In this document: positions 1 through 60,885 of the stretch, piece by piece
How the letters are laid out: every line of letters begins with the position of its first letter
Position numbering within the stretch: the first letter of the stretch is position 1
From: a virus
IMG/VR virus record: IMGVR_UViG_3300030419_000057
Location: 1-60,885 of that record
Strand: one strand, 5' to 3'
DNA: 60,885 nucleotides
Made by a program: the position numbers and the translations under genes
The notes under the pieces: generated by a model
What the model saw: only the letters and a program-made list of their open reading frames with translations
Told to the model about the DNA's origin: nothing
The model's database searches: none

Positions 1-248
1 CATTTGAAATAGATGATGGTTCTAGAATTATGTTTATGGATCGTATGATCCCTGACTTTACTATGGATAATAGTGGTACACTTCAATTTAGTATTACTAC
101 TAAGCAATATCCAGCTAATACCTCAGTTACAAAAGGACCGTTTGAAATTACCCCTACAACACAAAAAGTCGATTTGAGAGCGAGAGGGAGGGAGGCTGCT
201 GTAAGAGTATCATGTGATACGGCTGGTACTTCTTGGAGGTATGGCTCT
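1..248 (+). repeat. Left copy of diverged terminal direct repeat
   Basis: The first 248 bases align without gaps to the last 248 bases of the window. I count about 17 substitutions (roughly 93% identity). Most are third-codon-position changes; about four change an amino acid (T/S, A/T, V/I and Q/K). Both copies are read in the same frame of the same gene. This points to contig ends that overlap on a circular or permuted genome sampled from a mixed population, rather than an exact terminal repeat. Confidence 0.85.
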
Positions 249-284
249 CTTCGGTTAGCAGTTCAACCAGATGGGATGCGATAA
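1..284 (+). CDS. Packaged-DNA stabilisation protein, C-terminal end (partial)
   Basis: The reading frame is open from base 3 to the TAA at 282-284 and gives the last 93 residues of the protein that begins at 58765 and runs off the right end of the window. Residues 1-82 here are nearly identical to the truncated C-terminus there, followed by the unique tail SLRLAVQPDGMR. If the ends join, the complete protein is about 718 residues. The family is inferred to be P22 gp10-like (portal/tail hub closing the packaged head). The next gene starts inside the stop codon (TAATG). Confidence 0.75.
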   Translation, partial: FEIDDGSRIMFMDRMIPDFTMDNSGTLQFSITTKQYPANTSVTKGPFEITPTTQKVDLRARGREAAVRVSCDTAGTSWRYGSLRLAVQPDGMR

Positions 285-559
285 TGGCAAGGTATCCAGA
301 AGTTTCAACATTTATAATGGTTGATTTGTCTAATGAAGAGAGTCGTACAATCTATAATGAAATGCAATTATGGAGTGGAGCATTAATTAATGAACTAGAT
401 ACTCGTGATACAGAAGTAGACGCAGCACCAGCTACTACAGTTTTAGCTGTAACAACTGTTACAAATATTGGTGCTCCTATTGCAGGTAATATAGCTTTCT
501 CTACTGGTGAAAGTAAATTTAAGGGATATGATGGAACTAACTGGCAGGATTTACACTAA
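284..559 (+). CDS. Small virion/tail-associated protein
   Basis: This is a 91-residue protein starting at the ATG that overlaps the previous TAA, beginning MARYPEVSTF. In-frame upstream ATGs lie inside the preceding gene and were not chosen. The N-terminal half is helical and acidic. The C-terminus has a segment (KFKGYDGTNWQDLH) of the kind often found at the ends of phage fibre and tail proteins. It sits between the stabilisation protein and the internal virion proteins and is translationally coupled on both sides (TAATG). The precise function is unknown. Confidence 0.7.
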   Translation: MARYPEVSTFIMVDLSNEESRTIYNEMQLWSGALINELDTRDTEVDAAPATTVLAVTTVTNIGAPIAGNIAFSTGESKFKGYDGTNWQDLH

Positions 560-777
560 TGGATATGAATGAATTTTATAAATTTTTAAATGAGAGTACT
601 TATATTAATAATATAAATACTGGACAAACAGTAGTTCCTGATATGTTTCAAGGTCAACAATCATTTCAACCAATGAAATCAGGTGGACAAGTTAAGACAA
701 ATGTTTATACTGAAGGTACAAAAGCACAATCAAATTATATGAACCCTGTAAAGTTAAAGGACGGAGAATGGAAATGA
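559..777 (+). CDS. Small hypothetical virion-region protein
   Basis: This 72-residue protein is rich in Asn, Gln and Ser, with no membrane segment and no recognised domain. It contains a KSGGQV stretch; similar GG[QKE][VIL] motifs recur in several virion proteins of this genome. The start overlaps the previous stop (TAATG) and the stop overlaps the next start (ATGA), so it is tightly coupled in the late operon. The function is unknown; a minor structural or assembly role is inferred from position only. Confidence 0.65.
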   Translation: MDMNEFYKFLNESTYINNINTGQTVVPDMFQGQQSFQPMKSGGQVKTNVYTEGTKAQSNYMNPVKLKDGEWK

Positions 778-1790
778 ATACACCACCTTTAGGACGTATG
801 GCACAAACAATGGGGCGTATGGGGCGTGGTGGAGATACTACGTTAGTCCATATGAACCCACAAGAAGTACAAGGATTAGCCTCATTAGGAGAACTTACTT
901 ATAATCCTGTAACAGGTTTACCTGAAGCATTTAATTTTAAGAATCTTCTTGGACCTATTGCAGGAATAGGTGGAGCTATGATGGGATTACCAACATGGCA
1001 AATAGCTGGCCTAACAGGTTTAGGTACAGCCGTAGCCGAAAAAGATTTAGGTAAAGGGTTGATGGCTGGTCTAACTTCTTTTGCTACTAATCAGTTAATG
1101 CAGGGTTTAACTGGTAAGGATATGGTAGCTAGTACAGTGCAAGGAAAAGAAAATGCATTAATGAGTCAGATGGGAGCAGCAGGAGATTTACCTCCTCCTC
1201 AAGGATTTATGGAAGCAGCTAAGAATATGGAAGCAATGAATCCGATTATGGCTGATACGGTAGGAAAAGAAGTAGGTATGGGATTAGCTGCTGCACCTGG
1301 AGGGCTAATGGCTGCAAGTGTTACTGAAGATGTAACAGAAGCACCAATGGATATTCAACGTAGGACAACTCCTCCTAGACAACAACAGCAATTAAACTTT
1401 CAACCTACTCAACCTCGTGAAGGAGAATCAACAGAAGAAATGGTAGCTAGGATTGGTAGAGGTGAGGATAGGTTCTTTGATATGAAAGGTTATGCTCCTG
1501 TTGCTGAAGGGGGTCAGTTAGAAGAAGCCTTTGAAGGAATGGTGGAAGGTGATGGACATGGTATGGAAGATAATCAAATGTTTAAAATAAAAGGTGGAGG
1601 TCTTGCTGCTTTGTCTCCTAAAGAGTATGTTGTACCTGCTGATGTAATGGCTGGATTAGGTAATGGTAATCCTGATAAAGGTGCTCATGCAATGGATGAT
1701 TTTATCTCTGACTTCCGTAAAGAAAAATATGGAAGGGATGAGCAACCTCCTGAGATGGATGGGAGGAAAACATTGGAGAGCCTTGCTTAA
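774..1790 (+). CDS. Internal/structural virion protein with YVVPADV motif
   Basis: This is a 338-residue Gly/Met/Ala-rich protein. The ATG at 774 is preferred over 768 because it lies 7 bases after a GGAG and forms an ATGA overlap with the upstream stop. A glycine-rich hydrophobic stretch (about residues 58-110) could insert in membranes during ejection. Near residues 270-300 is LSPKEYVVPADVMAGLG, a short conserved motif common in structural proteins of marine phages. A low-complexity Gln/Pro region lies in the middle. It is followed by the GNAT-like gene through TAATG. The role as an ejected or tail-associated protein is inferred. Confidence 0.65.
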   Translation: MNTPPLGRMAQTMGRMGRGGDTTLVHMNPQEVQGLASLGELTYNPVTGLPEAFNFKNLLGPIAGIGGAMMGLPTWQIAGLTGLGTAVAEKDLGKGLMAGLTSFATNQLMQGLTGKDMVASTVQGKENALMSQMGAAGDLPPPQGFMEAAKNMEAMNPIMADTVGKEVGMGLAAAPGGLMAASVTEDVTEAPMDIQRRTTPPRQQQQLNFQPTQPREGESTEEMVARIGRGEDRFFDMKGYAPVAEGGQLEEAFEGMVEGDGHGMEDNQMFKIKGGGLAALSPKEYVVPADVMAGLGNGNPDKGAHAMDDFISDFRKEKYGRDEQPPEMDGRKTLESLA

Positions 1791-2269
1791 TGGTTATTAG
1801 AGAAGCTCAATTAGCTGATATATTTGAAATAACAAATATACTAATAGATGAGATGTATAAAGAAGTAGGAATAGGAAAACCTGTACGATCAAAGATTTTA
1901 GATTATGTAACTTTCTTATTTGAAAATGGTGCTTTATATGTAGCTCAAACTAATATTGTAAAAAGAGATGGTAGTGGTACAGAATTAGCAGGTATGGTAG
2001 GTGCTCATGTAACTCAATGGTGGTGGTCAGATCAAGATTTTTTATCAGAAGATTTTACATTTGTTAGAAAGAAATTTAGAAAAGGTAGACTCGCTTTAAA
2101 TCTAATGAAAAAATTAGATGCTCATGCAAAGAAATTAAATATACCTTTAGTAACAGGGGTATTTAATGACGTACAACACGAAAGAAAAAATAAATTATTC
2201 TCTAAGGTATTCCAACATTACGGTTATATTTATCTTGGTGGTGATTTAAAAGTGATAGGGAGAAAATAA
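1790..2269 (+). CDS. GNAT-like N-acetyltransferase in virion operon
   Basis: This is a 159-residue protein. It starts with the typical GNAT opening (IREAQLADIFEITNIL), has a central strand region around residues 65-80 and a segment FRKGRLALNLMKKLDAHA resembling the acetyl-CoA-binding region. It ends with YGYIYLGGDLKVIGRK, like the last GNAT strands. The canonical Q/RxxGxG/A signature is degenerate, so substrate and activity are unknown. Coupled by TAATG to the upstream gene and by a directly adjacent start to the downstream internal virion protein. It may modify or be packaged with virion proteins (inference). Confidence 0.7.
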   Translation: MVIREAQLADIFEITNILIDEMYKEVGIGKPVRSKILDYVTFLFENGALYVAQTNIVKRDGSGTELAGMVGAHVTQWWWSDQDFLSEDFTFVRKKFRKGRLALNLMKKLDAHAKKLNIPLVTGVFNDVQHERKNKLFSKVFQHYGYIYLGGDLKVIGRK

Positions 2270-4846
2270 ATGTGCGGTGGAAAAGGTGGAGGTGGAAAAC
2301 CTCAAGTTGCTGGAACTCAAGTTGTAGAACAACGTAGTGAATTTCCAGATGAGATAAAACCATTTATTACAGATATTCTAGAGAAAGCTCAAGCTAGGTT
2401 TAACCAACAAACTGAGAGTGGATATCCTGTATTTCCTGGGGGAGTTGAGGGACGATTAGCTCCTATGTCAGCAGAGCAAACAGAAGCTCTTGAAGGATAT
2501 CGTCAAGCTGGTAGATCAGGTATAGCTGGTACTGGTATGAGTTCTGCACGACCCTATTATGAGGCTGGCCTATCCGCACTAGGTTCCTCAATGGGAGCGT
2601 TTGGTCCTCAACAGGCACAGCAATATATGAATCCCTATCAGCAAGCTGTAGTTGATGTAGCTAAACGTGAAGCAATACGATCTGCACAACCTACATTTAG
2701 AAACATTGGAGATCGTGCAGAACAAACAGGAGCCTTTGGTGGTAGTAGACAGGCTATTGCTGAAGCAGAAGCTAATCGTAATCTCCAACAACAATTAGGA
2801 GATATACAGACACGAGGAATGCAACAGGCTTTTGAACAGGGTAGGGCTGCATTTGAGCAACAGAAAGCTAGAGAAGCTGCTGGTGCTGGACGTATGTTTG
2901 CTCAAGCTCCACAAGCCTTTAGACAGGGATTGGCTGAGATGGCTGCACTAGAGGGAGTGGGTAAGACTACTCGTGCAGAGGATCAACGTAAAAAGAATTT
3001 GCTATATGAACAATTCCAAGAAGAACAAATGTATCCTACTAAATCTCTGGCTGAGTATCAGTCTATTGTTAGAGGATTTCCGTACCAACCTTCTATGTAT
3101 AGAACAGAACAGAACCTTGCACCATCCCCAGGATTAGGACAACAACTGCTTGGTGGTCTTGGTACTGCTGCATCTATCTATGGGGGTATGGGTGGATTTA
3201 GTAAAGGTGGATTTGGTAGCTTTGGAGCAGCTTCAGGTGGACAGGTAGGTGGTCTTGCTAGTCTAGCTAATGGTGGGCAACTAGGGCTTCCTTCTGGAAT
3301 AGCTGATGTTAGAATGAAGCAAATGGTATCAGTAGGACTTGATCCTAATAATCCTGATGATGTAGCTTTAATTCAATCAGCCACATCCTTTGCTGATGTA
3401 GAAAGGATAGCAAGAGATAAAAAAGCAAGAGAAAAAAGTAATGTATTACAAGCTGATGATCAACCTGGACAAAAAAGTTTAGCTGAAATAGAAGCTGAAC
3501 AAAAAGCAGGAATTATAGGGGTAGATAAGTTTATAGCTGGTGAAGATAAAAAAGGACAGTTAGCAGGATTAGCTCAAAGAGGAGCTAGAACTAAAGGAGT
3601 AGATACTTTTACAGGAGCTTCTGGTGTAAGTAGTCTTATAGGTGGTGCTGCTGATGATCAGCTAGTAAGTAAAAAAGGAAAACCTATTACATTAGGAGAA
3701 GTAAGTGATGCCATTAGACCTAATCTAGATGTATTAAAAAAATTAAGAGATTTTACCCAAGAAGGTACGGATGTTGCTAATAGAAAAAGAACTTTAGCTA
3801 ATAAAATGTTAGATGTTAAAGGGCGTATAGCTAAAGAGAAAAAAGGAATTGATAGTGCTTATAGTCATTTAGAAGACTATTATAAAAACTTTGGAACTGA
3901 TTTAACTAAGTTTACTAATAAACAATTAGCTGATAATAAGGTATTTAAATCAGAAAGAGAAGCAGCTATTAATAAAAGAGCATCTGATAAACTAGCTAAA
4001 CTTGCTTCAATGGGTAAGGATGCTAAGAAAACAGGTGAGGAAAATGCTATGCAAAATTTATTCCTTAATATGCTCTTACCTATGTCTCTTCAAGCTGGAC
4101 AAGACCCACGAGGATTTATAGCTGGAGCTTTACAAGGTGGACAAGATAATATGAAAGCCTTTGTTGATCGTTATTCTGAACTAAAGGATAAGTATGCTAC
4201 TGGAAAAGAAAAGCGTGAACGTGAAGGAATGGATATCAGAGATAAACAACAAGCAGATATCTTTGATATGCAGGATAAGTTTAATACTAGAAGAGATCAA
4301 ATTGAAAGTCAAAGATTTAGACTACAAAAAGAAAACGATAGACTTACTGCGACAACTGGTAAGAGTAAACAGACTGAGAAAAATGCTGCTGAACTATCGG
4401 CATTAGCTAAAGAAGCTGAAGGTATAAATATGGTTGCTGGTGCTCTTGATGTAGAGATGAATGTCCATAAAGCAAAGATGGATATGGCTCAAGGGAGTAT
4501 TAAAGCTATTGCTACCTTAATGGATGCCTTTGGTTTAGATTCTTCTAGTTCTAAAATATCTAATAAATCTCCAACTGAACAAGAAAAACTTATGCTTAAA
4601 GGTATTGAAAAGAAATATGGATTTATGTTAGGGGATGATGGTAAATCATTATTTATTAATGGAGAACCTATATCAGAAGATAATGCTAAATTTCAAGAGA
4701 TGCTTAAAGAATTACAGGCAGCTAGTGTTAAGTTTAATAGTATTTTATCAGCAGCAGGTAATACCAGTTATCCTCAACAGATTCAAGCTCGTCTTGCTGT
4801 ACTAGGACAAACACCTAATGTAGCATGGACGACAACAAGACCATAA
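2270..4846 (+). CDS. Large internal virion protein (858 aa)
   Basis: It begins MCGGKGGGGK, then has a long Gln/Ala/Arg-rich helical region (about residues 90-260, including repeats such as QQAFEQGRAAFEQQ). A glycine-rich hydrophobic patch follows (about 290-330, with GGQVGG and NGGQLG motifs), then a long charged coiled-coil half. Composition, size and position beside a 1479-residue protein match T7 gp14-16-type ejection proteins that line the head and form a DNA conduit through the envelope. No enzymatic motif was seen. The start is set by the preceding stop, one base after TAA. Confidence 0.7.
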   Translation: MCGGKGGGGKPQVAGTQVVEQRSEFPDEIKPFITDILEKAQARFNQQTESGYPVFPGGVEGRLAPMSAEQTEALEGYRQAGRSGIAGTGMSSARPYYEAGLSALGSSMGAFGPQQAQQYMNPYQQAVVDVAKREAIRSAQPTFRNIGDRAEQTGAFGGSRQAIAEAEANRNLQQQLGDIQTRGMQQAFEQGRAAFEQQKAREAAGAGRMFAQAPQAFRQGLAEMAALEGVGKTTRAEDQRKKNLLYEQFQEEQMYPTKSLAEYQSIVRGFPYQPSMYRTEQNLAPSPGLGQQLLGGLGTAASIYGGMGGFSKGGFGSFGAASGGQVGGLASLANGGQLGLPSGIADVRMKQMVSVGLDPNNPDDVALIQSATSFADVERIARDKKAREKSNVLQADDQPGQKSLAEIEAEQKAGIIGVDKFIAGEDKKGQLAGLAQRGARTKGVDTFTGASGVSSLIGGAADDQLVSKKGKPITLGEVSDAIRPNLDVLKKLRDFTQEGTDVANRKRTLANKMLDVKGRIAKEKKGIDSAYSHLEDYYKNFGTDLTKFTNKQLADNKVFKSEREAAINKRASDKLAKLASMGKDAKKTGEENAMQNLFLNMLLPMSLQAGQDPRGFIAGALQGGQDNMKAFVDRYSELKDKYATGKEKREREGMDIRDKQQADIFDMQDKFNTRRDQIESQRFRLQKENDRLTATTGKSKQTEKNAAELSALAKEAEGINMVAGALDVEMNVHKAKMDMAQGSIKAIATLMDAFGLDSSSSKISNKSPTEQEKLMLKGIEKKYGFMLGDDGKSLFINGEPISEDNAKFQEMLKELQAASVKFNSILSAAGNTSYPQQIQARLAVLGQTPNVAWTTTRP

Positions 4847-4861
4847 GGAAAGTATGTATAT

Positions 4862-7800
4862 ATGCCGACTTTAGAAATAGGAGAATTTAAAGGAGTTGAA
4901 TTAGATGATTCTTTCAATTCCTTAACTCCTGACCAACAACAAGAAACTGTAAATAGGATTCACCAGCAATTAAAAGCTGGTAAAACTACTGGTGGTTCTC
5001 TTGATGAAACTGTAACAGAAGAAACTGAGGTACAAGAAACTCAGACCCCTTCTTCTGTAACCCAACCTGTTACCCAACAACCTCAACAGCAAGAACCTCA
5101 AGAACAACCATCATTTACTATGGATGATCTTGATACAGATGAAGAGTGGATACAAGATGCTGCTACTATCTATGAGAATGAAGAGGGAGAAACATGGAAA
5201 GGTTCTAAGGTAGCATTAGCGGAATGGTTAAAGAATAGGCACTCTGAAATTGGATGGGATGTTACAAGTATAGGTTCTTTGGCTTTACGATCTGATGAAT
5301 TTGATGACGATACAAAAGCAGCATGGGTACGTAGTATGGATAAGTACGATAATACTGATGCTGATACTATGTCTTTCTTTAGAGCCTTAAAAAATTTAGG
5401 ACAAGACCCTACTACATGGGTTAGTCTTATAGGTACAGCAGGTATTGGTACGATTGGAAAAATGTTTGGAGGTAAGGCTGCTGGTATAGCTGCTAAATTT
5501 CAAATGAAAGAACAGTTAAAGAAAGCCTTAGTAAAGAGAGGTCTGACTGAGGAAGCAGCTAAAGAAGTAGCAGAAAAAGGAGCAACAAAAGGACTAGCAA
5601 AAGAAACTTTAGCAGGTGCTCGTAAGGAAGCTGCAATAAAATTAGGGAAAACTCAAGGTGTTACTGGTGCTATAGGTACAGGTATTTATAGTGGGGCTGA
5701 TGACTTAGCTAGACAGAAAGCAGATATTAATTTAGATAGAAGTGAAGATGAAGAGATAAATGCTACTCAATTTGTACTTGCTTCTGGTTTAGGGGGAGCA
5801 TTAGGTTTCGTAGGTGGTAGGTATATTCCTACACTAACAGAAAAATTAGGGCGTAAGAGAGCTTTAATGAAACAAGAAGCTCTTGATCAGGCTTATGCTG
5901 CTATGCCTGTGCAAGTTAGAGAAACTTCTGCTGTTTTAGAGACAATGGCTCCAGAAAGTAAAGCTCCTAGTCTAGCTGCTAAAGCTCAGACAGAGTTAGA
6001 AGTAGGAGGAACTATAGATATAGATGCTGCTGGTTCACGAGTAGCTACTAAAGCAGAACGAGAAGCAGTAAAAATTCCTAAAAAACCTACAGAAGAGAAA
6101 TGGGCTGAAATGTCTCTTGCCCGACAAAATGCATGGAATCAACGTAGAAAAATAGCAGAAGAAAAAAGAAATAATTTATCAGATGAAGAACTTATAGAAA
6201 ACTTTAGGGCATCAGATATTGAATTAAAAAGAACTGGTCCTTCTAGTTTCAGAGGAACTAAAATTATTGATAGTACATTTGATGTAGCTAAAACACCTGA
6301 AGGTAGAACCCTTGGTCAAAAACTTTTAGCTAAAGTTAAGAGGGGATTCTTTGATGATGCTGGTTTAGGAGATAAATTTAAACAATTACGTAGTAGATTA
6401 GATACTGCTCCTGCTGTTATGGAACGTAATATTATGCAACAATTTAATAAATTACAAAATGCTTTAGATAAAGAGTACACAGGAGGAGTGTCAGAAGTAA
6501 GTACAGACTTTTATAAAGTAATGGACGATGCATTTAGAGGGGATACTAATGCTATAAATGCAGTTCGCTCTGAAGCTGGTGAAGAAACTGTTGAAGCACT
6601 ACAAGGAATGAGAAATCAAATTCAATATATTCAAAAACAATTATTAGATAGTGGTGCTATTGAAAAAGAATCAGACTTATTTTTAAAAATACAAAAGTCT
6701 ATGGATGATACAGGTAAACCTGATCTATATGTGACCAGACAGTTTGAAGTATTTGATAATCCTAATTGGAGTGAGAAATTTAATGCCAATCCTAATTCTT
6801 TAAAAATTAAAGAAGTAATAGGACAGTATTTTCAAAATCAATTACGACAGAGATATAGAGACTATGATGAAGTTTACAGACAGATTGAGGACAGGGGGGA
6901 AGAATCTTTAAATAATGCCCAACGTCAACTACTACGAGATTTTGAAGACCCTGATACAGGAGAAATTTCTAATAGAATTACTAGATTATTAACTTTAAAT
7001 AACGAAGAAGATATAACTAATGTTTTTAGCCAGTGGGGTAAAATAGGTGGTAGAAATCCTACTAAAATTTTAACTCAACGACAGGATATTCCTGATGAAA
7101 TAAAATTATTAATGGGAGAATATAAGAATCCATTTACTAACTATGCTAATAGTGCAATGAAATTGTTTCAAACTTTAGAAACATATAACTATGAAAAAGA
7201 ATTAGCTAAGTTAATAGATGATGGGGAGATTGTAGGGGCAGGAAGAAGAGTAGCAGGAGATCGTAATGTAGCTTTACAAAGCCGTATACCTGATGTAAAG
7301 GGAGTACAAGGACCACTTGATCCTATTAAAGCAGACTCTCCATTTAAGCAGCCATTAGAGGATTTGTTTGCTACATCTGAGGTAGCCTCTGCTATTAAAC
7401 AAGGTAATGAAATAGCTCCCATACAGTTTAAACCCTTACAACAATATCTATTGTTACAAGGTCATACTCGTGCAGCTAAAACTGTATGGAGTCCAACAGC
7501 TATTGCTCGTAACTTCTTAGGTGCTGGCTGGATGTCTATGGGGGCAGGTTACTTTAGACCTGGAGCTATTAAAGGTATGACCGAAGTAGCTAGAGGATTA
7601 GCAAGTATGTCTGATGGAGAACTTCAAGATCAGATTGAAAAGGGAATAGCTTTGGGATATATACAAAGTGGTACAGATTTAGGAGCATTTAGAGGAGCTT
7701 TACGAGATGCTGGAGATGAAGCCTTTTGGGAATTTAATTCTCCTTTGTATAAAAATAAAAATGCTATTGTAGACAAAGCTAAAAGACTGAATACTAAGGC

Positions 7801-9301
7801 TGTAAAATTTTATCAATCAATGGATGATATGTGGAAACAGTTTGCTTTTGTAAATGAACGTATGAATTACGAACAAGTTCTACGAGATATGGGTGAAAAA
7901 CCTAATAGAGTAGTACGTAGATTTATGGGTGGTAGTGGTAAAGAAGTAGAGATTACTTTACTAGATGAGTATGCAGCCAAACAAGTAAATAACCATATGC
8001 AAAACTACGGTGGTGTACCACAGTTTGTAAGGGCTGCTCGTATGGCTCCTGCTGCTGACTTCCTTGCATTTACTACAGAGATTATCCGTACTCAAAAGAA
8101 TATTATTAAGAGTGCCTTCAGAGACATGAGAGAAGGCAGAGCTATGATGGCTAAAGGAGAACTTAATGATCTAGGGCAATTAAAAGGACAGGCTCAAGCT
8201 AAAGCTGGTGAGCGTAGGCTAGGTGCTATCATAGCTGCACAGTCTGCTGCTCCTGCATTAGCTACTACTTCTGCATTAGTTACAGGTATAGACCAGAAAG
8301 AAGAGGGGATGCCGTATACTGTGCGACAGGCTATGGCTAAGTTTGATCCTGACTTTGATCAAGGGGCTAGTTATATCTATCTTGGTAAGCCTGAGAATGG
8401 TACAGGTAAAAAAATTAATATAGATTACATTAACCCTTGGGCAAAGACACAGTTACCTATACGTGCTGCTATGGATGCTCTTAATAAAGGAGAGTATGTA
8501 GATGGAAAAATAGATGATGCTTTTGATGCAGCGGTATTAACACCATTGGCAGATACGTTTGGTCTTTCTATGTTATTTGAAGCTGGCTCCCACATATTTC
8601 AAAATGTAGATGAATATGGTAGACCTATCTTTGGTGAGACAGACACAAATTTACAAAAAGTTGGTAAGGGATTAGCAACTGTATGGGAAGCATTTGAGCC
8701 TGGGTTTGTAAAGACTGCTAAAGATATAGCTACATCTATGAATTTAGAAGGGAAGGACTATGGGGTAAGGAAAGGTAAGACAGGTACTCGTCTATATATT
8801 AACGATGAGTTAGCTGGTCTTACAGGTATTAAACCTAAGTACTATGATATTAATAAATCTCTACGTTTTCAGGCTAACGATATTAAAAGAAACATGGCTG
8901 ATGCTGGTAAAATATTCTCTAATGCTTTACAACAAATGCAACCACAAACAGAAGAAGACATTGTTGGGGCATATAAAGAAGCATTAGAAAAACAGTATGC
9001 CCAAGCTACTAAGATGTTTGATCTTATTACAGCAGCAAAAAGTACAGGTATGAAAAATAGTGATATTATAAAAGCTATAACTAGAGGAGGATTATTTCCT
9101 AAAGGTGCAGATAAAAGGATTATTACTAACATGGTAAACCGTGGTGTGTATATTCCTGAACCTCCTGTAAGGTCTGATGCTTTTAAGTATGGTATAATAA
9201 TTGAAAAAGAGACAGGTCAAAAACCTCCGCTTAGAGAGTCATTAAATAAATTACAGGAAGTATATAAGACATATGCTGGTTCTATAACAGGAGAAAGATA
9301 A
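4862..9301 (+). CDS. Giant internal virion / ejection protein (1479 aa)
   Basis: The N-terminus (LEIGEFKGVELDDSFNSL) resembles the start seen in many large phage ejection proteins. A Gln/Pro/Thr-rich linker (about residues 45-85) precedes hydrophobic Gly/Ala segments (about 185-210 and 300-320) and long helical regions. A later region (about 860-920, with HTRAAKTVWSPTAIARNFLG, and about 1060-1090, with ADFLAFTTEIIRTQKN) resembles phage large polyvalent-protein modules. No transglycosylase signature was recognised. By size, neighbours and order it is the T7 gp16-like component ejected into the host. Confidence 0.7.
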   Translation: MPTLEIGEFKGVELDDSFNSLTPDQQQETVNRIHQQLKAGKTTGGSLDETVTEETEVQETQTPSSVTQPVTQQPQQQEPQEQPSFTMDDLDTDEEWIQDAATIYENEEGETWKGSKVALAEWLKNRHSEIGWDVTSIGSLALRSDEFDDDTKAAWVRSMDKYDNTDADTMSFFRALKNLGQDPTTWVSLIGTAGIGTIGKMFGGKAAGIAAKFQMKEQLKKALVKRGLTEEAAKEVAEKGATKGLAKETLAGARKEAAIKLGKTQGVTGAIGTGIYSGADDLARQKADINLDRSEDEEINATQFVLASGLGGALGFVGGRYIPTLTEKLGRKRALMKQEALDQAYAAMPVQVRETSAVLETMAPESKAPSLAAKAQTELEVGGTIDIDAAGSRVATKAEREAVKIPKKPTEEKWAEMSLARQNAWNQRRKIAEEKRNNLSDEELIENFRASDIELKRTGPSSFRGTKIIDSTFDVAKTPEGRTLGQKLLAKVKRGFFDDAGLGDKFKQLRSRLDTAPAVMERNIMQQFNKLQNALDKEYTGGVSEVSTDFYKVMDDAFRGDTNAINAVRSEAGEETVEALQGMRNQIQYIQKQLLDSGAIEKESDLFLKIQKSMDDTGKPDLYVTRQFEVFDNPNWSEKFNANPNSLKIKEVIGQYFQNQLRQRYRDYDEVYRQIEDRGEESLNNAQRQLLRDFEDPDTGEISNRITRLLTLNNEEDITNVFSQWGKIGGRNPTKILTQRQDIPDEIKLLMGEYKNPFTNYANSAMKLFQTLETYNYEKELAKLIDDGEIVGAGRRVAGDRNVALQSRIPDVKGVQGPLDPIKADSPFKQPLEDLFATSEVASAIKQGNEIAPIQFKPLQQYLLLQGHTRAAKTVWSPTAIARNFLGAGWMSMGAGYFRPGAIKGMTEVARGLASMSDGELQDQIEKGIALGYIQSGTDLGAFRGALRDAGDEAFWEFNSPLYKNKNAIVDKAKRLNTKAVKFYQSMDDMWKQFAFVNERMNYEQVLRDMGEKPNRVVRRFMGGSGKEVEITLLDEYAAKQVNNHMQNYGGVPQFVRAARMAPAADFLAFTTEIIRTQKNIIKSAFRDMREGRAMMAKGELNDLGQLKGQAQAKAGERRLGAIIAAQSAAPALATTSALVTGIDQKEEGMPYTVRQAMAKFDPDFDQGASYIYLGKPENGTGKKINIDYINPWAKTQLPIRAAMDALNKGEYVDGKIDDAFDAAVLTPLADTFGLSMLFEAGSHIFQNVDEYGRPIFGETDTNLQKVGKGLATVWEAFEPGFVKTAKDIATSMNLEGKDYGVRKGKTGTRLYINDELAGLTGIKPKYYDINKSLRFQANDIKRNMADAGKIFSNALQQMQPQTEEDIVGAYKEALEKQYAQATKMFDLITAAKSTGMKNSDIIKAITRGGLFPKGADKRIITNMVNRGVYIPEPPVRSDAFKYGIIIEKETGQKPPLRESLNKLQEVYKTYAGSITGER

Positions 9302-10446
9302 TGAGTACAGGTATTAGAAATGCTTTAATGGCTACCCCTATAGGACAGGCAGCTATTAAACAGTATGCTCAAGGTGGGGAAGTTGAGGCTGAACAAATAT
9401 TTGAGATGGCTCAAACAGGAGCTAGTATAGAGGATATCTTAGCTGGTAGGGCTAGATTTTTTACTACACCTCGTTACCGTCATGCTGAAGTTATCTCTGA
9501 TATATCTGACACACTAGGATTAGGTACTCCTATTAAAAAGAAACGAGAAGAAGAACCGTATCAAGATGATGCTGGTGGAAGTGTAGTTAATGAACCAGAA
9601 ACAGATGTGGCAGATGATCCTAACGATCCTGGAGGAGTTCCTGGAGGATTTCAAGGAGTTGGAGGAGAATATGGAGGTGGAGGTGGTACTGACTTTGGAG
9701 GAGGTACTAGAAAAGGAAGCGAGAACTTTGGGCCGACATTGGGGGATAGATTTCAATCTGCTGCAAGGTTTGCTAGTAATTTTTCTCCTATGTTTCAACT
9801 AGTTAAAGGGGTTGGTAATCTTATTTCACCTCCAGAAAGTAGAAGAGGATCATGGGATTTAAATAAAGATGGGTATGGATTAGAGCCAACACCTACTACT
9901 CAAACTCCTTCTACTACTCCAAGCAAAGTTAATGAACCAACAGTACCAACACCACTACAAGCAAGTATTACAAAAGATATAACTAATAAAACTAATAAAG
10001 GTGGAATAAAATCTCTTGTACCTCCAGATAAAGAAACAAAACCTTCTCAACCACAACAACCAATAACCCCATTACAGACCCCTTCCCAAATGTTTGGAGT
10101 TCCTAATACTGAGATAAGTGATGCTTTAAAGCAAGCAATAGATAACCGTTTCCAAAGTCTAAAGGAAACTGTAACTCCTAATTACCTAACTTTTCAAGCA
10201 ACAAAAACTCCAGAAGAGTTATATCAAAGAGGTCCAGTAACAGACTTTCAAACTTATGCAAATGATCCTTTTGAGGCTATGAGAGATATGGGTATAGACT
10301 ATAGTGATCTAGACATAGATGACCCAAGAGCTATTGATGTAGAATCACAGGTAGATACCTTTAGTGAGATGTCAGGAGTAATGGGAGGTGATGAAGCAGG
10401 AAGTATTGGTTCTGATATGGATAGTGATGCAGAGGGTTGGGAATAA
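9301..10446 (+). CDS. Low-complexity virion protein (381 aa)
   Basis: The start overlaps the previous stop (TAATG). The N-terminal 80 residues are ordered-looking and contain AQGGEVEAEQIFEMAQTG, another instance of the GG[EQK][VL] motif shared among virion proteins here. The rest is disordered: a Gly-rich patch around residues 110-140, a Pro/Thr/Gln-rich region around 190-270 and a very acidic C-terminus. The acidic tail and position after the ejection proteins suggest a minor virion component. No enzymatic motif was seen. Confidence 0.6.
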   Translation: MSTGIRNALMATPIGQAAIKQYAQGGEVEAEQIFEMAQTGASIEDILAGRARFFTTPRYRHAEVISDISDTLGLGTPIKKKREEEPYQDDAGGSVVNEPETDVADDPNDPGGVPGGFQGVGGEYGGGGGTDFGGGTRKGSENFGPTLGDRFQSAARFASNFSPMFQLVKGVGNLISPPESRRGSWDLNKDGYGLEPTPTTQTPSTTPSKVNEPTVPTPLQASITKDITNKTNKGGIKSLVPPDKETKPSQPQQPITPLQTPSQMFGVPNTEISDALKQAIDNRFQSLKETVTPNYLTFQATKTPEELYQRGPVTDFQTYANDPFEAMRDMGIDYSDLDIDDPRAIDVESQVDTFSEMSGVMGGDEAGSIGSDMDSDAEGWE

Positions 10447-10471
10447 ATAAACTATAACAAAGGAGAATAAA

Positions 10472-10852
10472 ATGGACTGGCAGTACTTTACTGAAGAAGA
10501 GATGGCCTGTAAGGGTACAGGTGAATGTGAGATGGAACCAGAGTTCATGGATAAGTTAATAGCTATCCGTGAACAAATAGGAAAGCCTATGATTATTACA
10601 TCTGGTTACAGACATCTAGCTCATAACTCCACTATTGGAGGAGCAAAGAACTCACCACATCTCTACGGTAGGGCAGTAGATGTAAAGGTAGCAGGTGGAG
10701 AGGCACTAGAACTAATAGAGGTAGCACTTCACTATGGTATGACAGGGATTGGTGTTAAGCAGAGAGGACCATATGATGCTAGGTTTATCCATATTGATGA
10801 TATGCCTGACTCTGATGACCATCCTAGACCGTGGATATGGAGTTACAAATGA
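10472..10852 (+). CDS. Endolysin, peptidase M15 family
   Basis: This 126-residue protein has the M15 (VanY/D-Ala-D-Ala carboxypeptidase-like) zinc peptidase pattern: TSGYR at 43-47, SPHLYGRAVDV with His63 and Asp70, and FIHID with His107. The H-x6-D and later H form the expected zinc site. It has no signal peptide and would need a holin or other help to reach peptidoglycan. A good AAAGGAGA Shine-Dalgarno precedes the ATG. The stop overlaps the next start (ATGA). It should cleave peptide cross-links in the cell wall at lysis. Confidence 0.88.
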   Translation: MDWQYFTEEEMACKGTGECEMEPEFMDKLIAIREQIGKPMIITSGYRHLAHNSTIGGAKNSPHLYGRAVDVKVAGGEALELIEVALHYGMTGIGVKQRGPYDARFIHIDDMPDSDDHPRPWIWSYK

Positions 10853-11229
10853 GTACAGCAACTAAGCGTGACCCTAAGAAGTGGGCTGCTGCTAAAGCTA
10901 GAGCAAAGGCTAAGATGGGAGGGAAGCATAGTGCAAGAGCTATGCAATTAGCTGTTAAATATTATAAAGATTCTGGAGGAACATACTCAGGTGGGAAAAA
11001 GAAAAGTAATAAACTATCTAAGTGGAGTAAACAAAAGTGGAGAACTAAGTCTGGTAAACCATCTAGTAAGACTGGTGAAAGATATCTTCCAGAAAAAGCT
11101 ATCAAATCTTTATCTTCTAAAGAGTATGCTGCTACTACGGCAGCTAAACGTAAGGGAACAGCAAAAGGTAAACAGTTTGTTAGACAACCTAAGAGTATAG
11201 CTAAAAAAACTAAGAGGTTTAGAACATGA
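10849..11229 (+). CDS. DUF5872-type basic phage protein
   Basis: The start at 10849 is set by the ATGA overlap with the endolysin stop; it gives 126 residues beginning MSTATKRDPKKWAAAK. It is Lys/Ser-rich and strongly basic, with recognisable blocks (KHSARAMQLAVKYYKDSGG and GERYLPEKAIKSLSSKEYA) typical of the DUF5872 family, common in cyanophages and other marine phages. The function is unknown. Its basic composition suggests binding to DNA or packaging with it. The end overlaps the following gene by ATGA. Confidence 0.78.
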   Translation: MSTATKRDPKKWAAAKARAKAKMGGKHSARAMQLAVKYYKDSGGTYSGGKKKSNKLSKWSKQKWRTKSGKPSSKTGERYLPEKAIKSLSSKEYAATTAAKRKGTAKGKQFVRQPKSIAKKTKRFRT

Positions 11230-11513
11230 CAAAACGTAAAGGAACTATGAAGGGTCACACTATAGGAGGAGGGCATAAGCGTCCTACTAAGAAGGGAGCA
11301 GGAATGACTGCTAAAGGAGTGGCTAAATATAGAAGGGATAATCCTGGGAGTAAACTAAAGACTGCTGTAACTGAAAAGAAACCTACTGGTAAACGTGCAT
11401 CTAGACGTAAGAGTTACTGTGCTAGAAGTGCAGGGCAAATGAAAAAGTTTCCTAAAGCTGCACGTAATCCTAATTCAAGACTAAGACAAGCTAGAAAAAG
11501 ATGGAGATGTTAA
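11226..11513 (+). CDS. DUF6321-type basic phage protein
   Basis: This 95-residue, very basic protein contains GMTAKGVAKYRRDNPGSKLK and EKKPTGKRASRRKSYCA followed by NSRLRQARKRW, the pattern of the DUF6321 family found in marine phages beside DUF5872 proteins. The function is unknown; nucleic-acid binding is an inference from charge. It is the last gene of the rightward late operon. Its 3' end overlaps the 3' end of the convergent small-terminase gene by four bases, with no room for a separate terminator. Confidence 0.75.
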   Translation: MTKRKGTMKGHTIGGGHKRPTKKGAGMTAKGVAKYRRDNPGSKLKTAVTEKKPTGKRASRRKSYCARSAGQMKKFPKAARNPNSRLRQARKRWRC

Positions 11514-11920
11514 GTATCCCACTTACAGGTTTTCATTAGCTTTTGCATTTCTTTTTTACCTATAATTTTCATGGCTGATTGAATATCACTTATTATCTTA
11601 TCTACATTAAGAATGTCATCATCACTAGTCTTATTACCCCGTACCCTTGAAAGTATTTCTAAGGCTTTGATGGCACTGTTAGTATGTCCATGTCCTTTAG
11701 CATAGCTGTACTGGTTTTCTAATTCAAAGATAACATCTACATCTGTAGTCATCTCTTGTTCAGCATCGTAAATACGTTGTTGTATTTCCTCATCTTGTAA
11801 AAGTCTATACCCTTGGTTATAAGCAGATTTAGAACTATAACCAGCAGACTTAGCAGCTTCAGTAGCATTACGAGTTAGCACATAATGTTGAACAAATGCT
11901 TCTTGTTTTTCATTTAGCAT
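11510..11920 (-). CDS. terS: Terminase small subunit
   Basis: This 136-residue protein opens with LNEKQEAFVQHYVLTRNATE and AAKSAGYS, the helix-turn-helix signature of the Terminase_2 family that recognises the packaging site on the genome. It then has a long helical oligomerisation region (DEEIQQRIYDAEQEM). It is unusual in position: it is the last gene of the leftward operon, while the large subunit is the second gene of the rightward operon about 24 kb away. Its start overlaps the IscA-like gene by 11 bases, and its stop overlaps the convergent late operon. Confidence 0.85.
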   Translation of the reverse strand: MLNEKQEAFVQHYVLTRNATEAAKSAGYSSKSAYNQGYRLLQDEEIQQRIYDAEQEMTTDVDVIFELENQYSYAKGHGHTNSAIKALEILSRVRGNKTSDDDILNVDKIISDIQSAMKIIGKKEMQKLMKTCKWDT

Positions 11921-12299
11921 TTTGAGTTAAGTCCATACCTGTTGGATCATAAGGACCAGATGTAAAGACTACACCTTTAGGAAAGAAACTTTCTCCACAA
12001 CCACACATGGATTGGACATTAGGATTTTCTACCATGAGCTTCTGTCCAAACAAGTCTTTCTTATAGTCTACTTCCATACCAGCTAGGTACATAACTGACG
12101 TACCATCTATTACAAGTTTACCTACATCCAAGTCTAATTCAAAGTCTGTTACTTTAGTATCTAATTCTTTAAGGGGTTGCCAGTCATAATTAAAACCAGA
12201 GCAGCCCCCTCCCTTTACTGCTAAGAGTATACCCTCAAGTTTATTCTCAGCAATAATAGAGGAGAGATGAAGGTCTGCTGCTTCTGTTATAGTTATCAT
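11910..12299 (-). CDS. A-type Fe-S cluster carrier (IscA/ErpA/HesB family)
   Basis: This 129-residue protein carries the invariant cysteine triad of the family: Cys33 in KGGGCSGF, and Cys99 and Cys101 in SMCGCGESF. It also begins with the usual ITITEAADLHL. Such proteins hold and hand over [Fe-S] or iron to target enzymes. All the key residues are present, so it may be active. It is an auxiliary metabolic gene lodged between the holin and TerS, overlapping both. A target inside the phage set could be the Cx2Cx5C nuclease at 19834, but this is speculation. Confidence 0.88.
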   Translation of the reverse strand: MITITEAADLHLSSIIAENKLEGILLAVKGGGCSGFNYDWQPLKELDTKVTDFELDLDVGKLVIDGTSVMYLAGMEVDYKKDLFGQKLMVENPNVQSMCGCGESFFPKGVVFTSGPYDPTGMDLTQNAK

Positions 12300-12706
12300 C
12301 TACTCTTTCTCATGTTCTCTCTGGCTACACCCTTGAACTTTTCTGCTGACCTAGCAGCACCTAGTCCTAGTAATGATAGAGTAAGGGTCATTAACCCTTC
12401 AGTAGGTATAACAGGAATAACTATGTCTGCACCTGATACAGCTATAGCCCATACGAATACAGGTTGGAATACAAACTGCCATCCTAATCCAAATGCACAT
12501 ATCCACATGATAGCTGGCCTACTTCCACTAACAAAGATAGAAGGATGCTTTGCCTGTTCTATATTAGCCTGTGCTTGAGCAAGGTCAAGGCTAACCATCT
12601 GTTGTTTAAGTTCTGCATTAAGTTTAGTCTTTAAGTCTTTATCTTCTACAAACTTATCTAAAACTTTTCCTGCTACCCCTACAATACTATCTGCTAATCC
12701 TAACAT
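12296..12706 (-). CDS. Holin, GTA/3TM type
   Basis: This 136-residue protein has an amphipathic, charged N-terminal half, then hydrophobic segments at about residues 63-92 and 97-116 and a basic tail (NMRKSR). The RPAIMWICAFGLGWQFVF stretch is characteristic of the three-TM holin family found in gene transfer agents and phages. It forms inner-membrane lesions at the time of lysis. It lies in the leftward operon, away from the M15 endolysin at the end of the rightward operon, although the two are only about 1.4 kb apart. ATG-stop overlaps tie it to both neighbours. Confidence 0.82.
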   Translation of the reverse strand: MLGLADSIVGVAGKVLDKFVEDKDLKTKLNAELKQQMVSLDLAQAQANIEQAKHPSIFVSGSRPAIMWICAFGLGWQFVFQPVFVWAIAVSGADIVIPVIPTEGLMTLTLSLLGLGAARSAEKFKGVARENMRKSR

Positions 12707-14982
12707 GGTAGAAACTCCTTATAATGTTTAGTCTTACTCATACGTGAATTATTCCACAAAGTTTTTACAAGTGTGTTCTCTCCATGAACAGTGATCTCCA
12801 TATCTACATCATCACGTTCAAAGAGTTTTTCACAGTCCTGTGCCATAGCAAGTAACTCACCTGTAGTCCAGAACTTATGATCATCTACGGTCACATTCAT
12901 ATACTTAGGTCTGCCATCTCTCTCTTTCTTTTTCTTCTCTTTGTCTGATGGCTCTGGTATAATACAGTCATAACCAAACAAGTCAAAGGTTCTAAATCCT
13001 AGTATATGCATCATCCCTATAGCTCTCATAGCTGCACACGTTCCTCCTGTAATGAAGGTAGTATCAGGTGGTATATCAAACTCTTCAGAAACTTGTATTG
13101 TATTATCTCTTACAGGTCTATTCTTATCTGTAGATGCACGTAAAGTTTCTGAAAAGGCGTGCCATCCCCACAGATTAGCTCCCTGTTTTTTGAGCAGCCT
13201 TGTTACTGAGGGGTTAGTCATAGATGCTAAAAAGAATATAGTATTCTTATCTACCTTATTAAACAAACTCTTACGAATAATTCCATGCGTAGACTTACCG
13301 CTTAGTGGTCTTGGGTCTAGTATAACACATCCCCACGGTTGTATGCCATGTTTTAAAAGATGGGGGTATGAATGTTTAACACAGACTACACGAGTATTAT
13401 CTTTACGGCTTAGTTCTTTTACATGGCTCCAGTCTGTACTGGCTCCTCCTGATACGATAATTACTCTATCCGAATGTGCTCTACCCTTTTCTAACCAATT
13501 GTCCATAAGTTTAATATTCTTTTTAATATTACTTACAAGGTTCTGATCAGGTACACAGTCTTTAGGAGTGACATGAATAGGAACTTGCATAACCTTATTA
13601 GTTAAGTCTGGAATATCAGGATCATTAAGTATTACTGCGAGGTGAGTAAACCCTCCCTCACGTACCCCATCACTGGATGGTAGTACATACTTACGATTGG
13701 TTGTCTGTTCAATAATTCTATTTACTTCTTGGAACTCTGGTTCTACACAGTTACCATCCTTATCAGCCGTAAAGAAATCATCAAAGACCAATACAGGAAT
13801 ATGTTTAAGTTTACCATAATCATTCTGAACTGTAGCTGTACTATGTCCACCGTCAATGTAAGCTAGGTCTGCATTTATATCATTCTCTAATGTTTGGTTA
13901 GTATCTCCTTTTATTAATTCAAAAGTAAAAGTTTTATTCCTTTCTTTCATCTTAGCTTTGAACTCATTAAGATGTTTAGTAATATCTTTTACTGATACAA
14001 TCTTTTTAGCGTTAAGTTCTTTAGCACTAAGTTCTTCATTACCATCTTCAAATAGATCATGTCCTATATAATGAAAGTCATCTCTATTTTCAAAGGAAGC
14101 AAGAGCCATTTCAATAGCACGTTGTCCTATCCATGTACCTGTTTCTACTACCCTAGCTGGCTGGTACTGACGTATAATGTCTGCTAATTGTTTATACCGT
14201 TGTGCTGGAGGAATAGGTTTACCTTGTACTTTTTCTTTACGATCTCCTTTAAGATGTTCCATAAATTCACTTAGAGGAAAGGACTCAAAGGCTTGCTTAC
14301 CTTTTACAAGGTCTGTTATATCTAAGTGACCAGTGAAGTCTTGTACTCTCATACCATGAGCACGATAGATAGTTAGTAGTCTTTCAAAGACAAACCCATC
14401 ATGCCACTCACGATAGTTGACTACCTCACCAGAGTTGTAGGCTCCACGTAAATCACCTAGTAAATCTAAGGCTCCACGATATTTAAGATTAAATGCCATG
14501 AAGGATGTTTCACTGTAGTCAAAATGTTTTCTTCCTAAGAAAGCTAACTCTGCTTTAGGATTAAGAAATTTATCTAAGTCTTTGGAAGTAAAGTCTTTCT
14601 TAGTAAACGTATCTGCATCTAACCAGATACACCAGCCTGGATCACGGCTGTCATCAGCTAATTCAAATGCAAATTCTGTTAAAGCAAAAACTTTATGACA
14701 AAACTTTATAGCATCTAGTCTAAAGTTATACTGTAATTGTCCACCTTCTGTACCATTATGTTTTTTAAATGTTTCTCTAAAGGCAGTCATCTCTGTAAGA
14801 AGATTAAGATTACGATATTCTATATGAGGAGGACGAGGAACATCATGCTTATCTATATCAAAGTCATGGTAGTATACAGTCAACTTGAGTGGCTCTTTCC
14901 AGTGTCGTGCAGCAGTCTCAAGCATCTTCATACCATAAAGTTTTAGACCCTCTTCATTCATAGAGGTTATAAAGTTATACAT
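12700..14982 (-). CDS. Three-domain glycosyltransferase / methyltransferase / MptE-like protein
   Basis: This 760-residue protein appears to be a natural fusion. Residues 1 to about 240 look like a GT-A glycosyltransferase, with WCIWLDADTF placing a DxD at 122-124. Residues about 260-470 look like a class I SAM-dependent methyltransferase (VVETGTWIGQ at 278-287, then ADLAYIDGGHS and VLVFDDFF). The C-terminal 260 residues (starting near VIIVSGGAS) resemble DUF115/MptE-like domains seen with flagellin- or surface-glycan modification. It overlaps the GT8 gene by 8 bases. Probable role: modification of cell-surface or virion glycans; the substrate is unknown. Confidence 0.75.
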   Translation of the reverse strand: MYNFITSMNEEGLKLYGMKMLETAARHWKEPLKLTVYYHDFDIDKHDVPRPPHIEYRNLNLLTEMTAFRETFKKHNGTEGGQLQYNFRLDAIKFCHKVFALTEFAFELADDSRDPGWCIWLDADTFTKKDFTSKDLDKFLNPKAELAFLGRKHFDYSETSFMAFNLKYRGALDLLGDLRGAYNSGEVVNYREWHDGFVFERLLTIYRAHGMRVQDFTGHLDITDLVKGKQAFESFPLSEFMEHLKGDRKEKVQGKPIPPAQRYKQLADIIRQYQPARVVETGTWIGQRAIEMALASFENRDDFHYIGHDLFEDGNEELSAKELNAKKIVSVKDITKHLNEFKAKMKERNKTFTFELIKGDTNQTLENDINADLAYIDGGHSTATVQNDYGKLKHIPVLVFDDFFTADKDGNCVEPEFQEVNRIIEQTTNRKYVLPSSDGVREGGFTHLAVILNDPDIPDLTNKVMQVPIHVTPKDCVPDQNLVSNIKKNIKLMDNWLEKGRAHSDRVIIVSGGASTDWSHVKELSRKDNTRVVCVKHSYPHLLKHGIQPWGCVILDPRPLSGKSTHGIIRKSLFNKVDKNTIFFLASMTNPSVTRLLKKQGANLWGWHAFSETLRASTDKNRPVRDNTIQVSEEFDIPPDTTFITGGTCAAMRAIGMMHILGFRTFDLFGYDCIIPEPSDKEKKKKERDGRPKYMNVTVDDHKFWTTGELLAMAQDCEKLFERDDVDMEITVHGENTLVKTLWNNSRMSKTKHYKEFLPC

Positions 14983-15769
14983 TAGATAGTCCTTCTTCCA
15001 TTGTAATCTTATCTTTCATATCATTCCACTCTGTAGCGTACTTAGTATCTACCTCACGAGAGGCTGACCAAGTATCAAACCAAGGTCCACCTGTAGTAAA
15101 GTGTACATTTTTAGGTTCTATAGTTTCAGAGGAGTGATGGTCTAACCAATTCCATTCCTCTTCAATTTTTCCAATAGGATATTGTGTCATTCTTCCATGC
15201 GCCCAACCATCTAACCACTTAAAGTTATGTAGCCAGCGACCAGACTTGGTATTAACATCATCTACAGTCAAGTTAAGATTAGCTTTATGTCCACAATTCC
15301 AAAGCATAAAACTTGACCAGTTTTTCATGGAGTAAGTCTCTTGTATTTGGTTATCCATTTTAGTTTCATTGTTAGGTTGATACTTATGCCACACACAAGA
15401 GACTGCATGAACATCATCAGAGTATCTATGAAATACTTCCATGATGTCTGACCTTACCATCATATCACAATCCATAAAGATTGCGTAACCATCGTACTGA
15501 TTAAGGTGAGGAATTAAGAACCTAGTAAAGCTGAAGTCAGTAGAAAAAGGTTTACCATCAGAGAGATCAATCTTTTGTTTTTTATTATCAGGACTGATAG
15601 ACCATGCTCTACGATATAATCCAGCAGCCCTTAATGCATCTTGATCTAGTTTTATAATGTTTAAGTCTTTAACTGAGGATGTTAATTGAATAGACTTAAC
15701 TAGAGTTTCAAAAGCTAGATGTTCTCTAGCATCATAGCCAATATAAATTGTTGGTTGTCTCTGATACAT
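14975..15769 (-). CDS. GT8-like glycosyltransferase
   Basis: This 264-residue protein begins with TIYIGYDAREHLAFETL, typical of nucleotide-sugar glycosyltransferases, and has IFMDCDMMVRSDI with the metal-binding DxD at residues 100-102. Length and motif spacing fit a single GT-A domain of the GT8 or related type. It is immediately upstream of, and overlaps, the three-domain glycosyltransferase/methyltransferase, so the two probably act on the same glycan. The donor sugar and acceptor cannot be told from sequence. It is served by the promoter at 16106-16134 together with the small gene ahead of it. Confidence 0.83.
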   Translation of the reverse strand: MYQRQPTIYIGYDAREHLAFETLVKSIQLTSSVKDLNIIKLDQDALRAAGLYRRAWSISPDNKKQKIDLSDGKPFSTDFSFTRFLIPHLNQYDGYAIFMDCDMMVRSDIMEVFHRYSDDVHAVSCVWHKYQPNNETKMDNQIQETYSMKNWSSFMLWNCGHKANLNLTVDDVNTKSGRWLHNFKWLDGWAHGRMTQYPIGKIEEEWNWLDHHSSETIEPKNVHFTTGGPWFDTWSASREVDTKYATEWNDMKDKITMEEGLSNV

Positions 15770-15787
15770 AAACCTTTTCTATGCCTC

Positions 15788-16033
15788 CTATTCTTTATGT
15801 TCAAGTTGTGGTAGTGAATCTTCAACAGACTTACGATAAGTCTGGAGTTCTTCTATTCTATCATCAATAGATTTAAGAGTTTGTTTTTGTTTTTTCTGTT
15901 CCAACTCTTTCATTCTTTCTTCTGATACTACATAAACAGTAGGCTGTATATACCTACCTGAAAGTCCACGCCTCATACCAAATACATCATCAAACATAGC
16001 GTGAATAAAATCACCATAAAAATTACTATACAT
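15788..16033 (-). CDS. Small coiled-coil hypothetical protein
   Basis: This is an 81-residue protein. The N-terminal 35 residues are aromatic-rich; the C-terminal half is a charged helix (EERMKELEQKKQKQTLKSI) with heptad-like spacing. It is preceded by a clear AAAGGAG Shine-Dalgarno and is the first gene after the sigma-70 promoter at 16106-16134. It leads the glycosyltransferase unit. No family was recognised. Confidence 0.65.
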   Translation of the reverse strand: MYSNFYGDFIHAMFDDVFGMRRGLSGRYIQPTVYVVSEERMKELEQKKQKQTLKSIDDRIEELQTYRKSVEDSLPQLEHKE

Positions 16034-16105
16034 ATCTATCTCCTTTTTGTTTAAGCAAGAAGGGAAACTATCCTACCATAGCAATAATTCCCCATGATAC
16101 TATAT

Positions 16106-16134
16106 ATTGTATCAAATTATCTTACTCTTGTCAA
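16106..16134 (-). promoter_or_regulatory. Sigma-70 promoter for the glycosyltransferase unit
   Basis: Read on the - strand there is a perfect TTGACA (16134-16129), a 17-base spacer and TACAAT (16111-16106). The -10 region lies in a small inverted repeat (GATAC...GTATC). The start would fall about 60 bases upstream of the gene at 16033, in an otherwise empty gap. Confidence 0.75.
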
Positions 16135-16140
16135 GCATTT

Positions 16141-16218
16141 TTATAGTAGTTTAATCATATGAAAAACTAGAGGAGCAACTTGTATCACAACACCAGCTAT
16201 AAATAATCCTGTCAACAT
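16141..16218 (-). CDS. 25-residue single-TM micropeptide
   Basis: An ATG at 16218 directly abuts the TAA of the upstream membrane-protein gene and follows a perfect AAGGAGGT Shine-Dalgarno. The 25-residue product (MLTGLFIAGVVIQVAPLVFH..., ending MIKLL) is almost entirely hydrophobic and would form one membrane helix. The strong ribosome binding site and tight packing make this a credible small gene although it is very short. It sits among other membrane proteins (DUF2061-like and Na/Pi cotransporter-like) and could be an accessory subunit or modulator. Confidence 0.6.
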   Translation of the reverse strand: MLTGLFIAGVVIQVAPLVFHMIKLL

Positions 16219-16434
16219 TTAAACCTCCTTATATTTTTTATATGCACTATGTAAGATATAAAACCATATGCCATTTACAGTAGGTTCTACTAAAGCTACT
16301 GCTCCAGCTTCCCATAAACTAGCACCAGTTAGAATACTAACAACCATCATAGCTATACAAATATGACCTGTTGTATAAATTATAGTTAATCCTAAACTAC
16401 TTCCTCCTAATATTTTAGTAATAAGTTTTTTCAT
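16219..16434 (-). CDS. DUF2061-like small membrane protein
   Basis: This is a 71-residue protein with two predicted membrane helices (about residues 13-36 and 41-63). The segment LTGASLWEAGAVALVEPTVN followed by YILHSAYKKYK resembles the DUF2061 family of small inner-membrane proteins of unknown function. It lies between the Na/Pi-cotransporter-like gene and a 25-residue membrane peptide, forming a compact membrane-protein cassette. Confidence 0.65.
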   Translation of the reverse strand: MKKLITKILGGSSLGLTIIYTTGHICIAMMVVSILTGASLWEAGAVALVEPTVNGIWFYILHSAYKKYKEV

Positions 16435-16441
16435 GGTAGCT

Positions 16442-16900
16442 TTAAAATCTCCCTATAAAACGTGCGATATGATTAACCCACGGCAGTAGCATTAATGCCA
16501 TTAATAGATTAGCTCCTGTATGAGCCATAGCTATTCTTAGTGTATCTCCTTTAGGGAACCCATCAGATACAAGTAATCCTGCCAACCAGATAGTACCTGT
16601 AGTCCCTATATTAGCTCCTAGAACAGCAGCTATAGCACTTGGTAAGGGTAAGAACCCACTAGCTACTAAGGCTATGATAGCTGTAGTACTTAAAGAACTG
16701 GATTGCCATGCTAACGTACACACAATTCCACCTAAGAACATCCAGTATGGATTATGAATAAACCACTCTAGATGTTCCACATTTCCTAGAGACTTCATAC
16801 CTCCAGCAAACATCTTTAAACCAAAGTAAAATACAACCAGACCTATACTTATCTGGACTAAAGGTATATCCCAATATTTAATCACTAATGTCTCCTCCAT
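16442..16900 (-). CDS. Half-size Na+/phosphate cotransporter (Na_Pi_cotrans family)
   Basis: This 152-residue membrane protein carries the family hallmarks: WQSSSLSTTAIIALVASG (QSSS at 66-69) followed by VLGANIGTTGT (GANIGTT at 95-101), with 4-5 hydrophobic segments. Full-length NptA/NPT2 transporters contain two inverted repeats, each with a QSSS motif; here only one repeat is present, so a homodimer or a partner would be needed. It overlaps the coiled-coil gene upstream. Expected role: phosphate uptake during infection in P-limited cells. Activity is inferred, not shown. Confidence 0.82.
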   Translation of the reverse strand: MEETLVIKYWDIPLVQISIGLVVFYFGLKMFAGGMKSLGNVEHLEWFIHNPYWMFLGGIVCTLAWQSSSLSTTAIIALVASGFLPLPSAIAAVLGANIGTTGTIWLAGLLVSDGFPKGDTLRIAMAHTGANLLMALMLLPWVNHIARFIGRF

Positions 16901-17058
16901 GAGTTTTTAAATTTTAATTCATCAAGTATCTCTTCCAAGACTTGAGCAGCCGTATTGAACCTACCTCCATCGTGATCCATACTTTCATACTTCTCTTTTA
17001 AAAACTTTATCTCTGTTTCTAATGCTTCTATTCTATCATCAAGGTTATGATACACCAT
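16885..17058 (-). CDS. Small coiled-coil protein downstream of RNR
   Basis: The start at 17058 (MVYHNLDDRIEALETEIKFL) is preferred because it overlaps the RNR stop as TAATG, which gives 57 residues. The first 30 residues form a clear coiled-coil. The end overlaps the start of the Na/Pi cotransporter gene by 16 bases, implying translational coupling. No family was recognised. Confidence 0.6.
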   Translation of the reverse strand: MVYHNLDDRIEALETEIKFLKEKYESMDHDGGRFNTAAQVLEEILDELKFKNSWRRH

Positions 17059-18746
17059 TAACCACACTCCTTCTGGCCTGTTGCAGGATCAATGAAGCAA
17101 GCTGCTCCCTCATCTTCCTTAGTAGCTGGCTCACTCTTATTAAGAATACCATACCTCTTACCAGCTAGTCTAAACGTAGTAACTCCTTTTAACTTTCCTT
17201 TCCATCCTTTTATATAAACATCTTTGAACTCTTCAAAGGTTACATTATCACCTACATTAATAGTCTTGGATACAGCACTGTCTATGAATGGTTGTATAGC
17301 AACCTGCATCTTTAGATGATCCTCTACTGTTAGGTCTTCAGTTGTCTCTGCTTTAATACCTAGATTATTATAAACATAATCTTGTAACTTTACAATCTGA
17401 GCACCTCCCTCTTGGATTACAGTACGGTCTACTTCATGCATAAAGACAGGCTCAATACCACTACTAATATTATCAGCCGTGAAACTAATTGTACCAGTAG
17501 GAGCAATACTAGTTAGATGACTGTTGCGTATACCAGACTTAGCTATCCTATCTTGTAGGTCTGGTGGAAGTTTCTTTGCATACCCACTCTTTAAGTATTC
17601 AGGAGTGTAAAGAGGAAATGCTCCCTTCTCTTTAGCTAGGTTACAACTAGCTTCTACGGCTGTATAAGATAAAACTCTGCCTATCTTTCTTGTAAAGCGT
17701 ACAGCCTCATCTGATCCATACCGTAGACCTACCATCGTAAGACAGTTAGCTAGGCCAGTAATACCTAATCCCATCCTCCTTTTATTCTTCGCTTCAGTCT
17801 CTTGATCTGGTAGTGGATAACGAGTACGGTCAATAACATTGTCCATTGCACGTACCACTGAAAAAATATCTTCTTTAAATATATCAAAGTTAAACACCTT
17901 ATTCTCTACATATTTAACTAAGTTAAAACTACCTAGTAAACAAGCACCAAACGGTGGAAGGGGTTGCTCACCACATGGGTTGGTAGCTTCAATAGTTTCA
18001 CAATACCAGAGGGGATTGTCTTGGTTTATTCTATCTATAAATAGAACCCCAGGTTCAGCCCACTCCCAATTAGCTCTCATAATTTCATCCCATAAAGCTA
18101 CAGCATTTATTTCTTTGTATACTGTATCATTAAACTTTAATTGGAATGGAGTATTCTTTATTACAGCTTGCATAAACTCATCAGTAACACCTACTGATAT
18201 ATTAAAGTTAGTAAGTTTATCTTGGTTCTGCTTGGCCCTGATAAATTGTTCTATGTCTGGATGGTCTACACGTAAGACCCCCATCATCGCACCACGCCTA
18301 TGACCAGCAGAAACTATCGTTCTACAAACCGCATCAAATATGTGCATAAAAGATACAGGCCCACTAGCGGAACTATCAAGGCTAACAATCCTGTCACCAT
18401 CAGGACGTATGCGAGAAAAGTCATACCCAATTCCCCCACCTCTCCGCATCGTTTCAGCAGCTTCAGTAGCCCTTGCCATAATGGATTCCATACTATCCTC
18501 AATGACTCCTGATACAAAACAGTTATATGCAGTAACATCTCGTGGACTCCCCATTGCTGATTGAACTCTACCTGCTGGCATAAACCTTTGATTTAAAAAG
18601 ATTTCTTTTATTTCTTGCCTATGATCTTCATCGTCTGACATAGCAGACGCATTACGATTAGCTGCTTCTTCAAAGCTCTCATTTGGTAAACGATATTTAG
18701 TTGCGTGTAATTCTTCACAGGCTTGAACTTGTGGACCGTACCCCAT
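17058..18746 (-). CDS. nrdJ: Class II (adenosylcobalamin-dependent) ribonucleotide reductase
   Basis: This 562-residue protein has the reductase barrel motifs: first disulfide Cys76 (TAYNCFVSG), the radical-loop NPCGE at 256-260 with Cys258, second Cys269 (FGACLLGSFN) and APTGTISF near the C-terminal third. It ends in a Cys-containing tail (ACFIDPATGQKECG) that would re-reduce the active site. There is no neighbouring small subunit or activase, and the length fits monomeric class II enzymes without an ATP cone. It makes dNTPs for phage replication and needs host vitamin B12. Confidence 0.93.
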   Translation of the reverse strand: MGYGPQVQACEELHATKYRLPNESFEEAANRNASAMSDDEDHRQEIKEIFLNQRFMPAGRVQSAMGSPRDVTAYNCFVSGVIEDSMESIMARATEAAETMRRGGGIGYDFSRIRPDGDRIVSLDSSASGPVSFMHIFDAVCRTIVSAGHRRGAMMGVLRVDHPDIEQFIRAKQNQDKLTNFNISVGVTDEFMQAVIKNTPFQLKFNDTVYKEINAVALWDEIMRANWEWAEPGVLFIDRINQDNPLWYCETIEATNPCGEQPLPPFGACLLGSFNLVKYVENKVFNFDIFKEDIFSVVRAMDNVIDRTRYPLPDQETEAKNKRRMGLGITGLANCLTMVGLRYGSDEAVRFTRKIGRVLSYTAVEASCNLAKEKGAFPLYTPEYLKSGYAKKLPPDLQDRIAKSGIRNSHLTSIAPTGTISFTADNISSGIEPVFMHEVDRTVIQEGGAQIVKLQDYVYNNLGIKAETTEDLTVEDHLKMQVAIQPFIDSAVSKTINVGDNVTFEEFKDVYIKGWKGKLKGVTTFRLAGKRYGILNKSEPATKEDEGAACFIDPATGQKECG

Positions 18747-19129
18747 TACTTCTTCTCCTTTAACTCTATAAGTTTTCTATTATACCATTCTGCTTTCTTT
18801 AAATCTTCCGCACCATTCTTGTATCTATATCTCCATAGATACTTCATAACATTTCCCTGTAGGTAATACTCAAAGCCTTCATCTAATGCTGCTTCAATAG
18901 CATCAATACATTCTATACCAGCTTGATTATAATGTACAGGATTATTTACGTTATCTTTATTGGAAGGTCTTTTCTTAGGATGAGGTTTATCTTCTGTCGG
19001 ACTTTCCTCTTGTCTTTTGACTGTATTAATTGTTGGGCGAACACTCTGGTATCCTCGTAGTCTATTCCAGCGTGATCGCATACTGTTATATAATCTTTGC
19101 ACGTTACCCCCACACTGGCAAAGAACCAT
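18746..19129 (-). CDS. DUF3310 protein
   Basis: The C-terminal 70 residues match DUF3310, with NNPVHYNQAGIECIDAI, QGNVMKYLWRYRYKNG and DLKKAEWYNRKLIEL. This family is common in phages and often described as nucleotide-kinase-associated, with no proven function. The start is uncertain: the 127-residue version overlaps the upstream gene by about 184 bases, and its first 50 residues (Arg/Ser/Lys-rich) may not be translated. No good Shine-Dalgarno separates the options. It is directly upstream of the RNR gene (TAATG-type overlap). Confidence 0.72.
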   Translation of the reverse strand: MVLCQCGGNVQRLYNSMRSRWNRLRGYQSVRPTINTVKRQEESPTEDKPHPKKRPSNKDNVNNPVHYNQAGIECIDAIEAALDEGFEYYLQGNVMKYLWRYRYKNGAEDLKKAEWYNRKLIELKEKK

Positions 19130-19317
19130 GCCTTTGCTCTCTCTCTATTTTCAGTTATCATATCAGTTTCAGTTTCAAATTTAGGTTTACTAGCATCAAG
19201 TAAAGCCTGTAAGACAACAGCAATAAACAGGCATTGTTCTGGCCTGTCACGTTGTAGTTTTTTTTCTATAGTATAGAGAAGATTTGTTCTCTTATTTTTT
19301 TTAGTCATAATCTTCAT
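18946..19317 (-). CDS. Hypothetical replication-region protein
   Basis: This is a 123-residue, moderately basic protein. The first three codons have in-frame alternative starts (MKIM...). It is mostly helical with a region LFIAVVLQALLDASKP and an internal ENRERAKAWFFASVGVTCKDY. Residues such as RAKAWFF...CKDYI resemble short phage proteins of unknown function. Its start overlaps the putative resolvase by 17 bases and its 3' part overlaps the DUF3310 frame. Confidence 0.6.
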   Translation of the reverse strand: MKIMTKKNKRTNLLYTIEKKLQRDRPEQCLFIAVVLQALLDASKPKFETETDMITENRERAKAWFFASVGVTCKDYITVCDHAGIDYEDTRVFAQQLIQSKDKRKVRQKINLILRKDLPIKIT

Positions 19318-19660
19318 AGAAATAATCTTCTAAGAATTGTTCTGCATCTAATACTACCAAAGGCTTTCTCCTGTTCATTTTAATAAAAAGAATTGGTGGT
19401 AAATCACCATGACTTTGTGCTTGGTCTAACATATTATAAATACCAGTAAACTTTTCTTGGTTCTTACACTCAATAGAGAAGGGGAACAGATGTTCGCAAG
19501 CACTACTGAGTTTAACATCTGCCCCATTCTCTCCCATGATAGCTGTAGTAATCTCTTTATCTAGCTCATGGGTATTATCTTCATCCAAATATTCTATGAG
19601 TTTACTTCTAACCCAGTCTTGTAGCTTACGTCCTTTAGCTTTGGCTGAAGATGTTTTCAT
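19301..19660 (-). CDS. Putative PD-(D/E)XK nuclease / resolvase-like protein
   Basis: This 119-residue protein starts SSAKAKGRKLQDWVRSKLIE, then GADVKLS and FSIECKNQEKFTGIY. The D-(x)n-ExK arrangement (Asp in GADVKLS, E-C-K in IECKNQE) fits the PD-(D/E)XK nuclease core seen in small phage resolvases. Such an enzyme would process recombination or replication intermediates before packaging. It sits with the SSB, a larger PD-(D/E)XK protein and endonuclease VII. Family assignment is by motif only. Confidence 0.6.
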   Translation of the reverse strand: MKTSSAKAKGRKLQDWVRSKLIEYLDEDNTHELDKEITTAIMGENGADVKLSSACEHLFPFSIECKNQEKFTGIYNMLDQAQSHGDLPPILFIKMNRRKPLVVLDAEQFLEDYFYEDYD

Positions 19661-19672
19661 TTTACGTAACCT

Positions 19673-19834
19673 TTAATCAGGGGAAGGGAGATAGACAAGA
19701 ACAAAGCTATTACATTCAGGACAAGATAAATTAGTAACCATCATATACTCATTACTTGTAGCTGGATAATCATCTTCTTCTATATCGTGATCTCCTCCCC
19801 ATATTAATTTAGTCTGACAGTGCCAGCAATTCAT
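19673..19834 (-). CDS. Small zinc-ribbon protein
   Basis: A 53-residue gene whose ATG overlaps the stop of the upstream nuclease gene (TAATG). It has two Cys pairs: CWHC at residues 3-6 and CPEC at 38-41, spaced as in a zinc ribbon, with an acidic stretch between (HDIEEDDYP). Probably a small DNA-, RNA- or protein-binding module associated with the nuclease upstream. No broader family was recognised. Confidence 0.65.
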   Translation of the reverse strand: MNCWHCQTKLIWGGDHDIEEDDYPATSNEYMMVTNLSCPECNSFVLVYLPSPD

Positions 19835-20691
19835 TAGATAAATATTTCTGGAACGTCAGGTAATCTATTAACACGAGTTAAATATACTGGTCCTTTTTTA
19901 TAATCAAAGACACGTAGCCCATGTCCATTATTAGAATCAGACCAACACTCTTTTTTATAGGAACAATAAAAACAATTAACTCCTAGTTTGTAGTTACCAG
20001 ATTTACCATCAGGTATGTCAGTGTAACATTTCTCTGGTGGAGTATCTGATTTAACCATTCCTTTTAAATATTTTATCCTTTCTTCTGTGTTAGTTATTTC
20101 AAGTTCATTTAATTCCATGAAACATAACTCACCTGATAACTTATTCATTACAAGGAAGCCAGCTTCATTAGCCTTTTCTGCGGTAGCATAGGAAGAAAGC
20201 TGATCTAGATAACCAAATGGATCATCACTATATAAAGTTTTTTCTTTAAACTTTCTATATGACATAGCTGATGCTGACTTAACATCTACAAGTACATCAT
20301 CTATGCGACCATCCATATGACCTTTTATTCCACCTAGATTAGTTTCTTTTTGACGGTCTGTTACCTTGTGTCCTGCTAACTCTGCAAAACAAAAGATAAG
20401 TTCTTCTATAATATGACCATATAAAAATTTAATAGGATCATTATCTTTTAGTGGTTCTTTTTCTGTACTTTGAAATTGATACCACAATAATCTGTCAGGG
20501 TATCCAACATTAGACATACGTAACTTTGCTTTATCTATATCTTTACCTGTAACAGAAACATTTAATTGATCTCGTATGTTCTCCACACATACATTAATGA
20601 TTTCATTTCGTTTCTTTTCCGATAGCTTACATCCTTTATCTTCTTTAAAAAGATTATAGATGTCTTTAATCAAAGAGTTTATTTTTTTCAT
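19834..20691 (-). CDS. PD-(D/E)XK exonuclease with Cx2Cx5C cluster (RecB/Cas4-like)
   Basis: This 285-residue protein contains a nuclease core: GGIKGHMDGRIDDVLVDVKS (H-x-D then D-V-K), an alpha-helical middle and a C-terminal cysteine group at 240, 243 and 249 (CFYCSYKKEC), which is the Cx2Cx5C spacing of the AddB/Cas4 iron staple. A single Cys21 (or Cys35) upstream of the nuclease core could be the fourth ligand. Similar exonucleases occur in many marine phages, where they degrade host DNA or process ends. It follows the terminator after SSB. Confidence 0.72.
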   Translation of the reverse strand: MKKINSLIKDIYNLFKEDKGCKLSEKKRNEIINVCVENIRDQLNVSVTGKDIDKAKLRMSNVGYPDRLLWYQFQSTEKEPLKDNDPIKFLYGHIIEELIFCFAELAGHKVTDRQKETNLGGIKGHMDGRIDDVLVDVKSASAMSYRKFKEKTLYSDDPFGYLDQLSSYATAEKANEAGFLVMNKLSGELCFMELNELEITNTEERIKYLKGMVKSDTPPEKCYTDIPDGKSGNYKLGVNCFYCSYKKECWSDSNNGHGLRVFDYKKGPVYLTRVNRLPDVPEIFI

Positions 20692-20735
20692 AATAAAAAG
20701 TGGGGAGGATATACATAACTTTATATACCCTCCCC
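20692..20735 (-). terminator. Rho-independent terminator after SSB
   Basis: On the - strand a GC stem (20735-20729 with 20708-20702, sequence GGGGAGG/CCTCCCC) continues into an A/T stem (20726-20722 with 20713-20709) with a two-base bulge, and is followed by ACTTTTTATT running up to the next ATG. It lies 15 bases after the SSB stop and separates the SSB unit from the exonuclease gene. Confidence 0.75.
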
Positions 20736-20749
20736 CTCCAAGTTAAAGG

Positions 20750-21223
20750 TTAAGCTGAAAAGGGGATGTCTTCAGCTTCATCGGAAGTAAAACCGTCAGG
20801 GACTACATCAAACGCATCGTCCTCTTCGGTTGAGTACGGCACTAATTCGGTCACTTGTACCGCACGTAGATCGGCAGAAACACCAGTCTTCCCACCGAAA
20901 TTCCACTCAAACGGCTCATAAAGTACATTAACTTTGGAACCATTACCAATCATAGTCTCAGTGATCAGACGCTTGTTAGCATCCACCACATTAGGCTGAC
21001 GATTAAGAGAACCTTTAGCGTTACGAACCTTACGCTTGATCGTAACAAAGTCTTCTTTCTCATCACCTTTGTTCTTAACAGTTAGCCCATCCTTCTGAGC
21101 TTTCTTTTTGTTAAGATCATCTAGGTTTCCAACATCAATAGTCCATACACCATCAGCATCAAACTTGGTGTTAGGGGTGATAACGGAAGCCCAATAAGCC
21201 GTACCTGAAATTACTTTACTCAC
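20750..21223 (-). CDS. Single-stranded DNA-binding protein (T7 gp2.5-like)
   Basis: This is a 157-residue protein with a GTG start at 21223, chosen because GAAGGAGA lies about 7-9 bases upstream. It has a predicted OB-fold-like beta-rich body (VISGTAYWASVITPNTKF, SKVNVLYEPFEWNFGGKTG) and a very acidic C-terminal tail ending EAEDIPFSA, the arrangement used by phage SSBs to contact polymerase and helicase. It is isolated as its own unit by a strong promoter and a terminator, consistent with high dosage. Codon and base usage is more GC-rich than its neighbours. Confidence 0.82.
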   Translation of the reverse strand: MSKVISGTAYWASVITPNTKFDADGVWTIDVGNLDDLNKKKAQKDGLTVKNKGDEKEDFVTIKRKVRNAKGSLNRQPNVVDANKRLITETMIGNGSKVNVLYEPFEWNFGGKTGVSADLRAVQVTELVPYSTEEDDAFDVVPDGFTSDEAEDIPFSA

Positions 21224-21260
21224 TATATTTCTCCTTCATATGAGGTTTGTTGATGATAAC

Positions 21261-21289
21261 AGAATAACAAATTGTGTTGTAAATGTCAA
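21261..21289 (-). promoter_or_regulatory. Sigma-70 promoter for SSB
   Basis: On the - strand: TTGACA (21289-21284), a 17-base spacer and TATTCT (21266-21261). The start would lie about 30 bases ahead of the GTG. It is placed between the hairpin following the endonuclease gene and the SSB ribosome binding site. Confidence 0.78.
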
Positions 21290-21315
21290 GCGTTATTTTT
21301 TCTCCTTTCATAATT

Positions 21316-21364
21316 CATATATCTCTAAGTAGTTACACTACGTTACACTACTAAGAGATATATG
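21316..21364 (-). other. Intergenic hairpin, family member 1
   Basis: An 18-position inverted repeat (21316-21333 with 21347-21364) is fully paired except for one A-A opposition (U-U in the - strand RNA) at 21327/21353. The loop is 13 bases. It begins at the base after the endonuclease stop. A Shine-Dalgarno-like AAGGAG follows the hairpin on the - strand but no gene starts there. It belongs to the dispersed family described in the findings. Confidence 0.85.
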
Positions 21365-21868
21365 TTAGTCTGTTTCAGCCGTGTAGTGCCGACTTTTCTC
21401 ATGTTGTTCTAAAAATTTCAAAGCTCTTCTTACATTAGAAATAGTATCTCCTAGAAACCCTAACCCTGAGTTACATTTCCAACATATGTACCCTCTAAAT
21501 TCTCCTGTATTATGATCGTGATCTAATACAAAAGTAGCATTATATTTTTTCTCTAGTTTCTGGTCTGATACTAAGTCACTATAACTTTTAGTACAGATAG
21601 GACATCTATACGTTTTATCAGGTGAAGGGTGTATGGTTTTAAGATACCTGATTCTTTGTCTATTTATGTCAACACATTTTTTACATATATTTCCTTTTAT
21701 TATTTCTTCATTAGGTAAATAATTTGATCTAGTAGTACCATTTACAAAAGAGTGAAGAGGTTTTTCTATTCCACATTTATGACATACTCTAACTCCCTTA
21801 GAAGTATCTATAGATATTTCATCTTTAAAAAATTCTAATTGTTCTTCTTCTAATGTGTCTCTGCCCAT
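21365..21868 (-). CDS. Endonuclease VII-like recombination nuclease (HNH/His-Me, zinc)
   Basis: This is a 167-residue protein. The C-terminal half has VLDHDHNTGEFRGYICWKCN followed by GLGFLGDTISNVRRAL, the classic endonuclease VII pattern with the His-Me finger (DHDH). Additional CxxC pairs (CHKC, CKKC, CPIC, CWKC) can bind two zinc ions. In T4-like phages such enzymes resolve branched DNA before packaging; closely related proteins also act as homing nucleases. The start overlaps the 3' end of the polymerase gene by 19 bases. Confidence 0.87.
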   Translation of the reverse strand: MGRDTLEEEQLEFFKDEISIDTSKGVRVCHKCGIEKPLHSFVNGTTRSNYLPNEEIIKGNICKKCVDINRQRIRYLKTIHPSPDKTYRCPICTKSYSDLVSDQKLEKKYNATFVLDHDHNTGEFRGYICWKCNSGLGFLGDTISNVRRALKFLEQHEKSRHYTAETD

Positions 21869-23511
21869 GTTACACCTACTTTATATTCATTATCTAAAGG
21901 ACATTTGATATTAAATATTTCTTCAGTCTCTTTCATAGCCTTCTTTGTTATGGTACAAAATTCTTCTATATCTTTTTTATGTACCTCAAACTGATACTCA
22001 TCGTGAATAGACGCAACTAGTTTAACATCAAGATTCTTTGAATGATCCATCATCTGAACTAACCATTGCTTACAGATGACTGCCCCTGCTCCTTGGATTA
22101 AAGTATTCAAAGCACTATGAAAGTTTCTTACATGAAGTTTTCTTCCATCTATACCAGGAATTATCTTATTCTTTTTAGCAGCTACATCTACTCGTGACCG
22201 TAGCTTTTGTAAAGCAGGAACATTCCGTAGGAAATTATCTATTAACTTCTGTCCTTCAGTAGATTTAACACCAGCTACCTTACCAATCTTCTCTGCACCA
22301 GCACCATAAATTAAAGCATAAAGGAATGTTTTGGCTTGATCTCTAGTCTCTAGATTAGCCATCTTTTGATTAGCTGTATGCACATCACCTTCAATAACTT
22401 CTCTGATATAATCTTTATCCCCCATGTAATGAGCCAAGGCTCGTATCTCTAGACCAGAAGCATCTGTACCTACTAGACTATAGTTCTCTGGATCAGGGAC
22501 AGTCCAACAGTCTCTACACTCTTTACCATATGGTGAGTATACGGCTGGTATCTGTGCCATGTTAGGACTATTATGAGCCATGCGTCCTGTTATAGTCTTT
22601 AATGTCATCACTCTACCATGAACTCTACCATAATTATCTACAGCAGCTATCCATTGTTTAATTTGTGATACTCTTTTTTGTAGTAGTAAATAGCGTGAAA
22701 TTAATTTAGCTTCGGGAATGTTTACTGTCTCTAGTATCTCATCACTAACAGCAATACTTCCTTTCTCTGTCTTTAACTTTGGCTTCCATCCTTTCTCCAT
22801 TAGTTTTTCTGCTATCTGTTGACGAGAAGCAGGGTTAAATTTATCTATATGATCTAATAAAGGTTTACCAGTCTTCTTATGAAACCTTTTAGTAACTACT
22901 GTTGGAAATGCTTTCTCTAACTCTCGCTCTAATCCATCACACTCATCTTGAAATTTATTCATTAGTGTCATAGTTCTTTGTTCATTAAGATAAAAACCGT
23001 TATCTTCTTGTTGATTAATTAACTCACGTATCTTATGTTCTAACTTTATAGATTGAGAAGAAAAGCTACTACCTTCACCAACTAAACGCTTTAATAATTT
23101 AAGTGTAACATCTACATCTCTATTACAATACTCTAACATTTGAGGTGTATATACTTTAAAATCCTCTGGTGGATTACCTTTTGGAAATCCTAGTCTCTCA
23201 CCCCATGCTGATAATGAATGTCCTTTATCTCTCATAGGATTAAATAACTGTGATAAGATTAAAGTATCCACAATATTAGACATAGGGATGTTAGCATCAG
23301 TAAGTTTATTAATAACTCTCCCATCAAATGATACTCCATTATGCATATAAAATTTATCTACTTTCTTAGACCACTGAGGAAAGATAGTATAGCACTCATC
23401 TTGTACGAACTCCTTTACTTCATTAGTCTTTACATCTCTTGCTACTATACAATGTATTTTAGTTGCATCAAGAGCATCAGTCTCTATATCAAGTACTATT
23501 CCCTTGCTCAT
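21850..23511 (-). CDS. DNA polymerase, family A (T7-like) with 3'-5' exonuclease
   Basis: This 553-residue protein has an N-terminal exonuclease (VLDIETDAL with Asp8 and Glu10; YCNRDVDVT) and the three palm/finger motifs: motif A GTDASGLEIRALAHYMGD, motif B RDQAKTFLYALIYG (about residues 385-400) and motif C SIHDEYQF. The motif B residue equivalent to E. coli Pol I Phe762 is Tyr, the T7-like state usually linked to fast, lytic replication. It has no 5'-3' exonuclease and is shorter than T7 polymerase. It overlaps the thyX and endonuclease genes. Confidence 0.95.
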   Translation of the reverse strand: MSKGIVLDIETDALDATKIHCIVARDVKTNEVKEFVQDECYTIFPQWSKKVDKFYMHNGVSFDGRVINKLTDANIPMSNIVDTLILSQLFNPMRDKGHSLSAWGERLGFPKGNPPEDFKVYTPQMLEYCNRDVDVTLKLLKRLVGEGSSFSSQSIKLEHKIRELINQQEDNGFYLNEQRTMTLMNKFQDECDGLERELEKAFPTVVTKRFHKKTGKPLLDHIDKFNPASRQQIAEKLMEKGWKPKLKTEKGSIAVSDEILETVNIPEAKLISRYLLLQKRVSQIKQWIAAVDNYGRVHGRVMTLKTITGRMAHNSPNMAQIPAVYSPYGKECRDCWTVPDPENYSLVGTDASGLEIRALAHYMGDKDYIREVIEGDVHTANQKMANLETRDQAKTFLYALIYGAGAEKIGKVAGVKSTEGQKLIDNFLRNVPALQKLRSRVDVAAKKNKIIPGIDGRKLHVRNFHSALNTLIQGAGAVICKQWLVQMMDHSKNLDVKLVASIHDEYQFEVHKKDIEEFCTITKKAMKETEEIFNIKCPLDNEYKVGVTWAETH

Positions 23512-24169
23512 CTAAATCTCCTGTCATTAAACATTCCCACGAGGTAGGGAAGTGTTCCCTAACTAATGACGATATCTCATGGGCTATAAACCTAGTCTCA
23601 AGTTGAGTATCTTTCTTACATCGTAAGTTACATACCCTAGCAAAAGCAGCAAGACTACCACTCCAATACCATTCAGTATACATAGCTTGTGGTAGTACCA
23701 TACGTGCCTGTTCAGGACAGATACCTTTGTTTAACATATTCTCATAACACTGAGTAACATATTCAATTAAAGGTTTCATATCATACTCAATAGAGGATAC
23801 TGGTTTACTACCTTGCTTCTTATTCTCTGCTCTCCCTCTAAATAATATAGGGTCAAAGAACTCTGGCTTGCTGTCCACATACCTACGTGATACCTCATTC
23901 CAGACTAATCCTACCTGATGTTTACCTAATTGTCTAGCAATAAATATTGGAGCCTTGATATGGAACTGTAAGTAACAGTGACCAAAGGGAGTCCAATGAT
24001 TATGTTTAGCTAGATACTTTATAAGATTTTCATCTTCAACTTTTAAATACCCTTCTATTGGCCCTGCATCAGGAACCGCATCCCATTCAGATACTTTATC
24101 AAAAGATACACGAGCAGCATTAACGACAGTTAAATCACTACCCATATGGTCAATCAGTTTTACTTCCAT
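23489..24169 (-). CDS. thyX: Flavin-dependent thymidylate synthase
   Basis: This 226-residue protein contains the ThyX fold signatures: NAARVSF near the N-terminus, NHWTPFGHCYLQFHIKAPIF, and RQLGKHQVGLVWNEVSRRYV, a variant of the ThyX motif, then LPQAMYTEWYWSGSLAAF with catalytic Ser and Arg context. It makes dTMP from dUMP using FAD and methylenetetrahydrofolate, raising the thymidine pool of an AT-rich genome. It overlaps the polymerase gene by 23 bases and the gene upstream by 20. Confidence 0.95.
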   Translation of the reverse strand: MEVKLIDHMGSDLTVVNAARVSFDKVSEWDAVPDAGPIEGYLKVEDENLIKYLAKHNHWTPFGHCYLQFHIKAPIFIARQLGKHQVGLVWNEVSRRYVDSKPEFFDPILFRGRAENKKQGSKPVSSIEYDMKPLIEYVTQCYENMLNKGICPEQARMVLPQAMYTEWYWSGSLAAFARVCNLRCKKDTQLETRFIAHEISSLVREHFPTSWECLMTGDLDEQGNST

Positions 24170-24659
24170 CTTTAACTCCTAAGTCTATAAGTTCAGCTTT
24201 AGATACAGGAACTTTAAAAAAGTATTCACCTTTTCTTACAGCCCTGTTAGGAACCTCAACGACAGGGGAGTTCTGTACGACAGTGCCATGCATCTTCCAT
24301 GCCTTCTTACAGTCTCCCCTAATAATATAGAAATAAAATTCTATATCTTTATTCTTTCCCTTATTCCAGTCATTACCATAGACTTGAGTTAATAATCTAT
24401 TCTTTCTAAAAGGAATGTTTATATCCTTCCATACTGTAGGCCAGTCTCCCTCCCACATATGTTTCATTTCAACTTCATGTTTATAGATTACCCCATCTAA
24501 TATAGATGACAAGTCTACACCATAATCTTCTTTAATCTCTAAAACTTTATGTCCTAGTGACATTAGATACTTGGTAATACAATCCTTCGCTAATGTATCA
24601 GACTTCTTATAAGCAATAGGATCAAACCGTTTACGTTTAGATTTCAAAGGGTATGTCAT
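24150..24659 (-). CDS. Putative PD-(D/E)XK endonuclease-like protein
   Basis: The start at 24659 (MTYPLKSKRKRFD) is chosen because AAGGAG lies 9 bases upstream; two earlier in-frame ATGs overlap that site. The product is 169 residues. EDYGVDLSSILDGV followed by YKHEVEMKHMWEGDWP fits a D...ExK nuclease core like those of restriction-type enzymes. Function unproven; possibly host DNA degradation or DNA processing. It sits between primase-helicase and thyX and overlaps both. Confidence 0.6.
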   Translation of the reverse strand: MTYPLKSKRKRFDPIAYKKSDTLAKDCITKYLMSLGHKVLEIKEDYGVDLSSILDGVIYKHEVEMKHMWEGDWPTVWKDINIPFRKNRLLTQVYGNDWNKGKNKDIEFYFYIIRGDCKKAWKMHGTVVQNSPVVEVPNRAVRKGEYFFKVPVSKAELIDLGVKDGSKTD

Positions 24660-26298
24660 TAATATCATCTCCTTGTTCACGCTCTGGATCAAAAGGGTTA
24701 TCAATAGAAGTCATACGTCCTGTGTCTTTATCATAGTAAAGGTGAGCAGCTACACCCGTATCCCCTGTGTATCTATTCTTTAAGATACGAATAACCGTAG
24801 TGTTAGCTTCAGTCTCATCCTCACTCTGTTGGTTACGCTCCAACGCTATGACCGCATCACTAAGATGTCCAATAGAAGCTGATCCTCTCAAGTGAGAGAG
24901 GGTTACTTCTTTACCTTCTTCAAAGCCCTTGTCACCTCCACGCCTACGTAAGTGAGATACTAACAGTAGCCCTATCCCTGTCTCCTCTACAAGAGAGCGT
25001 AGCTTGGTCATTAGAATATCAATGGACTTACGCTCATCTCCCATATCCTCCTGACCTGATACGAGGATAGACAGGTGATCTAACATGATCCACTTACAGT
25101 CTAATGCTCGTGCCATGTATCGTACCCTGCCTAGTATCTCATCGTTAGAGATAGAACCAAAGTGGTCAAAGGCAAACAGCCTACCAGTACCAAGCGTAGC
25201 TTGTTCCCACTTGTTAAGCTCTTCACGATTGAATTGTTCTCGTACTTCTTTGATATACAACCTAGCGTTAGCTTCCACTGACATAATATTGAACGCAGTA
25301 TTTCTCACGTTCTCTTCTAAAGCCAGAATACCTATGTTATCCTCTGTACTTTTTAAGATATGGTGCATCAGTTCTCTGATGATACTGGATTTACCCATAC
25401 CAGAACCAGAGGTAAAACATACTAGCTCTCCTGTCCTCATGCCATATAGCTTTTCATTCATACCTTCCCAAGGATAAAGACACGTATCACAAAAGTCTTC
25501 TTCATATAACTTTGAACCTAAGTCTCTGAGATTTATAATACCAGCAGGAGTATGTGGTGCAGCAGCCCACCATGCCCTAGTAAAGTCTTCTCGTTTACCT
25601 ACCATAAGGTATTCATTAGCATCTTTGAAGTCTAGCTTTACTATCTTAGCTTTGTTAGGCTCAAACAATTCAGCTACTCTAGCACTGGCCTTACGTCCAG
25701 CCTCATCGTTATCAAAACAAAGTATTACATTATCAAATGAATTAAGATACTCAAGGTTAGCTTTACAATCCCTTACGGCACTAGCTGCACCAGATTTTAT
25801 TGAAACACAGGGATACCTTGAACCAGATAATTCAAAGACAGACATAGCATCTACCTCGCCCTCACATACAGTGATATACTTAGCACTGGAAGGAGGAAAT
25901 AAATTCTGTCCGAATAGTTGACTGGAGGTTAGATCACCTTCAACAAAGAAATTCTTTGGACTTGTCTGACGTACTTTATTAGCTACATGACATTGATCCT
26001 TATCAAAGTAAGGATATATATGTTTGTTTTCTTTAGCTGTAACACCATACTTCTTAGCTGTAGCTAATGAGATGTTACGGCTTTTTAGTTCCATGCTCTC
26101 TCCTTTAGACAGAACATTATTTATTACACCTTTAATAGGTGCTGGTGTTGGTTGGCTCATAGAAAATTCCCCTTCCTCTCTGCCATACTGGTCACATTTA
26201 AAACAATACCAATGCCCATCCTCGTAGAGGACACGAGCCATATCTGCTCCACACTCGTCATGTGGTAGACGATCACGTACAATCTTATTACTATCCAT
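24637..26298 (-). CDS. Primase-helicase (T7 gp4-like)
   Basis: This is a 553-residue bifunctional replication protein. The N-terminal zinc-binding domain has Cys16, Cys32 and Cys35 (YCFKC) with His13 as a possible fourth ligand. A Toprim domain follows (VCEGEVDAMS at 144-153 and CFDNDEAG at 194-201). The helicase domain has Walker A TSGSGMGKSS at 296-305, Walker B-like KWIMLDHLS and LLLVSHLRRRGG. It unwinds the fork and makes primers for the family A polymerase. It has its own promoter at 26322-26350 and a GAGGAG Shine-Dalgarno. Confidence 0.93.
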   Translation of the reverse strand: MDSNKIVRDRLPHDECGADMARVLYEDGHWYCFKCDQYGREEGEFSMSQPTPAPIKGVINNVLSKGESMELKSRNISLATAKKYGVTAKENKHIYPYFDKDQCHVANKVRQTSPKNFFVEGDLTSSQLFGQNLFPPSSAKYITVCEGEVDAMSVFELSGSRYPCVSIKSGAASAVRDCKANLEYLNSFDNVILCFDNDEAGRKASARVAELFEPNKAKIVKLDFKDANEYLMVGKREDFTRAWWAAAPHTPAGIINLRDLGSKLYEEDFCDTCLYPWEGMNEKLYGMRTGELVCFTSGSGMGKSSIIRELMHHILKSTEDNIGILALEENVRNTAFNIMSVEANARLYIKEVREQFNREELNKWEQATLGTGRLFAFDHFGSISNDEILGRVRYMARALDCKWIMLDHLSILVSGQEDMGDERKSIDILMTKLRSLVEETGIGLLLVSHLRRRGGDKGFEEGKEVTLSHLRGSASIGHLSDAVIALERNQQSEDETEANTTVIRILKNRYTGDTGVAAHLYYDKDTGRMTSIDNPFDPEREQGDDINDIPFEI

Positions 26299-26321
26299 AG
26301 TAGCTCCTCAACTCTAGCTGT

Positions 26322-26350
26322 AGGATACATCAATCAGGTTGGAATGTCAA
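26322..26350 (-). promoter_or_regulatory. Sigma-70 promoter for primase-helicase
   Basis: On the - strand: TTGACA (26350-26345), 17-base spacer, TATCCT (26327-26322). It lies directly after the hairpin at 26360-26401 and about 25 bases before the ribosome binding site of the primase-helicase gene. It probably starts the replication operon. Confidence 0.78.
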
Positions 26351-26359
26351 GTGCTAACA

Positions 26360-26401
26360 GTTACTACGTGTTAGTACGTAAGTACTACTAACACTAGTAA
26401 C
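26360..26401 (-). other. Intergenic hairpin, variant family member
   Basis: A 16-bp inverted repeat (26360-26376 with 26386-26401) has one bulged base (26367) and an inner GTAC-GTAA-GTAC mini-hairpin. It starts four bases after the stop of the 61-residue gene and precedes the primase promoter, the same layout as the hairpin at 21316. It lacks the A-A opposition of the other copies. Confidence 0.75.
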
Positions 26402-26404
26402 TAG

Positions 26405-26590
26405 TTACCTACTGTCATATGTTTTCTTAATTATATTCTCTGTAAAATCTAAACTATCTGTCATAATTTCTTCTGTCTCCTGTTTAGCTAAACGTCTAGC
26501 TTCTCTACGAGAATATCCTTCATTTAAATAATCTTGTGTTAAGTTTTTAAATAAAGATTCTCTATCTTTTTCCCATAAATTTTTACTCAT
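26405..26590 (-). CDS. Small helical hypothetical protein
   Basis: This is a 61-residue charged protein, helical throughout, with YSRREARRLAKQETEEIM in the middle. The start overlaps the stop of the gene upstream (ATGA). It is the last gene before the primase promoter and hairpin. No family was recognised. Confidence 0.6.
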   Translation of the reverse strand: MSKNLWEKDRESLFKNLTQDYLNEGYSRREARRLAKQETEEIMTDSLDFTENIIKKTYDSR

Positions 26591-26742
26591 CCTATCGTTC
26601 CCTTGCTTGATAATACTTTAATTCTTTTATATGCTTCTTGTAATTGTCCTTGTAAAGTATAAATATTATCTTCTAATATTTTTACTTTTGCTTTTAACTT
26701 TTCTAACTCTTCCATATTTTTTATCCATTCATAACTAGGCAT
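26587..26742 (-). CDS. 51-residue coiled-coil protein
   Basis: MPSYEWIKNMEELEKLKAKV begins a nearly continuous amphipathic helix with leucine/isoleucine heptads through residue 45. The stop overlaps the next start (ATGA). A GGAGGAG Shine-Dalgarno overlaps the stop region of the hydrolase gene, with somewhat long spacing. Likely a real small gene; the function is unknown. Confidence 0.55.
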   Translation of the reverse strand: MPSYEWIKNMEELEKLKAKVKILEDNIYTLQGQLQEAYKRIKVLSSKGTIG

Positions 26743-26748
26743 TATTTT

Positions 26749-27273
26749 TTAATCTCCTCCATAATAATAGAATAAATGTTTACCTATCTTTGTTATAAAT
26801 TCTAGTTCATATATCCAATATGGACTAACATAAGATGCATGATAGAAAGTAGCACCCTGTATTTCTTCATAGATAACACCATCAATAGCCATACGTGCTA
26901 CATCCTGTGCCGTCTTAAGTGCTTGTTTATCCTGCATAATTTCTGGTTTACCATCACACCAGTACGAAAAGGCACATTTATTTCTTATAGGATTTCCCTC
27001 CCAATATCTTCCATCATGTACAACTTCACATACAGTTGATGGAAATCTACTATCTCTAACTCGTTCTAATATTACATTAGCTACTGCTAATTGTCCAATA
27101 AAACTTTCACTTCTTGCTTCAAAATATACAGCTTCAGTTAAACATTCTTCATCAGTTGGTTGAGCTTCAGCTTTATTTATTAGCGTTAATGTTGCAAAGA
27201 AAATTGCAATAGTAATCATACTAATAAATAATATTTTAAAAGAAGTACTATACTTTATGTGCGACTTATCCAT
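26749..27273 (-). CDS. Cell-wall hydrolase SleB/CwlJ family with N-terminal signal anchor
   Basis: This 174-residue protein has a hydrophobic segment at residues 12-33 that could act as a signal or signal-anchor sequence. It is followed by the Hydrolase_2 (SleB) domain: CLTEAVYFEARSESFIGQ (Glu47/Glu52 region), VANVILERV, CAFSYWCDG and GATFYHASYVSPYW. These enzymes are peptidoglycan transglycosylases. It is in the early/middle arm, far from the M15 endolysin, and could be a SAR-type second lysin or act early on the wall. It overlaps the upstream gene by 19 bases. Confidence 0.83.
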   Translation of the reverse strand: MDKSHIKYSTSFKILFISMITIAIFFATLTLINKAEAQPTDEECLTEAVYFEARSESFIGQLAVANVILERVRDSRFPSTVCEVVHDGRYWEGNPIRNKCAFSYWCDGKPEIMQDKQALKTAQDVARMAIDGVIYEEIQGATFYHASYVSPYWIYELEFITKIGKHLFYYYGGD

Positions 27274-27557
27274 ACTACTCTCCCTTCTTGATCTTGACCA
27301 TAGAAATTATCTATCCAGTCTCCATGCTTGAGGTAGTGCCTCATGTGTTTTATATATCCTTCACATGAGGCACGATTAGCAATAGCTCCTTTTATATTCT
27401 GTCGTTCTTGTTTACGATACTCACCCACTAAGGATTGATTGTGGGTTATCCAATCCATCACTTTCAAGTAGTGGATAGGATGATCCTTTGACATTTTTCT
27501 TATTGATGGGTGTATCCCCTTTAGCGATACGCTCTGCCCTTTCTTCTTGCCACGCAT
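27255..27557 (-). CDS. Hypothetical protein, start uncertain
   Basis: The frame is 100 residues, with in-frame starts at residues 1, 22 (27494) and 34 (27458). The longest version overlaps the gene upstream by 137 bases, so one of the internal starts may be correct, but none has a convincing ribosome binding site. The C-terminus (HYLKHGDWIDNFYGQDQ, then GRVVWISRT) is aromatic and looks constrained. No family was recognised. Confidence 0.5.
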   Translation of the reverse strand: MRGKKKGQSVSLKGIHPSIRKMSKDHPIHYLKVMDWITHNQSLVGEYRKQERQNIKGAIANRASCEGYIKHMRHYLKHGDWIDNFYGQDQEGRVVWISRT

Positions 27558-27789
27558 CCTCTAACTCCTTTATCTTTTTATCATCATATCCCAGGATATC
27601 TACTGTTAAGATACCCCATGCTATATCCTTTTCAGCAGGGGTTAGCTGTTGTTCTTCAACAATCTCAGCTAACATCTTACGCCCATCCCATCCTCTGACA
27701 GGTGAGGCTTTACCCTGTGCCATCTTCTCTAGGAAGATAGCTTTTACTCCATCCATAAATGGAATGTAATCTGTTTTATTTAAGTCCAT
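27421..27789 (-). CDS. Hypothetical protein (122 aa)
   Basis: This acidic, helical protein contains VRGWDGRKMLAEIVEEQQLT and IKELEDAWQEERAERIAKG. The C-terminal 45 residues overlap another reading frame on the same strand and look less constrained. It follows the 73-residue gene at 27791 directly. The function is unknown. Confidence 0.55.
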   Translation of the reverse strand: MDLNKTDYIPFMDGVKAIFLEKMAQGKASPVRGWDGRKMLAEIVEEQQLTPAEKDIAWGILTVDILGYDDKKIKELEDAWQEERAERIAKGDTPINKKNVKGSSYPLLESDGLDNPQSILSG

Positions 27790-27790
27790 C

Positions 27791-28012
27791 TCACCACTCC
27801 TCTATTTCGTTTGATACCTCATTTAGATATCCATCTTTATCTATCTCAAAGACATCACCTATTTTAAAGTCTCCTGTTCCCCATCCAACATCTGCAATCC
27901 ATTCGCCTCCATCTATCTCTTCCGCTTTATCTCTAGCTTCAGTAGGATTACTAGCTTCTATATCTATGTGTAAATCAGTATACATTGTGGCTGTTACTCT
28001 ATACTTTGGCAT
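27791..28012 (-). CDS. Small hypothetical protein (73 aa)
   Basis: KYRVTATMYTDLHIDIEASN followed by PTEARDKAEEIDGGEW and an acidic C-terminus suggest a small alpha/beta protein like others found in phage early regions. GGAG about 8 bases before the ATG supports the start. No family was recognised. Confidence 0.6.
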   Translation of the reverse strand: MPKYRVTATMYTDLHIDIEASNPTEARDKAEEIDGGEWIADVGWGTGDFKIGDVFEIDKDGYLNEVSNEIEEW

Positions 28013-28014
28013 CT

Positions 28015-28188
28015 CTAATCTCCAAATATAATATTAAAACCTTTGTTAGCAATAAATTCTAAAGCACTATGCTCTGTCTCATCAGCATTGATAGCTGACC
28101 AAGGCTGAAAGTCTGGGTCAATCCAACCCAAACTCTCAGCATCTTCTATGGTTTTACCATAAGATTTATACAGATATTCTTTCTGCAT
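28015..28188 (-). CDS. 57-residue hypothetical protein
   Basis: This begins MQKEYLYKSYGKTIEDAES and continues LGWIDPDFQPWSAINADETE. The start overlaps the stop of the gene upstream (TAATG) and the TAG stop leads into the Shine-Dalgarno of the next gene. Acidic, no membrane segment, no recognised family. Confidence 0.6.
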   Translation of the reverse strand: MQKEYLYKSYGKTIEDAESLGWIDPDFQPWSAINADETEHSALEFIANKGFNIIFGD

Positions 28189-28358
28189 TACTCATCTCCA
28201 GTGTCTAGAACTTCATATAAATAATCTTCACACTGTTCAATTATACGAGCAAGCTCTTTATGTCCATGATTTGCAGCATCATCATACATTTCTTTGAATG
28301 TACCTAAAGTTTTTAATGCCCACTCTCTTTCTTTTATTGCAGCCTCATATAAATTCAT
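28188..28358 (-). CDS. 56-residue helical hypothetical protein
   Basis: This begins MNLYEAAIKEREWALKTLG and is helical and acidic throughout. The start overlaps the DUF932 gene stop (ATGA) and the stop overlaps the next start (TAATG), so it is embedded in a coupled series. The function is unknown. Confidence 0.6.
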   Translation of the reverse strand: MNLYEAAIKEREWALKTLGTFKEMYDDAANHGHKELARIIEQCEDYLYEVLDTGDE

Positions 28359-29311
28359 CTCAATTCTCCAGTTTCTTCGTAGTAATCAATCATAATGGGC
28401 CTTGTCCACTCCTTAGAGCGTAGCATCTTACGTACCCTTTCTTCACGCATCACCCTTACATTTTGTAAGTTCTCTGATCGTGCTTTAGCTTGGCCTTTAT
28501 TTGTATGTGTAGACCAGTGCGTAGCTGCTTGGTAAGCAGTCCATAGACTACCTACATCCTGCTTATTCTTTCCTTCATACAAAGCCTTGCCGTGACAGTG
28601 ACGGTTCTCTTGGTCAAAGATGTTCATCAGGTGAGAGAGAATAACTTTGTTATGTTTATTCTTACGGGTCACATTATCAGTACGCTTTGCTAATGTAGCC
28701 TTGAATAATTTTACCGCATCGTCACGGTGTAAGGGAGTGTTAAACCATTCCTTCATTTCTTTGATGGCATCTCCTCTAATATATTCTCCTGCATTTTTTA
28801 TCTTCGCAGTAAAAGCAGGGAGGTTAAAACCTTTGGTATGCCTACCATAGACATAAGCCAGCTTGTTGCCAGACACTAGACTATTCCAGCATGAGCTTCT
28901 CCATAGTCCCATCATTCCATTGTTAGCCCACGTTCCATCCTGACTAGTACGAAACTTGAACTCTGGTTTTACCACACCCACTCCATCTATGCTTGTTTCA
29001 TGGGCAGGGAAGTCTGCAATTAATTCTAATTGTGCTCCACCTCTGTAGACTTTAGTTTCAAACCTAGCATTAGTTAAATCCATACCAGATTTGGCAATAG
29101 CATTTTCTATGTCTTGTACTGTAGTCTTATACTGCATCACTTCGTACCTGTCTTTAACTACAGCAAAAGGTTTCTTGTTATCCTTCCTTCGGAGCAAGGA
29201 ACCTACATCTGATCCCACTTGTGGAAAATAATCTCCTCTTGATTCATACTGATACAGTGGAACTTTCTCTACTTCAAAATCTATTACATCGTGGTTAAAC
29301 ATCGTTGTCAT
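28355..29311 (-). CDS. DUF932 family protein
   Basis: This 318-residue protein matches the phage/plasmid DUF932 family. Recognisable parts are KPFAVVKDRYEVMQYKTTV, VYRGGAQLELIADFP, FRTSQDGTWANNGMMGLWRS and TAYQAATHWSTHTNKGQA near the C-terminus. The family is widespread on phages and plasmids and its function is not established. Codon use is richer in G and C than the surrounding tiny genes. It follows a 54-residue gene with a 17-base overlap. Confidence 0.82.
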   Translation of the reverse strand: MTTMFNHDVIDFEVEKVPLYQYESRGDYFPQVGSDVGSLLRRKDNKKPFAVVKDRYEVMQYKTTVQDIENAIAKSGMDLTNARFETKVYRGGAQLELIADFPAHETSIDGVGVVKPEFKFRTSQDGTWANNGMMGLWRSSCWNSLVSGNKLAYVYGRHTKGFNLPAFTAKIKNAGEYIRGDAIKEMKEWFNTPLHRDDAVKLFKATLAKRTDNVTRKNKHNKVILSHLMNIFDQENRHCHGKALYEGKNKQDVGSLWTAYQAATHWSTHTNKGQAKARSENLQNVRVMREERVRKMLRSKEWTRPIMIDYYEETGELR

Positions 29312-29459
29312 AATACCATTCCTCTTGGTTATTTAAAAAATCATTGATATCTTTAATATCAATATCGTCAACGTCTTCTGCACCACTAACTGTCATTATA
29401 TAATCATAGACATTTAGTGGCAAGTCTTTTGTATTTCTATAGTTGAAAGGGTAACTCAT
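29295..29459 (-). CDS. 54-residue acidic hypothetical protein
   Basis: This begins MSYPFNYRNTKDLPLNVYDY; the C-terminal half is very acidic (EDVDDIDIKDIND). It lies two bases after the stop of the upstream gene and overlaps the DUF932 start by 17 bases. The small acidic form could suit a DNA mimic or inhibitor, but there is no direct evidence. Confidence 0.55.
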   Translation of the reverse strand: MSYPFNYRNTKDLPLNVYDYIMTVSGAEDVDDIDIKDINDFLNNQEEWYYDNDV

Positions 29460-29460
29460 A

Positions 29461-29682
29461 TTATTCCTCAACATATTGGTTTATCATAGGTTCTTCTTCT
29501 GCCATTTGTGCTACCATTACAGTACAGTCTGTAATAACAGACATAGCTAAACATATTTCAGACCATTCATCAGCATACTCCATGCTGTCTTCATCTTGTC
29601 CTATCTTGTTTCCTAAAGAATCTTCAGCATAAGAATGTAATATATTCCATATGTGATCTAATGCTTGTTCAGTAGTCATCAT
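29461..29682 (-). CDS. Small acidic hypothetical protein (73 aa)
   Basis: This acidic helical protein includes ALDHIWNILHSYAEDSLG and ends EEEPMINQYVEE. Its start overlaps the stop of the gene upstream (ATGA-type). No family was recognised. Confidence 0.58.
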   Translation of the reverse strand: MMTTEQALDHIWNILHSYAEDSLGNKIGQDEDSMEYADEWSEICLAMSVITDCTVMVAQMAEEEPMINQYVEE

Positions 29683-29879
29683 CTTACTACTCCTACAGTT
29701 TCTAATTTTTGATTACGTACTCCAAAGACATCTATCTTTTGAGCATCACCATCAGGTGATGTAACTTCTACACTTACTACTGTATAGAAATCTCCATCTT
29801 TATCATTCATTTCCATATGATCTACTCTAACTTCAATCTTTGAAGCCTCGTGAAAATATATATTTGTTTTACCAGCCAT
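29679..29879 (-). CDS. Small beta-rich hypothetical protein (66 aa)
   Basis: KIEVRVDHMEMNDKDGDFYT followed by VVSVEVTSPDGDAQKIDVFG suggests alternating beta strands. An AAGGAA precedes the ATG; it is two bases from the upstream gene. The function is unknown. Confidence 0.58.
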   Translation of the reverse strand: MAGKTNIYFHEASKIEVRVDHMEMNDKDGDFYTVVSVEVTSPDGDAQKIDVFGVRNQKLETVGVVR

Positions 29880-29881
29880 AA

Positions 29882-30103
29882 TTAATTCCTTCTCTTTTTA
29901 AGATAATCAGATATAGCACAATGCACATCTATTTCTAGTTCATCTTCTCGTAACCATTCCTCTGCACGATTCTGATACAGAGCATGAGCGATAGCTTGCT
30001 CAATAAATTCTTCTATGTTATTATCTATATAATCATAGATCGTACTAACAGCTTCATCATACATATCTTCCAGTTGAGATTGGACTGGTGATGGTAACGA
30101 CAT
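29882..30103 (-). CDS. Small acidic hypothetical protein (73 aa)
   Basis: The N-terminal 60 residues are acidic and helical (EDMYDEAVSTIYDYIDNNIE), ending in a basic tip (YLKKRRN). It is the first gene after the hairpin at 30121-30164, with AAGGAGA 5 bases ahead of the ATG. The function is unknown. Confidence 0.58.
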   Translation of the reverse strand: MSLPSPVQSQLEDMYDEAVSTIYDYIDNNIEEFIEQAIAHALYQNRAEEWLREDELEIDVHCAISDYLKKRRN

Positions 30104-30120
30104 ATCATTCTCCTTATCTT

Positions 30121-30164
30121 ATATCTCTAAGGTATTTCACTACGTTCAATACCGTAAGAGATAT
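30121..30164 (-). other. Hairpin family member upstream of Shine-Dalgarno
   Basis: Arms 30121-30136 and 30148-30164 pair except for an A-A opposition (30129/30156) and one bulged G (30154). The hairpin would lie at the very 5' end of the transcript from the promoter at 30178-30206, about 6 bases upstream of the ribosome binding site of the gene at 30103. It is almost the same sequence as the copy at 34918-34961. Confidence 0.85.
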
Positions 30165-30177
30165 ATAGGTTTACCAA

Positions 30178-30206
30178 ACAATACTCCCACATAGTAATAA
30201 TGTAAA
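30178..30206 (-). promoter_or_regulatory. Sigma-70 promoter of the small-gene cluster
   Basis: On the - strand: TTTACA (30206-30201), 17-base spacer, TATTGT (30183-30178). The predicted start falls just ahead of the hairpin at 30164-30121. A perfect 18-base A/T palindrome (30218-30235) lies upstream and may end the preceding transcript. Confidence 0.6.
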
Positions 30207-30252
30207 GAGTAAACTAAACAATAATATATTATTGTACATTACTAACCCTTTT

Positions 30253-30483
30253 TTATAACATCTCCCCATCTACTAGGATGGGACTGTCTGTTTCAATCCA
30301 TACGTGAGCACCACAAGACAAAGGTTTATCAGGTCTATAGACTACTCGTGCTTTACCAGAAAACTCTACGGTATTACCGTATCTATTTTCTTTGTAAGTT
30401 TTACAAGTCAAGACAGGATCACTCACGTTATTCTTACGATTAGCTTTGATAACGTGTTGATTTACATGGATAATTCTTTTCAT
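30253..30483 (-). CDS. Small hypothetical protein (76 aa)
   Basis: This basic beta-rich protein contains MKRIIHVNQHVIKANRKNN and ends WIETDSPILVDGEML. The start is one base after the TGA of the upstream gene (30485). It is followed by about 150 bases holding a palindrome, a promoter and a hairpin. No family was recognised. Confidence 0.6.
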   Translation of the reverse strand: MKRIIHVNQHVIKANRKNNVSDPVLTCKTYKENRYGNTVEFSGKARVVYRPDKPLSCGAHVWIETDSPILVDGEML

Positions 30484-30484
30484 A

Positions 30485-30646
30485 TCATACCTCTATGTCT
30501 ATCTTATGTTTAGGTTTCCTAGTATAGGAACCCCTACCTCTTTTAGGTTTTTCTGCGTCAGCTTTTCTTTGCTTGGCATGAACTACAAAAGGATTTCTTT
30601 TGTACATCATTCTGTTAGATGTACTACTTGGTGCTGTTACTTTCAT
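30485..30646 (-). CDS. 53-residue basic hypothetical protein
   Basis: This begins MKVTAPSSTSNRMMYKRNPF; the second half is Lys/Arg-rich (KPKRGRGSYTRKPKHK). GGAGGG 6 bases before the ATG supports the start, which overlaps the upstream gene by 23 bases. The charge suggests nucleic-acid binding. Confidence 0.62.
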   Translation of the reverse strand: MKVTAPSSTSNRMMYKRNPFVVHAKQRKADAEKPKRGRGSYTRKPKHKIDIEV

Positions 30647-30848
30647 GTCTATCCCTCCAGTAATCCTCCATTACTGTAGTATATCTTTCTGGATTATAGA
30701 TAAAGATAAATCTTTCATCTCTGTCTAATGCCCAAATAGGATAAGGTAATGGAGGTTTCATCCACCTATCTTCTACGTCTATCATTGTTTTAAGTTCAAG
30801 GTCTGTTAAGTAAACTTTTTTAAGTTTAGTATTCTTATCTACAAACAT
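30624..30848 (-). CDS. Small hypothetical protein (74 aa)
   Basis: The start at 30848 (MFVDKNTKLKKVYLTDLELK) is chosen because it overlaps the upstream TAA (TAATG); a longer frame starting at 30869 lies inside the previous gene. Aromatic-rich C-terminus (RFIFIYNPERYTTVMEDYW). The function is unknown. Confidence 0.6.
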   Translation of the reverse strand: MFVDKNTKLKKVYLTDLELKTMIDVEDRWMKPPLPYPIWALDRDERFIFIYNPERYTTVMEDYWRDRHESNSTK

Positions 30849-31075
30849 TATGGTTTCTCCAATACACAACTAACTGTATAGGTTCCATCTTTGTTCTTTT
30901 GTTTAAAGACTATGTAAGGTTTATACCCCTCTACTTGGGCAGCATAGACTTTAGCTTTTGTCTGTTTAACCATTCCTACTTGGTTACATTCATGTTTACC
31001 TACATATTTCCAGTCGTTATCCTTAACTTGATAAGAAGTTAAGATAACAATAACAGCTAATACAAATCCAATCAT
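30848..31075 (-). CDS. Small membrane-anchored or secreted protein (75 aa)
   Basis: The N-terminus (MIGFVLAVIVILTSYQV) is a membrane anchor or signal sequence; the rest is a basic, beta-rich domain with two cysteines (C30 and C71) that could form a disulfide outside the cytoplasm. It may act at the envelope in early infection, for example in exclusion, but no family was recognised. Confidence 0.62.
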   Translation of the reverse strand: MIGFVLAVIVILTSYQVKDNDWKYVGKHECNQVGMVKQTKAKVYAAQVEGYKPYIVFKQKNKDGTYTVSCVLEKP

Positions 31076-31077
31076 TT

Positions 31078-31368
31078 TTATTCTCCTTTTGTGGTAATAT
31101 CAAGAAATAATTCTTCTTGTCCAGTGCAATCTTCTTGTAAAAAACCATTATCTAAACGTTTAATTGGGTAAGCTGTAGCTCTAACAGCTACTACATTTTC
31201 TTTAGACCAATCTAATTCTATGTTAATAGACTGTTTATGATCTTTTGTATCAACCCATATATCCCCTTCAAGTATCTCACTGGATACCTTACCATCATCT
31301 ACTGCTTCTTTAATTTCTCTTAGTAATCCTACGATTACAGCTTCCAACAGTTTTTCTCTGTGTTTCAT
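31078..31368 (-). CDS. Hypothetical protein (96 aa)
   Basis: An N-terminal helix (MKHREKLLEAVIVGLLREIK) precedes a beta-rich region with INIELDWSKENVVAVRATAY. An AAGGAG precedes the ATG. It is two bases upstream of the membrane-anchored gene. No family was recognised. Confidence 0.6.
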   Translation of the reverse strand: MKHREKLLEAVIVGLLREIKEAVDDGKVSSEILEGDIWVDTKDHKQSINIELDWSKENVVAVRATAYPIKRLDNGFLQEDCTGQEELFLDITTKGE

Positions 31369-31378
31369 TTCATTCTCC

Positions 31379-31990
31379 TTAATATTTCTTGACTTTTTCT
31401 ACAATCGTATCCGTAGTGCTATGATTATAACATAGTAAACAGTCTTTGCACTTTTGTCCAGTACAATTTTGTTGATCTACATGCTCATGCTCCAAGACAT
31501 TATTAAATGTCTTATCAAAGTATAGTGGTGGAGTAGCCATGATGCTACTAATAGTAGGGTTGCTATAGATTACAATCAAGTTCTTTGGCTTTTCAACATA
31601 GTCAAAAAGTCTTTTAATATAATCTTTACGCTTTGTCCACAAAGCAAAGTTACAATGCGGATTATGCTTAACGATAGCTACAAGGTTAGCTAAATGTTGC
31701 ATATTAATTAGCTCACCATGAGCATCAAACCTAAAGAAAGCATCCAGTATTACTGGCAATTCTTCTTTGCTCAAAGTCTTGGAACTTAGAAGATCACTGT
31801 TACGCTGCAAAGCAGCAGCCATATTCTTTCTATATCCTTTAAGCATGGTATGGCTGTAACAATGCTTGCAAATTGTTTCCTTCTTTGCTTTGTTCATCTT
31901 GATGCAAAAAGGATTAGTCAAAGTATTAGTGCTAATAGCTTTAAAACCGTCCAGCTTACCAGTCATTTTACTAATGTGAACATTAGTCAT
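31379..31990 (-). CDS. Cysteine-rich phage protein (gp37/gp68-like or radical-SAM-like, tentative)
   Basis: This 203-residue protein has ETICKHCYSHTMLKG near residues 37-51 and a second cluster near the C-terminus (NCTGQKCKDCLLCYNH). FRFDAHGELINMQHLANLV and FALWTKRKDYIKRLFDY resemble the family of phage proteins once called gp37/gp68 that share features with radical SAM barrels. The Cx3Cx2C radical-SAM signature itself is not clear. The start overlaps the stop of the paralogue upstream (TAATG). The function is unknown. Confidence 0.55.
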   Translation of the reverse strand: MTNVHISKMTGKLDGFKAISTNTLTNPFCIKMNKAKKETICKHCYSHTMLKGYRKNMAAALQRNSDLLSSKTLSKEELPVILDAFFRFDAHGELINMQHLANLVAIVKHNPHCNFALWTKRKDYIKRLFDYVEKPKNLIVIYSNPTISSIMATPPLYFDKTFNNVLEHEHVDQQNCTGQKCKDCLLCYNHSTTDTIVEKVKKY

Positions 31991-32223
31991 TATATAAACT
32001 CCACTTTAAAATCTGCATCACCTTTACGGTGAATCCAACGTGTCCATTTAGTATCAACAGACTGTATTAAAATCATATCTTCTCCCAGAAACTTATAAGT
32101 TTCATTCATTAGATGATCTTCTGCATACAGTGGGCCAGATACTCCATCCCATAATTCTCCATGAGAATTAATACGTCTTTTACCATACTCAGTAAGCCCT
32201 GTCAAACGTACCATGTTAGCCAT
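31990..32223 (-). CDS. Small protein, paralogue of the 32338 gene (77 aa)
   Basis: MANMVRLTGLTEYGKRRINS and the ending DTKWTRWIHRKGDADFKVEF align with the 68-residue protein at 32338-32544: both have V-x-LTG-x-T-x2-GK-x-R, then W-x2-RW and D-x-DF-x-VE. The pair seems to come from a local duplication. It is preceded by AAGGAG and by the hairpin at 32241-32302. The function is unknown. Confidence 0.65.
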   Translation of the reverse strand: MANMVRLTGLTEYGKRRINSHGELWDGVSGPLYAEDHLMNETYKFLGEDMILIQSVDTKWTRWIHRKGDADFKVEFI

Positions 32224-32240
32224 ATTAAAACTCCTTATAA

Positions 32241-32302
32241 ATATCTCTAGAAACTCTAAGTAGTATCATAAATGCTACTACTAAGAGTTTCATAAGAGAT
32301 AT
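32241..32302 (-). other. Nested hairpin, family member
   Basis: The inner 16-position stem (32250-32265 with 32276-32291) has one A-A opposition (32258/32283). An outer 8-bp stem (32241-32248 with 32295-32302) extends it. It sits immediately before the Shine-Dalgarno of the gene at 32223 and immediately after the gene remnant at 32304. Confidence 0.85.
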
Positions 32303-32303
32303 A

Positions 32304-32348
32304 TTACTTCTCCGAACCAAACGTGTTGATCCATTCTTCAGGTGTTAC
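32304..32348 (-). pseudogene. Remnant of duplicated 66-aa gene C-terminus
   Basis: On the - strand this reads VTPEEWINTFGSEK-stop, differing by one residue from the end of the intact 66-residue protein at 32546-32746 (VTPQEWINTFGSEK). No start or ribosome binding site belongs to it; it lies in another frame over the tail of the 32338 gene. It is the leftover of a tandem duplication of the two-gene cassette. Confidence 0.75.
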
Positions 32349-32544
32349 TTTTATTATTAATCTCCACTTCAAAGTCTCTATCAAATAGAGGATCAACCCA
32401 ACGTGCATCCCAAGTTAGGGTTGACCTAACAAATAATTTTTGGGGTTGTAACTCAGAAGCATGATCTATTACTTCCCACTTGTTTCCATTCTCTTTCACT
32501 CTATTCTTACCGTGATTAGTTTTACCTGTTAGTGTAACAAACAT
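32338..32544 (-). CDS. Small protein, paralogue of the 31990 gene (68 aa)
   Basis: The ATG at 32544 (MFVTLTGKTNHGKNRVKENG) is preferred: GGAG lies 7 bases upstream, overlapping the end of the previous gene. A longer frame from 32592 has no such site. It shares V-x-LTG-x-T-x2-GK-x-R and the C-terminal W-D-x-RW...DFEVE pattern with the 77-residue neighbour. The function is unknown. Confidence 0.62.
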   Translation of the reverse strand: MFVTLTGKTNHGKNRVKENGNKWEVIDHASELQPQKLFVRSTLTWDARWVDPLFDRDFEVEINNKSNT

Positions 32545-32545
32545 T

Positions 32546-32746
32546 TTATTTCTCCGATCCAAAAGTATTAATCCATTCTTGAGGTGTAACACCTGTCTTT
32601 AAAAATTCTCTGTCATTAGCAGAGACATTAGGCATAGCATCTTGAATAAGAGTACCACTTTCCCAATCGTCAATCTGTGATTGAGTAACAGGAATATCCA
32701 TTGTATTCCACTCGCCACTAAACATACTTTTCTTTGTAATAAGCAT
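32546..32746 (-). CDS. Small hypothetical protein (66 aa)
   Basis: MLITKKSMFSGEWNTMDIPV opens the protein and VTPQEWINTFGSEK closes it. The form (short, acidic, with 'QIDDWESGTLIQDAMPNVS') resembles small phage proteins of unknown function. AAAGGAT precedes the ATG. A decayed copy of its C-terminus lies 200 bases downstream at 32304-32348. Confidence 0.6.
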   Translation of the reverse strand: MLITKKSMFSGEWNTMDIPVTQSQIDDWESGTLIQDAMPNVSANDREFLKTGVTPQEWINTFGSEK

Positions 32747-32779
32747 AGCTTTTATCCTTTGACAAAGTTAAATTGGTTA

Positions 32780-32950
32780 AGGGGTACACTTCTAAGGCCT
32801 TATCTACAGATAAGGTAAATCTTACATTTCATCGTGACCCCTCTTACGGCTACCAGTACCGACACGTAACAGTGTTAGTCTTTTGTTTGTGAGTGCTACC
32901 TCACTTCTCATCATCGGAGGTTAGTCTCCGACTAGTCCCTGCTACAGGAC
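32780..32950 (-). ncRNA. Candidate structured RNA region downstream of the tRNA-like gene
   Basis: Within 171 bases there are at least six short inverted repeats: 32935-32950, 32914-32931 (6 bp perfect), 32889-32904, 32862-32875, 32847-32861, and a three-tier element at 32780-32842 (AGGGGT/ACCCCT closing TAAG/CTTA and a perfect 7-bp stem 32798-32815). Three loops carry the same GTAGC on the - strand. One 30-codon reading frame (32822-32914) overlaps part of it. A function as a leader RNA or RNA gene is inferred only from structure. Confidence 0.4.
32822..32914 (-). CDS. Possible 30-residue basic peptide
   Basis: The frame begins with ATGATG at 32914 and encodes a Lys/Arg-rich peptide (MMRSEVALTNKRLTLLRVG...). 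A GGAG lies 11 bases upstream but is paired inside the 32914-32931 hairpin. It may be a regulated leader peptide or chance; the overlap with several hairpins makes it doubtful. Confidence 0.22.
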   Translation of the reverse strand: MMRSEVALTNKRLTLLRVGTGSRKRGHDEM

Positions 32951-32966
32951 ACGTTCAAGAAAAAGG

Positions 32967-33053
32967 TGAGAGGGCAGGGAATTGAACCCTGCGTTAGCCT
33001 ACCCTAATAGACCTACAGTGTTTTAGGGACACTGTAAACCAGCCATGCCTCTC
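32967..33053 (-). tRNA. tRNA-like gene, CUA (amber) anticodon, no D-arm
   Basis: Read on the - strand: acceptor GAGAGGC/CCCTCTC (6 of 7 pairs, mismatch at 7-66), discriminator A followed by CCT; T-arm CAGGG-TTCAATT-CCCTG (perfect); anticodon stem AGTGT/ACACT with loop CCCTAAA, giving anticodon CTA at 34-36 with A36-A37-A38; long variable arm with a 5-bp stem (GTCTA/TAGGC), so class II, Ser/Leu-like. Only 13 bases separate the acceptor and anticodon stems, too few for a D-stem, and position 33 is C, not U. Either a degenerate serine-type suppressor tRNA or a tRNA mimic. Confidence 0.6.
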
Positions 33054-33058
33054 GTAAA

Positions 33059-33107
33059 TCTTCTTATGTGAAGCAGATACCCCGTTGATATCTGCCCCAT
33101 AAAAAGA
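33059..33107 (-). ncRNA. Two-tier RNA motif, copy 1
   Basis: On the - strand: 10-bp outer helix (33107-33098 with 33068-33059, one G-U), internal loop GGG facing CTTCA, inner helix CAGATA/TATCTG, 9-base loop. It starts at the base after the TAG of the 55-residue gene. The same architecture and internal loop recur at 33824-33875 with different helices. Confidence 0.6.
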
Positions 33108-33275
33108 CTATGCAATAGTCACAAGACCTTGCTTGTCTGTTAGACGGCTCATGCTATAGAACGGCATGAACAAGTATAGAGAACGCTTTCCAAAATGAAT
33201 CTGGAAAGATTTAGAACCACGACCAAAACCGTAACGGGTTTTCTTTGAACGCTTCCGATAAATATATTTAACCAT
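33108..33275 (-). CDS. 55-residue basic protein
   Basis: MVKYIYRKRSKKTRYGFGRG begins a strongly basic, aromatic-rich protein that ends ...DKQGLVTIA at a TAG. AAGGAGG lies 11 bases ahead of the ATG and the hairpin at 33304-33343 just before that. The frame stays open past the TAG for a further 37 codons through the two-tier RNA and into the tRNA-like gene, so amber readthrough would give a 93-residue form. G+C-richer codons than its neighbours. Confidence 0.62.
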   Translation of the reverse strand: MVKYIYRKRSKKTRYGFGRGSKSFQIHFGKRSLYLFMPFYSMSRLTDKQGLVTIA

Positions 33276-33303
33276 GAGCTATCCAGCCCTCCTTATATAA
33301 GAA

Positions 33304-33343
33304 ACTCTAAGTGGTGTTCGTAAGAACTCACACCACTAAGAGT
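33304..33343 (-). other. Hairpin family member with tetraloop
   Basis: Arms 33304-33316 and 33331-33343 pair except for A-A at 33309/33338. The apex is GTTC-GTAA-GAAC on the + strand. It lies between the TAG of the 28-codon frame and the Shine-Dalgarno of the 55-residue gene. Confidence 0.85.
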
Positions 33344-33345
33344 AT

Positions 33346-33432
33346 CTATATTAACAACAAGGTTGTAAAACAACCTACGATTAACAGGATCATCTTGAGA
33401 TCACTGTAAAACTTTTCGTCATCTTGATACAT
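33346..33432 (-). CDS. Possible 28-residue membrane micropeptide
   Basis: MYQDDEKFYSDLK is followed by a hydrophobic helix (MILLIVGCFTTLLLI) and a TAG directly ahead of the hairpin at 33343. AAAGG lies 9 bases upstream of the ATG. An acidic head plus one membrane helix is a plausible small-protein design, but length alone gives weak support. Confidence 0.42.
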   Translation of the reverse strand: MYQDDEKFYSDLKMILLIVGCFTTLLLI

Positions 33433-33823
33433 AGCCTTATGCCTTTGCCAAGATCAAAGAATAGATGCCGCCTTTAATTCTTTGCAGTCAGGTCTGCCGT
33501 GCCCTTCGGGAAGCAACGGTCTCTGTCTTCCCTGCACCTCTCACTATGCTTCACCATAGACAAAGTAGGGAGGATACTCTGTCGCTTTTTACGGTGTTAC
33601 AGTTACAACAATATCATTACTCCGTAATGAGTAACACATCAAGAAATAAATAAATCAAAGAGCAGTTTCTGTACGACTTACTCAGGTCGTCTTGACATTC
33701 TACCCACTATATTAGGTCAAGACTAATATAGTTTGTTTTGGACAGTTTTTCATGTTACCATTATCCAGCATAACTTCTGTTGACAGGCGTGGTAAGCCCC
33801 GAATCTTATTCAGAGTCAAGAAC
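33433..33823 (-). other. 390-base gap with RNA structure and only tiny frames
   Basis: No convincing gene was found. Present are a 27-codon frame without ribosome binding site (33474-33557), a GGGAAG/CTTCCC hairpin region around 33498-33535, a perfect 6-bp hairpin with a 3-base loop (CATTAC-GGA-GTAATG, 33616-33630) and the overlapping stems at 33689-33732. A 62-codon frame on the + strand (33465-33653) has no supporting signals. Confidence 0.4.
33689..33732 (-). ncRNA. Pseudoknot-like or mutually exclusive hairpins
   Basis: A perfect 10-bp stem (33706-33715 with 33723-33732) has a 7-base loop (33716-33722) that is itself complementary to 33690-33696; with 33723 the second stem is 8 bp (GTCTTGAC/GTCAAGAC). 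The order of arms is that of an H-type pseudoknot; alternatively the stems are alternatives of a switch. Confidence 0.5.
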
Positions 33824-33875
33824 TATGTCCTTGTGTGAAGCAGACAGCCTAAACTGTCTACCCCACAAAGACATA
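33824..33875 (-). ncRNA. Two-tier RNA motif, copy 2
   Basis: On the - strand: 12-bp outer helix (33875-33864 with 33835-33824, one U-G), internal loop GGG facing CTTCA, 7-bp inner helix TAGACAG/CTGTCTG (one U-G), loop TTTAGG. The wobble pairs are good only in - strand RNA (they are mismatches on the + strand), which argues for - strand transcription. It begins 4 bases after the stop of the 71-residue gene. Confidence 0.62.
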
Positions 33876-33879
33876 AGTC

Positions 33880-34095
33880 TTAGGCGGCAGTGGCTTCATC
33901 ACGACCAGCAACGAAAGACGTTGCCATCGTATCAGGCATAGCCTCTGCATTCTTGATGACCTTCCAACTACCGTTGGCATGGACAACCCGAACAGGACGG
34001 CCAGCAGCTTCGGCTTTCTTAGCCGTATCACCTTTGCTTTGGTGTGCAGTCCACTTGCCAGTTTTAACGTCAAACGATTGAAATTTAACAGCCAT
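33880..34095 (-). CDS. Small basic protein (71 aa), G+C-rich codons
   Basis: MAVKFQSFDVKTGKWTAHQS, then DTAKKAEAAGRPVRVVHANG, ending DEATAA. AAGGAGG lies 6 bases ahead of the ATG and the hairpin at 34121-34158 just before. Codons are clearly more G+C-rich than most of the genome, suggesting strong expression or a separate origin. A longer frame on the same strand (33858-34139) is an out-of-frame shadow. The function is unknown. Confidence 0.68.
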   Translation of the reverse strand: MAVKFQSFDVKTGKWTAHQSKGDTAKKAEAAGRPVRVVHANGSWKVIKNAEAMPDTMATSFVAGRDEATAA

Positions 34096-34120
34096 AATCG
34101 GCCTCCTTTGTTATAAGATA

Positions 34121-34158
34121 GTCTAAGTGATGTTCGCAAGAACTCACATCACTAAGAC
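34121..34158 (-). other. Hairpin family member with tetraloop
   Basis: Arms 34121-34133 and 34146-34158 pair except A-A at 34125/34154. The apex is GTTC-GCAA-GAAC on the + strand. It lies just before the Shine-Dalgarno of the gene at 34095 and just after the TAG of a 33-codon frame. Confidence 0.85.
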
Positions 34159-34161
34159 AAT

Positions 34162-34263
34162 CTATATGGTTTGGAAAAACGTCATTAGTCCAGCGTATGC
34201 CATGCTGAATAGCATAGGCCAGACTATGACAAACTTTGCAAAGATACAAAGATCAGAGATCAT
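34162..34263 (-). CDS. Possible 33-residue membrane micropeptide
   Basis: MISDLCIFAKFVIVWPMLFS followed by MAYAGLMTFFQTI is hydrophobic along its length. It overlaps the end of the 54-residue gene upstream and stops with TAG at the hairpin, the same arrangement as the 28-codon frame at 33346. No clear ribosome binding site, so translation would depend on coupling. Confidence 0.38.
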   Translation of the reverse strand: MISDLCIFAKFVIVWPMLFSMAYAGLMTFFQTI

Positions 34264-34417
34264 ATGCATAGACAAATTCTATAGCTGAATCAAAAGATTC
34301 AAGCCAATGACCGTGAAGGCCATCCCATACATCAACAGATGTATCAGTTACAGATACTTGGTAAGACCAAGTACCATACTTCATGTCTAAAGCGTTTTGT
34401 AAATCAAATTCAGTCAT
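34253..34417 (-). CDS. 54-residue hypothetical protein
   Basis: MTEFDLQNALDMKYGTWSYQ, then VWDGLHGHWLESFDSAIEFV. Acidic, with several aromatic residues. The start overlaps the upstream TAA (TAATG) and AAAGGAGC lies 7 bases before. The function is unknown. Confidence 0.62.
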   Translation of the reverse strand: MTEFDLQNALDMKYGTWSYQVSVTDTSVDVWDGLHGHWLESFDSAIEFVYAYDL

Positions 34418-34581
34418 TAGACTGCTCCTTTGTCTATGTTAGCTTGCAATCTATCTGCAAGAAGTTTGAACTGTTCTTCCTTTTGGAAGAAACCACACAT
34501 CGTTAAATGATCCTGCAAAGAATTAGCAGGATGATTCTGTAATTCAACAAGGTTGAATTTGTCAAGCATTGTTTTCAGCAT
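34417..34581 (-). CDS. 54-residue hypothetical protein
   Basis: The ATG at 34581 (MLKTMLDKFNLVELQNHPAN) is preferred, with AAAGGA 5 bases upstream. A 71-residue frame starting at 34632 would begin inside the hairpin at 34602-34646 and is rejected. Helical, with LLADRLQANIDKGAV at the end. The function is unknown. Confidence 0.6.
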   Translation of the reverse strand: MLKTMLDKFNLVELQNHPANSLQDHLTMCGFFQKEEQFKLLADRLQANIDKGAV

Positions 34582-34601
34582 GGCATCCTTTGCTATGTAA
34601 A

Positions 34602-34646
34602 GGTTACTAAGTGTAGTTCGTAAGAACTTCACTACACTAAGTAACC
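34602..34646 (-). other. Hairpin family member with tetraloop
   Basis: Arms 34602-34617 and 34631-34646 pair over 16 positions except A-A at 34609/34639. The apex is GTTC-GTAA-GAAC on the + strand. It lies between two genes, shortly after the TAA of the 80-residue gene and just before the ribosome binding site of the next. Confidence 0.87.
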
Positions 34647-34660
34647 CTAAGTGTCAAGTT

Positions 34661-34903
34661 TTAAATGTCTTTGCCATATTCTGATATGGCATTGTCCAAC
34701 AACTCAGTAAGTTTATGCTGAAGCATATCACGATTAACTTGCTTACCGTAGGTAAACCGACCAATCTTAATAACTTCAAGCAAAGCCTCTTGAACTTCTT
34801 CAAGATAGTGCTCATAGTTTTCACAATGGCAAGCTTCCAGCTTGGTCATTTCATACCCAGCTTTAGCTGTAACTTTCATACCAGAACCAATCCAGCAATC
34901 CAT
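34661..34903 (-). CDS. Small hypothetical protein (80 aa)
   Basis: MDCWIGSGMKVTAKAGYEMT, then LEACHCENYEHYLEEVQEAL. Cys/His residues (C3, and CHC near residue 25) might bind metal. The C-terminal half is helical and acidic. AAGGAGA precedes the ATG directly after the hairpin at 34918-34961. The function is unknown. Confidence 0.62.
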   Translation of the reverse strand: MDCWIGSGMKVTAKAGYEMTKLEACHCENYEHYLEEVQEALLEVIKIGRFTYGKQVNRDMLQHKLTELLDNAISEYGKDI

Positions 34904-34917
34904 ATCAATCTCCTTAA

Positions 34918-34961
34918 ATATCTCTAAGGTATTTCATTTCATTCAATACCGTAAGAGATAT
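34918..34961 (-). other. Hairpin family member upstream of Shine-Dalgarno
   Basis: Arms 34918-34933 and 34945-34961 pair except A-A at 34926/34953 and a bulged G at 34951. It is a near copy of the hairpin at 30121-30164; only the loop differs clearly. It stands immediately before the ribosome binding site of the gene at 34903. Confidence 0.85.
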
Positions 34962-35072
34962 ATAGGTTTCATCACAACATCTCATCATCAACCTTGTTGA
35001 TGCACTGTCATCTCATCAAATCCGTTGCCGAAAGGCTCTGTCTTGATCTATGACTTTTGTCAAAGATGTCAA

Positions 35073-35156
35073 CTACTTAGTAGGACTAAGTAGGTCTGGT
35101 GACTGGCTGAAAGTGTTGCCACTACAGCCAAGCTCTATGAGCTTACCAGACTTCAT
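35073..35156 (-). CDS. Possible 27-residue leader peptide
   Basis: MKSGKLIELGCSGNTFSQSP followed by DLLSPTK and TAG. GGAG lies 8 bases before the ATG and the hairpin at 35183-35244 before that, matching the hairpin-RBS-gene pattern seen elsewhere. It would be the first translated frame of the leftward transcript. Weak evidence because of its length. The 110 bases between it and the next hairpin hold nothing else recognisable. Confidence 0.35.
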   Translation of the reverse strand: MKSGKLIELGCSGNTFSQSPDLLSPTK

Positions 35157-35182
35157 CAGCCTAACTCCAAAGAATCTCTCTG

Positions 35183-35244
35183 TATCTCAAGAGACTCTAA
35201 CTTACTTCCTAAGAAGTCAGTAAGTAAGAGTCTCTAAAGAGATA
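35183..35244 (-). other. Long nested hairpin at the start of the early arm
   Basis: Arms 35190-35206 and 35219-35235 pair over 17 positions except A-A at 35199/35226. An outer TATCTC/GAGATA stem (35183-35188 with 35239-35244) extends it. It is the first family member on the leftward transcript. Confidence 0.85.
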
Positions 35245-35394
35245 CTAGAGAAATCATAGACTTTGCCTCGCTATGCATAGACGGGGGGGCGCAAAAACGC
35301 CTAGGCACATATATATATAAACAGGGGGTGACATATATAGACCAAATAATGAGGGGTTCATCGTATTAACTTTTAAATCCGTAATAACAAGATA

Positions 35395-35426
35395 TAAAAA
35401 TAGGGATAATAGATATACTATTACCC
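35395..35426 (-). terminator. Terminator/attenuator just downstream of the leftward promoter
   Basis: On the - strand: GGG-TAATAG, 5-base loop, CTATTA-T-CCC (one bulged base), then TATTTTTAT. It lies only about 10-40 bases after the predicted start of the leftward promoter, so it would end most transcripts unless bypassed. The 150 bases between it and the hairpin at 35244 contain A/T-rich sequence and a run of seven G, but no gene. Confidence 0.55.
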
Positions 35427-35442
35427 CCCTGACTACATAGAC

Positions 35443-35471
35443 AGTATAGCACATATTTTTCTACTTGGCAA
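35443..35471 (-). promoter_or_regulatory. Leftward (early) sigma-70 promoter
   Basis: On the - strand: TTGCCA (35471-35466), 17-base spacer, TATACT (35448-35443). It should drive the early arm. Its -35 box overlaps that of the rightward promoter by five bases. Confidence 0.75.
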
Positions 35472-35493
35472 CTATTAAAAAGTATGTTATTAT
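35465..35493 (+). promoter_or_regulatory. Rightward sigma-70 promoter for packaging/structural genes
   Basis: TTGGCA (35465-35470), 17-base spacer, TATTAT (35488-35493). AGGAGA and the ATG at 35522 follow. It shares its -35 region with the leftward promoter, since TTGGCAA is itself nearly palindromic. Confidence 0.75.
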
Positions 35494-35521
35494 AGTATAG
35501 TGAAATTAATAGGAGACACAT

Positions 35522-35809
35522 ATGGAAAATGATCCTTTAAGAGATATGGAGATACAACTAGACTTAGAAGAAGGAGAACTTCAGAACTTTATTCAACTAG
35601 ATTCTATCTCTTGTTGTAAAGTACTATCTTATATTATGAAAGATATTACTACAGGACTTGCTGTGTCTCCTGCTGCTTTAAAGCCTAATCGTAGGGGAGA
35701 AGCTATTAGAGATTATGTAACCCGTATGGTAGGGATTATAAGTGAACTTAGAGAATTATTTATAGAGGACCATGAACAGAATGAATTTAGAAGAGAACAT
35801 TTCAATTAA
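35522..35809 (+). CDS. Small acidic protein upstream of TerL (95 aa)
   Basis: MENDPLRDMEIQLDLEEGEL opens an acidic N-terminus, followed by a helical region (SCCKVLSYIMKDITTGL). It takes the position where many phages encode the small terminase, but the sequence lacks the helix-turn-helix seen in the TerS candidate at 11510. AGGAGA lies just upstream. It overlaps the TerL frame by 38 bases. The function is unknown; a packaging accessory role is possible. Confidence 0.62.
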   Translation: MENDPLRDMEIQLDLEEGELQNFIQLDSISCCKVLSYIMKDITTGLAVSPAALKPNRRGEAIRDYVTRMVGIISELRELFIEDHEQNEFRREHFN

Positions 35810-37337
35810 CTATGAGCAGATAGAAAGTTTATTATCTTTAAGAAACTCTTTAGATACGTATAAACATTCTAAGGCTCATACAAATTTCTTATCATTTGTA
35901 AAGATGATAGCTCCTACTCTTGTATCAGATTGGGAAATGGGTAGGCATATAAATGTTATATCAGATAAGCTACAGGAGATACAGGATGGTACACTAAAGA
36001 GATTGATGGTCTTCCTACCACCACGGAGTTCCAAGTCTGTTATCTGTTCCAAGTTATTCCCTGCATGGTATATAGGACAAAACCCTAACCATGAGATACT
36101 GACTGTCTCCCATAGTGATCAGTTGTCTTCAGACTTTGGTAGGTCAGTTAGGGATATAGTAAATAGTGAAGACTTTCAAAGAATATTTGGTGGAGTACAA
36201 TTAAGACAGGATGTACGGGCTGCTGGTAAGTGGCAGACTAATCAGAAGGGATCATACTACGCTGCTGGTGTACGGTCACAGATTGCTGGTCGTGGTGCTC
36301 ACATAGCCATACTAGATGATGTTATGTCTGAAGAGGATTCCTTTAGTGCAGCAGGTAGACGTTATGTTAAGGAATGGTGGCCTTCTGGTCTACGTACTCG
36401 TATCATGCCTAACGGTGCTATTGTTATTATTAATACCAGATATCACCATGATGACCTGTGTGGTTGGTTACTAAAACAGGAACAGGAGATGCATGACTAC
36501 GGTACAATACCGTGGGAGGTAATCAAGATACCTGCATGGGTAGACGAGGATACATCAGAACTCTTAGACCTACCTATAGGATCGTCCTACTTTCCTGAAT
36601 GGAAACCTAATGAACTTCTTAAGATAGATGAAGAAGAGATCAAGGCTACCAATGGAACAAAGTACTGGGAGTCACTGTATATGCAGAACCCCACACCAGA
36701 AGAGGGTGGTCTTATTAAAAAGAAGTGGATTGAGTGGTGGCCTTATGATGAACCTCCAGGCTGTGACTTTATTATTCAAACATATGATACAGCCTTTTCA
36801 ACCAAGACTACGGCTGACTATAGTGTAATCCAGACTTGGGGTATATTCTACGCACCTGAACAAACCCATGACGGTATGGAGAGTGCAGAGGCACAGCTTA
36901 TACTCTTGGGTAATCTACGTGGGAGATATGAATATCCTGAACTAAGACGTATGGCTCAGATGTCTTACGATGAACATAAACCTGATGTTTGTATTGTAGA
37001 AAAGAAAGCCAGTGGTCAGTCATTAATACAGGATATGAGAAGGAGTGGTCTACCTGTATTGGAGTATATGCCTGACAGGGATAAAGTATCCAGAGTATAC
37101 GCTGCTACTCCTTCAATGGAAGCTGGTCGTGTATGGTTTCCTAAAGGAAGAAAGTGGGCAGAAGAACTTGTAGATGAACTAATTACCTTTCCTAATGGAG
37201 CACATGATGACCAAGTAGATGCTATGACAATGGCTATTCACTACATGAAAGAGTCATGGAACTTACTCCATCCAGATGATCCTGATTGGGAAGATGCTCC
37301 ACCTACGAAAAAAAGAGTTGCGTACTGGAACTTTTAA
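35772..37337 (+). CDS. terL: Terminase large subunit
   Basis: This 521-residue packaging motor has an ATPase domain with Walker A-like LPPRSSKSVICSK (about residue 80), ILTVSHSDQLSSDFGR, and Walker B AHIAILDDVMSEEDS. The nuclease domain follows, with QTYDTAFSTKTTADYSV and the C-terminal AHDDQVDAMTMAI. It cleaves concatemers and pumps DNA into the prohead with TerS. The start could also be at 35781; neither has a strong ribosome binding site, and coupling from the upstream gene is likely. Confidence 0.93.
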   Translation: MNRMNLEENISINYEQIESLLSLRNSLDTYKHSKAHTNFLSFVKMIAPTLVSDWEMGRHINVISDKLQEIQDGTLKRLMVFLPPRSSKSVICSKLFPAWYIGQNPNHEILTVSHSDQLSSDFGRSVRDIVNSEDFQRIFGGVQLRQDVRAAGKWQTNQKGSYYAAGVRSQIAGRGAHIAILDDVMSEEDSFSAAGRRYVKEWWPSGLRTRIMPNGAIVIINTRYHHDDLCGWLLKQEQEMHDYGTIPWEVIKIPAWVDEDTSELLDLPIGSSYFPEWKPNELLKIDEEEIKATNGTKYWESLYMQNPTPEEGGLIKKKWIEWWPYDEPPGCDFIIQTYDTAFSTKTTADYSVIQTWGIFYAPEQTHDGMESAEAQLILLGNLRGRYEYPELRRMAQMSYDEHKPDVCIVEKKASGQSLIQDMRRSGLPVLEYMPDRDKVSRVYAATPSMEAGRVWFPKGRKWAEELVDELITFPNGAHDDQVDAMTMAIHYMKESWNLLHPDDPDWEDAPPTKKRVAYWNF

Positions 37338-37346
37338 GTGTATAAT
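37318..37346 (+). promoter_or_regulatory. Promoter for portal unit
   Basis: TTGCGT (37318-37323), 17-base spacer, TATAAT (37341-37346), overlapping the end of terL. The same AAA-rich lead, GTTGCGTAC and GTGTATAATAT blocks recur at 40864-40893 before the scaffold gene. Confidence 0.65.
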
Positions 37347-37372
37347 ATATAGTGTAGAGTGGAGGAAATTAT

Positions 37373-39907
37373 ATGGCAATAGAAAAGAATCCTTATGATC
37401 TAAATAAATCTAATGTTGTTCCTATGAATATGGAAGCAACAGAAGAAAGTAGTGCATCTATTGAGGTAGATGACGATGGGGGAATTATTGTAGATTTTGG
37501 ATCAGAAGAAATATTATCAGAAGAAGATGCTGTAGGACTAGGAGAATGGTATGACGATCTATCTGAAGAGATAGATGAAGATGAACTAGACCATATCGCA
37601 AATCAAGTTTATAATAACTATCAAAGTGACAAGGACTCTCGTGGTGAGTGGGAGGATATGTTTGAACGTGGCTTTGATCTTCTTGGTTTAAAACTTCAGG
37701 ATGCAACAGAACCATTTGAGGGAGCCTGTACTGCTGTCCACCCTCTACTTATTGAGTCTGCCGTAAAGTTTCAGTCAAAAGCCTCTCAGGAATTATTCCC
37801 TGCTGGAGGACCAGTCAAGACACAGATTATAGGAAAGCAAACTCCTGAAAAGGAGATGCAAGCTAATCGTGTCAAGGACTTTATGAATTATCAATTAACA
37901 GAGCAGATGTCTGAATACTTTGATGAGTTTGAACGGATGTTGTTCCATCTGCCACTGATAGGATCAGCTTTCAAAAAGATATACTATGATGCAAATCTTA
38001 AACGTCCTGTTTCAGAGTTTGTACCTATTGATCAATTTTATGTGTCTTATTTTGCTAGTGATCTTCGTAGGGCTGATAGGTATACTCATGTCATCTACCG
38101 TAGTCCTAATGATCTTAAAAGGGATATCTCTGCTGGAATATATTCTGAAGTAGAATTACCTCAAGCAGGTACTCCTGAACAAAGTGCTATGGAAGAGAAG
38201 ATGAATACTATTTTAGGATTCTCTCCATCTAGTGATAATGATCCCCAATATGTATTATTAGAACAACATTGTTATCTTGATCTACCTGCACCATTTAATG
38301 ACCCTGATGGTGTAGCATTACCTTATATAGTAACGATAGAAGAAAAGTCTAAAAGGGTTTTAAGTATTCGTAGAAACTTCAACCAAGACGATCCCAATAG
38401 AGAAAAGAAAATACACTTTACACATTATAGATTCGTACCAGGGTTCGGTTTCTACGGGTTTGGCCTAATGCATTTCTTAGGTAATCTCACTATGACTGCT
38501 ACGGCAGCTATGAGAGCTTTAGTAGATGCAGGTCAATTTGCGAACTTACCAGGAGGTTTTAAAGCAAAGGGTGTACGGGTAGTTGGTGACAACGATCCTA
38601 TTGCTCCTGGTGAATTTAAGGAAGTTGAGTCAACTGGTATTGATCTCTCAAAGGCTATTGTTCCCTTGCCATACAAGGAGCCTTCCTCAACTCTCTACCA
38701 GATGCTTACGTTTGTATCCGCAGCAGGACAGAAGTTTGCTGATAGTTCGGAACAAGTTATTTCCGATAATGCTTCTTATGGTCCTGTTGGAACGACAATG
38801 GCTTTACTAGAAGCATCAAGCAAGTTCTTTAGTGCAGTCCACAAGAGACTCCACAAATCTCAGAAAGATGAATTTAGACTGTTAGCTACGATTGATTATG
38901 AGTATCTACCTTCTAAGTATCCGTATGAGATTCCTAATGCTAATCAGCACGTATTTAGGAAAGACTTTGATGGTCGGGTAGATGTCCTACCTGTTAGTGA
39001 TCCAAACATTCCTTCAAATGCACACAGGATGATGATGGCTCAGATGGCATTACAACTATCTCAGAACTCGCCTCCTGGTATGTTCAACTTAGAAGCACTT
39101 AACAGAACAATTCTTAATTCTGCTAATATGCCTAATATTGAGGAGATACTCCCACCAAAACAACAAGCTAAACCTCTTGATCCTGTATCGGATATTATGG
39201 CTGCAACAAAAGGATTACCTATTGCAGCATTCCCAGGACAGGATCACGATGCTCATATACAGGTAAAGATGGCTTATCTTCAAGACCCTGCTAATGGAGC
39301 TAATCCTATTATGCAACGTATAGCTCCTGTAATACAGGCTAATATACAGGAACATTCTGTAATGAAGTATCAAGAACAGATGAGTGGTATGACACAACAG
39401 TTAGCCCAAGGATCACAAGACCCTGCTGTTATTGAACAAGCTATGGCTCAAGCTGCTCAACAGGTTATGCAAGCTAATCAAATGGCTGCACAAGGAATGG
39501 GGCAATCTATTGAACAACAAACTATTCAACTACAAAAAGATCAGCTTATGTTGGATAAAGAGAAACTTGATTTAGAAGCTCTAAAGGATACGGCTGAAAT
39601 GCAGTTAAAGAATAGAGAACTAAATCTTAAAGAAGATACTCTAAAGGTACAGACAATTAAAGAAGGTTCTAATGCTTTAATGAAAGCAGAAGAAAAAGAC
39701 AAAGATCGTATTGCTAAAGAAACTGAGAATGCTATTAAAACTTTAATGAATGTTGCCAAGGTAACAGTAGAAGATGATACTAAAAAGAAGTTAAAGTTAG
39801 CAGATATTAAAGCTGACTTTGCTAAAGAAGAGGAGCGTACTGCTCGTGATATAGAATTAGAAAATATTAAAACCCATAGAGATGAAAGACTAGGAGGAGA
39901 GGAGTAA
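37373..39907 (+). CDS. Portal protein (844 aa)
   Basis: After an acidic N-terminal 60 residues comes the portal body: ATEPFEGACTAVHPLLIESA, QSKASQELFPAGGPVKTQI, FDEFERMLFHLPLIGSAFKK and FTHYRFVPGFGFYGFGLMHF. This pattern is typical of large podovirus portals. The last 170 residues are a Gln/Glu/Lys-rich helical region like the P22 portal barrel. It forms the dodecameric DNA entry ring that contacts TerL and the adaptors. GGAGGA precedes the ATG. Confidence 0.88.
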   Translation: MAIEKNPYDLNKSNVVPMNMEATEESSASIEVDDDGGIIVDFGSEEILSEEDAVGLGEWYDDLSEEIDEDELDHIANQVYNNYQSDKDSRGEWEDMFERGFDLLGLKLQDATEPFEGACTAVHPLLIESAVKFQSKASQELFPAGGPVKTQIIGKQTPEKEMQANRVKDFMNYQLTEQMSEYFDEFERMLFHLPLIGSAFKKIYYDANLKRPVSEFVPIDQFYVSYFASDLRRADRYTHVIYRSPNDLKRDISAGIYSEVELPQAGTPEQSAMEEKMNTILGFSPSSDNDPQYVLLEQHCYLDLPAPFNDPDGVALPYIVTIEEKSKRVLSIRRNFNQDDPNREKKIHFTHYRFVPGFGFYGFGLMHFLGNLTMTATAAMRALVDAGQFANLPGGFKAKGVRVVGDNDPIAPGEFKEVESTGIDLSKAIVPLPYKEPSSTLYQMLTFVSAAGQKFADSSEQVISDNASYGPVGTTMALLEASSKFFSAVHKRLHKSQKDEFRLLATIDYEYLPSKYPYEIPNANQHVFRKDFDGRVDVLPVSDPNIPSNAHRMMMAQMALQLSQNSPPGMFNLEALNRTILNSANMPNIEEILPPKQQAKPLDPVSDIMAATKGLPIAAFPGQDHDAHIQVKMAYLQDPANGANPIMQRIAPVIQANIQEHSVMKYQEQMSGMTQQLAQGSQDPAVIEQAMAQAAQQVMQANQMAAQGMGQSIEQQTIQLQKDQLMLDKEKLDLEALKDTAEMQLKNRELNLKEDTLKVQTIKEGSNALMKAEEKDKDRIAKETENAIKTLMNVAKVTVEDDTKKKLKLADIKADFAKEEERTARDIELENIKTHRDERLGGEE

Positions 39908-39910
39908 ACA

Positions 39911-40108
39911 ATGAGTAAATATATGAACCAAGGAAGTATTGGTAATAATGATTCCAATCGCTCAGTAGGTGATTGGGATGATGTTGATTATTCTAGCTGG
40001 AGTGTAAGAGCTAAGAAAGGTATTACGGAAGACTTTCCACCTGATACTTATAAAGTTCCTAACCCCAAACGGAGTACTCGTGAAACTAAAGGCCCAAGTT
40101 TATCATAG
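39911..40108 (+). CDS. Small hypothetical protein after portal (65 aa)
   Basis: MSKYMNQGSIGNNDSNRSVG, polar and probably disordered, with a DFPPDTYKVPNPKRS segment. AGGAGAGGAGTAA overlaps the portal stop as a ribosome binding site. No family was recognised. Confidence 0.6.
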   Translation: MSKYMNQGSIGNNDSNRSVGDWDDVDYSSWSVRAKKGITEDFPPDTYKVPNPKRSTRETKGPSLS

Positions 40109-40117
40109 GAGAATTTT

Positions 40118-40240
40118 ATGAAAGAATGGATAAACGATAAATTTCAAAAAATTTCTTGTAAGTGTGGGCTATCCTGTAAGGGGATGTGGATAGGTATAGC
40201 TTTATTTTTAATTATTGTAATAATGGTATCAGCATCCTAA
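40118..40240 (+). CDS. 40-residue membrane protein with three cysteines
   Basis: MKEWINDKFQKISCKCGLSC is followed by a membrane helix (IGIALFLIIVIMVSA). The CKC...C group just before the helix could bind metal or lipid. AGGAG lies 6 bases before the ATG and the stop overlaps the next start (TAATG), supporting a genuine small gene. The function is unknown. Confidence 0.6.
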   Translation: MKEWINDKFQKISCKCGLSCKGMWIGIALFLIIVIMVSAS

Positions 40241-40437
40241 TGGAATTGTGGGATGATATTATTCAATCTTATAATAAAGAAATAGAGAATTTAAAAAATT
40301 CTCTTGCATCTGGAAGTATGGAAGACTATGCACATTATAGACAACTTGTAGGTTCTATTAATGGTATAGAATGGTCACGGCAACAATTAACTGAAATTAT
40401 TAAACGTAGACAACATCTAGATGAAGAGGACTTTTAA
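40240..40437 (+). CDS. Small helical protein (65 aa)
   Basis: The start at 40240 (MELWDDIIQSYNKEIENLKN) is chosen because it overlaps the upstream TAA (TAATG). It has a coiled-coil-like N-terminal half and a central HYRQLVGSINGIEWSRQQL, a pattern common to small phage proteins near portal genes. Possibly an assembly factor. Confidence 0.65.
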   Translation: MELWDDIIQSYNKEIENLKNSLASGSMEDYAHYRQLVGSINGIEWSRQQLTEIIKRRQHLDEEDF

Positions 40438-40857
40438 ATGAGACACGTTGAATTATCTGGTGCTATCAAAAACGATGAGTGGATTGATGCAGTAGATACT
40501 GAAGTAACTTTGGATGAACTTCCAGAAATTCCTGGGTATCATGTATTGGTGCGTCCCTTTTCAGTAAAGGAAAAAACTAAGAGTGGTATATTTATTCCAG
40601 ATTCCATTAAAGATGATATTGCCTATCTTACAACAGTAGGACAGGTTATTGTAGTAGGAGACTTAGCTTATGAAGATGTAAATAAGTTTCCTAAAGGACC
40701 GTGGTGTGCAGAAGGTGATTTTGTATGTTATGGTAAACATACAGGTACTAAACTTTTTTATCAGGGACAACGATTTATATTATTGTTTGATGACCAAGTT
40801 ATTATGAAGGTAAGTTCTCCTACTCATTTGGACCCTACCTTTAATTTAAGTCATTAA
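40438..40857 (+). CDS. GroES-like co-chaperonin
   Basis: In this 139-residue protein, after about 30 extra N-terminal residues comes the Cpn10 fold: IPGYHVLVRPFSVKEKTKSG with a mobile-loop-like KTKSGIFIPDS (about 46-56), VGQVIVVGDLAYEDV, GDFVCYGKHTGTK and FILLFDDQVIMKV. T4 gp31 and other phage co-chaperonins replace host GroES for capsid folding. Its place between portal and scaffold/capsid genes fits that role. The TAA of the previous gene abuts its ATG. Confidence 0.8.
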   Translation: MRHVELSGAIKNDEWIDAVDTEVTLDELPEIPGYHVLVRPFSVKEKTKSGIFIPDSIKDDIAYLTTVGQVIVVGDLAYEDVNKFPKGPWCAEGDFVCYGKHTGTKLFYQGQRFILLFDDQVIMKVSSPTHLDPTFNLSH

Positions 40858-40863
40858 AAAAAG

Positions 40864-40893
40864 TTGCGTACCCTGTATATAATAGTGTATAAT
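40864..40893 (+). promoter_or_regulatory. Promoter for scaffold/capsid unit
   Basis: TTGCGT (40864-40869), 18-base spacer, TATAAT (40888-40893), directly after the co-chaperonin gene. It is similar in wording to the promoter at 37318-37346. Confidence 0.62.
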
Positions 40894-40942
40894 ATTATTA
40901 TTGGACGTAAATACGTTTGACTCGTCAACAACGGAGATTATT

Positions 40943-41938
40943 ATGGCAGAAGAAAAAGAAATTGAAGTACAAGAACAGGATGATGGTGGATGGAATAAAA
41001 TTACTGTTCCTTCTGAATCAGAGATGGAAGTTGAAGTAGTAGATGAAAAAGTTGAAGCAGTACAAGAAAAAGACAAACCTGACCCTGCTCCTACTACAAC
41101 TAAACCTGATGAACCTGAGTTAGAAGGAATAGAAACTCAAGGGGCAGAAAAAAGAATACGAAAATTAATTCGTCAACGTAAAGAACGTGATGAAGAAATT
41201 AGTAAGTTGATAGATCAAAATAATCAACTTAAATCTAAATTAAGTGTTAAAGAAACAGAAGTTGCTACAAATGTTAAACAGAATATTGAATTAAGTTCAA
41301 AACAGGTTGATGATAAAATTGAATTAGCTAGGGCTGCATATCTTAATGCATTTGATGGTGGAGATAAAGAACAGCTTCTTTCAGCACAAGAAATTTTAAA
41401 TCAAGCCCAATTTGAAAAACAAAGAATTGAAGATGCTAAGACTGCTCTAGATCAATATGAAACAACACAACAGAACCAACAGACGGTTCAACAACAACAA
41501 GAGGAATATACACCTGATCCTAAAGCAATGAGATGGGCATCTGAAAATGACTGGTTTGGTCAGGATCAGATTATGACTTACGGAGCTTTAGAGATTGATA
41601 AACAATTAAAAGCAGAAGGTTATGATCCTTCTGATGACGAGTTCTATGTAGAAGTGAATAAGAGACTAAAGGATACTTTTCCTAATAAGTTTAAGGGAGA
41701 ATCTGAAGTACAAAATTCACAACCCCGTAAGCAGGAAACGTCACCTGCTCAAGTGGTCGCTGGTACGTCACGCTCACCCAGTACTTCCAGTAACCGTAAG
41801 GTTAAGTTAAGTCCAGAGGATATTAGACTGGCTAATAAATGGAAGATACCACTTGAAGTATATGCAGCAGAGAAGCTCAAAGTTGATAAGGCTGAAGGCG
41901 AATATACTAATGTTGCAACTGAGAAGCGTGGAGGATAA
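40943..41938 (+). CDS. Scaffold/head assembly protein
   Basis: The ATG at 40943 (MAEEKEIEVQEQDDGGWNKI) follows GGAGATTATT; an earlier in-frame ATG at 40901 has no such site. The 331-residue protein is very acidic at the N-terminus, has a central coiled coil (KLIRQRKERDEEISKLIDQN), a Gln-rich linker and a basic C-terminal segment (SPEDIRLANKWKIPLEVYA). Composition and place just before the capsid genes are those of phage scaffolds. Confidence 0.78.
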   Translation: MAEEKEIEVQEQDDGGWNKITVPSESEMEVEVVDEKVEAVQEKDKPDPAPTTTKPDEPELEGIETQGAEKRIRKLIRQRKERDEEISKLIDQNNQLKSKLSVKETEVATNVKQNIELSSKQVDDKIELARAAYLNAFDGGDKEQLLSAQEILNQAQFEKQRIEDAKTALDQYETTQQNQQTVQQQQEEYTPDPKAMRWASENDWFGQDQIMTYGALEIDKQLKAEGYDPSDDEFYVEVNKRLKDTFPNKFKGESEVQNSQPRKQETSPAQVVAGTSRSPSTSSNRKVKLSPEDIRLANKWKIPLEVYAAEKLKVDKAEGEYTNVATEKRGG

Positions 41939-41943
41939 TAATC

Positions 41944-42432
41944 ATGGCACGTACACAATCACGTAGTTTACAAGAACGGGAAAATCAAACTAGAGAAGAA
42001 GTCTATACCTTTGAAGAAGAAGATGCCCTAGCAATACCAGAAGATGTAAAAGCTAGATTTCTAAATCAGGGTATGGTTCTTCGTTGGATACGAATCCAAA
42101 TCAGAGGTGCAGATGACTATCAAAATGTTGGAAAGCGTCAACGAGATGGATGGGTGTTCGTAACACCAGATGAAGTACCAGAATTGTCAACAAGCTCCAT
42201 CGTGAGGGAGGGAGGTCGCTATGCAGGTACAGTTGTAAGGGGTGATGTAGCCCTAGCAAAAATGCCTGAAGGTCGTGCAATAGCGAGAAATGAGCATTAC
42301 CAGAAGAAAGCTCACGATTTAATGAACGCTGTAAATAGCCAATTAATGAGTAACAATGATTCTCGTATGCCCATTTATAATAATAGTAAGTCAACCGTGT
42401 CTAGAGGAAAGAGTCCTAAATTTCAGGACTAA
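41944..42432 (+). CDS. Hypothetical structural-region protein (162 aa)
   Basis: It has an acidic N-terminus, then LRWIRIQIRGADDYQNVGKR followed by DGWVFVTPDEVPE and a basic Asn/Ser-rich tail. The central motif seems conserved in marine phages beside scaffold genes, but no function is known to me. Possibly a capsid-associated factor. Confidence 0.65.
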   Translation: MARTQSRSLQERENQTREEVYTFEEEDALAIPEDVKARFLNQGMVLRWIRIQIRGADDYQNVGKRQRDGWVFVTPDEVPELSTSSIVREGGRYAGTVVRGDVALAKMPEGRAIARNEHYQKKAHDLMNAVNSQLMSNNDSRMPIYNNSKSTVSRGKSPKFQD

Positions 42433-42466
42433 CAATCTAGAATGATTATGGAAGGAGAAAACTAAA

Positions 42467-43060
42467 ATGGATACTAAAGTTTCCGTATTAGGTGGCTTCC
42501 GTCCTGCACGTAATTATGGCTCTACGTCTAACAGTACTGGTCAAAAGATAATGCCTATTGCTTCAGGGGATGCCCGTAGCATTTTTAAGGGTGATCTTGT
42601 AAAAGTCAGCCTTGGCAATATTGAACCAGTTAGTGCTGCTGCTGATTATGCAGTAGGTGTATTCCAGGGTGTATACTATGAGAGTGATGGTGTACCAACT
42701 TGGAAACAGTACTGGCCAGCTAATACATCAGCTACGAATATCCAAGCTAATGTTATTGCTGATCCTGATATGACGTACAACATTATGGCTGATGCCTCGT
42801 GTAGTTCTGGAGATATCTACTTAAACTTTGAACTGACTCTTGGTGCTGGTAATACCGCTACAGGTATTTCAGGCTTTGGGTTGAAAGCATCAACAAGGAC
42901 TGCTGCTACGGCTCCCGTTAAGGCTGTAGGAGTACAAGACATCCCTGGTAATGACATTGATGTAGCTACGGAACGTGCGTTCCCTATTATGGCAGTTAAG
43001 ATACTCCGTAATGAAGTAGCTATGTATGATGTAGCATCCAGTGTTGTTGGTCCAATTTAA
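42467..43060 (+). CDS. Capsid decoration/head-associated protein (197 aa)
   Basis: FRPARNYGSTSNSTGQKIMP, then ARSIFKGDLVKVSLGNIEPV and GVFQGVYYESDGVPTWKQYW give a beta-rich, small-residue composition like head decoration proteins. It precedes the major capsid gene with a strong GGAGGA for the next start. A role in capsid stability is inferred. Confidence 0.62.
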   Translation: MDTKVSVLGGFRPARNYGSTSNSTGQKIMPIASGDARSIFKGDLVKVSLGNIEPVSAAADYAVGVFQGVYYESDGVPTWKQYWPANTSATNIQANVIADPDMTYNIMADASCSSGDIYLNFELTLGAGNTATGISGFGLKASTRTAATAPVKAVGVQDIPGNDIDVATERAFPIMAVKILRNEVAMYDVASSVVGPI

Positions 43061-43076
43061 TAGGGGAGGATAGAAA

Positions 43077-44009
43077 ATGGCTATTTCAAGAGCTAGTATC
43101 GCCAAAGAACTTCTCCCTGGTCTTAATGCCGTATTCGGTCTTGAGTACGGGGAAGTCAACAACGAACATGAGGCACTCTTTGAGGTCGAAAATTCTGATC
43201 GTGCTTTTGAAGAGGAAGTAATGTTCACTGGCTTTGGAACTGCACCTGTAAAAGGGGAAGGCTCCGCAGTCAGTTATGATACCGCACAAGAAACCTACGT
43301 TTCTCGTTATACCAATGAAACGGTGGCTCTTGCATTCGCAGTCACGGAAGAAGCTATGGAAGATAATCTCTATGATACGTTTTCCAAACTTCGTGCTCGT
43401 GGTCTTGCTCGTGCAATGGCAAACACCAAGCAAGTAAAAGCTGCTGACGTTTTCAATAACGGATTTGACACGGCTCCTGCTTATATTGGTGGCGATGGTG
43501 TAGCTTTCTTCAGTGCTTCGCATCCAGTAATTGATGGTACACAATCTAATCTAGCTGCTGCTTCGGACCTTTCGGAAGCTGCACTAGAAACCATTATTAC
43601 GAGTATCCAGAAGATCAAAGATGATCGTGGTATTCTTATTGGTGCTAATGCTGTATCGTTGCATATCCCACCTGATCTGTGGTCAACTGCTGATCAGATT
43701 CTCCACTCGCCAGGAACTACGATTGCTGGTGGAACTGGTGATGGAACATATGCCCAGAATAACATTAATGCTATTCGTCACATGGGGATGATTCCAGAAG
43801 GGTTCATGGTGAATCGTAGGTTTACGGATACCAACGGATACTTCATTAAGACTGATGTACCTAATGGTGCTAAAATGTTTGTACGTGTTCCACTACAAAC
43901 TAAGATGGAGCCTGACTTTGATACAGGTAATCTTCGCTTTAAGGCTCGTGAGCGTTATAGCTTCGGGTTTTCTGACTGGCGTAGTTACTTTGGATCACGA
44001 GGTTCGTAA
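43077..44009 (+). CDS. Major capsid protein (Mu gpT-like/HK97-fold)
   Basis: This 310-residue protein begins MAISRASIAKELLPGLNAVF, then YTNETVALAFAVTEEAMEDN, DRGILIGANAVSLHIPPDLW and KARERYSFGFSDWRSYFGS at the C-terminus. These match the gpT-like major head subunit family with an HK97-type fold. GGGGAGGA precedes the ATG and a terminator follows, so the mRNA ends here in part. Codons are G+C-richer, consistent with very high expression. Confidence 0.88.
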   Translation: MAISRASIAKELLPGLNAVFGLEYGEVNNEHEALFEVENSDRAFEEEVMFTGFGTAPVKGEGSAVSYDTAQETYVSRYTNETVALAFAVTEEAMEDNLYDTFSKLRARGLARAMANTKQVKAADVFNNGFDTAPAYIGGDGVAFFSASHPVIDGTQSNLAAASDLSEAALETIITSIQKIKDDRGILIGANAVSLHIPPDLWSTADQILHSPGTTIAGGTGDGTYAQNNINAIRHMGMIPEGFMVNRRFTDTNGYFIKTDVPNGAKMFVRVPLQTKMEPDFDTGNLRFKARERYSFGFSDWRSYFGSRGS

Positions 44010-44024
44010 GTTTGTTTAGGAGAG

Positions 44025-44058
44025 GAGGGGGTTTCTTAACCCTCTCCACTCTATTTTG
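44025..44058 (+). terminator. Terminator after the major capsid gene
   Basis: A 9-bp stem (44025-44033 with 44038-44046, one G-U, TCTT loop) is followed by CACTCTATTTTG. It lies 15 bases after the capsid stop and should partly uncouple capsid from downstream expression. Confidence 0.72.
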
Positions 44059-44072
44059 ATGAAGGGAACAAC

Positions 44073-44423
44073 ATGGCTACAAATATTAAAACAGCAACAG
44101 TTACAGGAAGTGGACAACTCTTAGATTATTCCAGAGGAAGTGGTACAGGTTCAACAAGTATTGGTAATGTATCAGCAGGATCAGCAGGAATGGGAGATAC
44201 GATTGCAGTAGGTACTCGTATATTAGGTATTACGGCTGCTGTTACAGGAACGTGTAATATTACTGACACATGGACTTCTGTAAATACTACTAAAACTCGT
44301 ATTCGTATTCGTTTTGCTGGTAATCACGATGCTTACTTTGGAGAACAGGGTGTAAAATTCTTAGGTAAAATGATGGTGTCTGCTCCTACATCTGGTTCTA
44401 CTGTTATGATTTATTATGGTTAA
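44073..44423 (+). CDS. Small structural protein (116 aa)
   Basis: A beta-rich, Thr/Gly/Ser-rich protein starting MATNIKTATVTGSGQLLDYS and ending SAPTSGSTVMIYYG. Composition and position suggest a head or connector protein. No named family was recognised. Confidence 0.6.
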   Translation: MATNIKTATVTGSGQLLDYSRGSGTGSTSIGNVSAGSAGMGDTIAVGTRILGITAAVTGTCNITDTWTSVNTTKTRIRIRFAGNHDAYFGEQGVKFLGKMMVSAPTSGSTVMIYYG

Positions 44424-44425
44424 TT

Positions 44426-45085
44426 ATGCCTGATTATGATTATTTGATTACAGATGTAAAAAATACGACAGAGAATGATGGTACAGAATTTACAGCACAC
44501 CTACCAAAGATTGTTAATAAAGCAGAAAATAAACTAACTACTGACTTAGACGATCATGGCTTAACCGTATATACATCTATAGCAATCCCGTCAGGACAGG
44601 CTATTGTTACAGTTCCTAGTGGTACTCGTATCGTTAGGAATTTCTCCATGACTCAAGATGGGTCAAGGAAGAATATGTTATTGCGTACAATGGAGTTTGT
44701 AAATGATTTCTGGCCTGTGAGTGCCAGTACCAGTGCTCCAATCTATTATGCTTATAGAGGTAATACTGAGATAAGAATTGCTCCCACTCCAGCATCTACA
44801 CATAACGGTGAGATTATGACAGTGGTTAGACCAACTACTCTTACCTCTACAGGTACAACTTCAAATTACTTTACAGATTTTTGTTATGATGCTTTGTTCT
44901 CTGCCTGTATGGTAGAAGCATCTTTATTTATGAAGGACTCTACAGCTACTCAATTATGGGAAACTCAATATCAGTATCATATTAATGCTTTACGTAATCA
45001 GGCACGTAGGACTAGACAGGATGATATGGCTGTTAATGCTAGTCCTGCTGGTGGTCCTGATACTCTTATAAAAGGTTCAAGCTAA
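44426..45085 (+). CDS. Head-to-tail adaptor (P22 gp4-like), copy 1
   Basis: This 219-residue protein has IVNKAENKLTTDLDDHGLTV, TVPSGTRIVRNFSMTQDGSR and PIYYAYRGNTEIRIAPTPAS, then a helical end (YQYHINALRNQARRTRQDD). The arrangement (beta sandwich plus C-terminal helices) resembles P22 gp4-type tail accessory/adaptor proteins sitting under the portal. A second protein of related type lies at 48532. Confidence 0.68.
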   Translation: MPDYDYLITDVKNTTENDGTEFTAHLPKIVNKAENKLTTDLDDHGLTVYTSIAIPSGQAIVTVPSGTRIVRNFSMTQDGSRKNMLLRTMEFVNDFWPVSASTSAPIYYAYRGNTEIRIAPTPASTHNGEIMTVVRPTTLTSTGTTSNYFTDFCYDALFSACMVEASLFMKDSTATQLWETQYQYHINALRNQARRTRQDDMAVNASPAGGPDTLIKGSS

Positions 45086-45321
45086 TGGCAATTAGTAGAG
45101 CTAATATAGGGAAGGAAATTAAAATGGCAGGAAAGAAAAAGAAACTTGATATTAAGAAAGTGATTAAAAAACCTGGAGCTTTACGTGCAACATTAAAAAT
45201 TAAAAAAGGTAAAAAGATTCCTGCTTCTAAATTAAATGCTGCTGCTAAGAAAAAAGGTGTTACGGGAGACAGAGCAAGATTTGCTAAACTACTTAAAAAA
45301 TTAAATCAGAGGAGAGCATAA
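45085..45321 (+). CDS. Lysine-rich virion protein with MAISRA start (78 aa)
   Basis: The TAATG start at 45085 gives MAISRANIGKEIKMAGKKKK; an internal ATG at 45124 with its own AAGGAA could give a shorter form. The first 12 residues echo the major capsid N-terminus (MAISRASIAKEL). The remainder is almost all Lys, Ala and Gly. Likely a DNA- or capsid-associated basic protein. Confidence 0.62.
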   Translation: MAISRANIGKEIKMAGKKKKLDIKKVIKKPGALRATLKIKKGKKIPASKLNAAAKKKGVTGDRARFAKLLKKLNQRRA

Positions 45322-45512
45322 TGGCTACTAAAGAAGCACTCTATAAAGATTCAGACCGTCCTGTAGCAAAGCCCACAGGTCAGGGATTTGGTGCAGCCCA
45401 TACAGGACCAGCAGTTCATGGTCCTATTCATGCTGTATGTGATTATGATTATCCACAGGGAAAAAGTTTTCCTATTGATAAGCATACAGCTTATAAGAGA
45501 GAGGGTAGTTAG
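45321..45512 (+). CDS. Small protein (63 aa) ending in TAG, in frame with next gene
   Basis: MATKEALYKDSDRPVAKPTG then HGPIHAVCDYDYPQGKSF, moderately basic and mostly polar. It starts inside the previous stop (TAATG). Its TAG is followed with no gap by the ATG of the next gene in the same frame, so amber readthrough would fuse the two into a 321-residue protein. Confidence 0.62.
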   Translation: MATKEALYKDSDRPVAKPTGQGFGAAHTGPAVHGPIHAVCDYDYPQGKSFPIDKHTAYKREGS

Positions 45513-46286
45513 ATGACACAACTTTTAACTAAACCACTTAATGCAGCAGCTAAAGCTGCTTTAAAACTTTTAAAGAAGCCATCTATTATGGTAGATGATA
45601 CTGCTAAGTTTGCAGGAAAGTTTGGTGAAAAAGAAGCTGTTAAACATCTAGGTAAAACACGAGTTGATAAAGCAAAAAAAGCTATAGAGAAAAGAGGGGA
45701 AAAGAAAAAGGATAAAAAGAAAAAGAAAACCCCCAAATCTAAAAAAGGATTTACTAAAGAAGATTTAAAGCATATGACTAAAAAAGAACGTGCAGAATTT
45801 AGTAAATTAAGAAAACAACAAAAAGCAGATGAAAGAGGAACAGCTAGTGGAGGTTCAACTGCTGGTGGAGATCGTATTCAAACTTTAGTAAAACCTTCAA
45901 GAGTTACTCAAACTACTCCTGGTCAACCTTCTAGAAAATTAAAACGACAGCAAAGAATAGTTGTAGAACATCCACGAGGAGAACTTAAATCTAGAGCAAA
46001 AACATTTACGGATGACGAAATAAAGAATTTAGAACCACATGAGTTACGTGAACAACAGTTAGCTCCTATGCCTCCAGGTACACCTTCTCAGATTCACGAT
46101 ATGATGACAGGTAAAAAACTTCATCAATCTCAACTAGATGAAATTTATGATCAGATTAAGGAAGGAGCTATAAATCTTGATCGTAAACATGGTGGTAAAG
46201 TTAAAAAATATAAACATGGTGGTAAAATTAGTTCCCCCCGTGGAGTAGGTAAAGCTCTACGTGGTTGGGGTAAAGTTAGCTCATAA
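45513..46286 (+). CDS. Lysine-rich protein with GGKVKKY motif (257 aa)
   Basis: A basic, largely disordered protein with LNAAAKAALKLLKKPSIMVD and runs of Lys in the first third, a central acidic/basic mixture, and near the C-terminus KHGGKVKKYKHGGKISS. The motif repeats in the next protein. It could condense DNA or anchor in the capsid; no enzyme motif was found. Confidence 0.62.
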   Translation: MTQLLTKPLNAAAKAALKLLKKPSIMVDDTAKFAGKFGEKEAVKHLGKTRVDKAKKAIEKRGEKKKDKKKKKTPKSKKGFTKEDLKHMTKKERAEFSKLRKQQKADERGTASGGSTAGGDRIQTLVKPSRVTQTTPGQPSRKLKRQQRIVVEHPRGELKSRAKTFTDDEIKNLEPHELREQQLAPMPPGTPSQIHDMMTGKKLHQSQLDEIYDQIKEGAINLDRKHGGKVKKYKHGGKISSPRGVGKALRGWGKVSS

Positions 46287-46298
46287 AGGAGAAAAAAA

Positions 46299-47258
46299 AT
46301 GTTGGGAAAATTAAGTTCTAAATTAAGTCAGAAGATAGTAAAACCTAAAGTACGAAAGAAAAAACCAAATACAGCAGCAGATGAAGCACGTAAAAGTGAA
46401 GGAAGAAATATAGCTGATCTAACTCAACCTGCTGGAGGAAGTGCAGGACGTACTATAGATCAGGCTGATGATGGTGGTATACGTAGTAGTCAAAAGGCTG
46501 CGAAAGCTGCCTCTGGTTTTGATAAAGCTATAAAAAAGACAGAAAAAGAACTAGCTAAACAAAAAGAACTACTAAAAAAATTACAAGAAAATTTAAAAGC
46601 CTTTGGCTCAGTAAAGAATAAACCATTAAGACAAAAAATAAAAAACTTAAAGGAATCTATTGCATTAAACCAATCAAAACTTACTGGTAAAAAAGGTATG
46701 GTAACTAGAGGTGGTCCTAAAGTTAATAAACGTAAAACAGGAGGTCAAGTCGTGAAAAAAGCTGGTGGTGGTCAGATGAGCCGTGTAGGATTATCTCCTG
46801 CTGAAGAGAAACGATCAGGTACAATGTCTGAAAAGAAACGTGCTCAAAATATGCAGTATGGGGGTAAAGTTAAAAAGTATGATAAGGGTGGTAAAATAAA
46901 AGTAGCTGCTGTGCCAGATTGGATGAAAGGACTTAGTGAAGATGAAATTTCAGAAATATTAGGAGGTCCAACTAGACAGCCAGATGGTACAAAACGGCAT
47001 ACAGAACTTAAAAAGAAAAAGAAAAAGAAAGTACCTGTTAAAATGGCAAAGACTGGAGGTCAACTTAAAAAGTATGGTCATGGTGGTAAAGTAGATCATA
47101 ATACTTCTCGTATGAATAGACTTGAAGAACTTGGTAGACTGGATGCTGAACACGCTGATACCTCTAAAGGTAGGCGTAATCTACGTGCAGAGAAGAAACG
47201 TGTTGTAGCAGAAATTAAAGATGGAAATAAATTTGTTGCTCACTTTTATGATTCGTAA
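46299..47258 (+). CDS. Lysine-rich protein with repeated GG-KKY motifs (319 aa)
   Basis: Very basic, with coiled-coil (KKTEKELAKQKELLKKLQEN) and three related motifs: KTGGQVVKKAGGGQM, YGGKVKKYDKGGKI and TGGQLKKYGHGGKV. The C-terminus is an ordered helix (RNLRAEKKRVVAEIKDGNK). A clear AAGGAG lies before the ATG. Probably a DNA-binding or capsid-lumen protein; the family is unknown. Confidence 0.62.
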   Translation: MLGKLSSKLSQKIVKPKVRKKKPNTAADEARKSEGRNIADLTQPAGGSAGRTIDQADDGGIRSSQKAAKAASGFDKAIKKTEKELAKQKELLKKLQENLKAFGSVKNKPLRQKIKNLKESIALNQSKLTGKKGMVTRGGPKVNKRKTGGQVVKKAGGGQMSRVGLSPAEEKRSGTMSEKKRAQNMQYGGKVKKYDKGGKIKVAAVPDWMKGLSEDEISEILGGPTRQPDGTKRHTELKKKKKKKVPVKMAKTGGQLKKYGHGGKVDHNTSRMNRLEELGRLDAEHADTSKGRRNLRAEKKRVVAEIKDGNKFVAHFYDS

Positions 47259-47329
47259 TGATTGACATTATCGTTAGTGCATATCTTGTAAAGTATATAG
47301 ATATTGTAACTATGGGATTTATTTGTTAG
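47258..47329 (+). CDS. Possible 23-residue hydrophobic peptide
   Basis: MIDIIVSAYLVKYIDIVTMG followed by FIC and TAG. It starts in the previous TAA (TAATG) and its TAG is followed directly by the ATG of the next gene in the same frame. Coupling on both sides supports translation, but the length gives little independent evidence. Confidence 0.4.
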   Translation: MIDIIVSAYLVKYIDIVTMGFIC

Positions 47330-47467
47330 ATGCCTTTTAAATCTAAAAAACAACAAGACTTCTTAAAAATACACCATCCTGAGATTTACAGGAAGTGGAA
47401 AAAGAAGTATGGTACTAAGATTAAAAAGGCAACGAAAAAGAAGAAGACTACTAAGAAGAAGAAATAA
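47330..47467 (+). CDS. 45-residue lysine-rich protein
   Basis: MPFKSKKQQDFLKIHHPEIY then RKWKKKYGTKIKKATKKKKT. The first half (FKSKKQQDFLKIHHPEIYRKW) resembles a short motif of many small phage virion-region proteins; the rest is nearly pure Lys/Thr. The stop overlaps the next start (TAATG). A nucleic-acid-binding role is inferred from charge. Confidence 0.62.
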   Translation: MPFKSKKQQDFLKIHHPEIYRKWKKKYGTKIKKATKKKKTTKKKK

Positions 47468-47853
47468 TGGCAGAGATTAGTGATCAAACTTCTGTGGCTA
47501 TGCCCATACGTAATCTTTTAGCCATTATTTCTAGTGTGGTTGTAGGAGCATGGGCGTATTTTGGGGTAGTAGAAAGACTAAATAAAATTGAAACTAAGAT
47601 GCAGCTTATGGAAGCTGATCTTACAAAGAACAATGAGTTTAGAATTAAAACTCCTCAAAGCCCTACGGATAAAGAACAGTATATGTTAATAGAGCATATA
47701 GCAGGACAAGTAGAGAAAATTCAACAACAAATAGAATCAATGGCTCATAACAAAGTTAATATTAGTAGACTACAAAAAGATGTTGAAAAAACTATAAATA
47801 ATATAGAAGAGTTAAAAGATGGACAAAGAAATTTAAAGTATAATGGAAAATAA
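47467..47853 (+). CDS. Membrane-anchored coiled-coil protein, spanin-like candidate
   Basis: This is a 128-residue protein with one membrane helix (about residues 15-34, LLAIISSVVVGAWAYFG) followed by coiled-coil segments (VERLNKIETKMQLMEADL; VEKIQQQIESMAH; INNIEELKDGQ). N-in/C-out topology plus long coiled coil is the design of an inner-membrane spanin subunit. A lipoprotein gene two positions downstream could be the outer subunit. It could instead be a tail or head membrane factor. Confidence 0.58.
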   Translation: MAEISDQTSVAMPIRNLLAIISSVVVGAWAYFGVVERLNKIETKMQLMEADLTKNNEFRIKTPQSPTDKEQYMLIEHIAGQVEKIQQQIESMAHNKVNISRLQKDVEKTINNIEELKDGQRNLKYNGK

Positions 47854-47855
47854 TA

Positions 47856-48083
47856 ATGGAGTTATTTGTTGGATTTATTTTACACTTATATAATAGTGTG
47901 ACAGGACAGTTACTAGAGTTTACACCTAGAGATAGTTTATCGGAATGTCTTAAAGTTAAACGGGTAATTGAACGGAGTGATCCACCAAAAGAAAATCCAC
48001 GTTGGGTATGTAAAAAAGGAAAGTTAAAGTTAAAGAAGATGGGGGATGGAAAATATCATCCAGTAGAAATTATAGAGGATTAG
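47856..48083 (+). CDS. Small protein with N-terminal hydrophobic segment (75 aa)
   Basis: MELFVGFILHLYNSVTGQLL is a short hydrophobic start, followed by a basic region with two cysteines (SECLKV, WVCKKG) that could pair in the periplasm. It lies between the coiled-coil membrane protein and the lipoprotein, two bases from each. The function is unknown. Confidence 0.58.
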   Translation: MELFVGFILHLYNSVTGQLLEFTPRDSLSECLKVKRVIERSDPPKENPRWVCKKGKLKLKKMGDGKYHPVEIIED

Positions 48084-48085
48084 TT

Positions 48086-48511
48086 ATGAAAATATTAGGA
48101 ATACTATTAAGTATGTTTATACTAATAGGATGTAAAACAACAGACCCCGTAGTAGTTAAACCAAAAGTAGAAAAGAGTCAAGAGAAAAAAGAAGAAATTG
48201 TAATAGGTATTATGACAGTATCCTGTATTGAATTAAGTGCTATACAAGATTTATCTAATGGAGATAGAAACTCTATGGTAGATGTGCAACTTAGATTGCA
48301 ACAGCATATGGCAGCAGGTAAATGTGGTATTCATAAACCTAGAATAAGAGTACCTCTTGAAACTTTAGTTGATGAATACGTAGATTTTATGGGAATAGAA
48401 ACTCAAATATGGAAAGTAAAAAATTTAAATTTATGGACCTTAATTGCTAAAGGTACAGTAGAATATAAAAAATCACCCAAACAAGACGAGACACTTAATA
48501 TAGCTATATAA
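48086..48511 (+). CDS. Lipoprotein (141 aa), candidate outer-membrane spanin or exclusion factor
   Basis: The signal sequence MKILGILLSMFILIGC ends in a lipobox (LIGC) with Cys16 as the acylation site. The mature part starts with a Pro/Lys/Val linker and has two further cysteines, then a helical region and acidic end. It could be an o-spanin partner of the protein at 47467, or coat the host surface to block superinfection. Neither is proven. Confidence 0.68.
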   Translation: MKILGILLSMFILIGCKTTDPVVVKPKVEKSQEKKEEIVIGIMTVSCIELSAIQDLSNGDRNSMVDVQLRLQQHMAAGKCGIHKPRIRVPLETLVDEYVDFMGIETQIWKVKNLNLWTLIAKGTVEYKKSPKQDETLNIAI

Positions 48512-48531
48512 ACTTAAATAAAAGGAATAAC

Positions 48532-49206
48532 ATGGCACTCTCAGGTACATACACATTTGACTTAGATATTGATGCTGTTATTCAGGAGGCCACTGAAATG
48601 ATTGGTGGTGGGGAAATCCTGGGACATGAACCTGCATCGGCACGTAGGTCACTTAATTTACTACTAGCAGACTGGCAGAATCAAGGAATACTCTTATGGT
48701 CTACAGATGTAAGTACGATTACTGTAGAAGTAAGTACAACTACGTATGACCTGAGTAGTGCTACTATTGATGTTATGGAAGCTGTCCTTAACAGGGATAA
48801 TACTGATCTCCAGATGACACGTATATCCTTTGAAGAATATTTAAAAATACCAACTAAGGGACAGACAGGTAGACCATCACAGTATACAGTTAAACGTAAT
48901 CAAAGTTATCCTACTATGTATGTGTGGCCTTTACCAGAAAATAGTACAGATGTTATTAAAGTAGAACGTATAGGATTTCTTCAAGATATAAATAAATCTG
49001 CTGGTCAGAATGCAGATATACCTCGTAGATTTTTACCATGTTTAACTACAGGACTAGCATACTATATGTCAATGAAAAGACCTGGAGTAGATGCTAATAG
49101 AATAGCAATGTTAAAAACAGTATATGGTGAACAATTTAAAAATGCTATGGAAGAGGATAAGGAGAGAGCAAGTTTGTATTTTAAACCTAAGTTAGGTTAT
49201 GTATAA
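48532..49206 (+). CDS. Head-to-tail adaptor / tail accessory protein (P22 gp4-like), copy 2
   Basis: This 224-residue protein has IDAVIQEATEMIGGGEILGH, SARRSLNLLLADWQNQGILL, STTTYDLSSATIDVMEAVLN and PTMYVWPLPENSTDVIKVER. This helix-plus-beta arrangement is characteristic of the P22 gp4-like packaged-DNA stabilisation family. It would seal the portal after packaging together with the stabilisation protein at 58765. Confidence 0.75.
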   Translation: MALSGTYTFDLDIDAVIQEATEMIGGGEILGHEPASARRSLNLLLADWQNQGILLWSTDVSTITVEVSTTTYDLSSATIDVMEAVLNRDNTDLQMTRISFEEYLKIPTKGQTGRPSQYTVKRNQSYPTMYVWPLPENSTDVIKVERIGFLQDINKSAGQNADIPRRFLPCLTTGLAYYMSMKRPGVDANRIAMLKTVYGEQFKNAMEEDKERASLYFKPKLGYV

Positions 49207-49484
49207 TGGCTAATAATAAAAATGCTTTAGCTATTTGTGATACCTGTGGATTTAGATATCCTCATAGGGTAATGAGATTAAATAGTTATGGTATGCTTGT
49301 ATGTCCTACAGATTGGGATGGTGCATTTAACTTAGTTAATAATCCTCAAAATAAATCTCCTGATGTACGTGACGATGAAAACATTCGTAATCCCAGACCA
49401 GATGTAAACTTAGTTTTTGATACTGCTTGGAATACGAATATAAATCAATGGCAAGTTGAACAAAGACGGTGGGATTCAATATGA
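49206..49484 (+). CDS. Zinc-ribbon-like virion-region protein (92 aa)
   Basis: ALAICDTCGFRYPHRVMRLN and GMLVCPTDWDGAF provide a CxxC and a further Cys/Asp-His set suited to zinc binding. The second half is polar (NPQNKSPDVRDDEN). It follows the adaptor by TAATG and overlaps the fibre gene by ATGA. Similar small proteins occur in marine phages; the role is unknown. Confidence 0.65.
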   Translation: MANNKNALAICDTCGFRYPHRVMRLNSYGMLVCPTDWDGAFNLVNNPQNKSPDVRDDENIRNPRPDVNLVFDTAWNTNINQWQVEQRRWDSI

Positions 49485-51502
49485 GCACAAAATTAACAGG
49501 TAAACAAATATCCAATACATATAACCAATTACTAAAGGTTAATGTATCTACCAATACAGGAATTACTTCTGACTTACAAACTATTCAGTCAGGAGATGCT
49601 ACTAATAGTGCCTTACAACTCTCACAAGGAGTAGTTAATATTAATGGCACATTTGCTTTAAATGGCGCAGAATTAACAGCTAATGCGTCTGCTTTAAATG
49701 CTATAACAGACTTATCTGGAGTTACTGGTATAGTAGCTATGGATAGTGGAACAGCAGCAGGTAGAACTTTAACAGCTGGTGCTGGTATTACAATTAGTAA
49801 TGGTAATGGTGTAGCTTCTAATCCTACTATTGCAGTTAGTCTTGCAGGTATTCATGTATCTACTTCTTCTGGACATTTTACTGGTAATGTTACTGCTGCT
49901 GGTTTTTATGGTCCTCTTATAGGAAATGTTACAGGAGATATTGATGGGGCTACAGGAGCTTTTAGTGATACAGTTAGTGCAACCAATGTTCATTCTGTTA
50001 GTATTAATAGCACTCGTTTAGTAGCTGATACAGGAAGTTTCACAACTAAAGTATCTGGTGTTGCAGCAGAGTTTAGTGGTAATGTTTCTGTAGGAGCTTC
50101 TATTTATGCTGCTGGTGGAGTATATACAGGTACAGTTAGTGCAGCATATTTTGTAGGAGATGGATCAGGATTAACTAATGTTCCTTCAGCAGAAGGTGGA
50201 ACTGTAAAGACTTTAGTAAGTGGTCCTGGTATGGCCTTTACTGTCGGAGGTTCTGCTGCTACAACTATTGCTGTAAGTGGTGTAATAGGTCTAGCTGCTA
50301 ATCAGACCTTTGGCACTGTATCCCTGGGAACGGTAGCTGTTACTACTGGATTATCAGTTCCTTCTGGTAGTGCAGCTACTTTTGGTGTGCCTATATCTGG
50401 AACATCAGCAGTATTTTCAGGAGATGTTTCAGCAGATAATGTTTATGCTGCTACACAGATGTATGTAGGAGGTGTGGCTGTTCCTGATGGGGCTGCTATA
50501 ACATCTATTAACAATGTAACTACATCTATTAATACTGTAATAACATCTATTAATAATGCTACAACATCAATTAATACCGTACTAGCAGCAACATCCTCTG
50601 CATTAGCAACTAGTATAGGAAATAGTAATACAAATATAACAACGAATACTAATGCTATAACATCTATTAATAATGTAACTACGTCTATTAATACTGTGTT
50701 AGCTAATGTATCTGCACTAACTACTGTTAATGCAGCAGCTATAACATCTATTAATACAGTTATTGCCAATACTTCTTCAGCTTTAGCCACAAGTATAGGT
50801 AATAGTAACACTAATATAACTACAAATACTAATGCTATAACATCTATTAATAATGTAACTACATCTATTAATACAGTTTTAGCTGCAACTTCTGCTGCTT
50901 TAGCTACAAGTATTGCTAATGTTTCTGCTGCAATGGCTACGAGTATAAGTAATAGTAACACTAATATAACTACAAATACTAATGCAATTACATCTATTAA
51001 CAATGTAACTACTTCTATTAATACTGTATTAGCTGCTACATCATCAGCTTTAGCTACTAGTATTGGTAATCATTTACCTCTAGCAGGGGGAACACTGACA
51101 GGGATAGTATCAGGTACAGATATTTATGTAAGTGCTATTGCTATTGGTGTAAATACTTTACTAGGTAAAGACTTACATATTGAAGCAGCAGCCGTAGCAG
51201 ATATAGTAAGTTTAACTGATGGTACTAATATTTCTGTAGATTTTAATGCAGGACAAAACTTTCATCTAACTTTAGCAGGTAATAGAACATTAGATAATCC
51301 TACTAACTGTGTTCCAGGTCAGGTAGGAAGTATATTTATTTCACAAGATGGGACAAAAACACTAGCTTATGGAACTTCATGGGAATTTATAGGGGGTACT
51401 ACTCCTAATCTAACAACAGGTTCAGCAGCAATAGATCGTTTAGATTATATAGTTCGTACCTCAACAGCAGTTCAGTCTATTTTATCACAAGGATATAGTT
51501 AA
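49481..51502 (+). CDS. Tail fibre with repeated coiled-coil (673 aa)
   Basis: The ATG at 49481 overlaps the previous stop (ATGA). The protein is Thr/Ser/Ala/Asn-rich. Residues about 90-330 are beta-rich (GNVTAAGFYGPLIGNVTGDI). Residues about 340-535 are built of repeated TSINNVTTSINTVLAATS and SIGNSNTNITTNTNAI units with heptad spacing, a trimeric shaft. The C-terminal 110 residues form a module (FNAGQNFHLTLAGNRTLDNP, GQVGSIFISQDG) that recurs at the end of the 377-residue fibre at 57628. Confidence 0.8.
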   Translation: MSTKLTGKQISNTYNQLLKVNVSTNTGITSDLQTIQSGDATNSALQLSQGVVNINGTFALNGAELTANASALNAITDLSGVTGIVAMDSGTAAGRTLTAGAGITISNGNGVASNPTIAVSLAGIHVSTSSGHFTGNVTAAGFYGPLIGNVTGDIDGATGAFSDTVSATNVHSVSINSTRLVADTGSFTTKVSGVAAEFSGNVSVGASIYAAGGVYTGTVSAAYFVGDGSGLTNVPSAEGGTVKTLVSGPGMAFTVGGSAATTIAVSGVIGLAANQTFGTVSLGTVAVTTGLSVPSGSAATFGVPISGTSAVFSGDVSADNVYAATQMYVGGVAVPDGAAITSINNVTTSINTVITSINNATTSINTVLAATSSALATSIGNSNTNITTNTNAITSINNVTTSINTVLANVSALTTVNAAAITSINTVIANTSSALATSIGNSNTNITTNTNAITSINNVTTSINTVLAATSAALATSIANVSAAMATSISNSNTNITTNTNAITSINNVTTSINTVLAATSSALATSIGNHLPLAGGTLTGIVSGTDIYVSAIAIGVNTLLGKDLHIEAAAVADIVSLTDGTNISVDFNAGQNFHLTLAGNRTLDNPTNCVPGQVGSIFISQDGTKTLAYGTSWEFIGGTTPNLTTGSAAIDRLDYIVRTSTAVQSILSQGYS

Positions 51503-54500
51503 TGGTATTTAGTAATAATCTTTTAATGGGTGCAGCAGCAGCAGCTAGTGGTGGGGGAGATGTAGTTTATGTTCCTAAAGGATCAATCTGGTTTGATAGA
51601 GGAAACTCTTATTTAACACGAACTCCTGGTAGTGCTGGAAACAGAAAAACATTCTCTTTATCGTGCTGGATAAAATATTCTACACTAAGTGCCGACCAAG
51701 TTATATGGGATGCTGCTCCTTCTGGTGATGGTAATGAAGATATGTTCCTTATAAGGAGTGACAATGTTCCAGAGTGGATGGGGGCAGGATATGATTATGC
51801 TAAAGCAACAAGAGTTCTGCGTGATCCTACTGCTTGGTATCATATATTAATAGTAATAGATTCAACTAATGTTGTTGCGAGTCAAAGAGCTTTAATGTGG
51901 ATAAATGGTGAGCTTATAACTAATACTGCTGGTAATACAATTACTTTGAATGCTGACGCAACGTATTGGAACAATACTAATCTACATTCTATTGGTAATA
52001 GACAACATCCAAGCGTAGGAGCTAGTAGTAGATATGGAGGATATTTATCTGAAGCTATTAGTTTAGATGGTTATGCAGCCACTCCTTCAGATTTTGGGCA
52101 ATATAATTCAAAGGGAGTATGGGTTCCTATAGACCCCACTGATCTTGTTACAGCAAATAAAGGATCGCTTGGTTTCTGGTTAGACTTTGCTGATTCTTCT
52201 GACTTAGGTAATGATGTTAGTGGAAACAATAATGATTGGGCCTTGACAGGTTTAAGCTCTACTAATGCTTCAGCGGATCGTTGTTCAGATGAAGCTGGAG
52301 ATACTGGAAATTTTGCAACATTTAATTCAGCCTATAGAGAAGGAAGTGGTTATAATGTACCGTTATCTAATGGTAATTTGACCTATGCTAACAGTGGGTT
52401 TGGAGCAGTATCGTCAGCAATAGGAACTATTGGTGTTTCTAGTGGAAAATTTTATTGGGAAGTATCATGGAGTGCAGCATCTCCATATTTAAGTAGTCGT
52501 GTAGGAATAGCTCAAGTAGATGACAGGGCTGCAAATCCTGATGGAGGTTCTTCTCAATATTTAGGAAGAACTGCTGGATCGTGGTCTTTTGCAGCTTGGG
52601 CATCAGGAGCAAATGCTGGCAAAAAAGAAACTAATGCATCATTTTCTAGTTATTACGACACAACTGTAGCTTTAACAGATAAAGTAGGCGTTGCGTTTGA
52701 TGCTGATAATGGAGCTATTTGGATATCAGTTAATGGAAGTTGGGTTGATGGAAGTGGTGGAGGACAGAGTAGTGCTACTGTATTAGCTTCTATTGAAACA
52801 TATGCCAATACTTACGTTATGTTTGATGGACTAACATCTGGGCCATATGTTCCTGTATGTACATGGGATGGAAGTGATGGAACAGGTGCAATAAATTTTG
52901 GTCAAACAGCTTTTACCTATACTCCTCCATCAGGATTTAAAAAATTAAATACTTCTAATATGTCTGAACCAGCAGTAAGTAAATCATCAGATAACTTTCT
53001 ACCTATTATTTATGAAGGCAACGGCACAGGACAACGTGTAGGAAACTTCATACCGTTTACAGATAGTTATGCAGTTAATTATTCTGCTAGGTTTGATGAA
53101 GGCGATCCAGATTACTTATCTAGAACTTTTAGGGGGGCTGGTTCAGGAACAGGAAAAACATGGACATATTCTGTTTGGGTAAAAAGAGGTGATCTATCCG
53201 CTGCTTATGGTGCTACATTATTTGGATGTAGTACAGGTGGAAGTAACGGGAATATTAAATTTGATGGTCCATCTGGAACAGTAGATAATGGGTTGGCCTT
53301 ATGGGTTGATAATGGCACTTACTATTTTAGAACTAATCAAAAAGTTACTACAAGCCAGAGTTGGGTAAATATTGTTATAGCAGTTGATACTTCTCAAGGT
53401 AGTGCAACCAATAGAGTTAAAATATATATTAATGGTAGTGAAGTAACTAGCTGGCAAGAATATGATACTCTTCCACTAAACCATGACACTTCATTTGGAC
53501 AAGCAAACGAACATTTTATTGGTTATAATATACCTAATGCTGGACAGCCTTATGATGGTTATATGGCAGAAGCTTGTTTTGTTGATGGTTATGCTTTATC
53601 TGCATCTGTATTTGGGCAAACTGATACATCTACAAATAGATGGATTCCAAAAGAAGTCACAACAGCTACACTAAATTCTGCTGGTGGTGGAAGTAGTGGT
53701 TGGGGAAATAATGGATTTTATTTTCCATTTCCACAAAAAACAGCATATGGACTAGATACAAGTCAGGGAGCTTCTGCTGCTTTAGATGCTCAAACATTAT
53801 TCTTAGCGAGTTTTGATGGCTCTGATGCAGCAACAAGTGCTACTGATGCTAGTAATTTTTCTCATACCATTACATTTGCAGGTAATGCTCAATTAGATAC
53901 AGCTATTAAAAAGTTTGGAACTGCTGCTTTATTGCTAGATGGTAGTGGTGATTATGTATCAATGGCCTCTTTTCCTGCATTAGGGTCTAATGCTTTTTGT
54001 ATTGAAGGATGGGCGTATTTAACTGATGGATCAGGAACTCAATTAGCATTTATAGGAAACCGTGATGGTGGTGCTGATGATGATAGTTGGCTAATTAATA
54101 TTGGTGGAACAGCAAAAAGAATGTCTGTAAGAACTGATAATACTGAAGTGATGTCATCTGATACAGATATTACTCTTAATACATGGACCCATATAGCTTA
54201 TACATGGGATGGAACTACTAATAGATTATTTCAAGCAGGAGCATTAGTTGCTTCTTCAACTAGTTTTAGTCCTAATTATTCAGATACTAATACATTATAT
54301 ATTGGACATGATGGAAGAGGAACAACTAATGATTGGCCTGGGTCTATTGATGAAGTTAGAGTTGTAAAAGGATCGGCTGTTTATACATCAACCTTTACTC
54401 CTCCAGCTTCAGCTTATTCTGCACCTGCTGCTGGAAATATGTTTATTCCTTTTAGTATGGATCAAACTTATGGCTCTAATCAGATGTATGATACACCTAC

Positions 54501-56136
54501 TAGAAATACAGCAGTTATATCACAAGGATTTGCTGCTAGTACTGCTGAATTAACTCAAGGTAATTTAACTCTTGGTGGTAGTTCGGGCGATCCACTTAGT
54601 AGTCCTTTCACTATACAAGAAGTTTCTAGTGGTAAATGGTATTTTGAAGGACGGCTTGATGCTATTGATACATCTACGGGTGGTCCTTCAATGGGATTCG
54701 CTCTATCAAGTGCTTTATCTAATTCTACTAATACTGCTGCAAGTCCAGCTAATTATTACACAATGAGAATAAGGGGAGGTCCATCTATTCAATGTAATAA
54801 TGATGGAGTCAGTTGGCAACCCTCTAATGCTCCTACTGTTGCTGTAGGAACGGTATATGGACTTTTTATTGATTGTGATAATGGAAAGGCATGGGGAGCC
54901 GTAGATGGCACTATAATGCAAAACTCAGCGGGAGATTCAGTTGGTAGTCCTAGTGCTGGAACTAATCCTACTTTTCTATTTCCAAATAATACTGCTATAA
55001 CATTTTTTGCAGGGGGTTCAAATGCTGGTGATATAACAATTAATACAGGAGCGTGGATATATTTTGATGGTGCTGCAACTACATTAGACTCTGATGCAGG
55101 AGGATATTTTCAATATACATCAATTCCTACTGGTTTTAAAGCTCTTAATCAAGATAACTTACCCGAAAACACGGCTGGTATTACAGGTTTTGCATGGATT
55201 AAAAACCGTGATGCTGCTGATAGTCATATATTAGCTGATAGAGTTAGAGGAGCAGGTTTATATCTTGAGAGTGATGATTCAGCAGTAGAAGCAACTAACA
55301 CCAACTCTGTTCAAAGATTTTTACAGCAGGGTGTTCAAGTCGGAAATATGGATGCTGTAAATACTGATGGGGAGTCATATGTACTTTGGCAATGGGCAGG
55401 TAATGGTACAGGCACAACTAACTCTGATGGTAGTGGGGCTGATGTTACTGTATCAGCTAATGCAACAGCAGGATTTAGTATAGTTAAATATGTAGGAGAT
55501 GATACTTCTGGTCGTACAATAGGAACAGGATTAACAGCACAACCAGCTTTTATATTAATAAAAAATATGGACAATGCTTCTTATGATTGGCAAGTCTATC
55601 ATCAAAGTATAGGTAATACAGCATCCCTTAGTTTAAATGTTACTGCTACAATATCTACTAGTTCTACATATTGGAATAATACTAGTCCTGCAACTTCAAG
55701 TCCTTTTGTATTTTCATTAGGAGATTCAGTTGCAACTAACAAAGCTAGTGATGATTTTATAGCTTATGTTTGGGCTGAAATAGAAGGTTATTCTCAATTC
55801 GGAGAATATACTGGAAGTGGTAATGCTGATGGACCTGTTATTAATTTAGGGTTTAAACCATCATTTGTTTTAATTAAGGCTACTCAACGATCAAACAACT
55901 GGCATATTTTTGACTCTGCTAGAAATCCCTATAACCAAATAACAAACGATGCATTATTCCCTGACCTTAATTTAGCGGAAGGTGGTACGAATGCTATAGA
56001 TTTTGGCAGTAACTTTTTTAAGTTGAGGACAGCAGAGGTTTGGTTGAATGCGTCATCTAGTAATAATTATATTTATGCTGCATTCGCAGAAAATCCATTT
56101 GGGGGGAGTGGGGTAGCACCTGCAACGGCTAGATGA
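51502..56136 (+). CDS. Giant distal tail/receptor-binding protein with LamG/SPRY-like domains (1544 aa)
   Basis: Three concanavalin/LamG-like domains are visible: about 25-240 (TFSLSCWIKYS, WYHILIVIDS), about 510-720 (TWTYSVWVKRG, VNIVIAVDTS) and about 760-970 (FCIEGWAYLTDG, THIAYTWDGT). Two SPRY-like segments lie at about 285-480 (SSGKFYWEVSW, KVGVAFDADNG) and about 1010-1200 (SSGKWYFEGRL). The last about 330 residues (FAWIKNRDAADSH to FIAYVWAEIEG) form a domain found at the ends of marine phage tail proteins. Probably binds host glycans. Confidence 0.8.
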   Translation: MVFSNNLLMGAAAAASGGGDVVYVPKGSIWFDRGNSYLTRTPGSAGNRKTFSLSCWIKYSTLSADQVIWDAAPSGDGNEDMFLIRSDNVPEWMGAGYDYAKATRVLRDPTAWYHILIVIDSTNVVASQRALMWINGELITNTAGNTITLNADATYWNNTNLHSIGNRQHPSVGASSRYGGYLSEAISLDGYAATPSDFGQYNSKGVWVPIDPTDLVTANKGSLGFWLDFADSSDLGNDVSGNNNDWALTGLSSTNASADRCSDEAGDTGNFATFNSAYREGSGYNVPLSNGNLTYANSGFGAVSSAIGTIGVSSGKFYWEVSWSAASPYLSSRVGIAQVDDRAANPDGGSSQYLGRTAGSWSFAAWASGANAGKKETNASFSSYYDTTVALTDKVGVAFDADNGAIWISVNGSWVDGSGGGQSSATVLASIETYANTYVMFDGLTSGPYVPVCTWDGSDGTGAINFGQTAFTYTPPSGFKKLNTSNMSEPAVSKSSDNFLPIIYEGNGTGQRVGNFIPFTDSYAVNYSARFDEGDPDYLSRTFRGAGSGTGKTWTYSVWVKRGDLSAAYGATLFGCSTGGSNGNIKFDGPSGTVDNGLALWVDNGTYYFRTNQKVTTSQSWVNIVIAVDTSQGSATNRVKIYINGSEVTSWQEYDTLPLNHDTSFGQANEHFIGYNIPNAGQPYDGYMAEACFVDGYALSASVFGQTDTSTNRWIPKEVTTATLNSAGGGSSGWGNNGFYFPFPQKTAYGLDTSQGASAALDAQTLFLASFDGSDAATSATDASNFSHTITFAGNAQLDTAIKKFGTAALLLDGSGDYVSMASFPALGSNAFCIEGWAYLTDGSGTQLAFIGNRDGGADDDSWLINIGGTAKRMSVRTDNTEVMSSDTDITLNTWTHIAYTWDGTTNRLFQAGALVASSTSFSPNYSDTNTLYIGHDGRGTTNDWPGSIDEVRVVKGSAVYTSTFTPPASAYSAPAAGNMFIPFSMDQTYGSNQMYDTPTRNTAVISQGFAASTAELTQGNLTLGGSSGDPLSSPFTIQEVSSGKWYFEGRLDAIDTSTGGPSMGFALSSALSNSTNTAASPANYYTMRIRGGPSIQCNNDGVSWQPSNAPTVAVGTVYGLFIDCDNGKAWGAVDGTIMQNSAGDSVGSPSAGTNPTFLFPNNTAITFFAGGSNAGDITINTGAWIYFDGAATTLDSDAGGYFQYTSIPTGFKALNQDNLPENTAGITGFAWIKNRDAADSHILADRVRGAGLYLESDDSAVEATNTNSVQRFLQQGVQVGNMDAVNTDGESYVLWQWAGNGTGTTNSDGSGADVTVSANATAGFSIVKYVGDDTSGRTIGTGLTAQPAFILIKNMDNASYDWQVYHQSIGNTASLSLNVTATISTSSTYWNNTSPATSSPFVFSLGDSVATNKASDDFIAYVWAEIEGYSQFGEYTGSGNADGPVINLGFKPSFVLIKATQRSNNWHIFDSARNPYNQITNDALFPDLNLAEGGTNAIDFGSNFFKLRTAEVWLNASSSNNYIYAAFAENPFGGSGVAPATAR

Positions 56137-56137
56137 T

Positions 56138-56731
56138 ATGGACCCAATTACAATAGGAACAGCTATAGGAGCATGTAAAGCAGCAGTAAATACAGCTAAG
56201 TCAATTCAAGAACTAAGCCATAGTTTACAAGATTTATGGACAGCAGAAACAGATTATAATGAAAAGAAAAGGAATAGAAAAAAAGAACCTGTTAAAGCTA
56301 CATCTCGTATGCAACAAATTATACGTAGACGAGCTAGAGAAGATGAAGATGCATATGGAGATGATACAAGTATAGCTAATGTAGCAACAGCCGTGTTAGC
56401 TGAAAAAGAAAACCAGATAGCTTTAGAAGAACTTGCTATTGAGATAGATAAAAAATGGGGAAAAGGAACGTGGGATAAGATAAGATTAGAAAGAGCTAGA
56501 CGTATAAAAGCAAGACATGAGGCAAAAAAAGAAGCAGCATTAAGAGCAAAACAAAAAAAAGAACAGGATGATGCTTTTATTAAAAAAGTTTTAATAGAAA
56601 GTGGTAAAGTAATACTTTTAATTATTTTTATTTTAGGGTTAATATATGGATTAATATGGGCTAAAGATAGAGAAAAGTCTAATAGATTTCCAGTAAAATC
56701 AGAAGTAGAGAAGTTATGGAATTTGGTGTAA
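56138..56731 (+). CDS. Membrane protein with charged helical body (197 aa)
   Basis: An N-terminal helical region with TIGTAIGACKAAVNTAKSIQ precedes a long Lys/Arg/Glu helix (IRLERARRIKARHEAKKEAA), then one membrane helix near residues 157-176 (VILLIIFILGLIYGLIW) and a short charged tail. It lies behind the receptor-binding protein and overlaps the next gene by 16 bases. Possibly a tail or lysis factor. Confidence 0.6.
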   Translation: MDPITIGTAIGACKAAVNTAKSIQELSHSLQDLWTAETDYNEKKRNRKKEPVKATSRMQQIIRRRAREDEDAYGDDTSIANVATAVLAEKENQIALEELAIEIDKKWGKGTWDKIRLERARRIKARHEAKKEAALRAKQKKEQDDAFIKKVLIESGKVILLIIFILGLIYGLIWAKDREKSNRFPVKSEVEKLWNLV

Positions 56732-57054
56732 GAGAGTTAATTCAATTTGGTACTTTACTAGCTTCTTTAGCTGGAGCTTTTGCTGTTGTTAAATCTCAAC
56801 TAGCTAGAGTTATACAAGATATTAGTGCTATACAAAAAGAATTAGCTATTATTAATACTCGCATAGATCAAGCAGATGCAGATAGAGCAGTAATTAAACA
56901 TCAAAATAAAATATTTGGTGGTATCTTATCACCAGGAAATTTAGAAAAGTTAAATATAAAGATTGCAGAACTACAAACAGAAATGAAAATTGTTCATAAA
57001 AATTTAGATAAACTACATACGATGCATAATGGGAAACACCCTAGTATAAATTAA
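56716..57054 (+). CDS. TM plus coiled-coil protein (112 aa)
   Basis: MEFGVRELIQFGTLLASLAG and AFAVVKSQLARVIQDISAIQ give one weak N-terminal membrane helix followed by coiled coil through about residue 105. The form resembles both the protein at 47467 and small T7/cyanophage holin- or spanin-like proteins. Function uncertain; its stop is followed by AAAGGAGAA for the next gene. Confidence 0.58.
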   Translation: MEFGVRELIQFGTLLASLAGAFAVVKSQLARVIQDISAIQKELAIINTRIDQADADRAVIKHQNKIFGGILSPGNLEKLNIKIAELQTEMKIVHKNLDKLHTMHNGKHPSIN

Positions 57055-57065
57055 AGGAGAAGACA

Positions 57066-57617
57066 ATGTTTGCGTTAGTAAAAGCTGGACAAGTTATTAA
57101 AGAGTTAAGGGGAGGAGCACCGTATACGGATGAAGCTGGTACTCAATATCCTGCTAGTATATTTTCTGTTTGGTCTGTTGATGAATTAGTTGCTATTAAT
57201 ATTTATCCACTTAATTATACAGATAATAACTTAGATGCTAAAACAGAAAAAGAAACTGGTTCTTATGAATATACTATTAATGATAAGTCAGTTTCTAAAC
57301 TAAAAGCTAAGTCAGACTTAGATATTGATGCTGTAAAGACTAATGAGATTTCTATAGTAAAAAGTAGTCAAAATAGTATATTAAGTTCTACTGACTGGTA
57401 TTATATTAGAAAGACGGATAAGGGTACGGCTATTCCTACAGATGTACAAAATTATAGAGATGCAGTAAGAACAGCAGGAGATAAAATGGTTACAGATATT
57501 ACGGCTGTAAGTGATAAAGCAGGATTCCAAGCATTGTATCCTGTATGGAATGAAGATAGAGAAAATACTGGTGGGACACTAGGCATTTGGCCTGATCCAG
57601 AAGATTATAATTTATAG
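57066..57617 (+). CDS. Tail fibre assembly-like protein (183 aa)
   Basis: The C-terminal half has LSSTDWYYIRKTDKGTAIPT followed by VQNYRDAVRTAGDKM, a pattern known from tail-fibre assembly and fibre-linked proteins. The N-terminal part is beta-rich (KAGQVIKELRGGAPYTDEAG). It ends in TAG just ahead of GGAGA for the next fibre gene, so it may chaperone that fibre or connect to it. Confidence 0.72.
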   Translation: MFALVKAGQVIKELRGGAPYTDEAGTQYPASIFSVWSVDELVAINIYPLNYTDNNLDAKTEKETGSYEYTINDKSVSKLKAKSDLDIDAVKTNEISIVKSSQNSILSSTDWYYIRKTDKGTAIPTDVQNYRDAVRTAGDKMVTDITAVSDKAGFQALYPVWNEDRENTGGTLGIWPDPEDYNL

Positions 57618-57627
57618 GAGATAAGTA

Positions 57628-58761
57628 ATGTCATCAACTTATACATCACGCATAAAACTGGAACTACAAGCTGATGGCGAAAATGCTAACACTTGGGGTC
57701 AGCGTTTAAATAATAATGTTATCCAACTGGTAGATGATGCTGTTGCAGCTTACACAACTATCTCAATAGGTAGTGCAAGTTATACACTTACAAATAATGA
57801 TGGTGCAACAGATGAAGCTAGAAGTGCTATACTAGAATTTACTGGAGTTGTATCTACTTCTATTAATGTTATTATTCCTAGTCAGTCTAAATTTTATTTA
57901 GTACGAGATAAAACTACTAGAGAAAGTGATGCATCTTATGTTTTACAAACGGCTGGTAATGCAGGAATAAGTCCTGCTGTAAGTTCTCGTGGAGTTTACT
58001 TCTGTGATGGTACAAATATTCATACCCTTAATGCTGCTGGATTAGGTTTAGGTACAGTAGCTTCTTTTGATGTAACAGATACTTCTATTGTAGGTAAAGC
58101 TGATGTTAATGGTGCTGTATCAGCAGCTACAGCTATAATAATAGATAATACTTCTACAGGTGGTGGAGCAGCCGTTAGTATTCAAGCTGGTTGGACAGTA
58201 CATGGTACATCCGTAGAAGCCAGTACCCACGTAGTTACTCGTGATAGTGCTACTCAAATTACAGTTAATACAGCACAAACATTAGCTGATGATACAGTAC
58301 TAACATTTAAATATCCTGTAAGTGCTACTCAAGTACCTGATGTATCTGCTGCTGATGCTAGATATGTACGAGTATCTACGGCTGATACAATTAGAGGAGC
58401 TAAGATATACACCAGTATAGCTACTTTTAATGCTCCTGTAGCTACTCCTGCTGTAACAGTTTCTTATCCTGGGTCATTAACTCTAGACTTTGCTACAGGT
58501 AATACATTTATTGTAAGTCTATCAGCTAATAATTGTAGTGTTAATACACCGTCTAATGCTACGGCTGGTCAATCAGGATCAATATATTTTATTCAAAATG
58601 TTTCAGGAGCACACACTGTAGCGTTTGGAAATGCATGGAGATTTCCAGAAGCTAGTGCTCCATCTAATAGTACATCAGTAAGTGCAGTTGATCTTGTAGT
58701 GTATAATGTACGATCAGCTACTACTATTGATGCCGTAATGTTAAAGTCCTTTGGAAGATAA
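57628..58761 (+). CDS. Tail fibre/tip protein (377 aa)
   Basis: The N-terminus (YTSRIKLELQADGENANTWG then LNNNVIQLVDDAV) is the module that often begins fibre proteins of marine podoviruses. The rest is beta-rich; the last 100 residues (SLTLDFATGNTFIVSLSANN, GQSGSIYFIQNVSG) match in layout the end of the 673-residue fibre. GGAGATAAGT precedes the ATG. Confidence 0.78.
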   Translation: MSSTYTSRIKLELQADGENANTWGQRLNNNVIQLVDDAVAAYTTISIGSASYTLTNNDGATDEARSAILEFTGVVSTSINVIIPSQSKFYLVRDKTTRESDASYVLQTAGNAGISPAVSSRGVYFCDGTNIHTLNAAGLGLGTVASFDVTDTSIVGKADVNGAVSAATAIIIDNTSTGGGAAVSIQAGWTVHGTSVEASTHVVTRDSATQITVNTAQTLADDTVLTFKYPVSATQVPDVSAADARYVRVSTADTIRGAKIYTSIATFNAPVATPAVTVSYPGSLTLDFATGNTFIVSLSANNCSVNTPSNATAGQSGSIYFIQNVSGAHTVAFGNAWRFPEASAPSNSTSVSAVDLVVYNVRSATTIDAVMLKSFGR

Positions 58762-58764
58762 TAT

Positions 58765-60885
58765 ATGTCATCTATGAATTCCAAATATGTGAAGTTAAAC
58801 TTTAGGCCAGGGTTTCATAGGGAAACTACGCAGTATGCTGAAGAGGGTGCGTGGTATGATGGAGATCGTGTGCGTTTTAGAGCAGGAAGGCCAGAAAATT
58901 TAAGAGGGTATGCTCAAAAGACTACTACACCTTTTTTAGGTAATGCTAGAGATTTACTTACTTGGTCAGATAATGATACTCTTAAACATATGGTTTTTGG
59001 TACAGATAAAAAACTATATACCTATTATACTGATGATACAATCTATGATATAACTCCTATTGTTAGTAAAGTAAGTATACCTGCAAATCATATTAATACA
59101 GTTAATAATTCAAAGGTAGTAACTGTTTCTTTAACTTCACATAATTTAAGTGAAGGGGATTATGTTTTATTTACTAGTGTAAGAAATAGTGATAATACTT
59201 TAGATACTATTGGAGGTATAACTTTTAATAATAAAAATTTCCCTGTATCTTTAGTTGATATTAATATATTTACTATTACTGCTTCTACTAGTGCTACAGG
59301 TACAAGTACTGGAACTGGGCAATTAAATTATCTATTACCAACTGGAACATCTTCTGCTATTCAAGGTCTAGGTTATGGTGCTGGTGTATATAATGCAGCA
59401 TCGGCTGGAACTCCAGGTTATACCAGTACAGCTTTCTCTAATGCATTTAGTGTAGAAAGTGGTAAAACAAATGTAAGTGTAGCAAAAACAGGCCATAGCC
59501 ATGCGGTAGGAAACTTTGTAGAATTTTACGATGCTACAATGATTGGTGGTAATGTAGTCTTATCTTCTACGGCTCAAGGTGGACCTATATTCCAGATAAC
59601 AAGTGTACAAACTAATTCATTTAGTTTTTCTTTATCTTCTGTAGCTAATGCTACTAGTGCAGCAACAGGTACAGCTACAGGATTTTTCTTACCTGTATCT
59701 ATTACCACTACAGCAGGGTATAGAGCATGGGATGAAGAGGCAGATCAGAGTGGTATAACATTTGAAATATCTCAGTGGAGTTTAGATAATTGGGGTGAAG
59801 ATATACTTGCTAACCGTAGGGGTGATGGTATATACTATTATAATGTAGATGCAAGTTCTACCCCACAGAGAGCAGCATGGGTAACAGCTAATGATGCACC
59901 AACTAATGTTAGAACTATTTTGTTAGGAAATAAAAGACAGTTAATTGCATTTGGTTGTAGTGTTTATGGAGGTGATTATAGTCCAATGGCTGTTCGTTGG
60001 GCTGATTCAGAAAACTTTAATCAGTGGACACCAGCAACAAATAATACATCAGGAGATGTAATTCTTACAGATGGTACAGAAATTATAGGTGCAGTTAGAT
60101 CACGTAATGCTATTAATGTATGGACAGATAATTCTCTATGGTTAATGACATTTATTGGTGGTAATGATGTCTTTGGTTTTAAACAAATGGGTACTAATTG
60201 TGGATTGATTGCTACTCATGCAGCCGTAGACTTTGATGGTAGAACTTTTTGGATGGGAGAAGATAACTTCTATGCATTTGATGGACAGGTTAGAAATCTA
60301 GATTGCACAGTTAAAAGATATATCTTTGATAGGATTAATAAAACTAATAAGGATAAGATTTATGCTGGTATTAACTCAGAGTTTAAAGAAATTGTCTGGT
60401 TATATCCTTCAACAGGGCAGGATGAGTGCGATAGTTATGTTGTATTTAATCCAGTGGAAAACTATTGGGTATACGGAACAGGTTTCTGGACTACTTACTC
60501 AGATAAAAATGTCTATAATAATACCATTACTACTGGTACATCAAGCTCTGGTAATTCTTATCTTTATGATAATGAGCCAGTAAGTATTTATACAGGAACT
60601 AATAATACGGCCTTGACTTCTTACCTAGAATCTGCTACATTTGAAATAGATGATGGTTCTAGAATTATGTTTATGGATCGTATGATCCCTGATTTTACTA
60701 TGGATAATAGTGGTTCACTACAATTTAGTATTACCACTAAACAATATCCAACTAATACTTCAATTACAAAAGGACCATTTGAAATTACACCAACAACAAA
60801 GAAAGTAGATTTGAGAGCGAGAGGAAGGGAAGCTGCCGTAAGAGTATCATGTGATACGGCTGGTACTTCTTGGAGGTATGGCTCT
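58765..60885 (+). CDS. Packaged-DNA stabilisation protein (P22 gp10-like), N-terminal 707 aa
   Basis: Open from the ATG at 58765 to the end of the window without a stop. It begins MSSMNSKYVKLNFRPGFHRE, then TQYAEEGAWYDGDRVRFRAG, a start shared by DNA-stabilisation/tail-hub proteins of podoviruses. Later blade-like parts (LLGNKRQLIAFGCSVYGGD, ILTDGTEIIGAVRSRNAINV, FDGRTFWMGEDNFYAFDG) suggest a beta-propeller. The end matches the partial frame at the left edge; joined, about 718 residues. Confidence 0.75.
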   Translation, partial: MSSMNSKYVKLNFRPGFHRETTQYAEEGAWYDGDRVRFRAGRPENLRGYAQKTTTPFLGNARDLLTWSDNDTLKHMVFGTDKKLYTYYTDDTIYDITPIVSKVSIPANHINTVNNSKVVTVSLTSHNLSEGDYVLFTSVRNSDNTLDTIGGITFNNKNFPVSLVDINIFTITASTSATGTSTGTGQLNYLLPTGTSSAIQGLGYGAGVYNAASAGTPGYTSTAFSNAFSVESGKTNVSVAKTGHSHAVGNFVEFYDATMIGGNVVLSSTAQGGPIFQITSVQTNSFSFSLSSVANATSAATGTATGFFLPVSITTTAGYRAWDEEADQSGITFEISQWSLDNWGEDILANRRGDGIYYYNVDASSTPQRAAWVTANDAPTNVRTILLGNKRQLIAFGCSVYGGDYSPMAVRWADSENFNQWTPATNNTSGDVILTDGTEIIGAVRSRNAINVWTDNSLWLMTFIGGNDVFGFKQMGTNCGLIATHAAVDFDGRTFWMGEDNFYAFDGQVRNLDCTVKRYIFDRINKTNKDKIYAGINSEFKEIVWLYPSTGQDECDSYVVFNPVENYWVYGTGFWTTYSDKNVYNNTITTGTSSSGNSYLYDNEPVSIYTGTNNTALTSYLESATFEIDDGSRIMFMDRMIPDFTMDNSGSLQFSITTKQYPTNTSITKGPFEITPTTKKVDLRARGREAAVRVSCDTAGTSWRYGS
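60638..60885 (+). repeat. Right copy of diverged terminal direct repeat
   Basis: This aligns gap-free with bases 1-248 with about 17 substitutions, mostly synonymous. See the left copy. If the two ends are equivalent, the circular unit length is 60,637 bases. Confidence 0.85.

Follow-up and report, generated by a model that had tools for sequence, protein, structure and literature searches.

The window, that is, the whole stretch of DNA analysed (60,885 bp), is the record of an uncultured phage. Positions 1-248 recur at 60638-60885 (93% identity across 248 bp), and the record is therefore probably that of a whole, circularly mapped genome bearing an end repeat. TerL, portal and virion genes lie on the plus strand, and a T7-like replication module, which includes an exonuclease and a ribonucleotide reductase, lies on the minus strand. 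By TerL, the closest named phages were the Pelagibacter phages HTVC023P and HTVC027P and phage DSL-LC04, at only about 39-42%, and no DNA match was found between the window and named phages. The lineage is narrow and known only from metagenomes, and the majority of the relatives are metagenome fragments. Several further genes of the window were recorded. A 760-aa protein without a PHROG match (12700-14982, minus strand), carrying Pfam MptE-like and methyltransferase domains, is conserved in relatives. A small basic DUF6321 protein (11226-11513, plus strand) is 85-97% identical even in otherwise much diverged relatives, and its gene is missing in the relative G002. An iron-sulphur assembly protein (11910-12299, minus strand) and part of a Na/phosphate cotransporter (16442-16900, minus strand) are possible host-derived metabolic genes.

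At least eight inverted repeats, and a variant at 26360, had originally been predicted between genes of the leftward arm. The eight named and the variant were all located, and their limits were refined. The hairpins, with tips and internal loops written as leftward mRNA, and neighbouring replication genes are as follows.

20750-21223, minus strand, ssb
21316-21364, minus strand, hairpin 8, U·U mismatch, between the stop codon of the endonuclease VII-like gene, which it follows directly, and the ssb promoter, tip GUA-AC-GUA-GU-GUA
21850-23511, minus strand, family A DNA polymerase
24637-26298, minus strand, primase-helicase
26349-26394, minus strand, variant hairpin, preceded by a stop codon and closely followed by the helicase promoter
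30120-30165, minus strand, hairpin 7, 3x2 internal loop UAC/UU, precedes AAGGAG and the 29882-30103 gene, tip GA-AC-GUA-GU-GA
32250-32291, minus strand, hairpin 6, U·U mismatch, precedes AAGGAG and the 31990-32223 gene, atypical GC/GA tip, additional outer helix extending to about 32233-32308
33300-33347, minus strand, hairpin 5, U·U mismatch, precedes AAGGAGG and the 33108-33275 gene, tip GA-GU-UCUU-AC-GA
34116-34163, minus strand, hairpin 4, U·U mismatch, precedes AAAGGAGG and the 33880-34095 gene, tip GA-GU-UCUU-GC-GA
34602-34646, minus strand, hairpin 3, U·U mismatch, precedes AAAGGA and a small gene ending at 34417, tip GAA-GU-UCUU-AC-GA
34912-34966, minus strand, hairpin 2, 3x2 internal loop UAC/UU, precedes the 34661-34903 gene, tip GA-AU-GAA-AU-GA
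35190-35235 (with extension 35185-35240), minus strand, hairpin 1, U·U mismatch, first in the leftward operon, tip GA-CU-UCUU-AG-GA

In agreement with the original prediction, six copies (30120, 32250, 33300, 34116, 34602 and 34912) stand directly before a Shine-Dalgarno sequence, 35190 does so more loosely, and two (21316 and the variant 26349) directly follow a stop codon. These last two precede TTGACA-17-TATNCT promoters, not ribosome-binding sites. A stem scan requiring pairing alone found eight strong hairpins in the window, six of which are family members, against a mean of 0.2 and a maximum of 1 in 20 dinucleotide shuffles of the window; the copies at 30120 and 34912 were detected once bulges were allowed. 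The structural (virion) arm yielded no family hairpin with either the stem scan or the covariance model, as had been noted before. The model matched hairpin 1 strongly (E 1.2e-8) and hairpin 6 weakly (E 0.005). Its match to the variant 26349-26394 was borderline (E 0.026; E 3e-4 for the copy in G001). The variant has neither GA tip nor U·U, is conserved in G001 and is absent in G002 and G006, and its membership of the family is uncertain. Predicted folding energies of the hairpins range from -13 to -25 kcal/mol, and for all nine, the variant included, the predicted energy is lower as minus- than as plus-strand RNA, by 0.1-3.8 kcal/mol. Across 1.56 Mb of window and relatives, the word CTAAG/CTAAG gave 19 long mismatched hairpins; other words of the same shape that contain a G or C gave 0-6, and only all-A/T words gave 10-21. 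GA-tipped long hairpins numbered 4-6 per hairpin-bearing genome, with essentially none in shuffles.

Both arms of the stems were found to change together across related phages. Ten distinct copies were aligned (A2). Both sides have changed in 9 of the 19 pairs, and 96.8% of cells are paired; the covariation score of the alignment was reached in 0 of 500 shuffles, which ignore relatedness. Because the copies are recognised by their pairing, the count was repeated at sites matched by the neighbouring gene. It gave 11 compensatory double changes and 1 break, together with 2 one-sided changes that keep pairing and 2 repairs; these alignments are small and were placed by hand, and as to relatedness the count is safer than the shuffle test. 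Compensatory pairs also distinguish hairpin 2 from its orthologue in G001. A further alignment (A3) had too few variable pairs and was weakly informative. A lack of supported covariation across related phages had been named in advance as the result that would count against the family; the comparison was run, and covariation was supported. Such changes in matched pairs indicate that the folded RNA rather than the sequence is conserved, and the fold is almost certainly under selection.

As leftward mRNA, the usual copy consists of an outer stem, a small internal loop, an inner stem of 5-14 bp and then a tandem G·A/A·G tip. The tip runs G-A, two to three base pairs, three to four loop bases, the complementary pairs and again G-A. 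GA facing GA is an established layout of tandem sheared G·A pairs in RNA, and such pairs are predicted here. The GTTC-GNAA-GAAC tips described earlier at three copies were confirmed and read GA-GU-UCUU-AC-GA (or GAA-GU-...) on the mRNA strand, and further tips, GA-GUA-UCU-UAC-GA and GA-AC-UUUA-GU-GA, were found. Since tips vary with pairing kept (GA-GU-UCUU-AC-GA, GA-AC-GUA-GU-GA and others), the inner tip pairs also change together. Two tips in the window deviate, 21316 with GUA/GUA and 32250 with GC/GA. An inner/outer stem-length anticorrelation of -0.57 is at least partly a product of the score threshold and was not counted as evidence.

The mismatch proved less constant. Every member had been said to keep one A-A opposition; a clean 1x1 mismatch is present in six copies, but 30120 and 34912 carry a 3x2 loop (UAC/UU). 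In the window clade the internal loop is usually U·U (A-A on the plus strand) or UAC/UU, and relatives have A·C, A·A, A·G, 3x2 or larger loops on the sense strand. These other mismatches and larger loops rule out a fixed A-A mismatch as the definition of the family. Judged from the sequences, the tandem G·A tip on the leftward mRNA strand is a more constant feature than the U·U mismatch. At the ssb site, L154, L155 and L017 keep U·U and the adjoining A-U pair is now G-C, and in L161, L163, L014 and L016 the stem is entirely different and carries U·U and a GA tip. At the first-hairpin site, U·U is found in G001 and L074; in L077 and L078 the U·U position is paired and an A·C mismatch has opened one step further in. 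Another matched site has U·U in L078 and A·A one step away in L077. Some mid-stem irregularity is present in every GA-tipped copy listed. The mismatch thus swaps identity and shifts by one base yet persists at matched sites, and selection appears to act on an irregularity near mid-stem. The original prediction therefore stands as to an RNA fold conserved across phages and not as to the identity of the mismatch.

Each of the 50 collected GA-tipped sequences is on the sense strand of leftward transcription; the independent copies are fewer than 50, because some are overlapping or near-identical versions. A Shine-Dalgarno sequence and start codon lie within 70 nt in 35 of the 50, most at 8-33 nt, and several more miss this count through the spacing rule alone. 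The leftward arm presumably carries early/replication transcripts, "early" being read from position and gene content, and copies are concentrated in its promoter-proximal part. Copies were present in the relatives G001, G003 and G010 and in about 20 shorter contigs, including the same hairpin 1 in L073, a related one in G003 and the orthologue of hairpin 7 at 23225-23274 in G001. The window-clade covariance model also found copies, on the same strand and at E 6e-6 to 4e-2, in contigs with about 72% TerL identity (L102, L109, L114, L119, L126, L135, L136, L141, L142 and L146), and matched L014, L161 and L163 at E 2.5e-5; its plus-strand matches were mirror images of the same hairpins. No hairpins were found in G002 (TerL 97% identical), G004, G005, G007, G008, G009, G011 or G013. 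The hairpins are dispensable, since so near a relative as G002 has none. Outside the lineage, IMG/VR pattern scans gave no convincing new carriers, and there were no convincing copies in HTVC023P, DSL-LC04 (first 31 kb) or HTVC027P (first 28 kb). A search of bacterial genomes for the GUUCUUACGAAC type returned ten matches, unrelated or chance-like. A Desulfovibrionaceae MAG holds two identical hairpin-like CCTTAG...GTTCTTACGAAC...CTTAGG sequences (L278 337-372 and L280 5306-5341), which may resemble the phage hairpins by chance.

Among 15 relatives, the ssb-site hairpin is present, replaced or absent. Where present, it stands as a discrete block, bounded by the pol stop codon on one side and a conserved GAAAGGAG on the other; G002, L157 and L159 lack it. 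In the window, pol and the hairpin are separated by an endonuclease VII-like gene (21365-21868, minus strand); this gene is absent at the ssb site in G001 and G002, is present without the hairpin in G006/L160, and looks like a recently inserted mobile gene. In G003, a hairpin matching that at 35190 precedes a homologue of the 33880 gene. This combination and the differences at the ssb site indicate that hairpins and genes reassort, the hairpins being gained or lost as discrete units independently of the following gene. Two further features lie in or near the hairpin cluster. A tRNA-like gene (32968-33064, minus strand; G001 21401-21492), whose CTA anticodon reads UAG and whose variable arm is long, is situated mid-cluster and is missing in G002 and the other relatives scanned; TAG is the stop codon of 3 of the 48 window genes of at least 100 aa, the DNA polymerase among them. 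The stretch 33440-33860 (minus strand) has several short G+C-rich hairpins and no convincing gene, is partly conserved in G001 and is a possible further RNA. A protein search with the 34661-34903 product gave no match.

The hairpins were compared with known systems. Like the T7 early RNase III sites (R0.3, R0.5, R1, R1.1 and R1.3), they are irregular sense-strand hairpins between early genes, lie close before ribosome-binding sites and carry an internal loop or mismatch in the stem. The internal loop of the T7 sites is thought to confine cleavage to one strand (PMC6121014, PMC8708148). R1.1 drives mRNA maturation and protection, and forcing full pairing there turns single-strand into double-strand cleavage (PMC8708148). 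Unlike the window family, T7 1-9000 has no tandem-GA tip (0 descriptor matches), and covariance model R1 found no match there. The likeness is one of arrangement, and RNase III cleavage of the window-family hairpins is what we infer. The extended start-associated sequences (ESAS) of Cluster K mycobacteriophages are dispersed imperfect inverted repeats, with 17-bp arms of shared consensus beside SAS (GGGATAGGAGCCC); Pope et al. found that ESAS arm changes do not support RNA pairing and proposed DNA-protein sites (PMC3203893). The window hairpins resemble ESAS in standing just before the Shine-Dalgarno of non-structural genes and in being absent at some sites, and two TM4 ESAS copies can fold with a single C·A mismatch. 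In contrast to ESAS, the window-family arms differ between copies and the stems covary (11 compensatory changes, 1 break). No SAS-like sequence was found before window genes, and covariance model R1 had no match in TM4. Chromosomal repeats of the NEMIS/ERIC type are dispersed hairpins carried into mRNAs, some of them reported RNase III targets, and occur as near-identical mobile copies in bacterial chromosomes. Going by that general description, the phage hairpins differ in that their stems vary between copies and are strand-specific. Rfam 15 gave 0 matches to the window at the gathering threshold, with sub-threshold miRNA-like matches only (E up to 1). We class the hairpins as a new RNA family within a kind whose function is known, the intercistronic mRNA hairpins of phages.

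For their role, the explanation we favour, at about an even chance, is intercistronic mRNA processing and end protection through a host enzyme, RNase III first; RNase III processing was also the leading idea of the original prediction. A host double-strand-specific RNase would cut the irregular helix within polycistronic mRNA, and the maintained mismatch or internal loop would restrict cleavage to a single strand. A stable hairpin would then form the end of the upstream message, and the downstream one would begin near its own ribosome-binding site. An irregularity that is obligatory, its identity being irrelevant, matches the prediction of such a single-strand-cut model. The covariation, sense-strand placement in 50 of 50, Shine-Dalgarno proximity, promoter-proximal clustering and absence from the virion arm also speak for processing. 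Against it stand the variable distance from tip to irregularity (inner stem 5-14 bp), a tandem-GA tip that RNase III does not explain, the lack of hairpins in G002, the differing sequence and tip of the T7 sites, and the two copies that precede promoters. A host enzyme is favoured because no phage protein co-occurs with the hairpins: no phage gene was shared by hairpin-bearing genomes and missing from hairpin-less ones, which speaks against a phage-encoded partner. A 66-aa ORF (35254-35454) common to hairpin-bearing genomes overlaps the leftward promoter region and is probably not a gene.

The same hairpins might remain uncut and act as 5'-end or intercistronic stabilisers and translation insulators, blocking nucleases and stopping upstream RNA from pairing with the Shine-Dalgarno. 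Hairpin ends only a few nt before the Shine-Dalgarno, folding at -13 to -25 kcal/mol and the lack of a partner protein fit this role, which we nevertheless consider somewhat unlikely: a plain stem would serve better, and an irregularity found in every GA-tipped copy and re-created after loss is left unexplained. A dedicated RNA-binding protein, of the host or an unrecognised one of the phage, could recognise the GA tip and the irregularity and regulate translation or antitermination. The tip with its covarying inner pairs does resemble a recognition feature, and unrelated small genes are tagged in multiple copies; that no phage gene tracks the hairpins among genomes, and that internal-loop type and spacing vary widely, makes such a site doubtful. 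A long stem, an obligatory mid-stem irregularity and a tandem-GA mini-hairpin tip could together form a shape-coded RNA signal for a dedicated factor other than RNase III, an exchangeable tag with which the phage lineage confers common processing or translation behaviour on any early gene; we regard this as unlikely.

Readings at the level of DNA or transcription fared worse. The clean presence or absence of the block between the pol stop and GAAAGGAG, the endonuclease VII-like gene inserted beside the hairpin in the window and the hairpin/gene reassortment in G003 would suit mobile miniature inverted repeats or cassette-swapping recombination joints (cruciforms). Such elements are very improbable given the single strand relative to transcription (50 of 50), stems that are entirely different between copies and covary, the tight spacing to ribosome-binding sites and the better folding as sense RNA; exchange may still be a by-product. 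Intrinsic terminators or attenuators are barely credible, even though the stems are stable and intergenic and two copies directly precede promoters: they lack a U tract, with 1-5 U and usually the Shine-Dalgarno in the 12 nt that follow each window hairpin, and a terminator scan did not list the hairpins. N4-type hairpin promoters were rejected, as the stems vary and none of the proteins scanned was recognised as an RNA polymerase.

These results add to a phage lineage known from metagenomes alone a multi-copy mRNA structure that covariation supports directly and that is described in no library. The matched natural variants, with U·U, A·C, A·A and 3x2 loops at the same sites, could reveal the role of the mismatch in processing hairpins. 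The hairpins also represent a regulatory tag whose gain, loss and exchange do not depend on the small early genes downstream.
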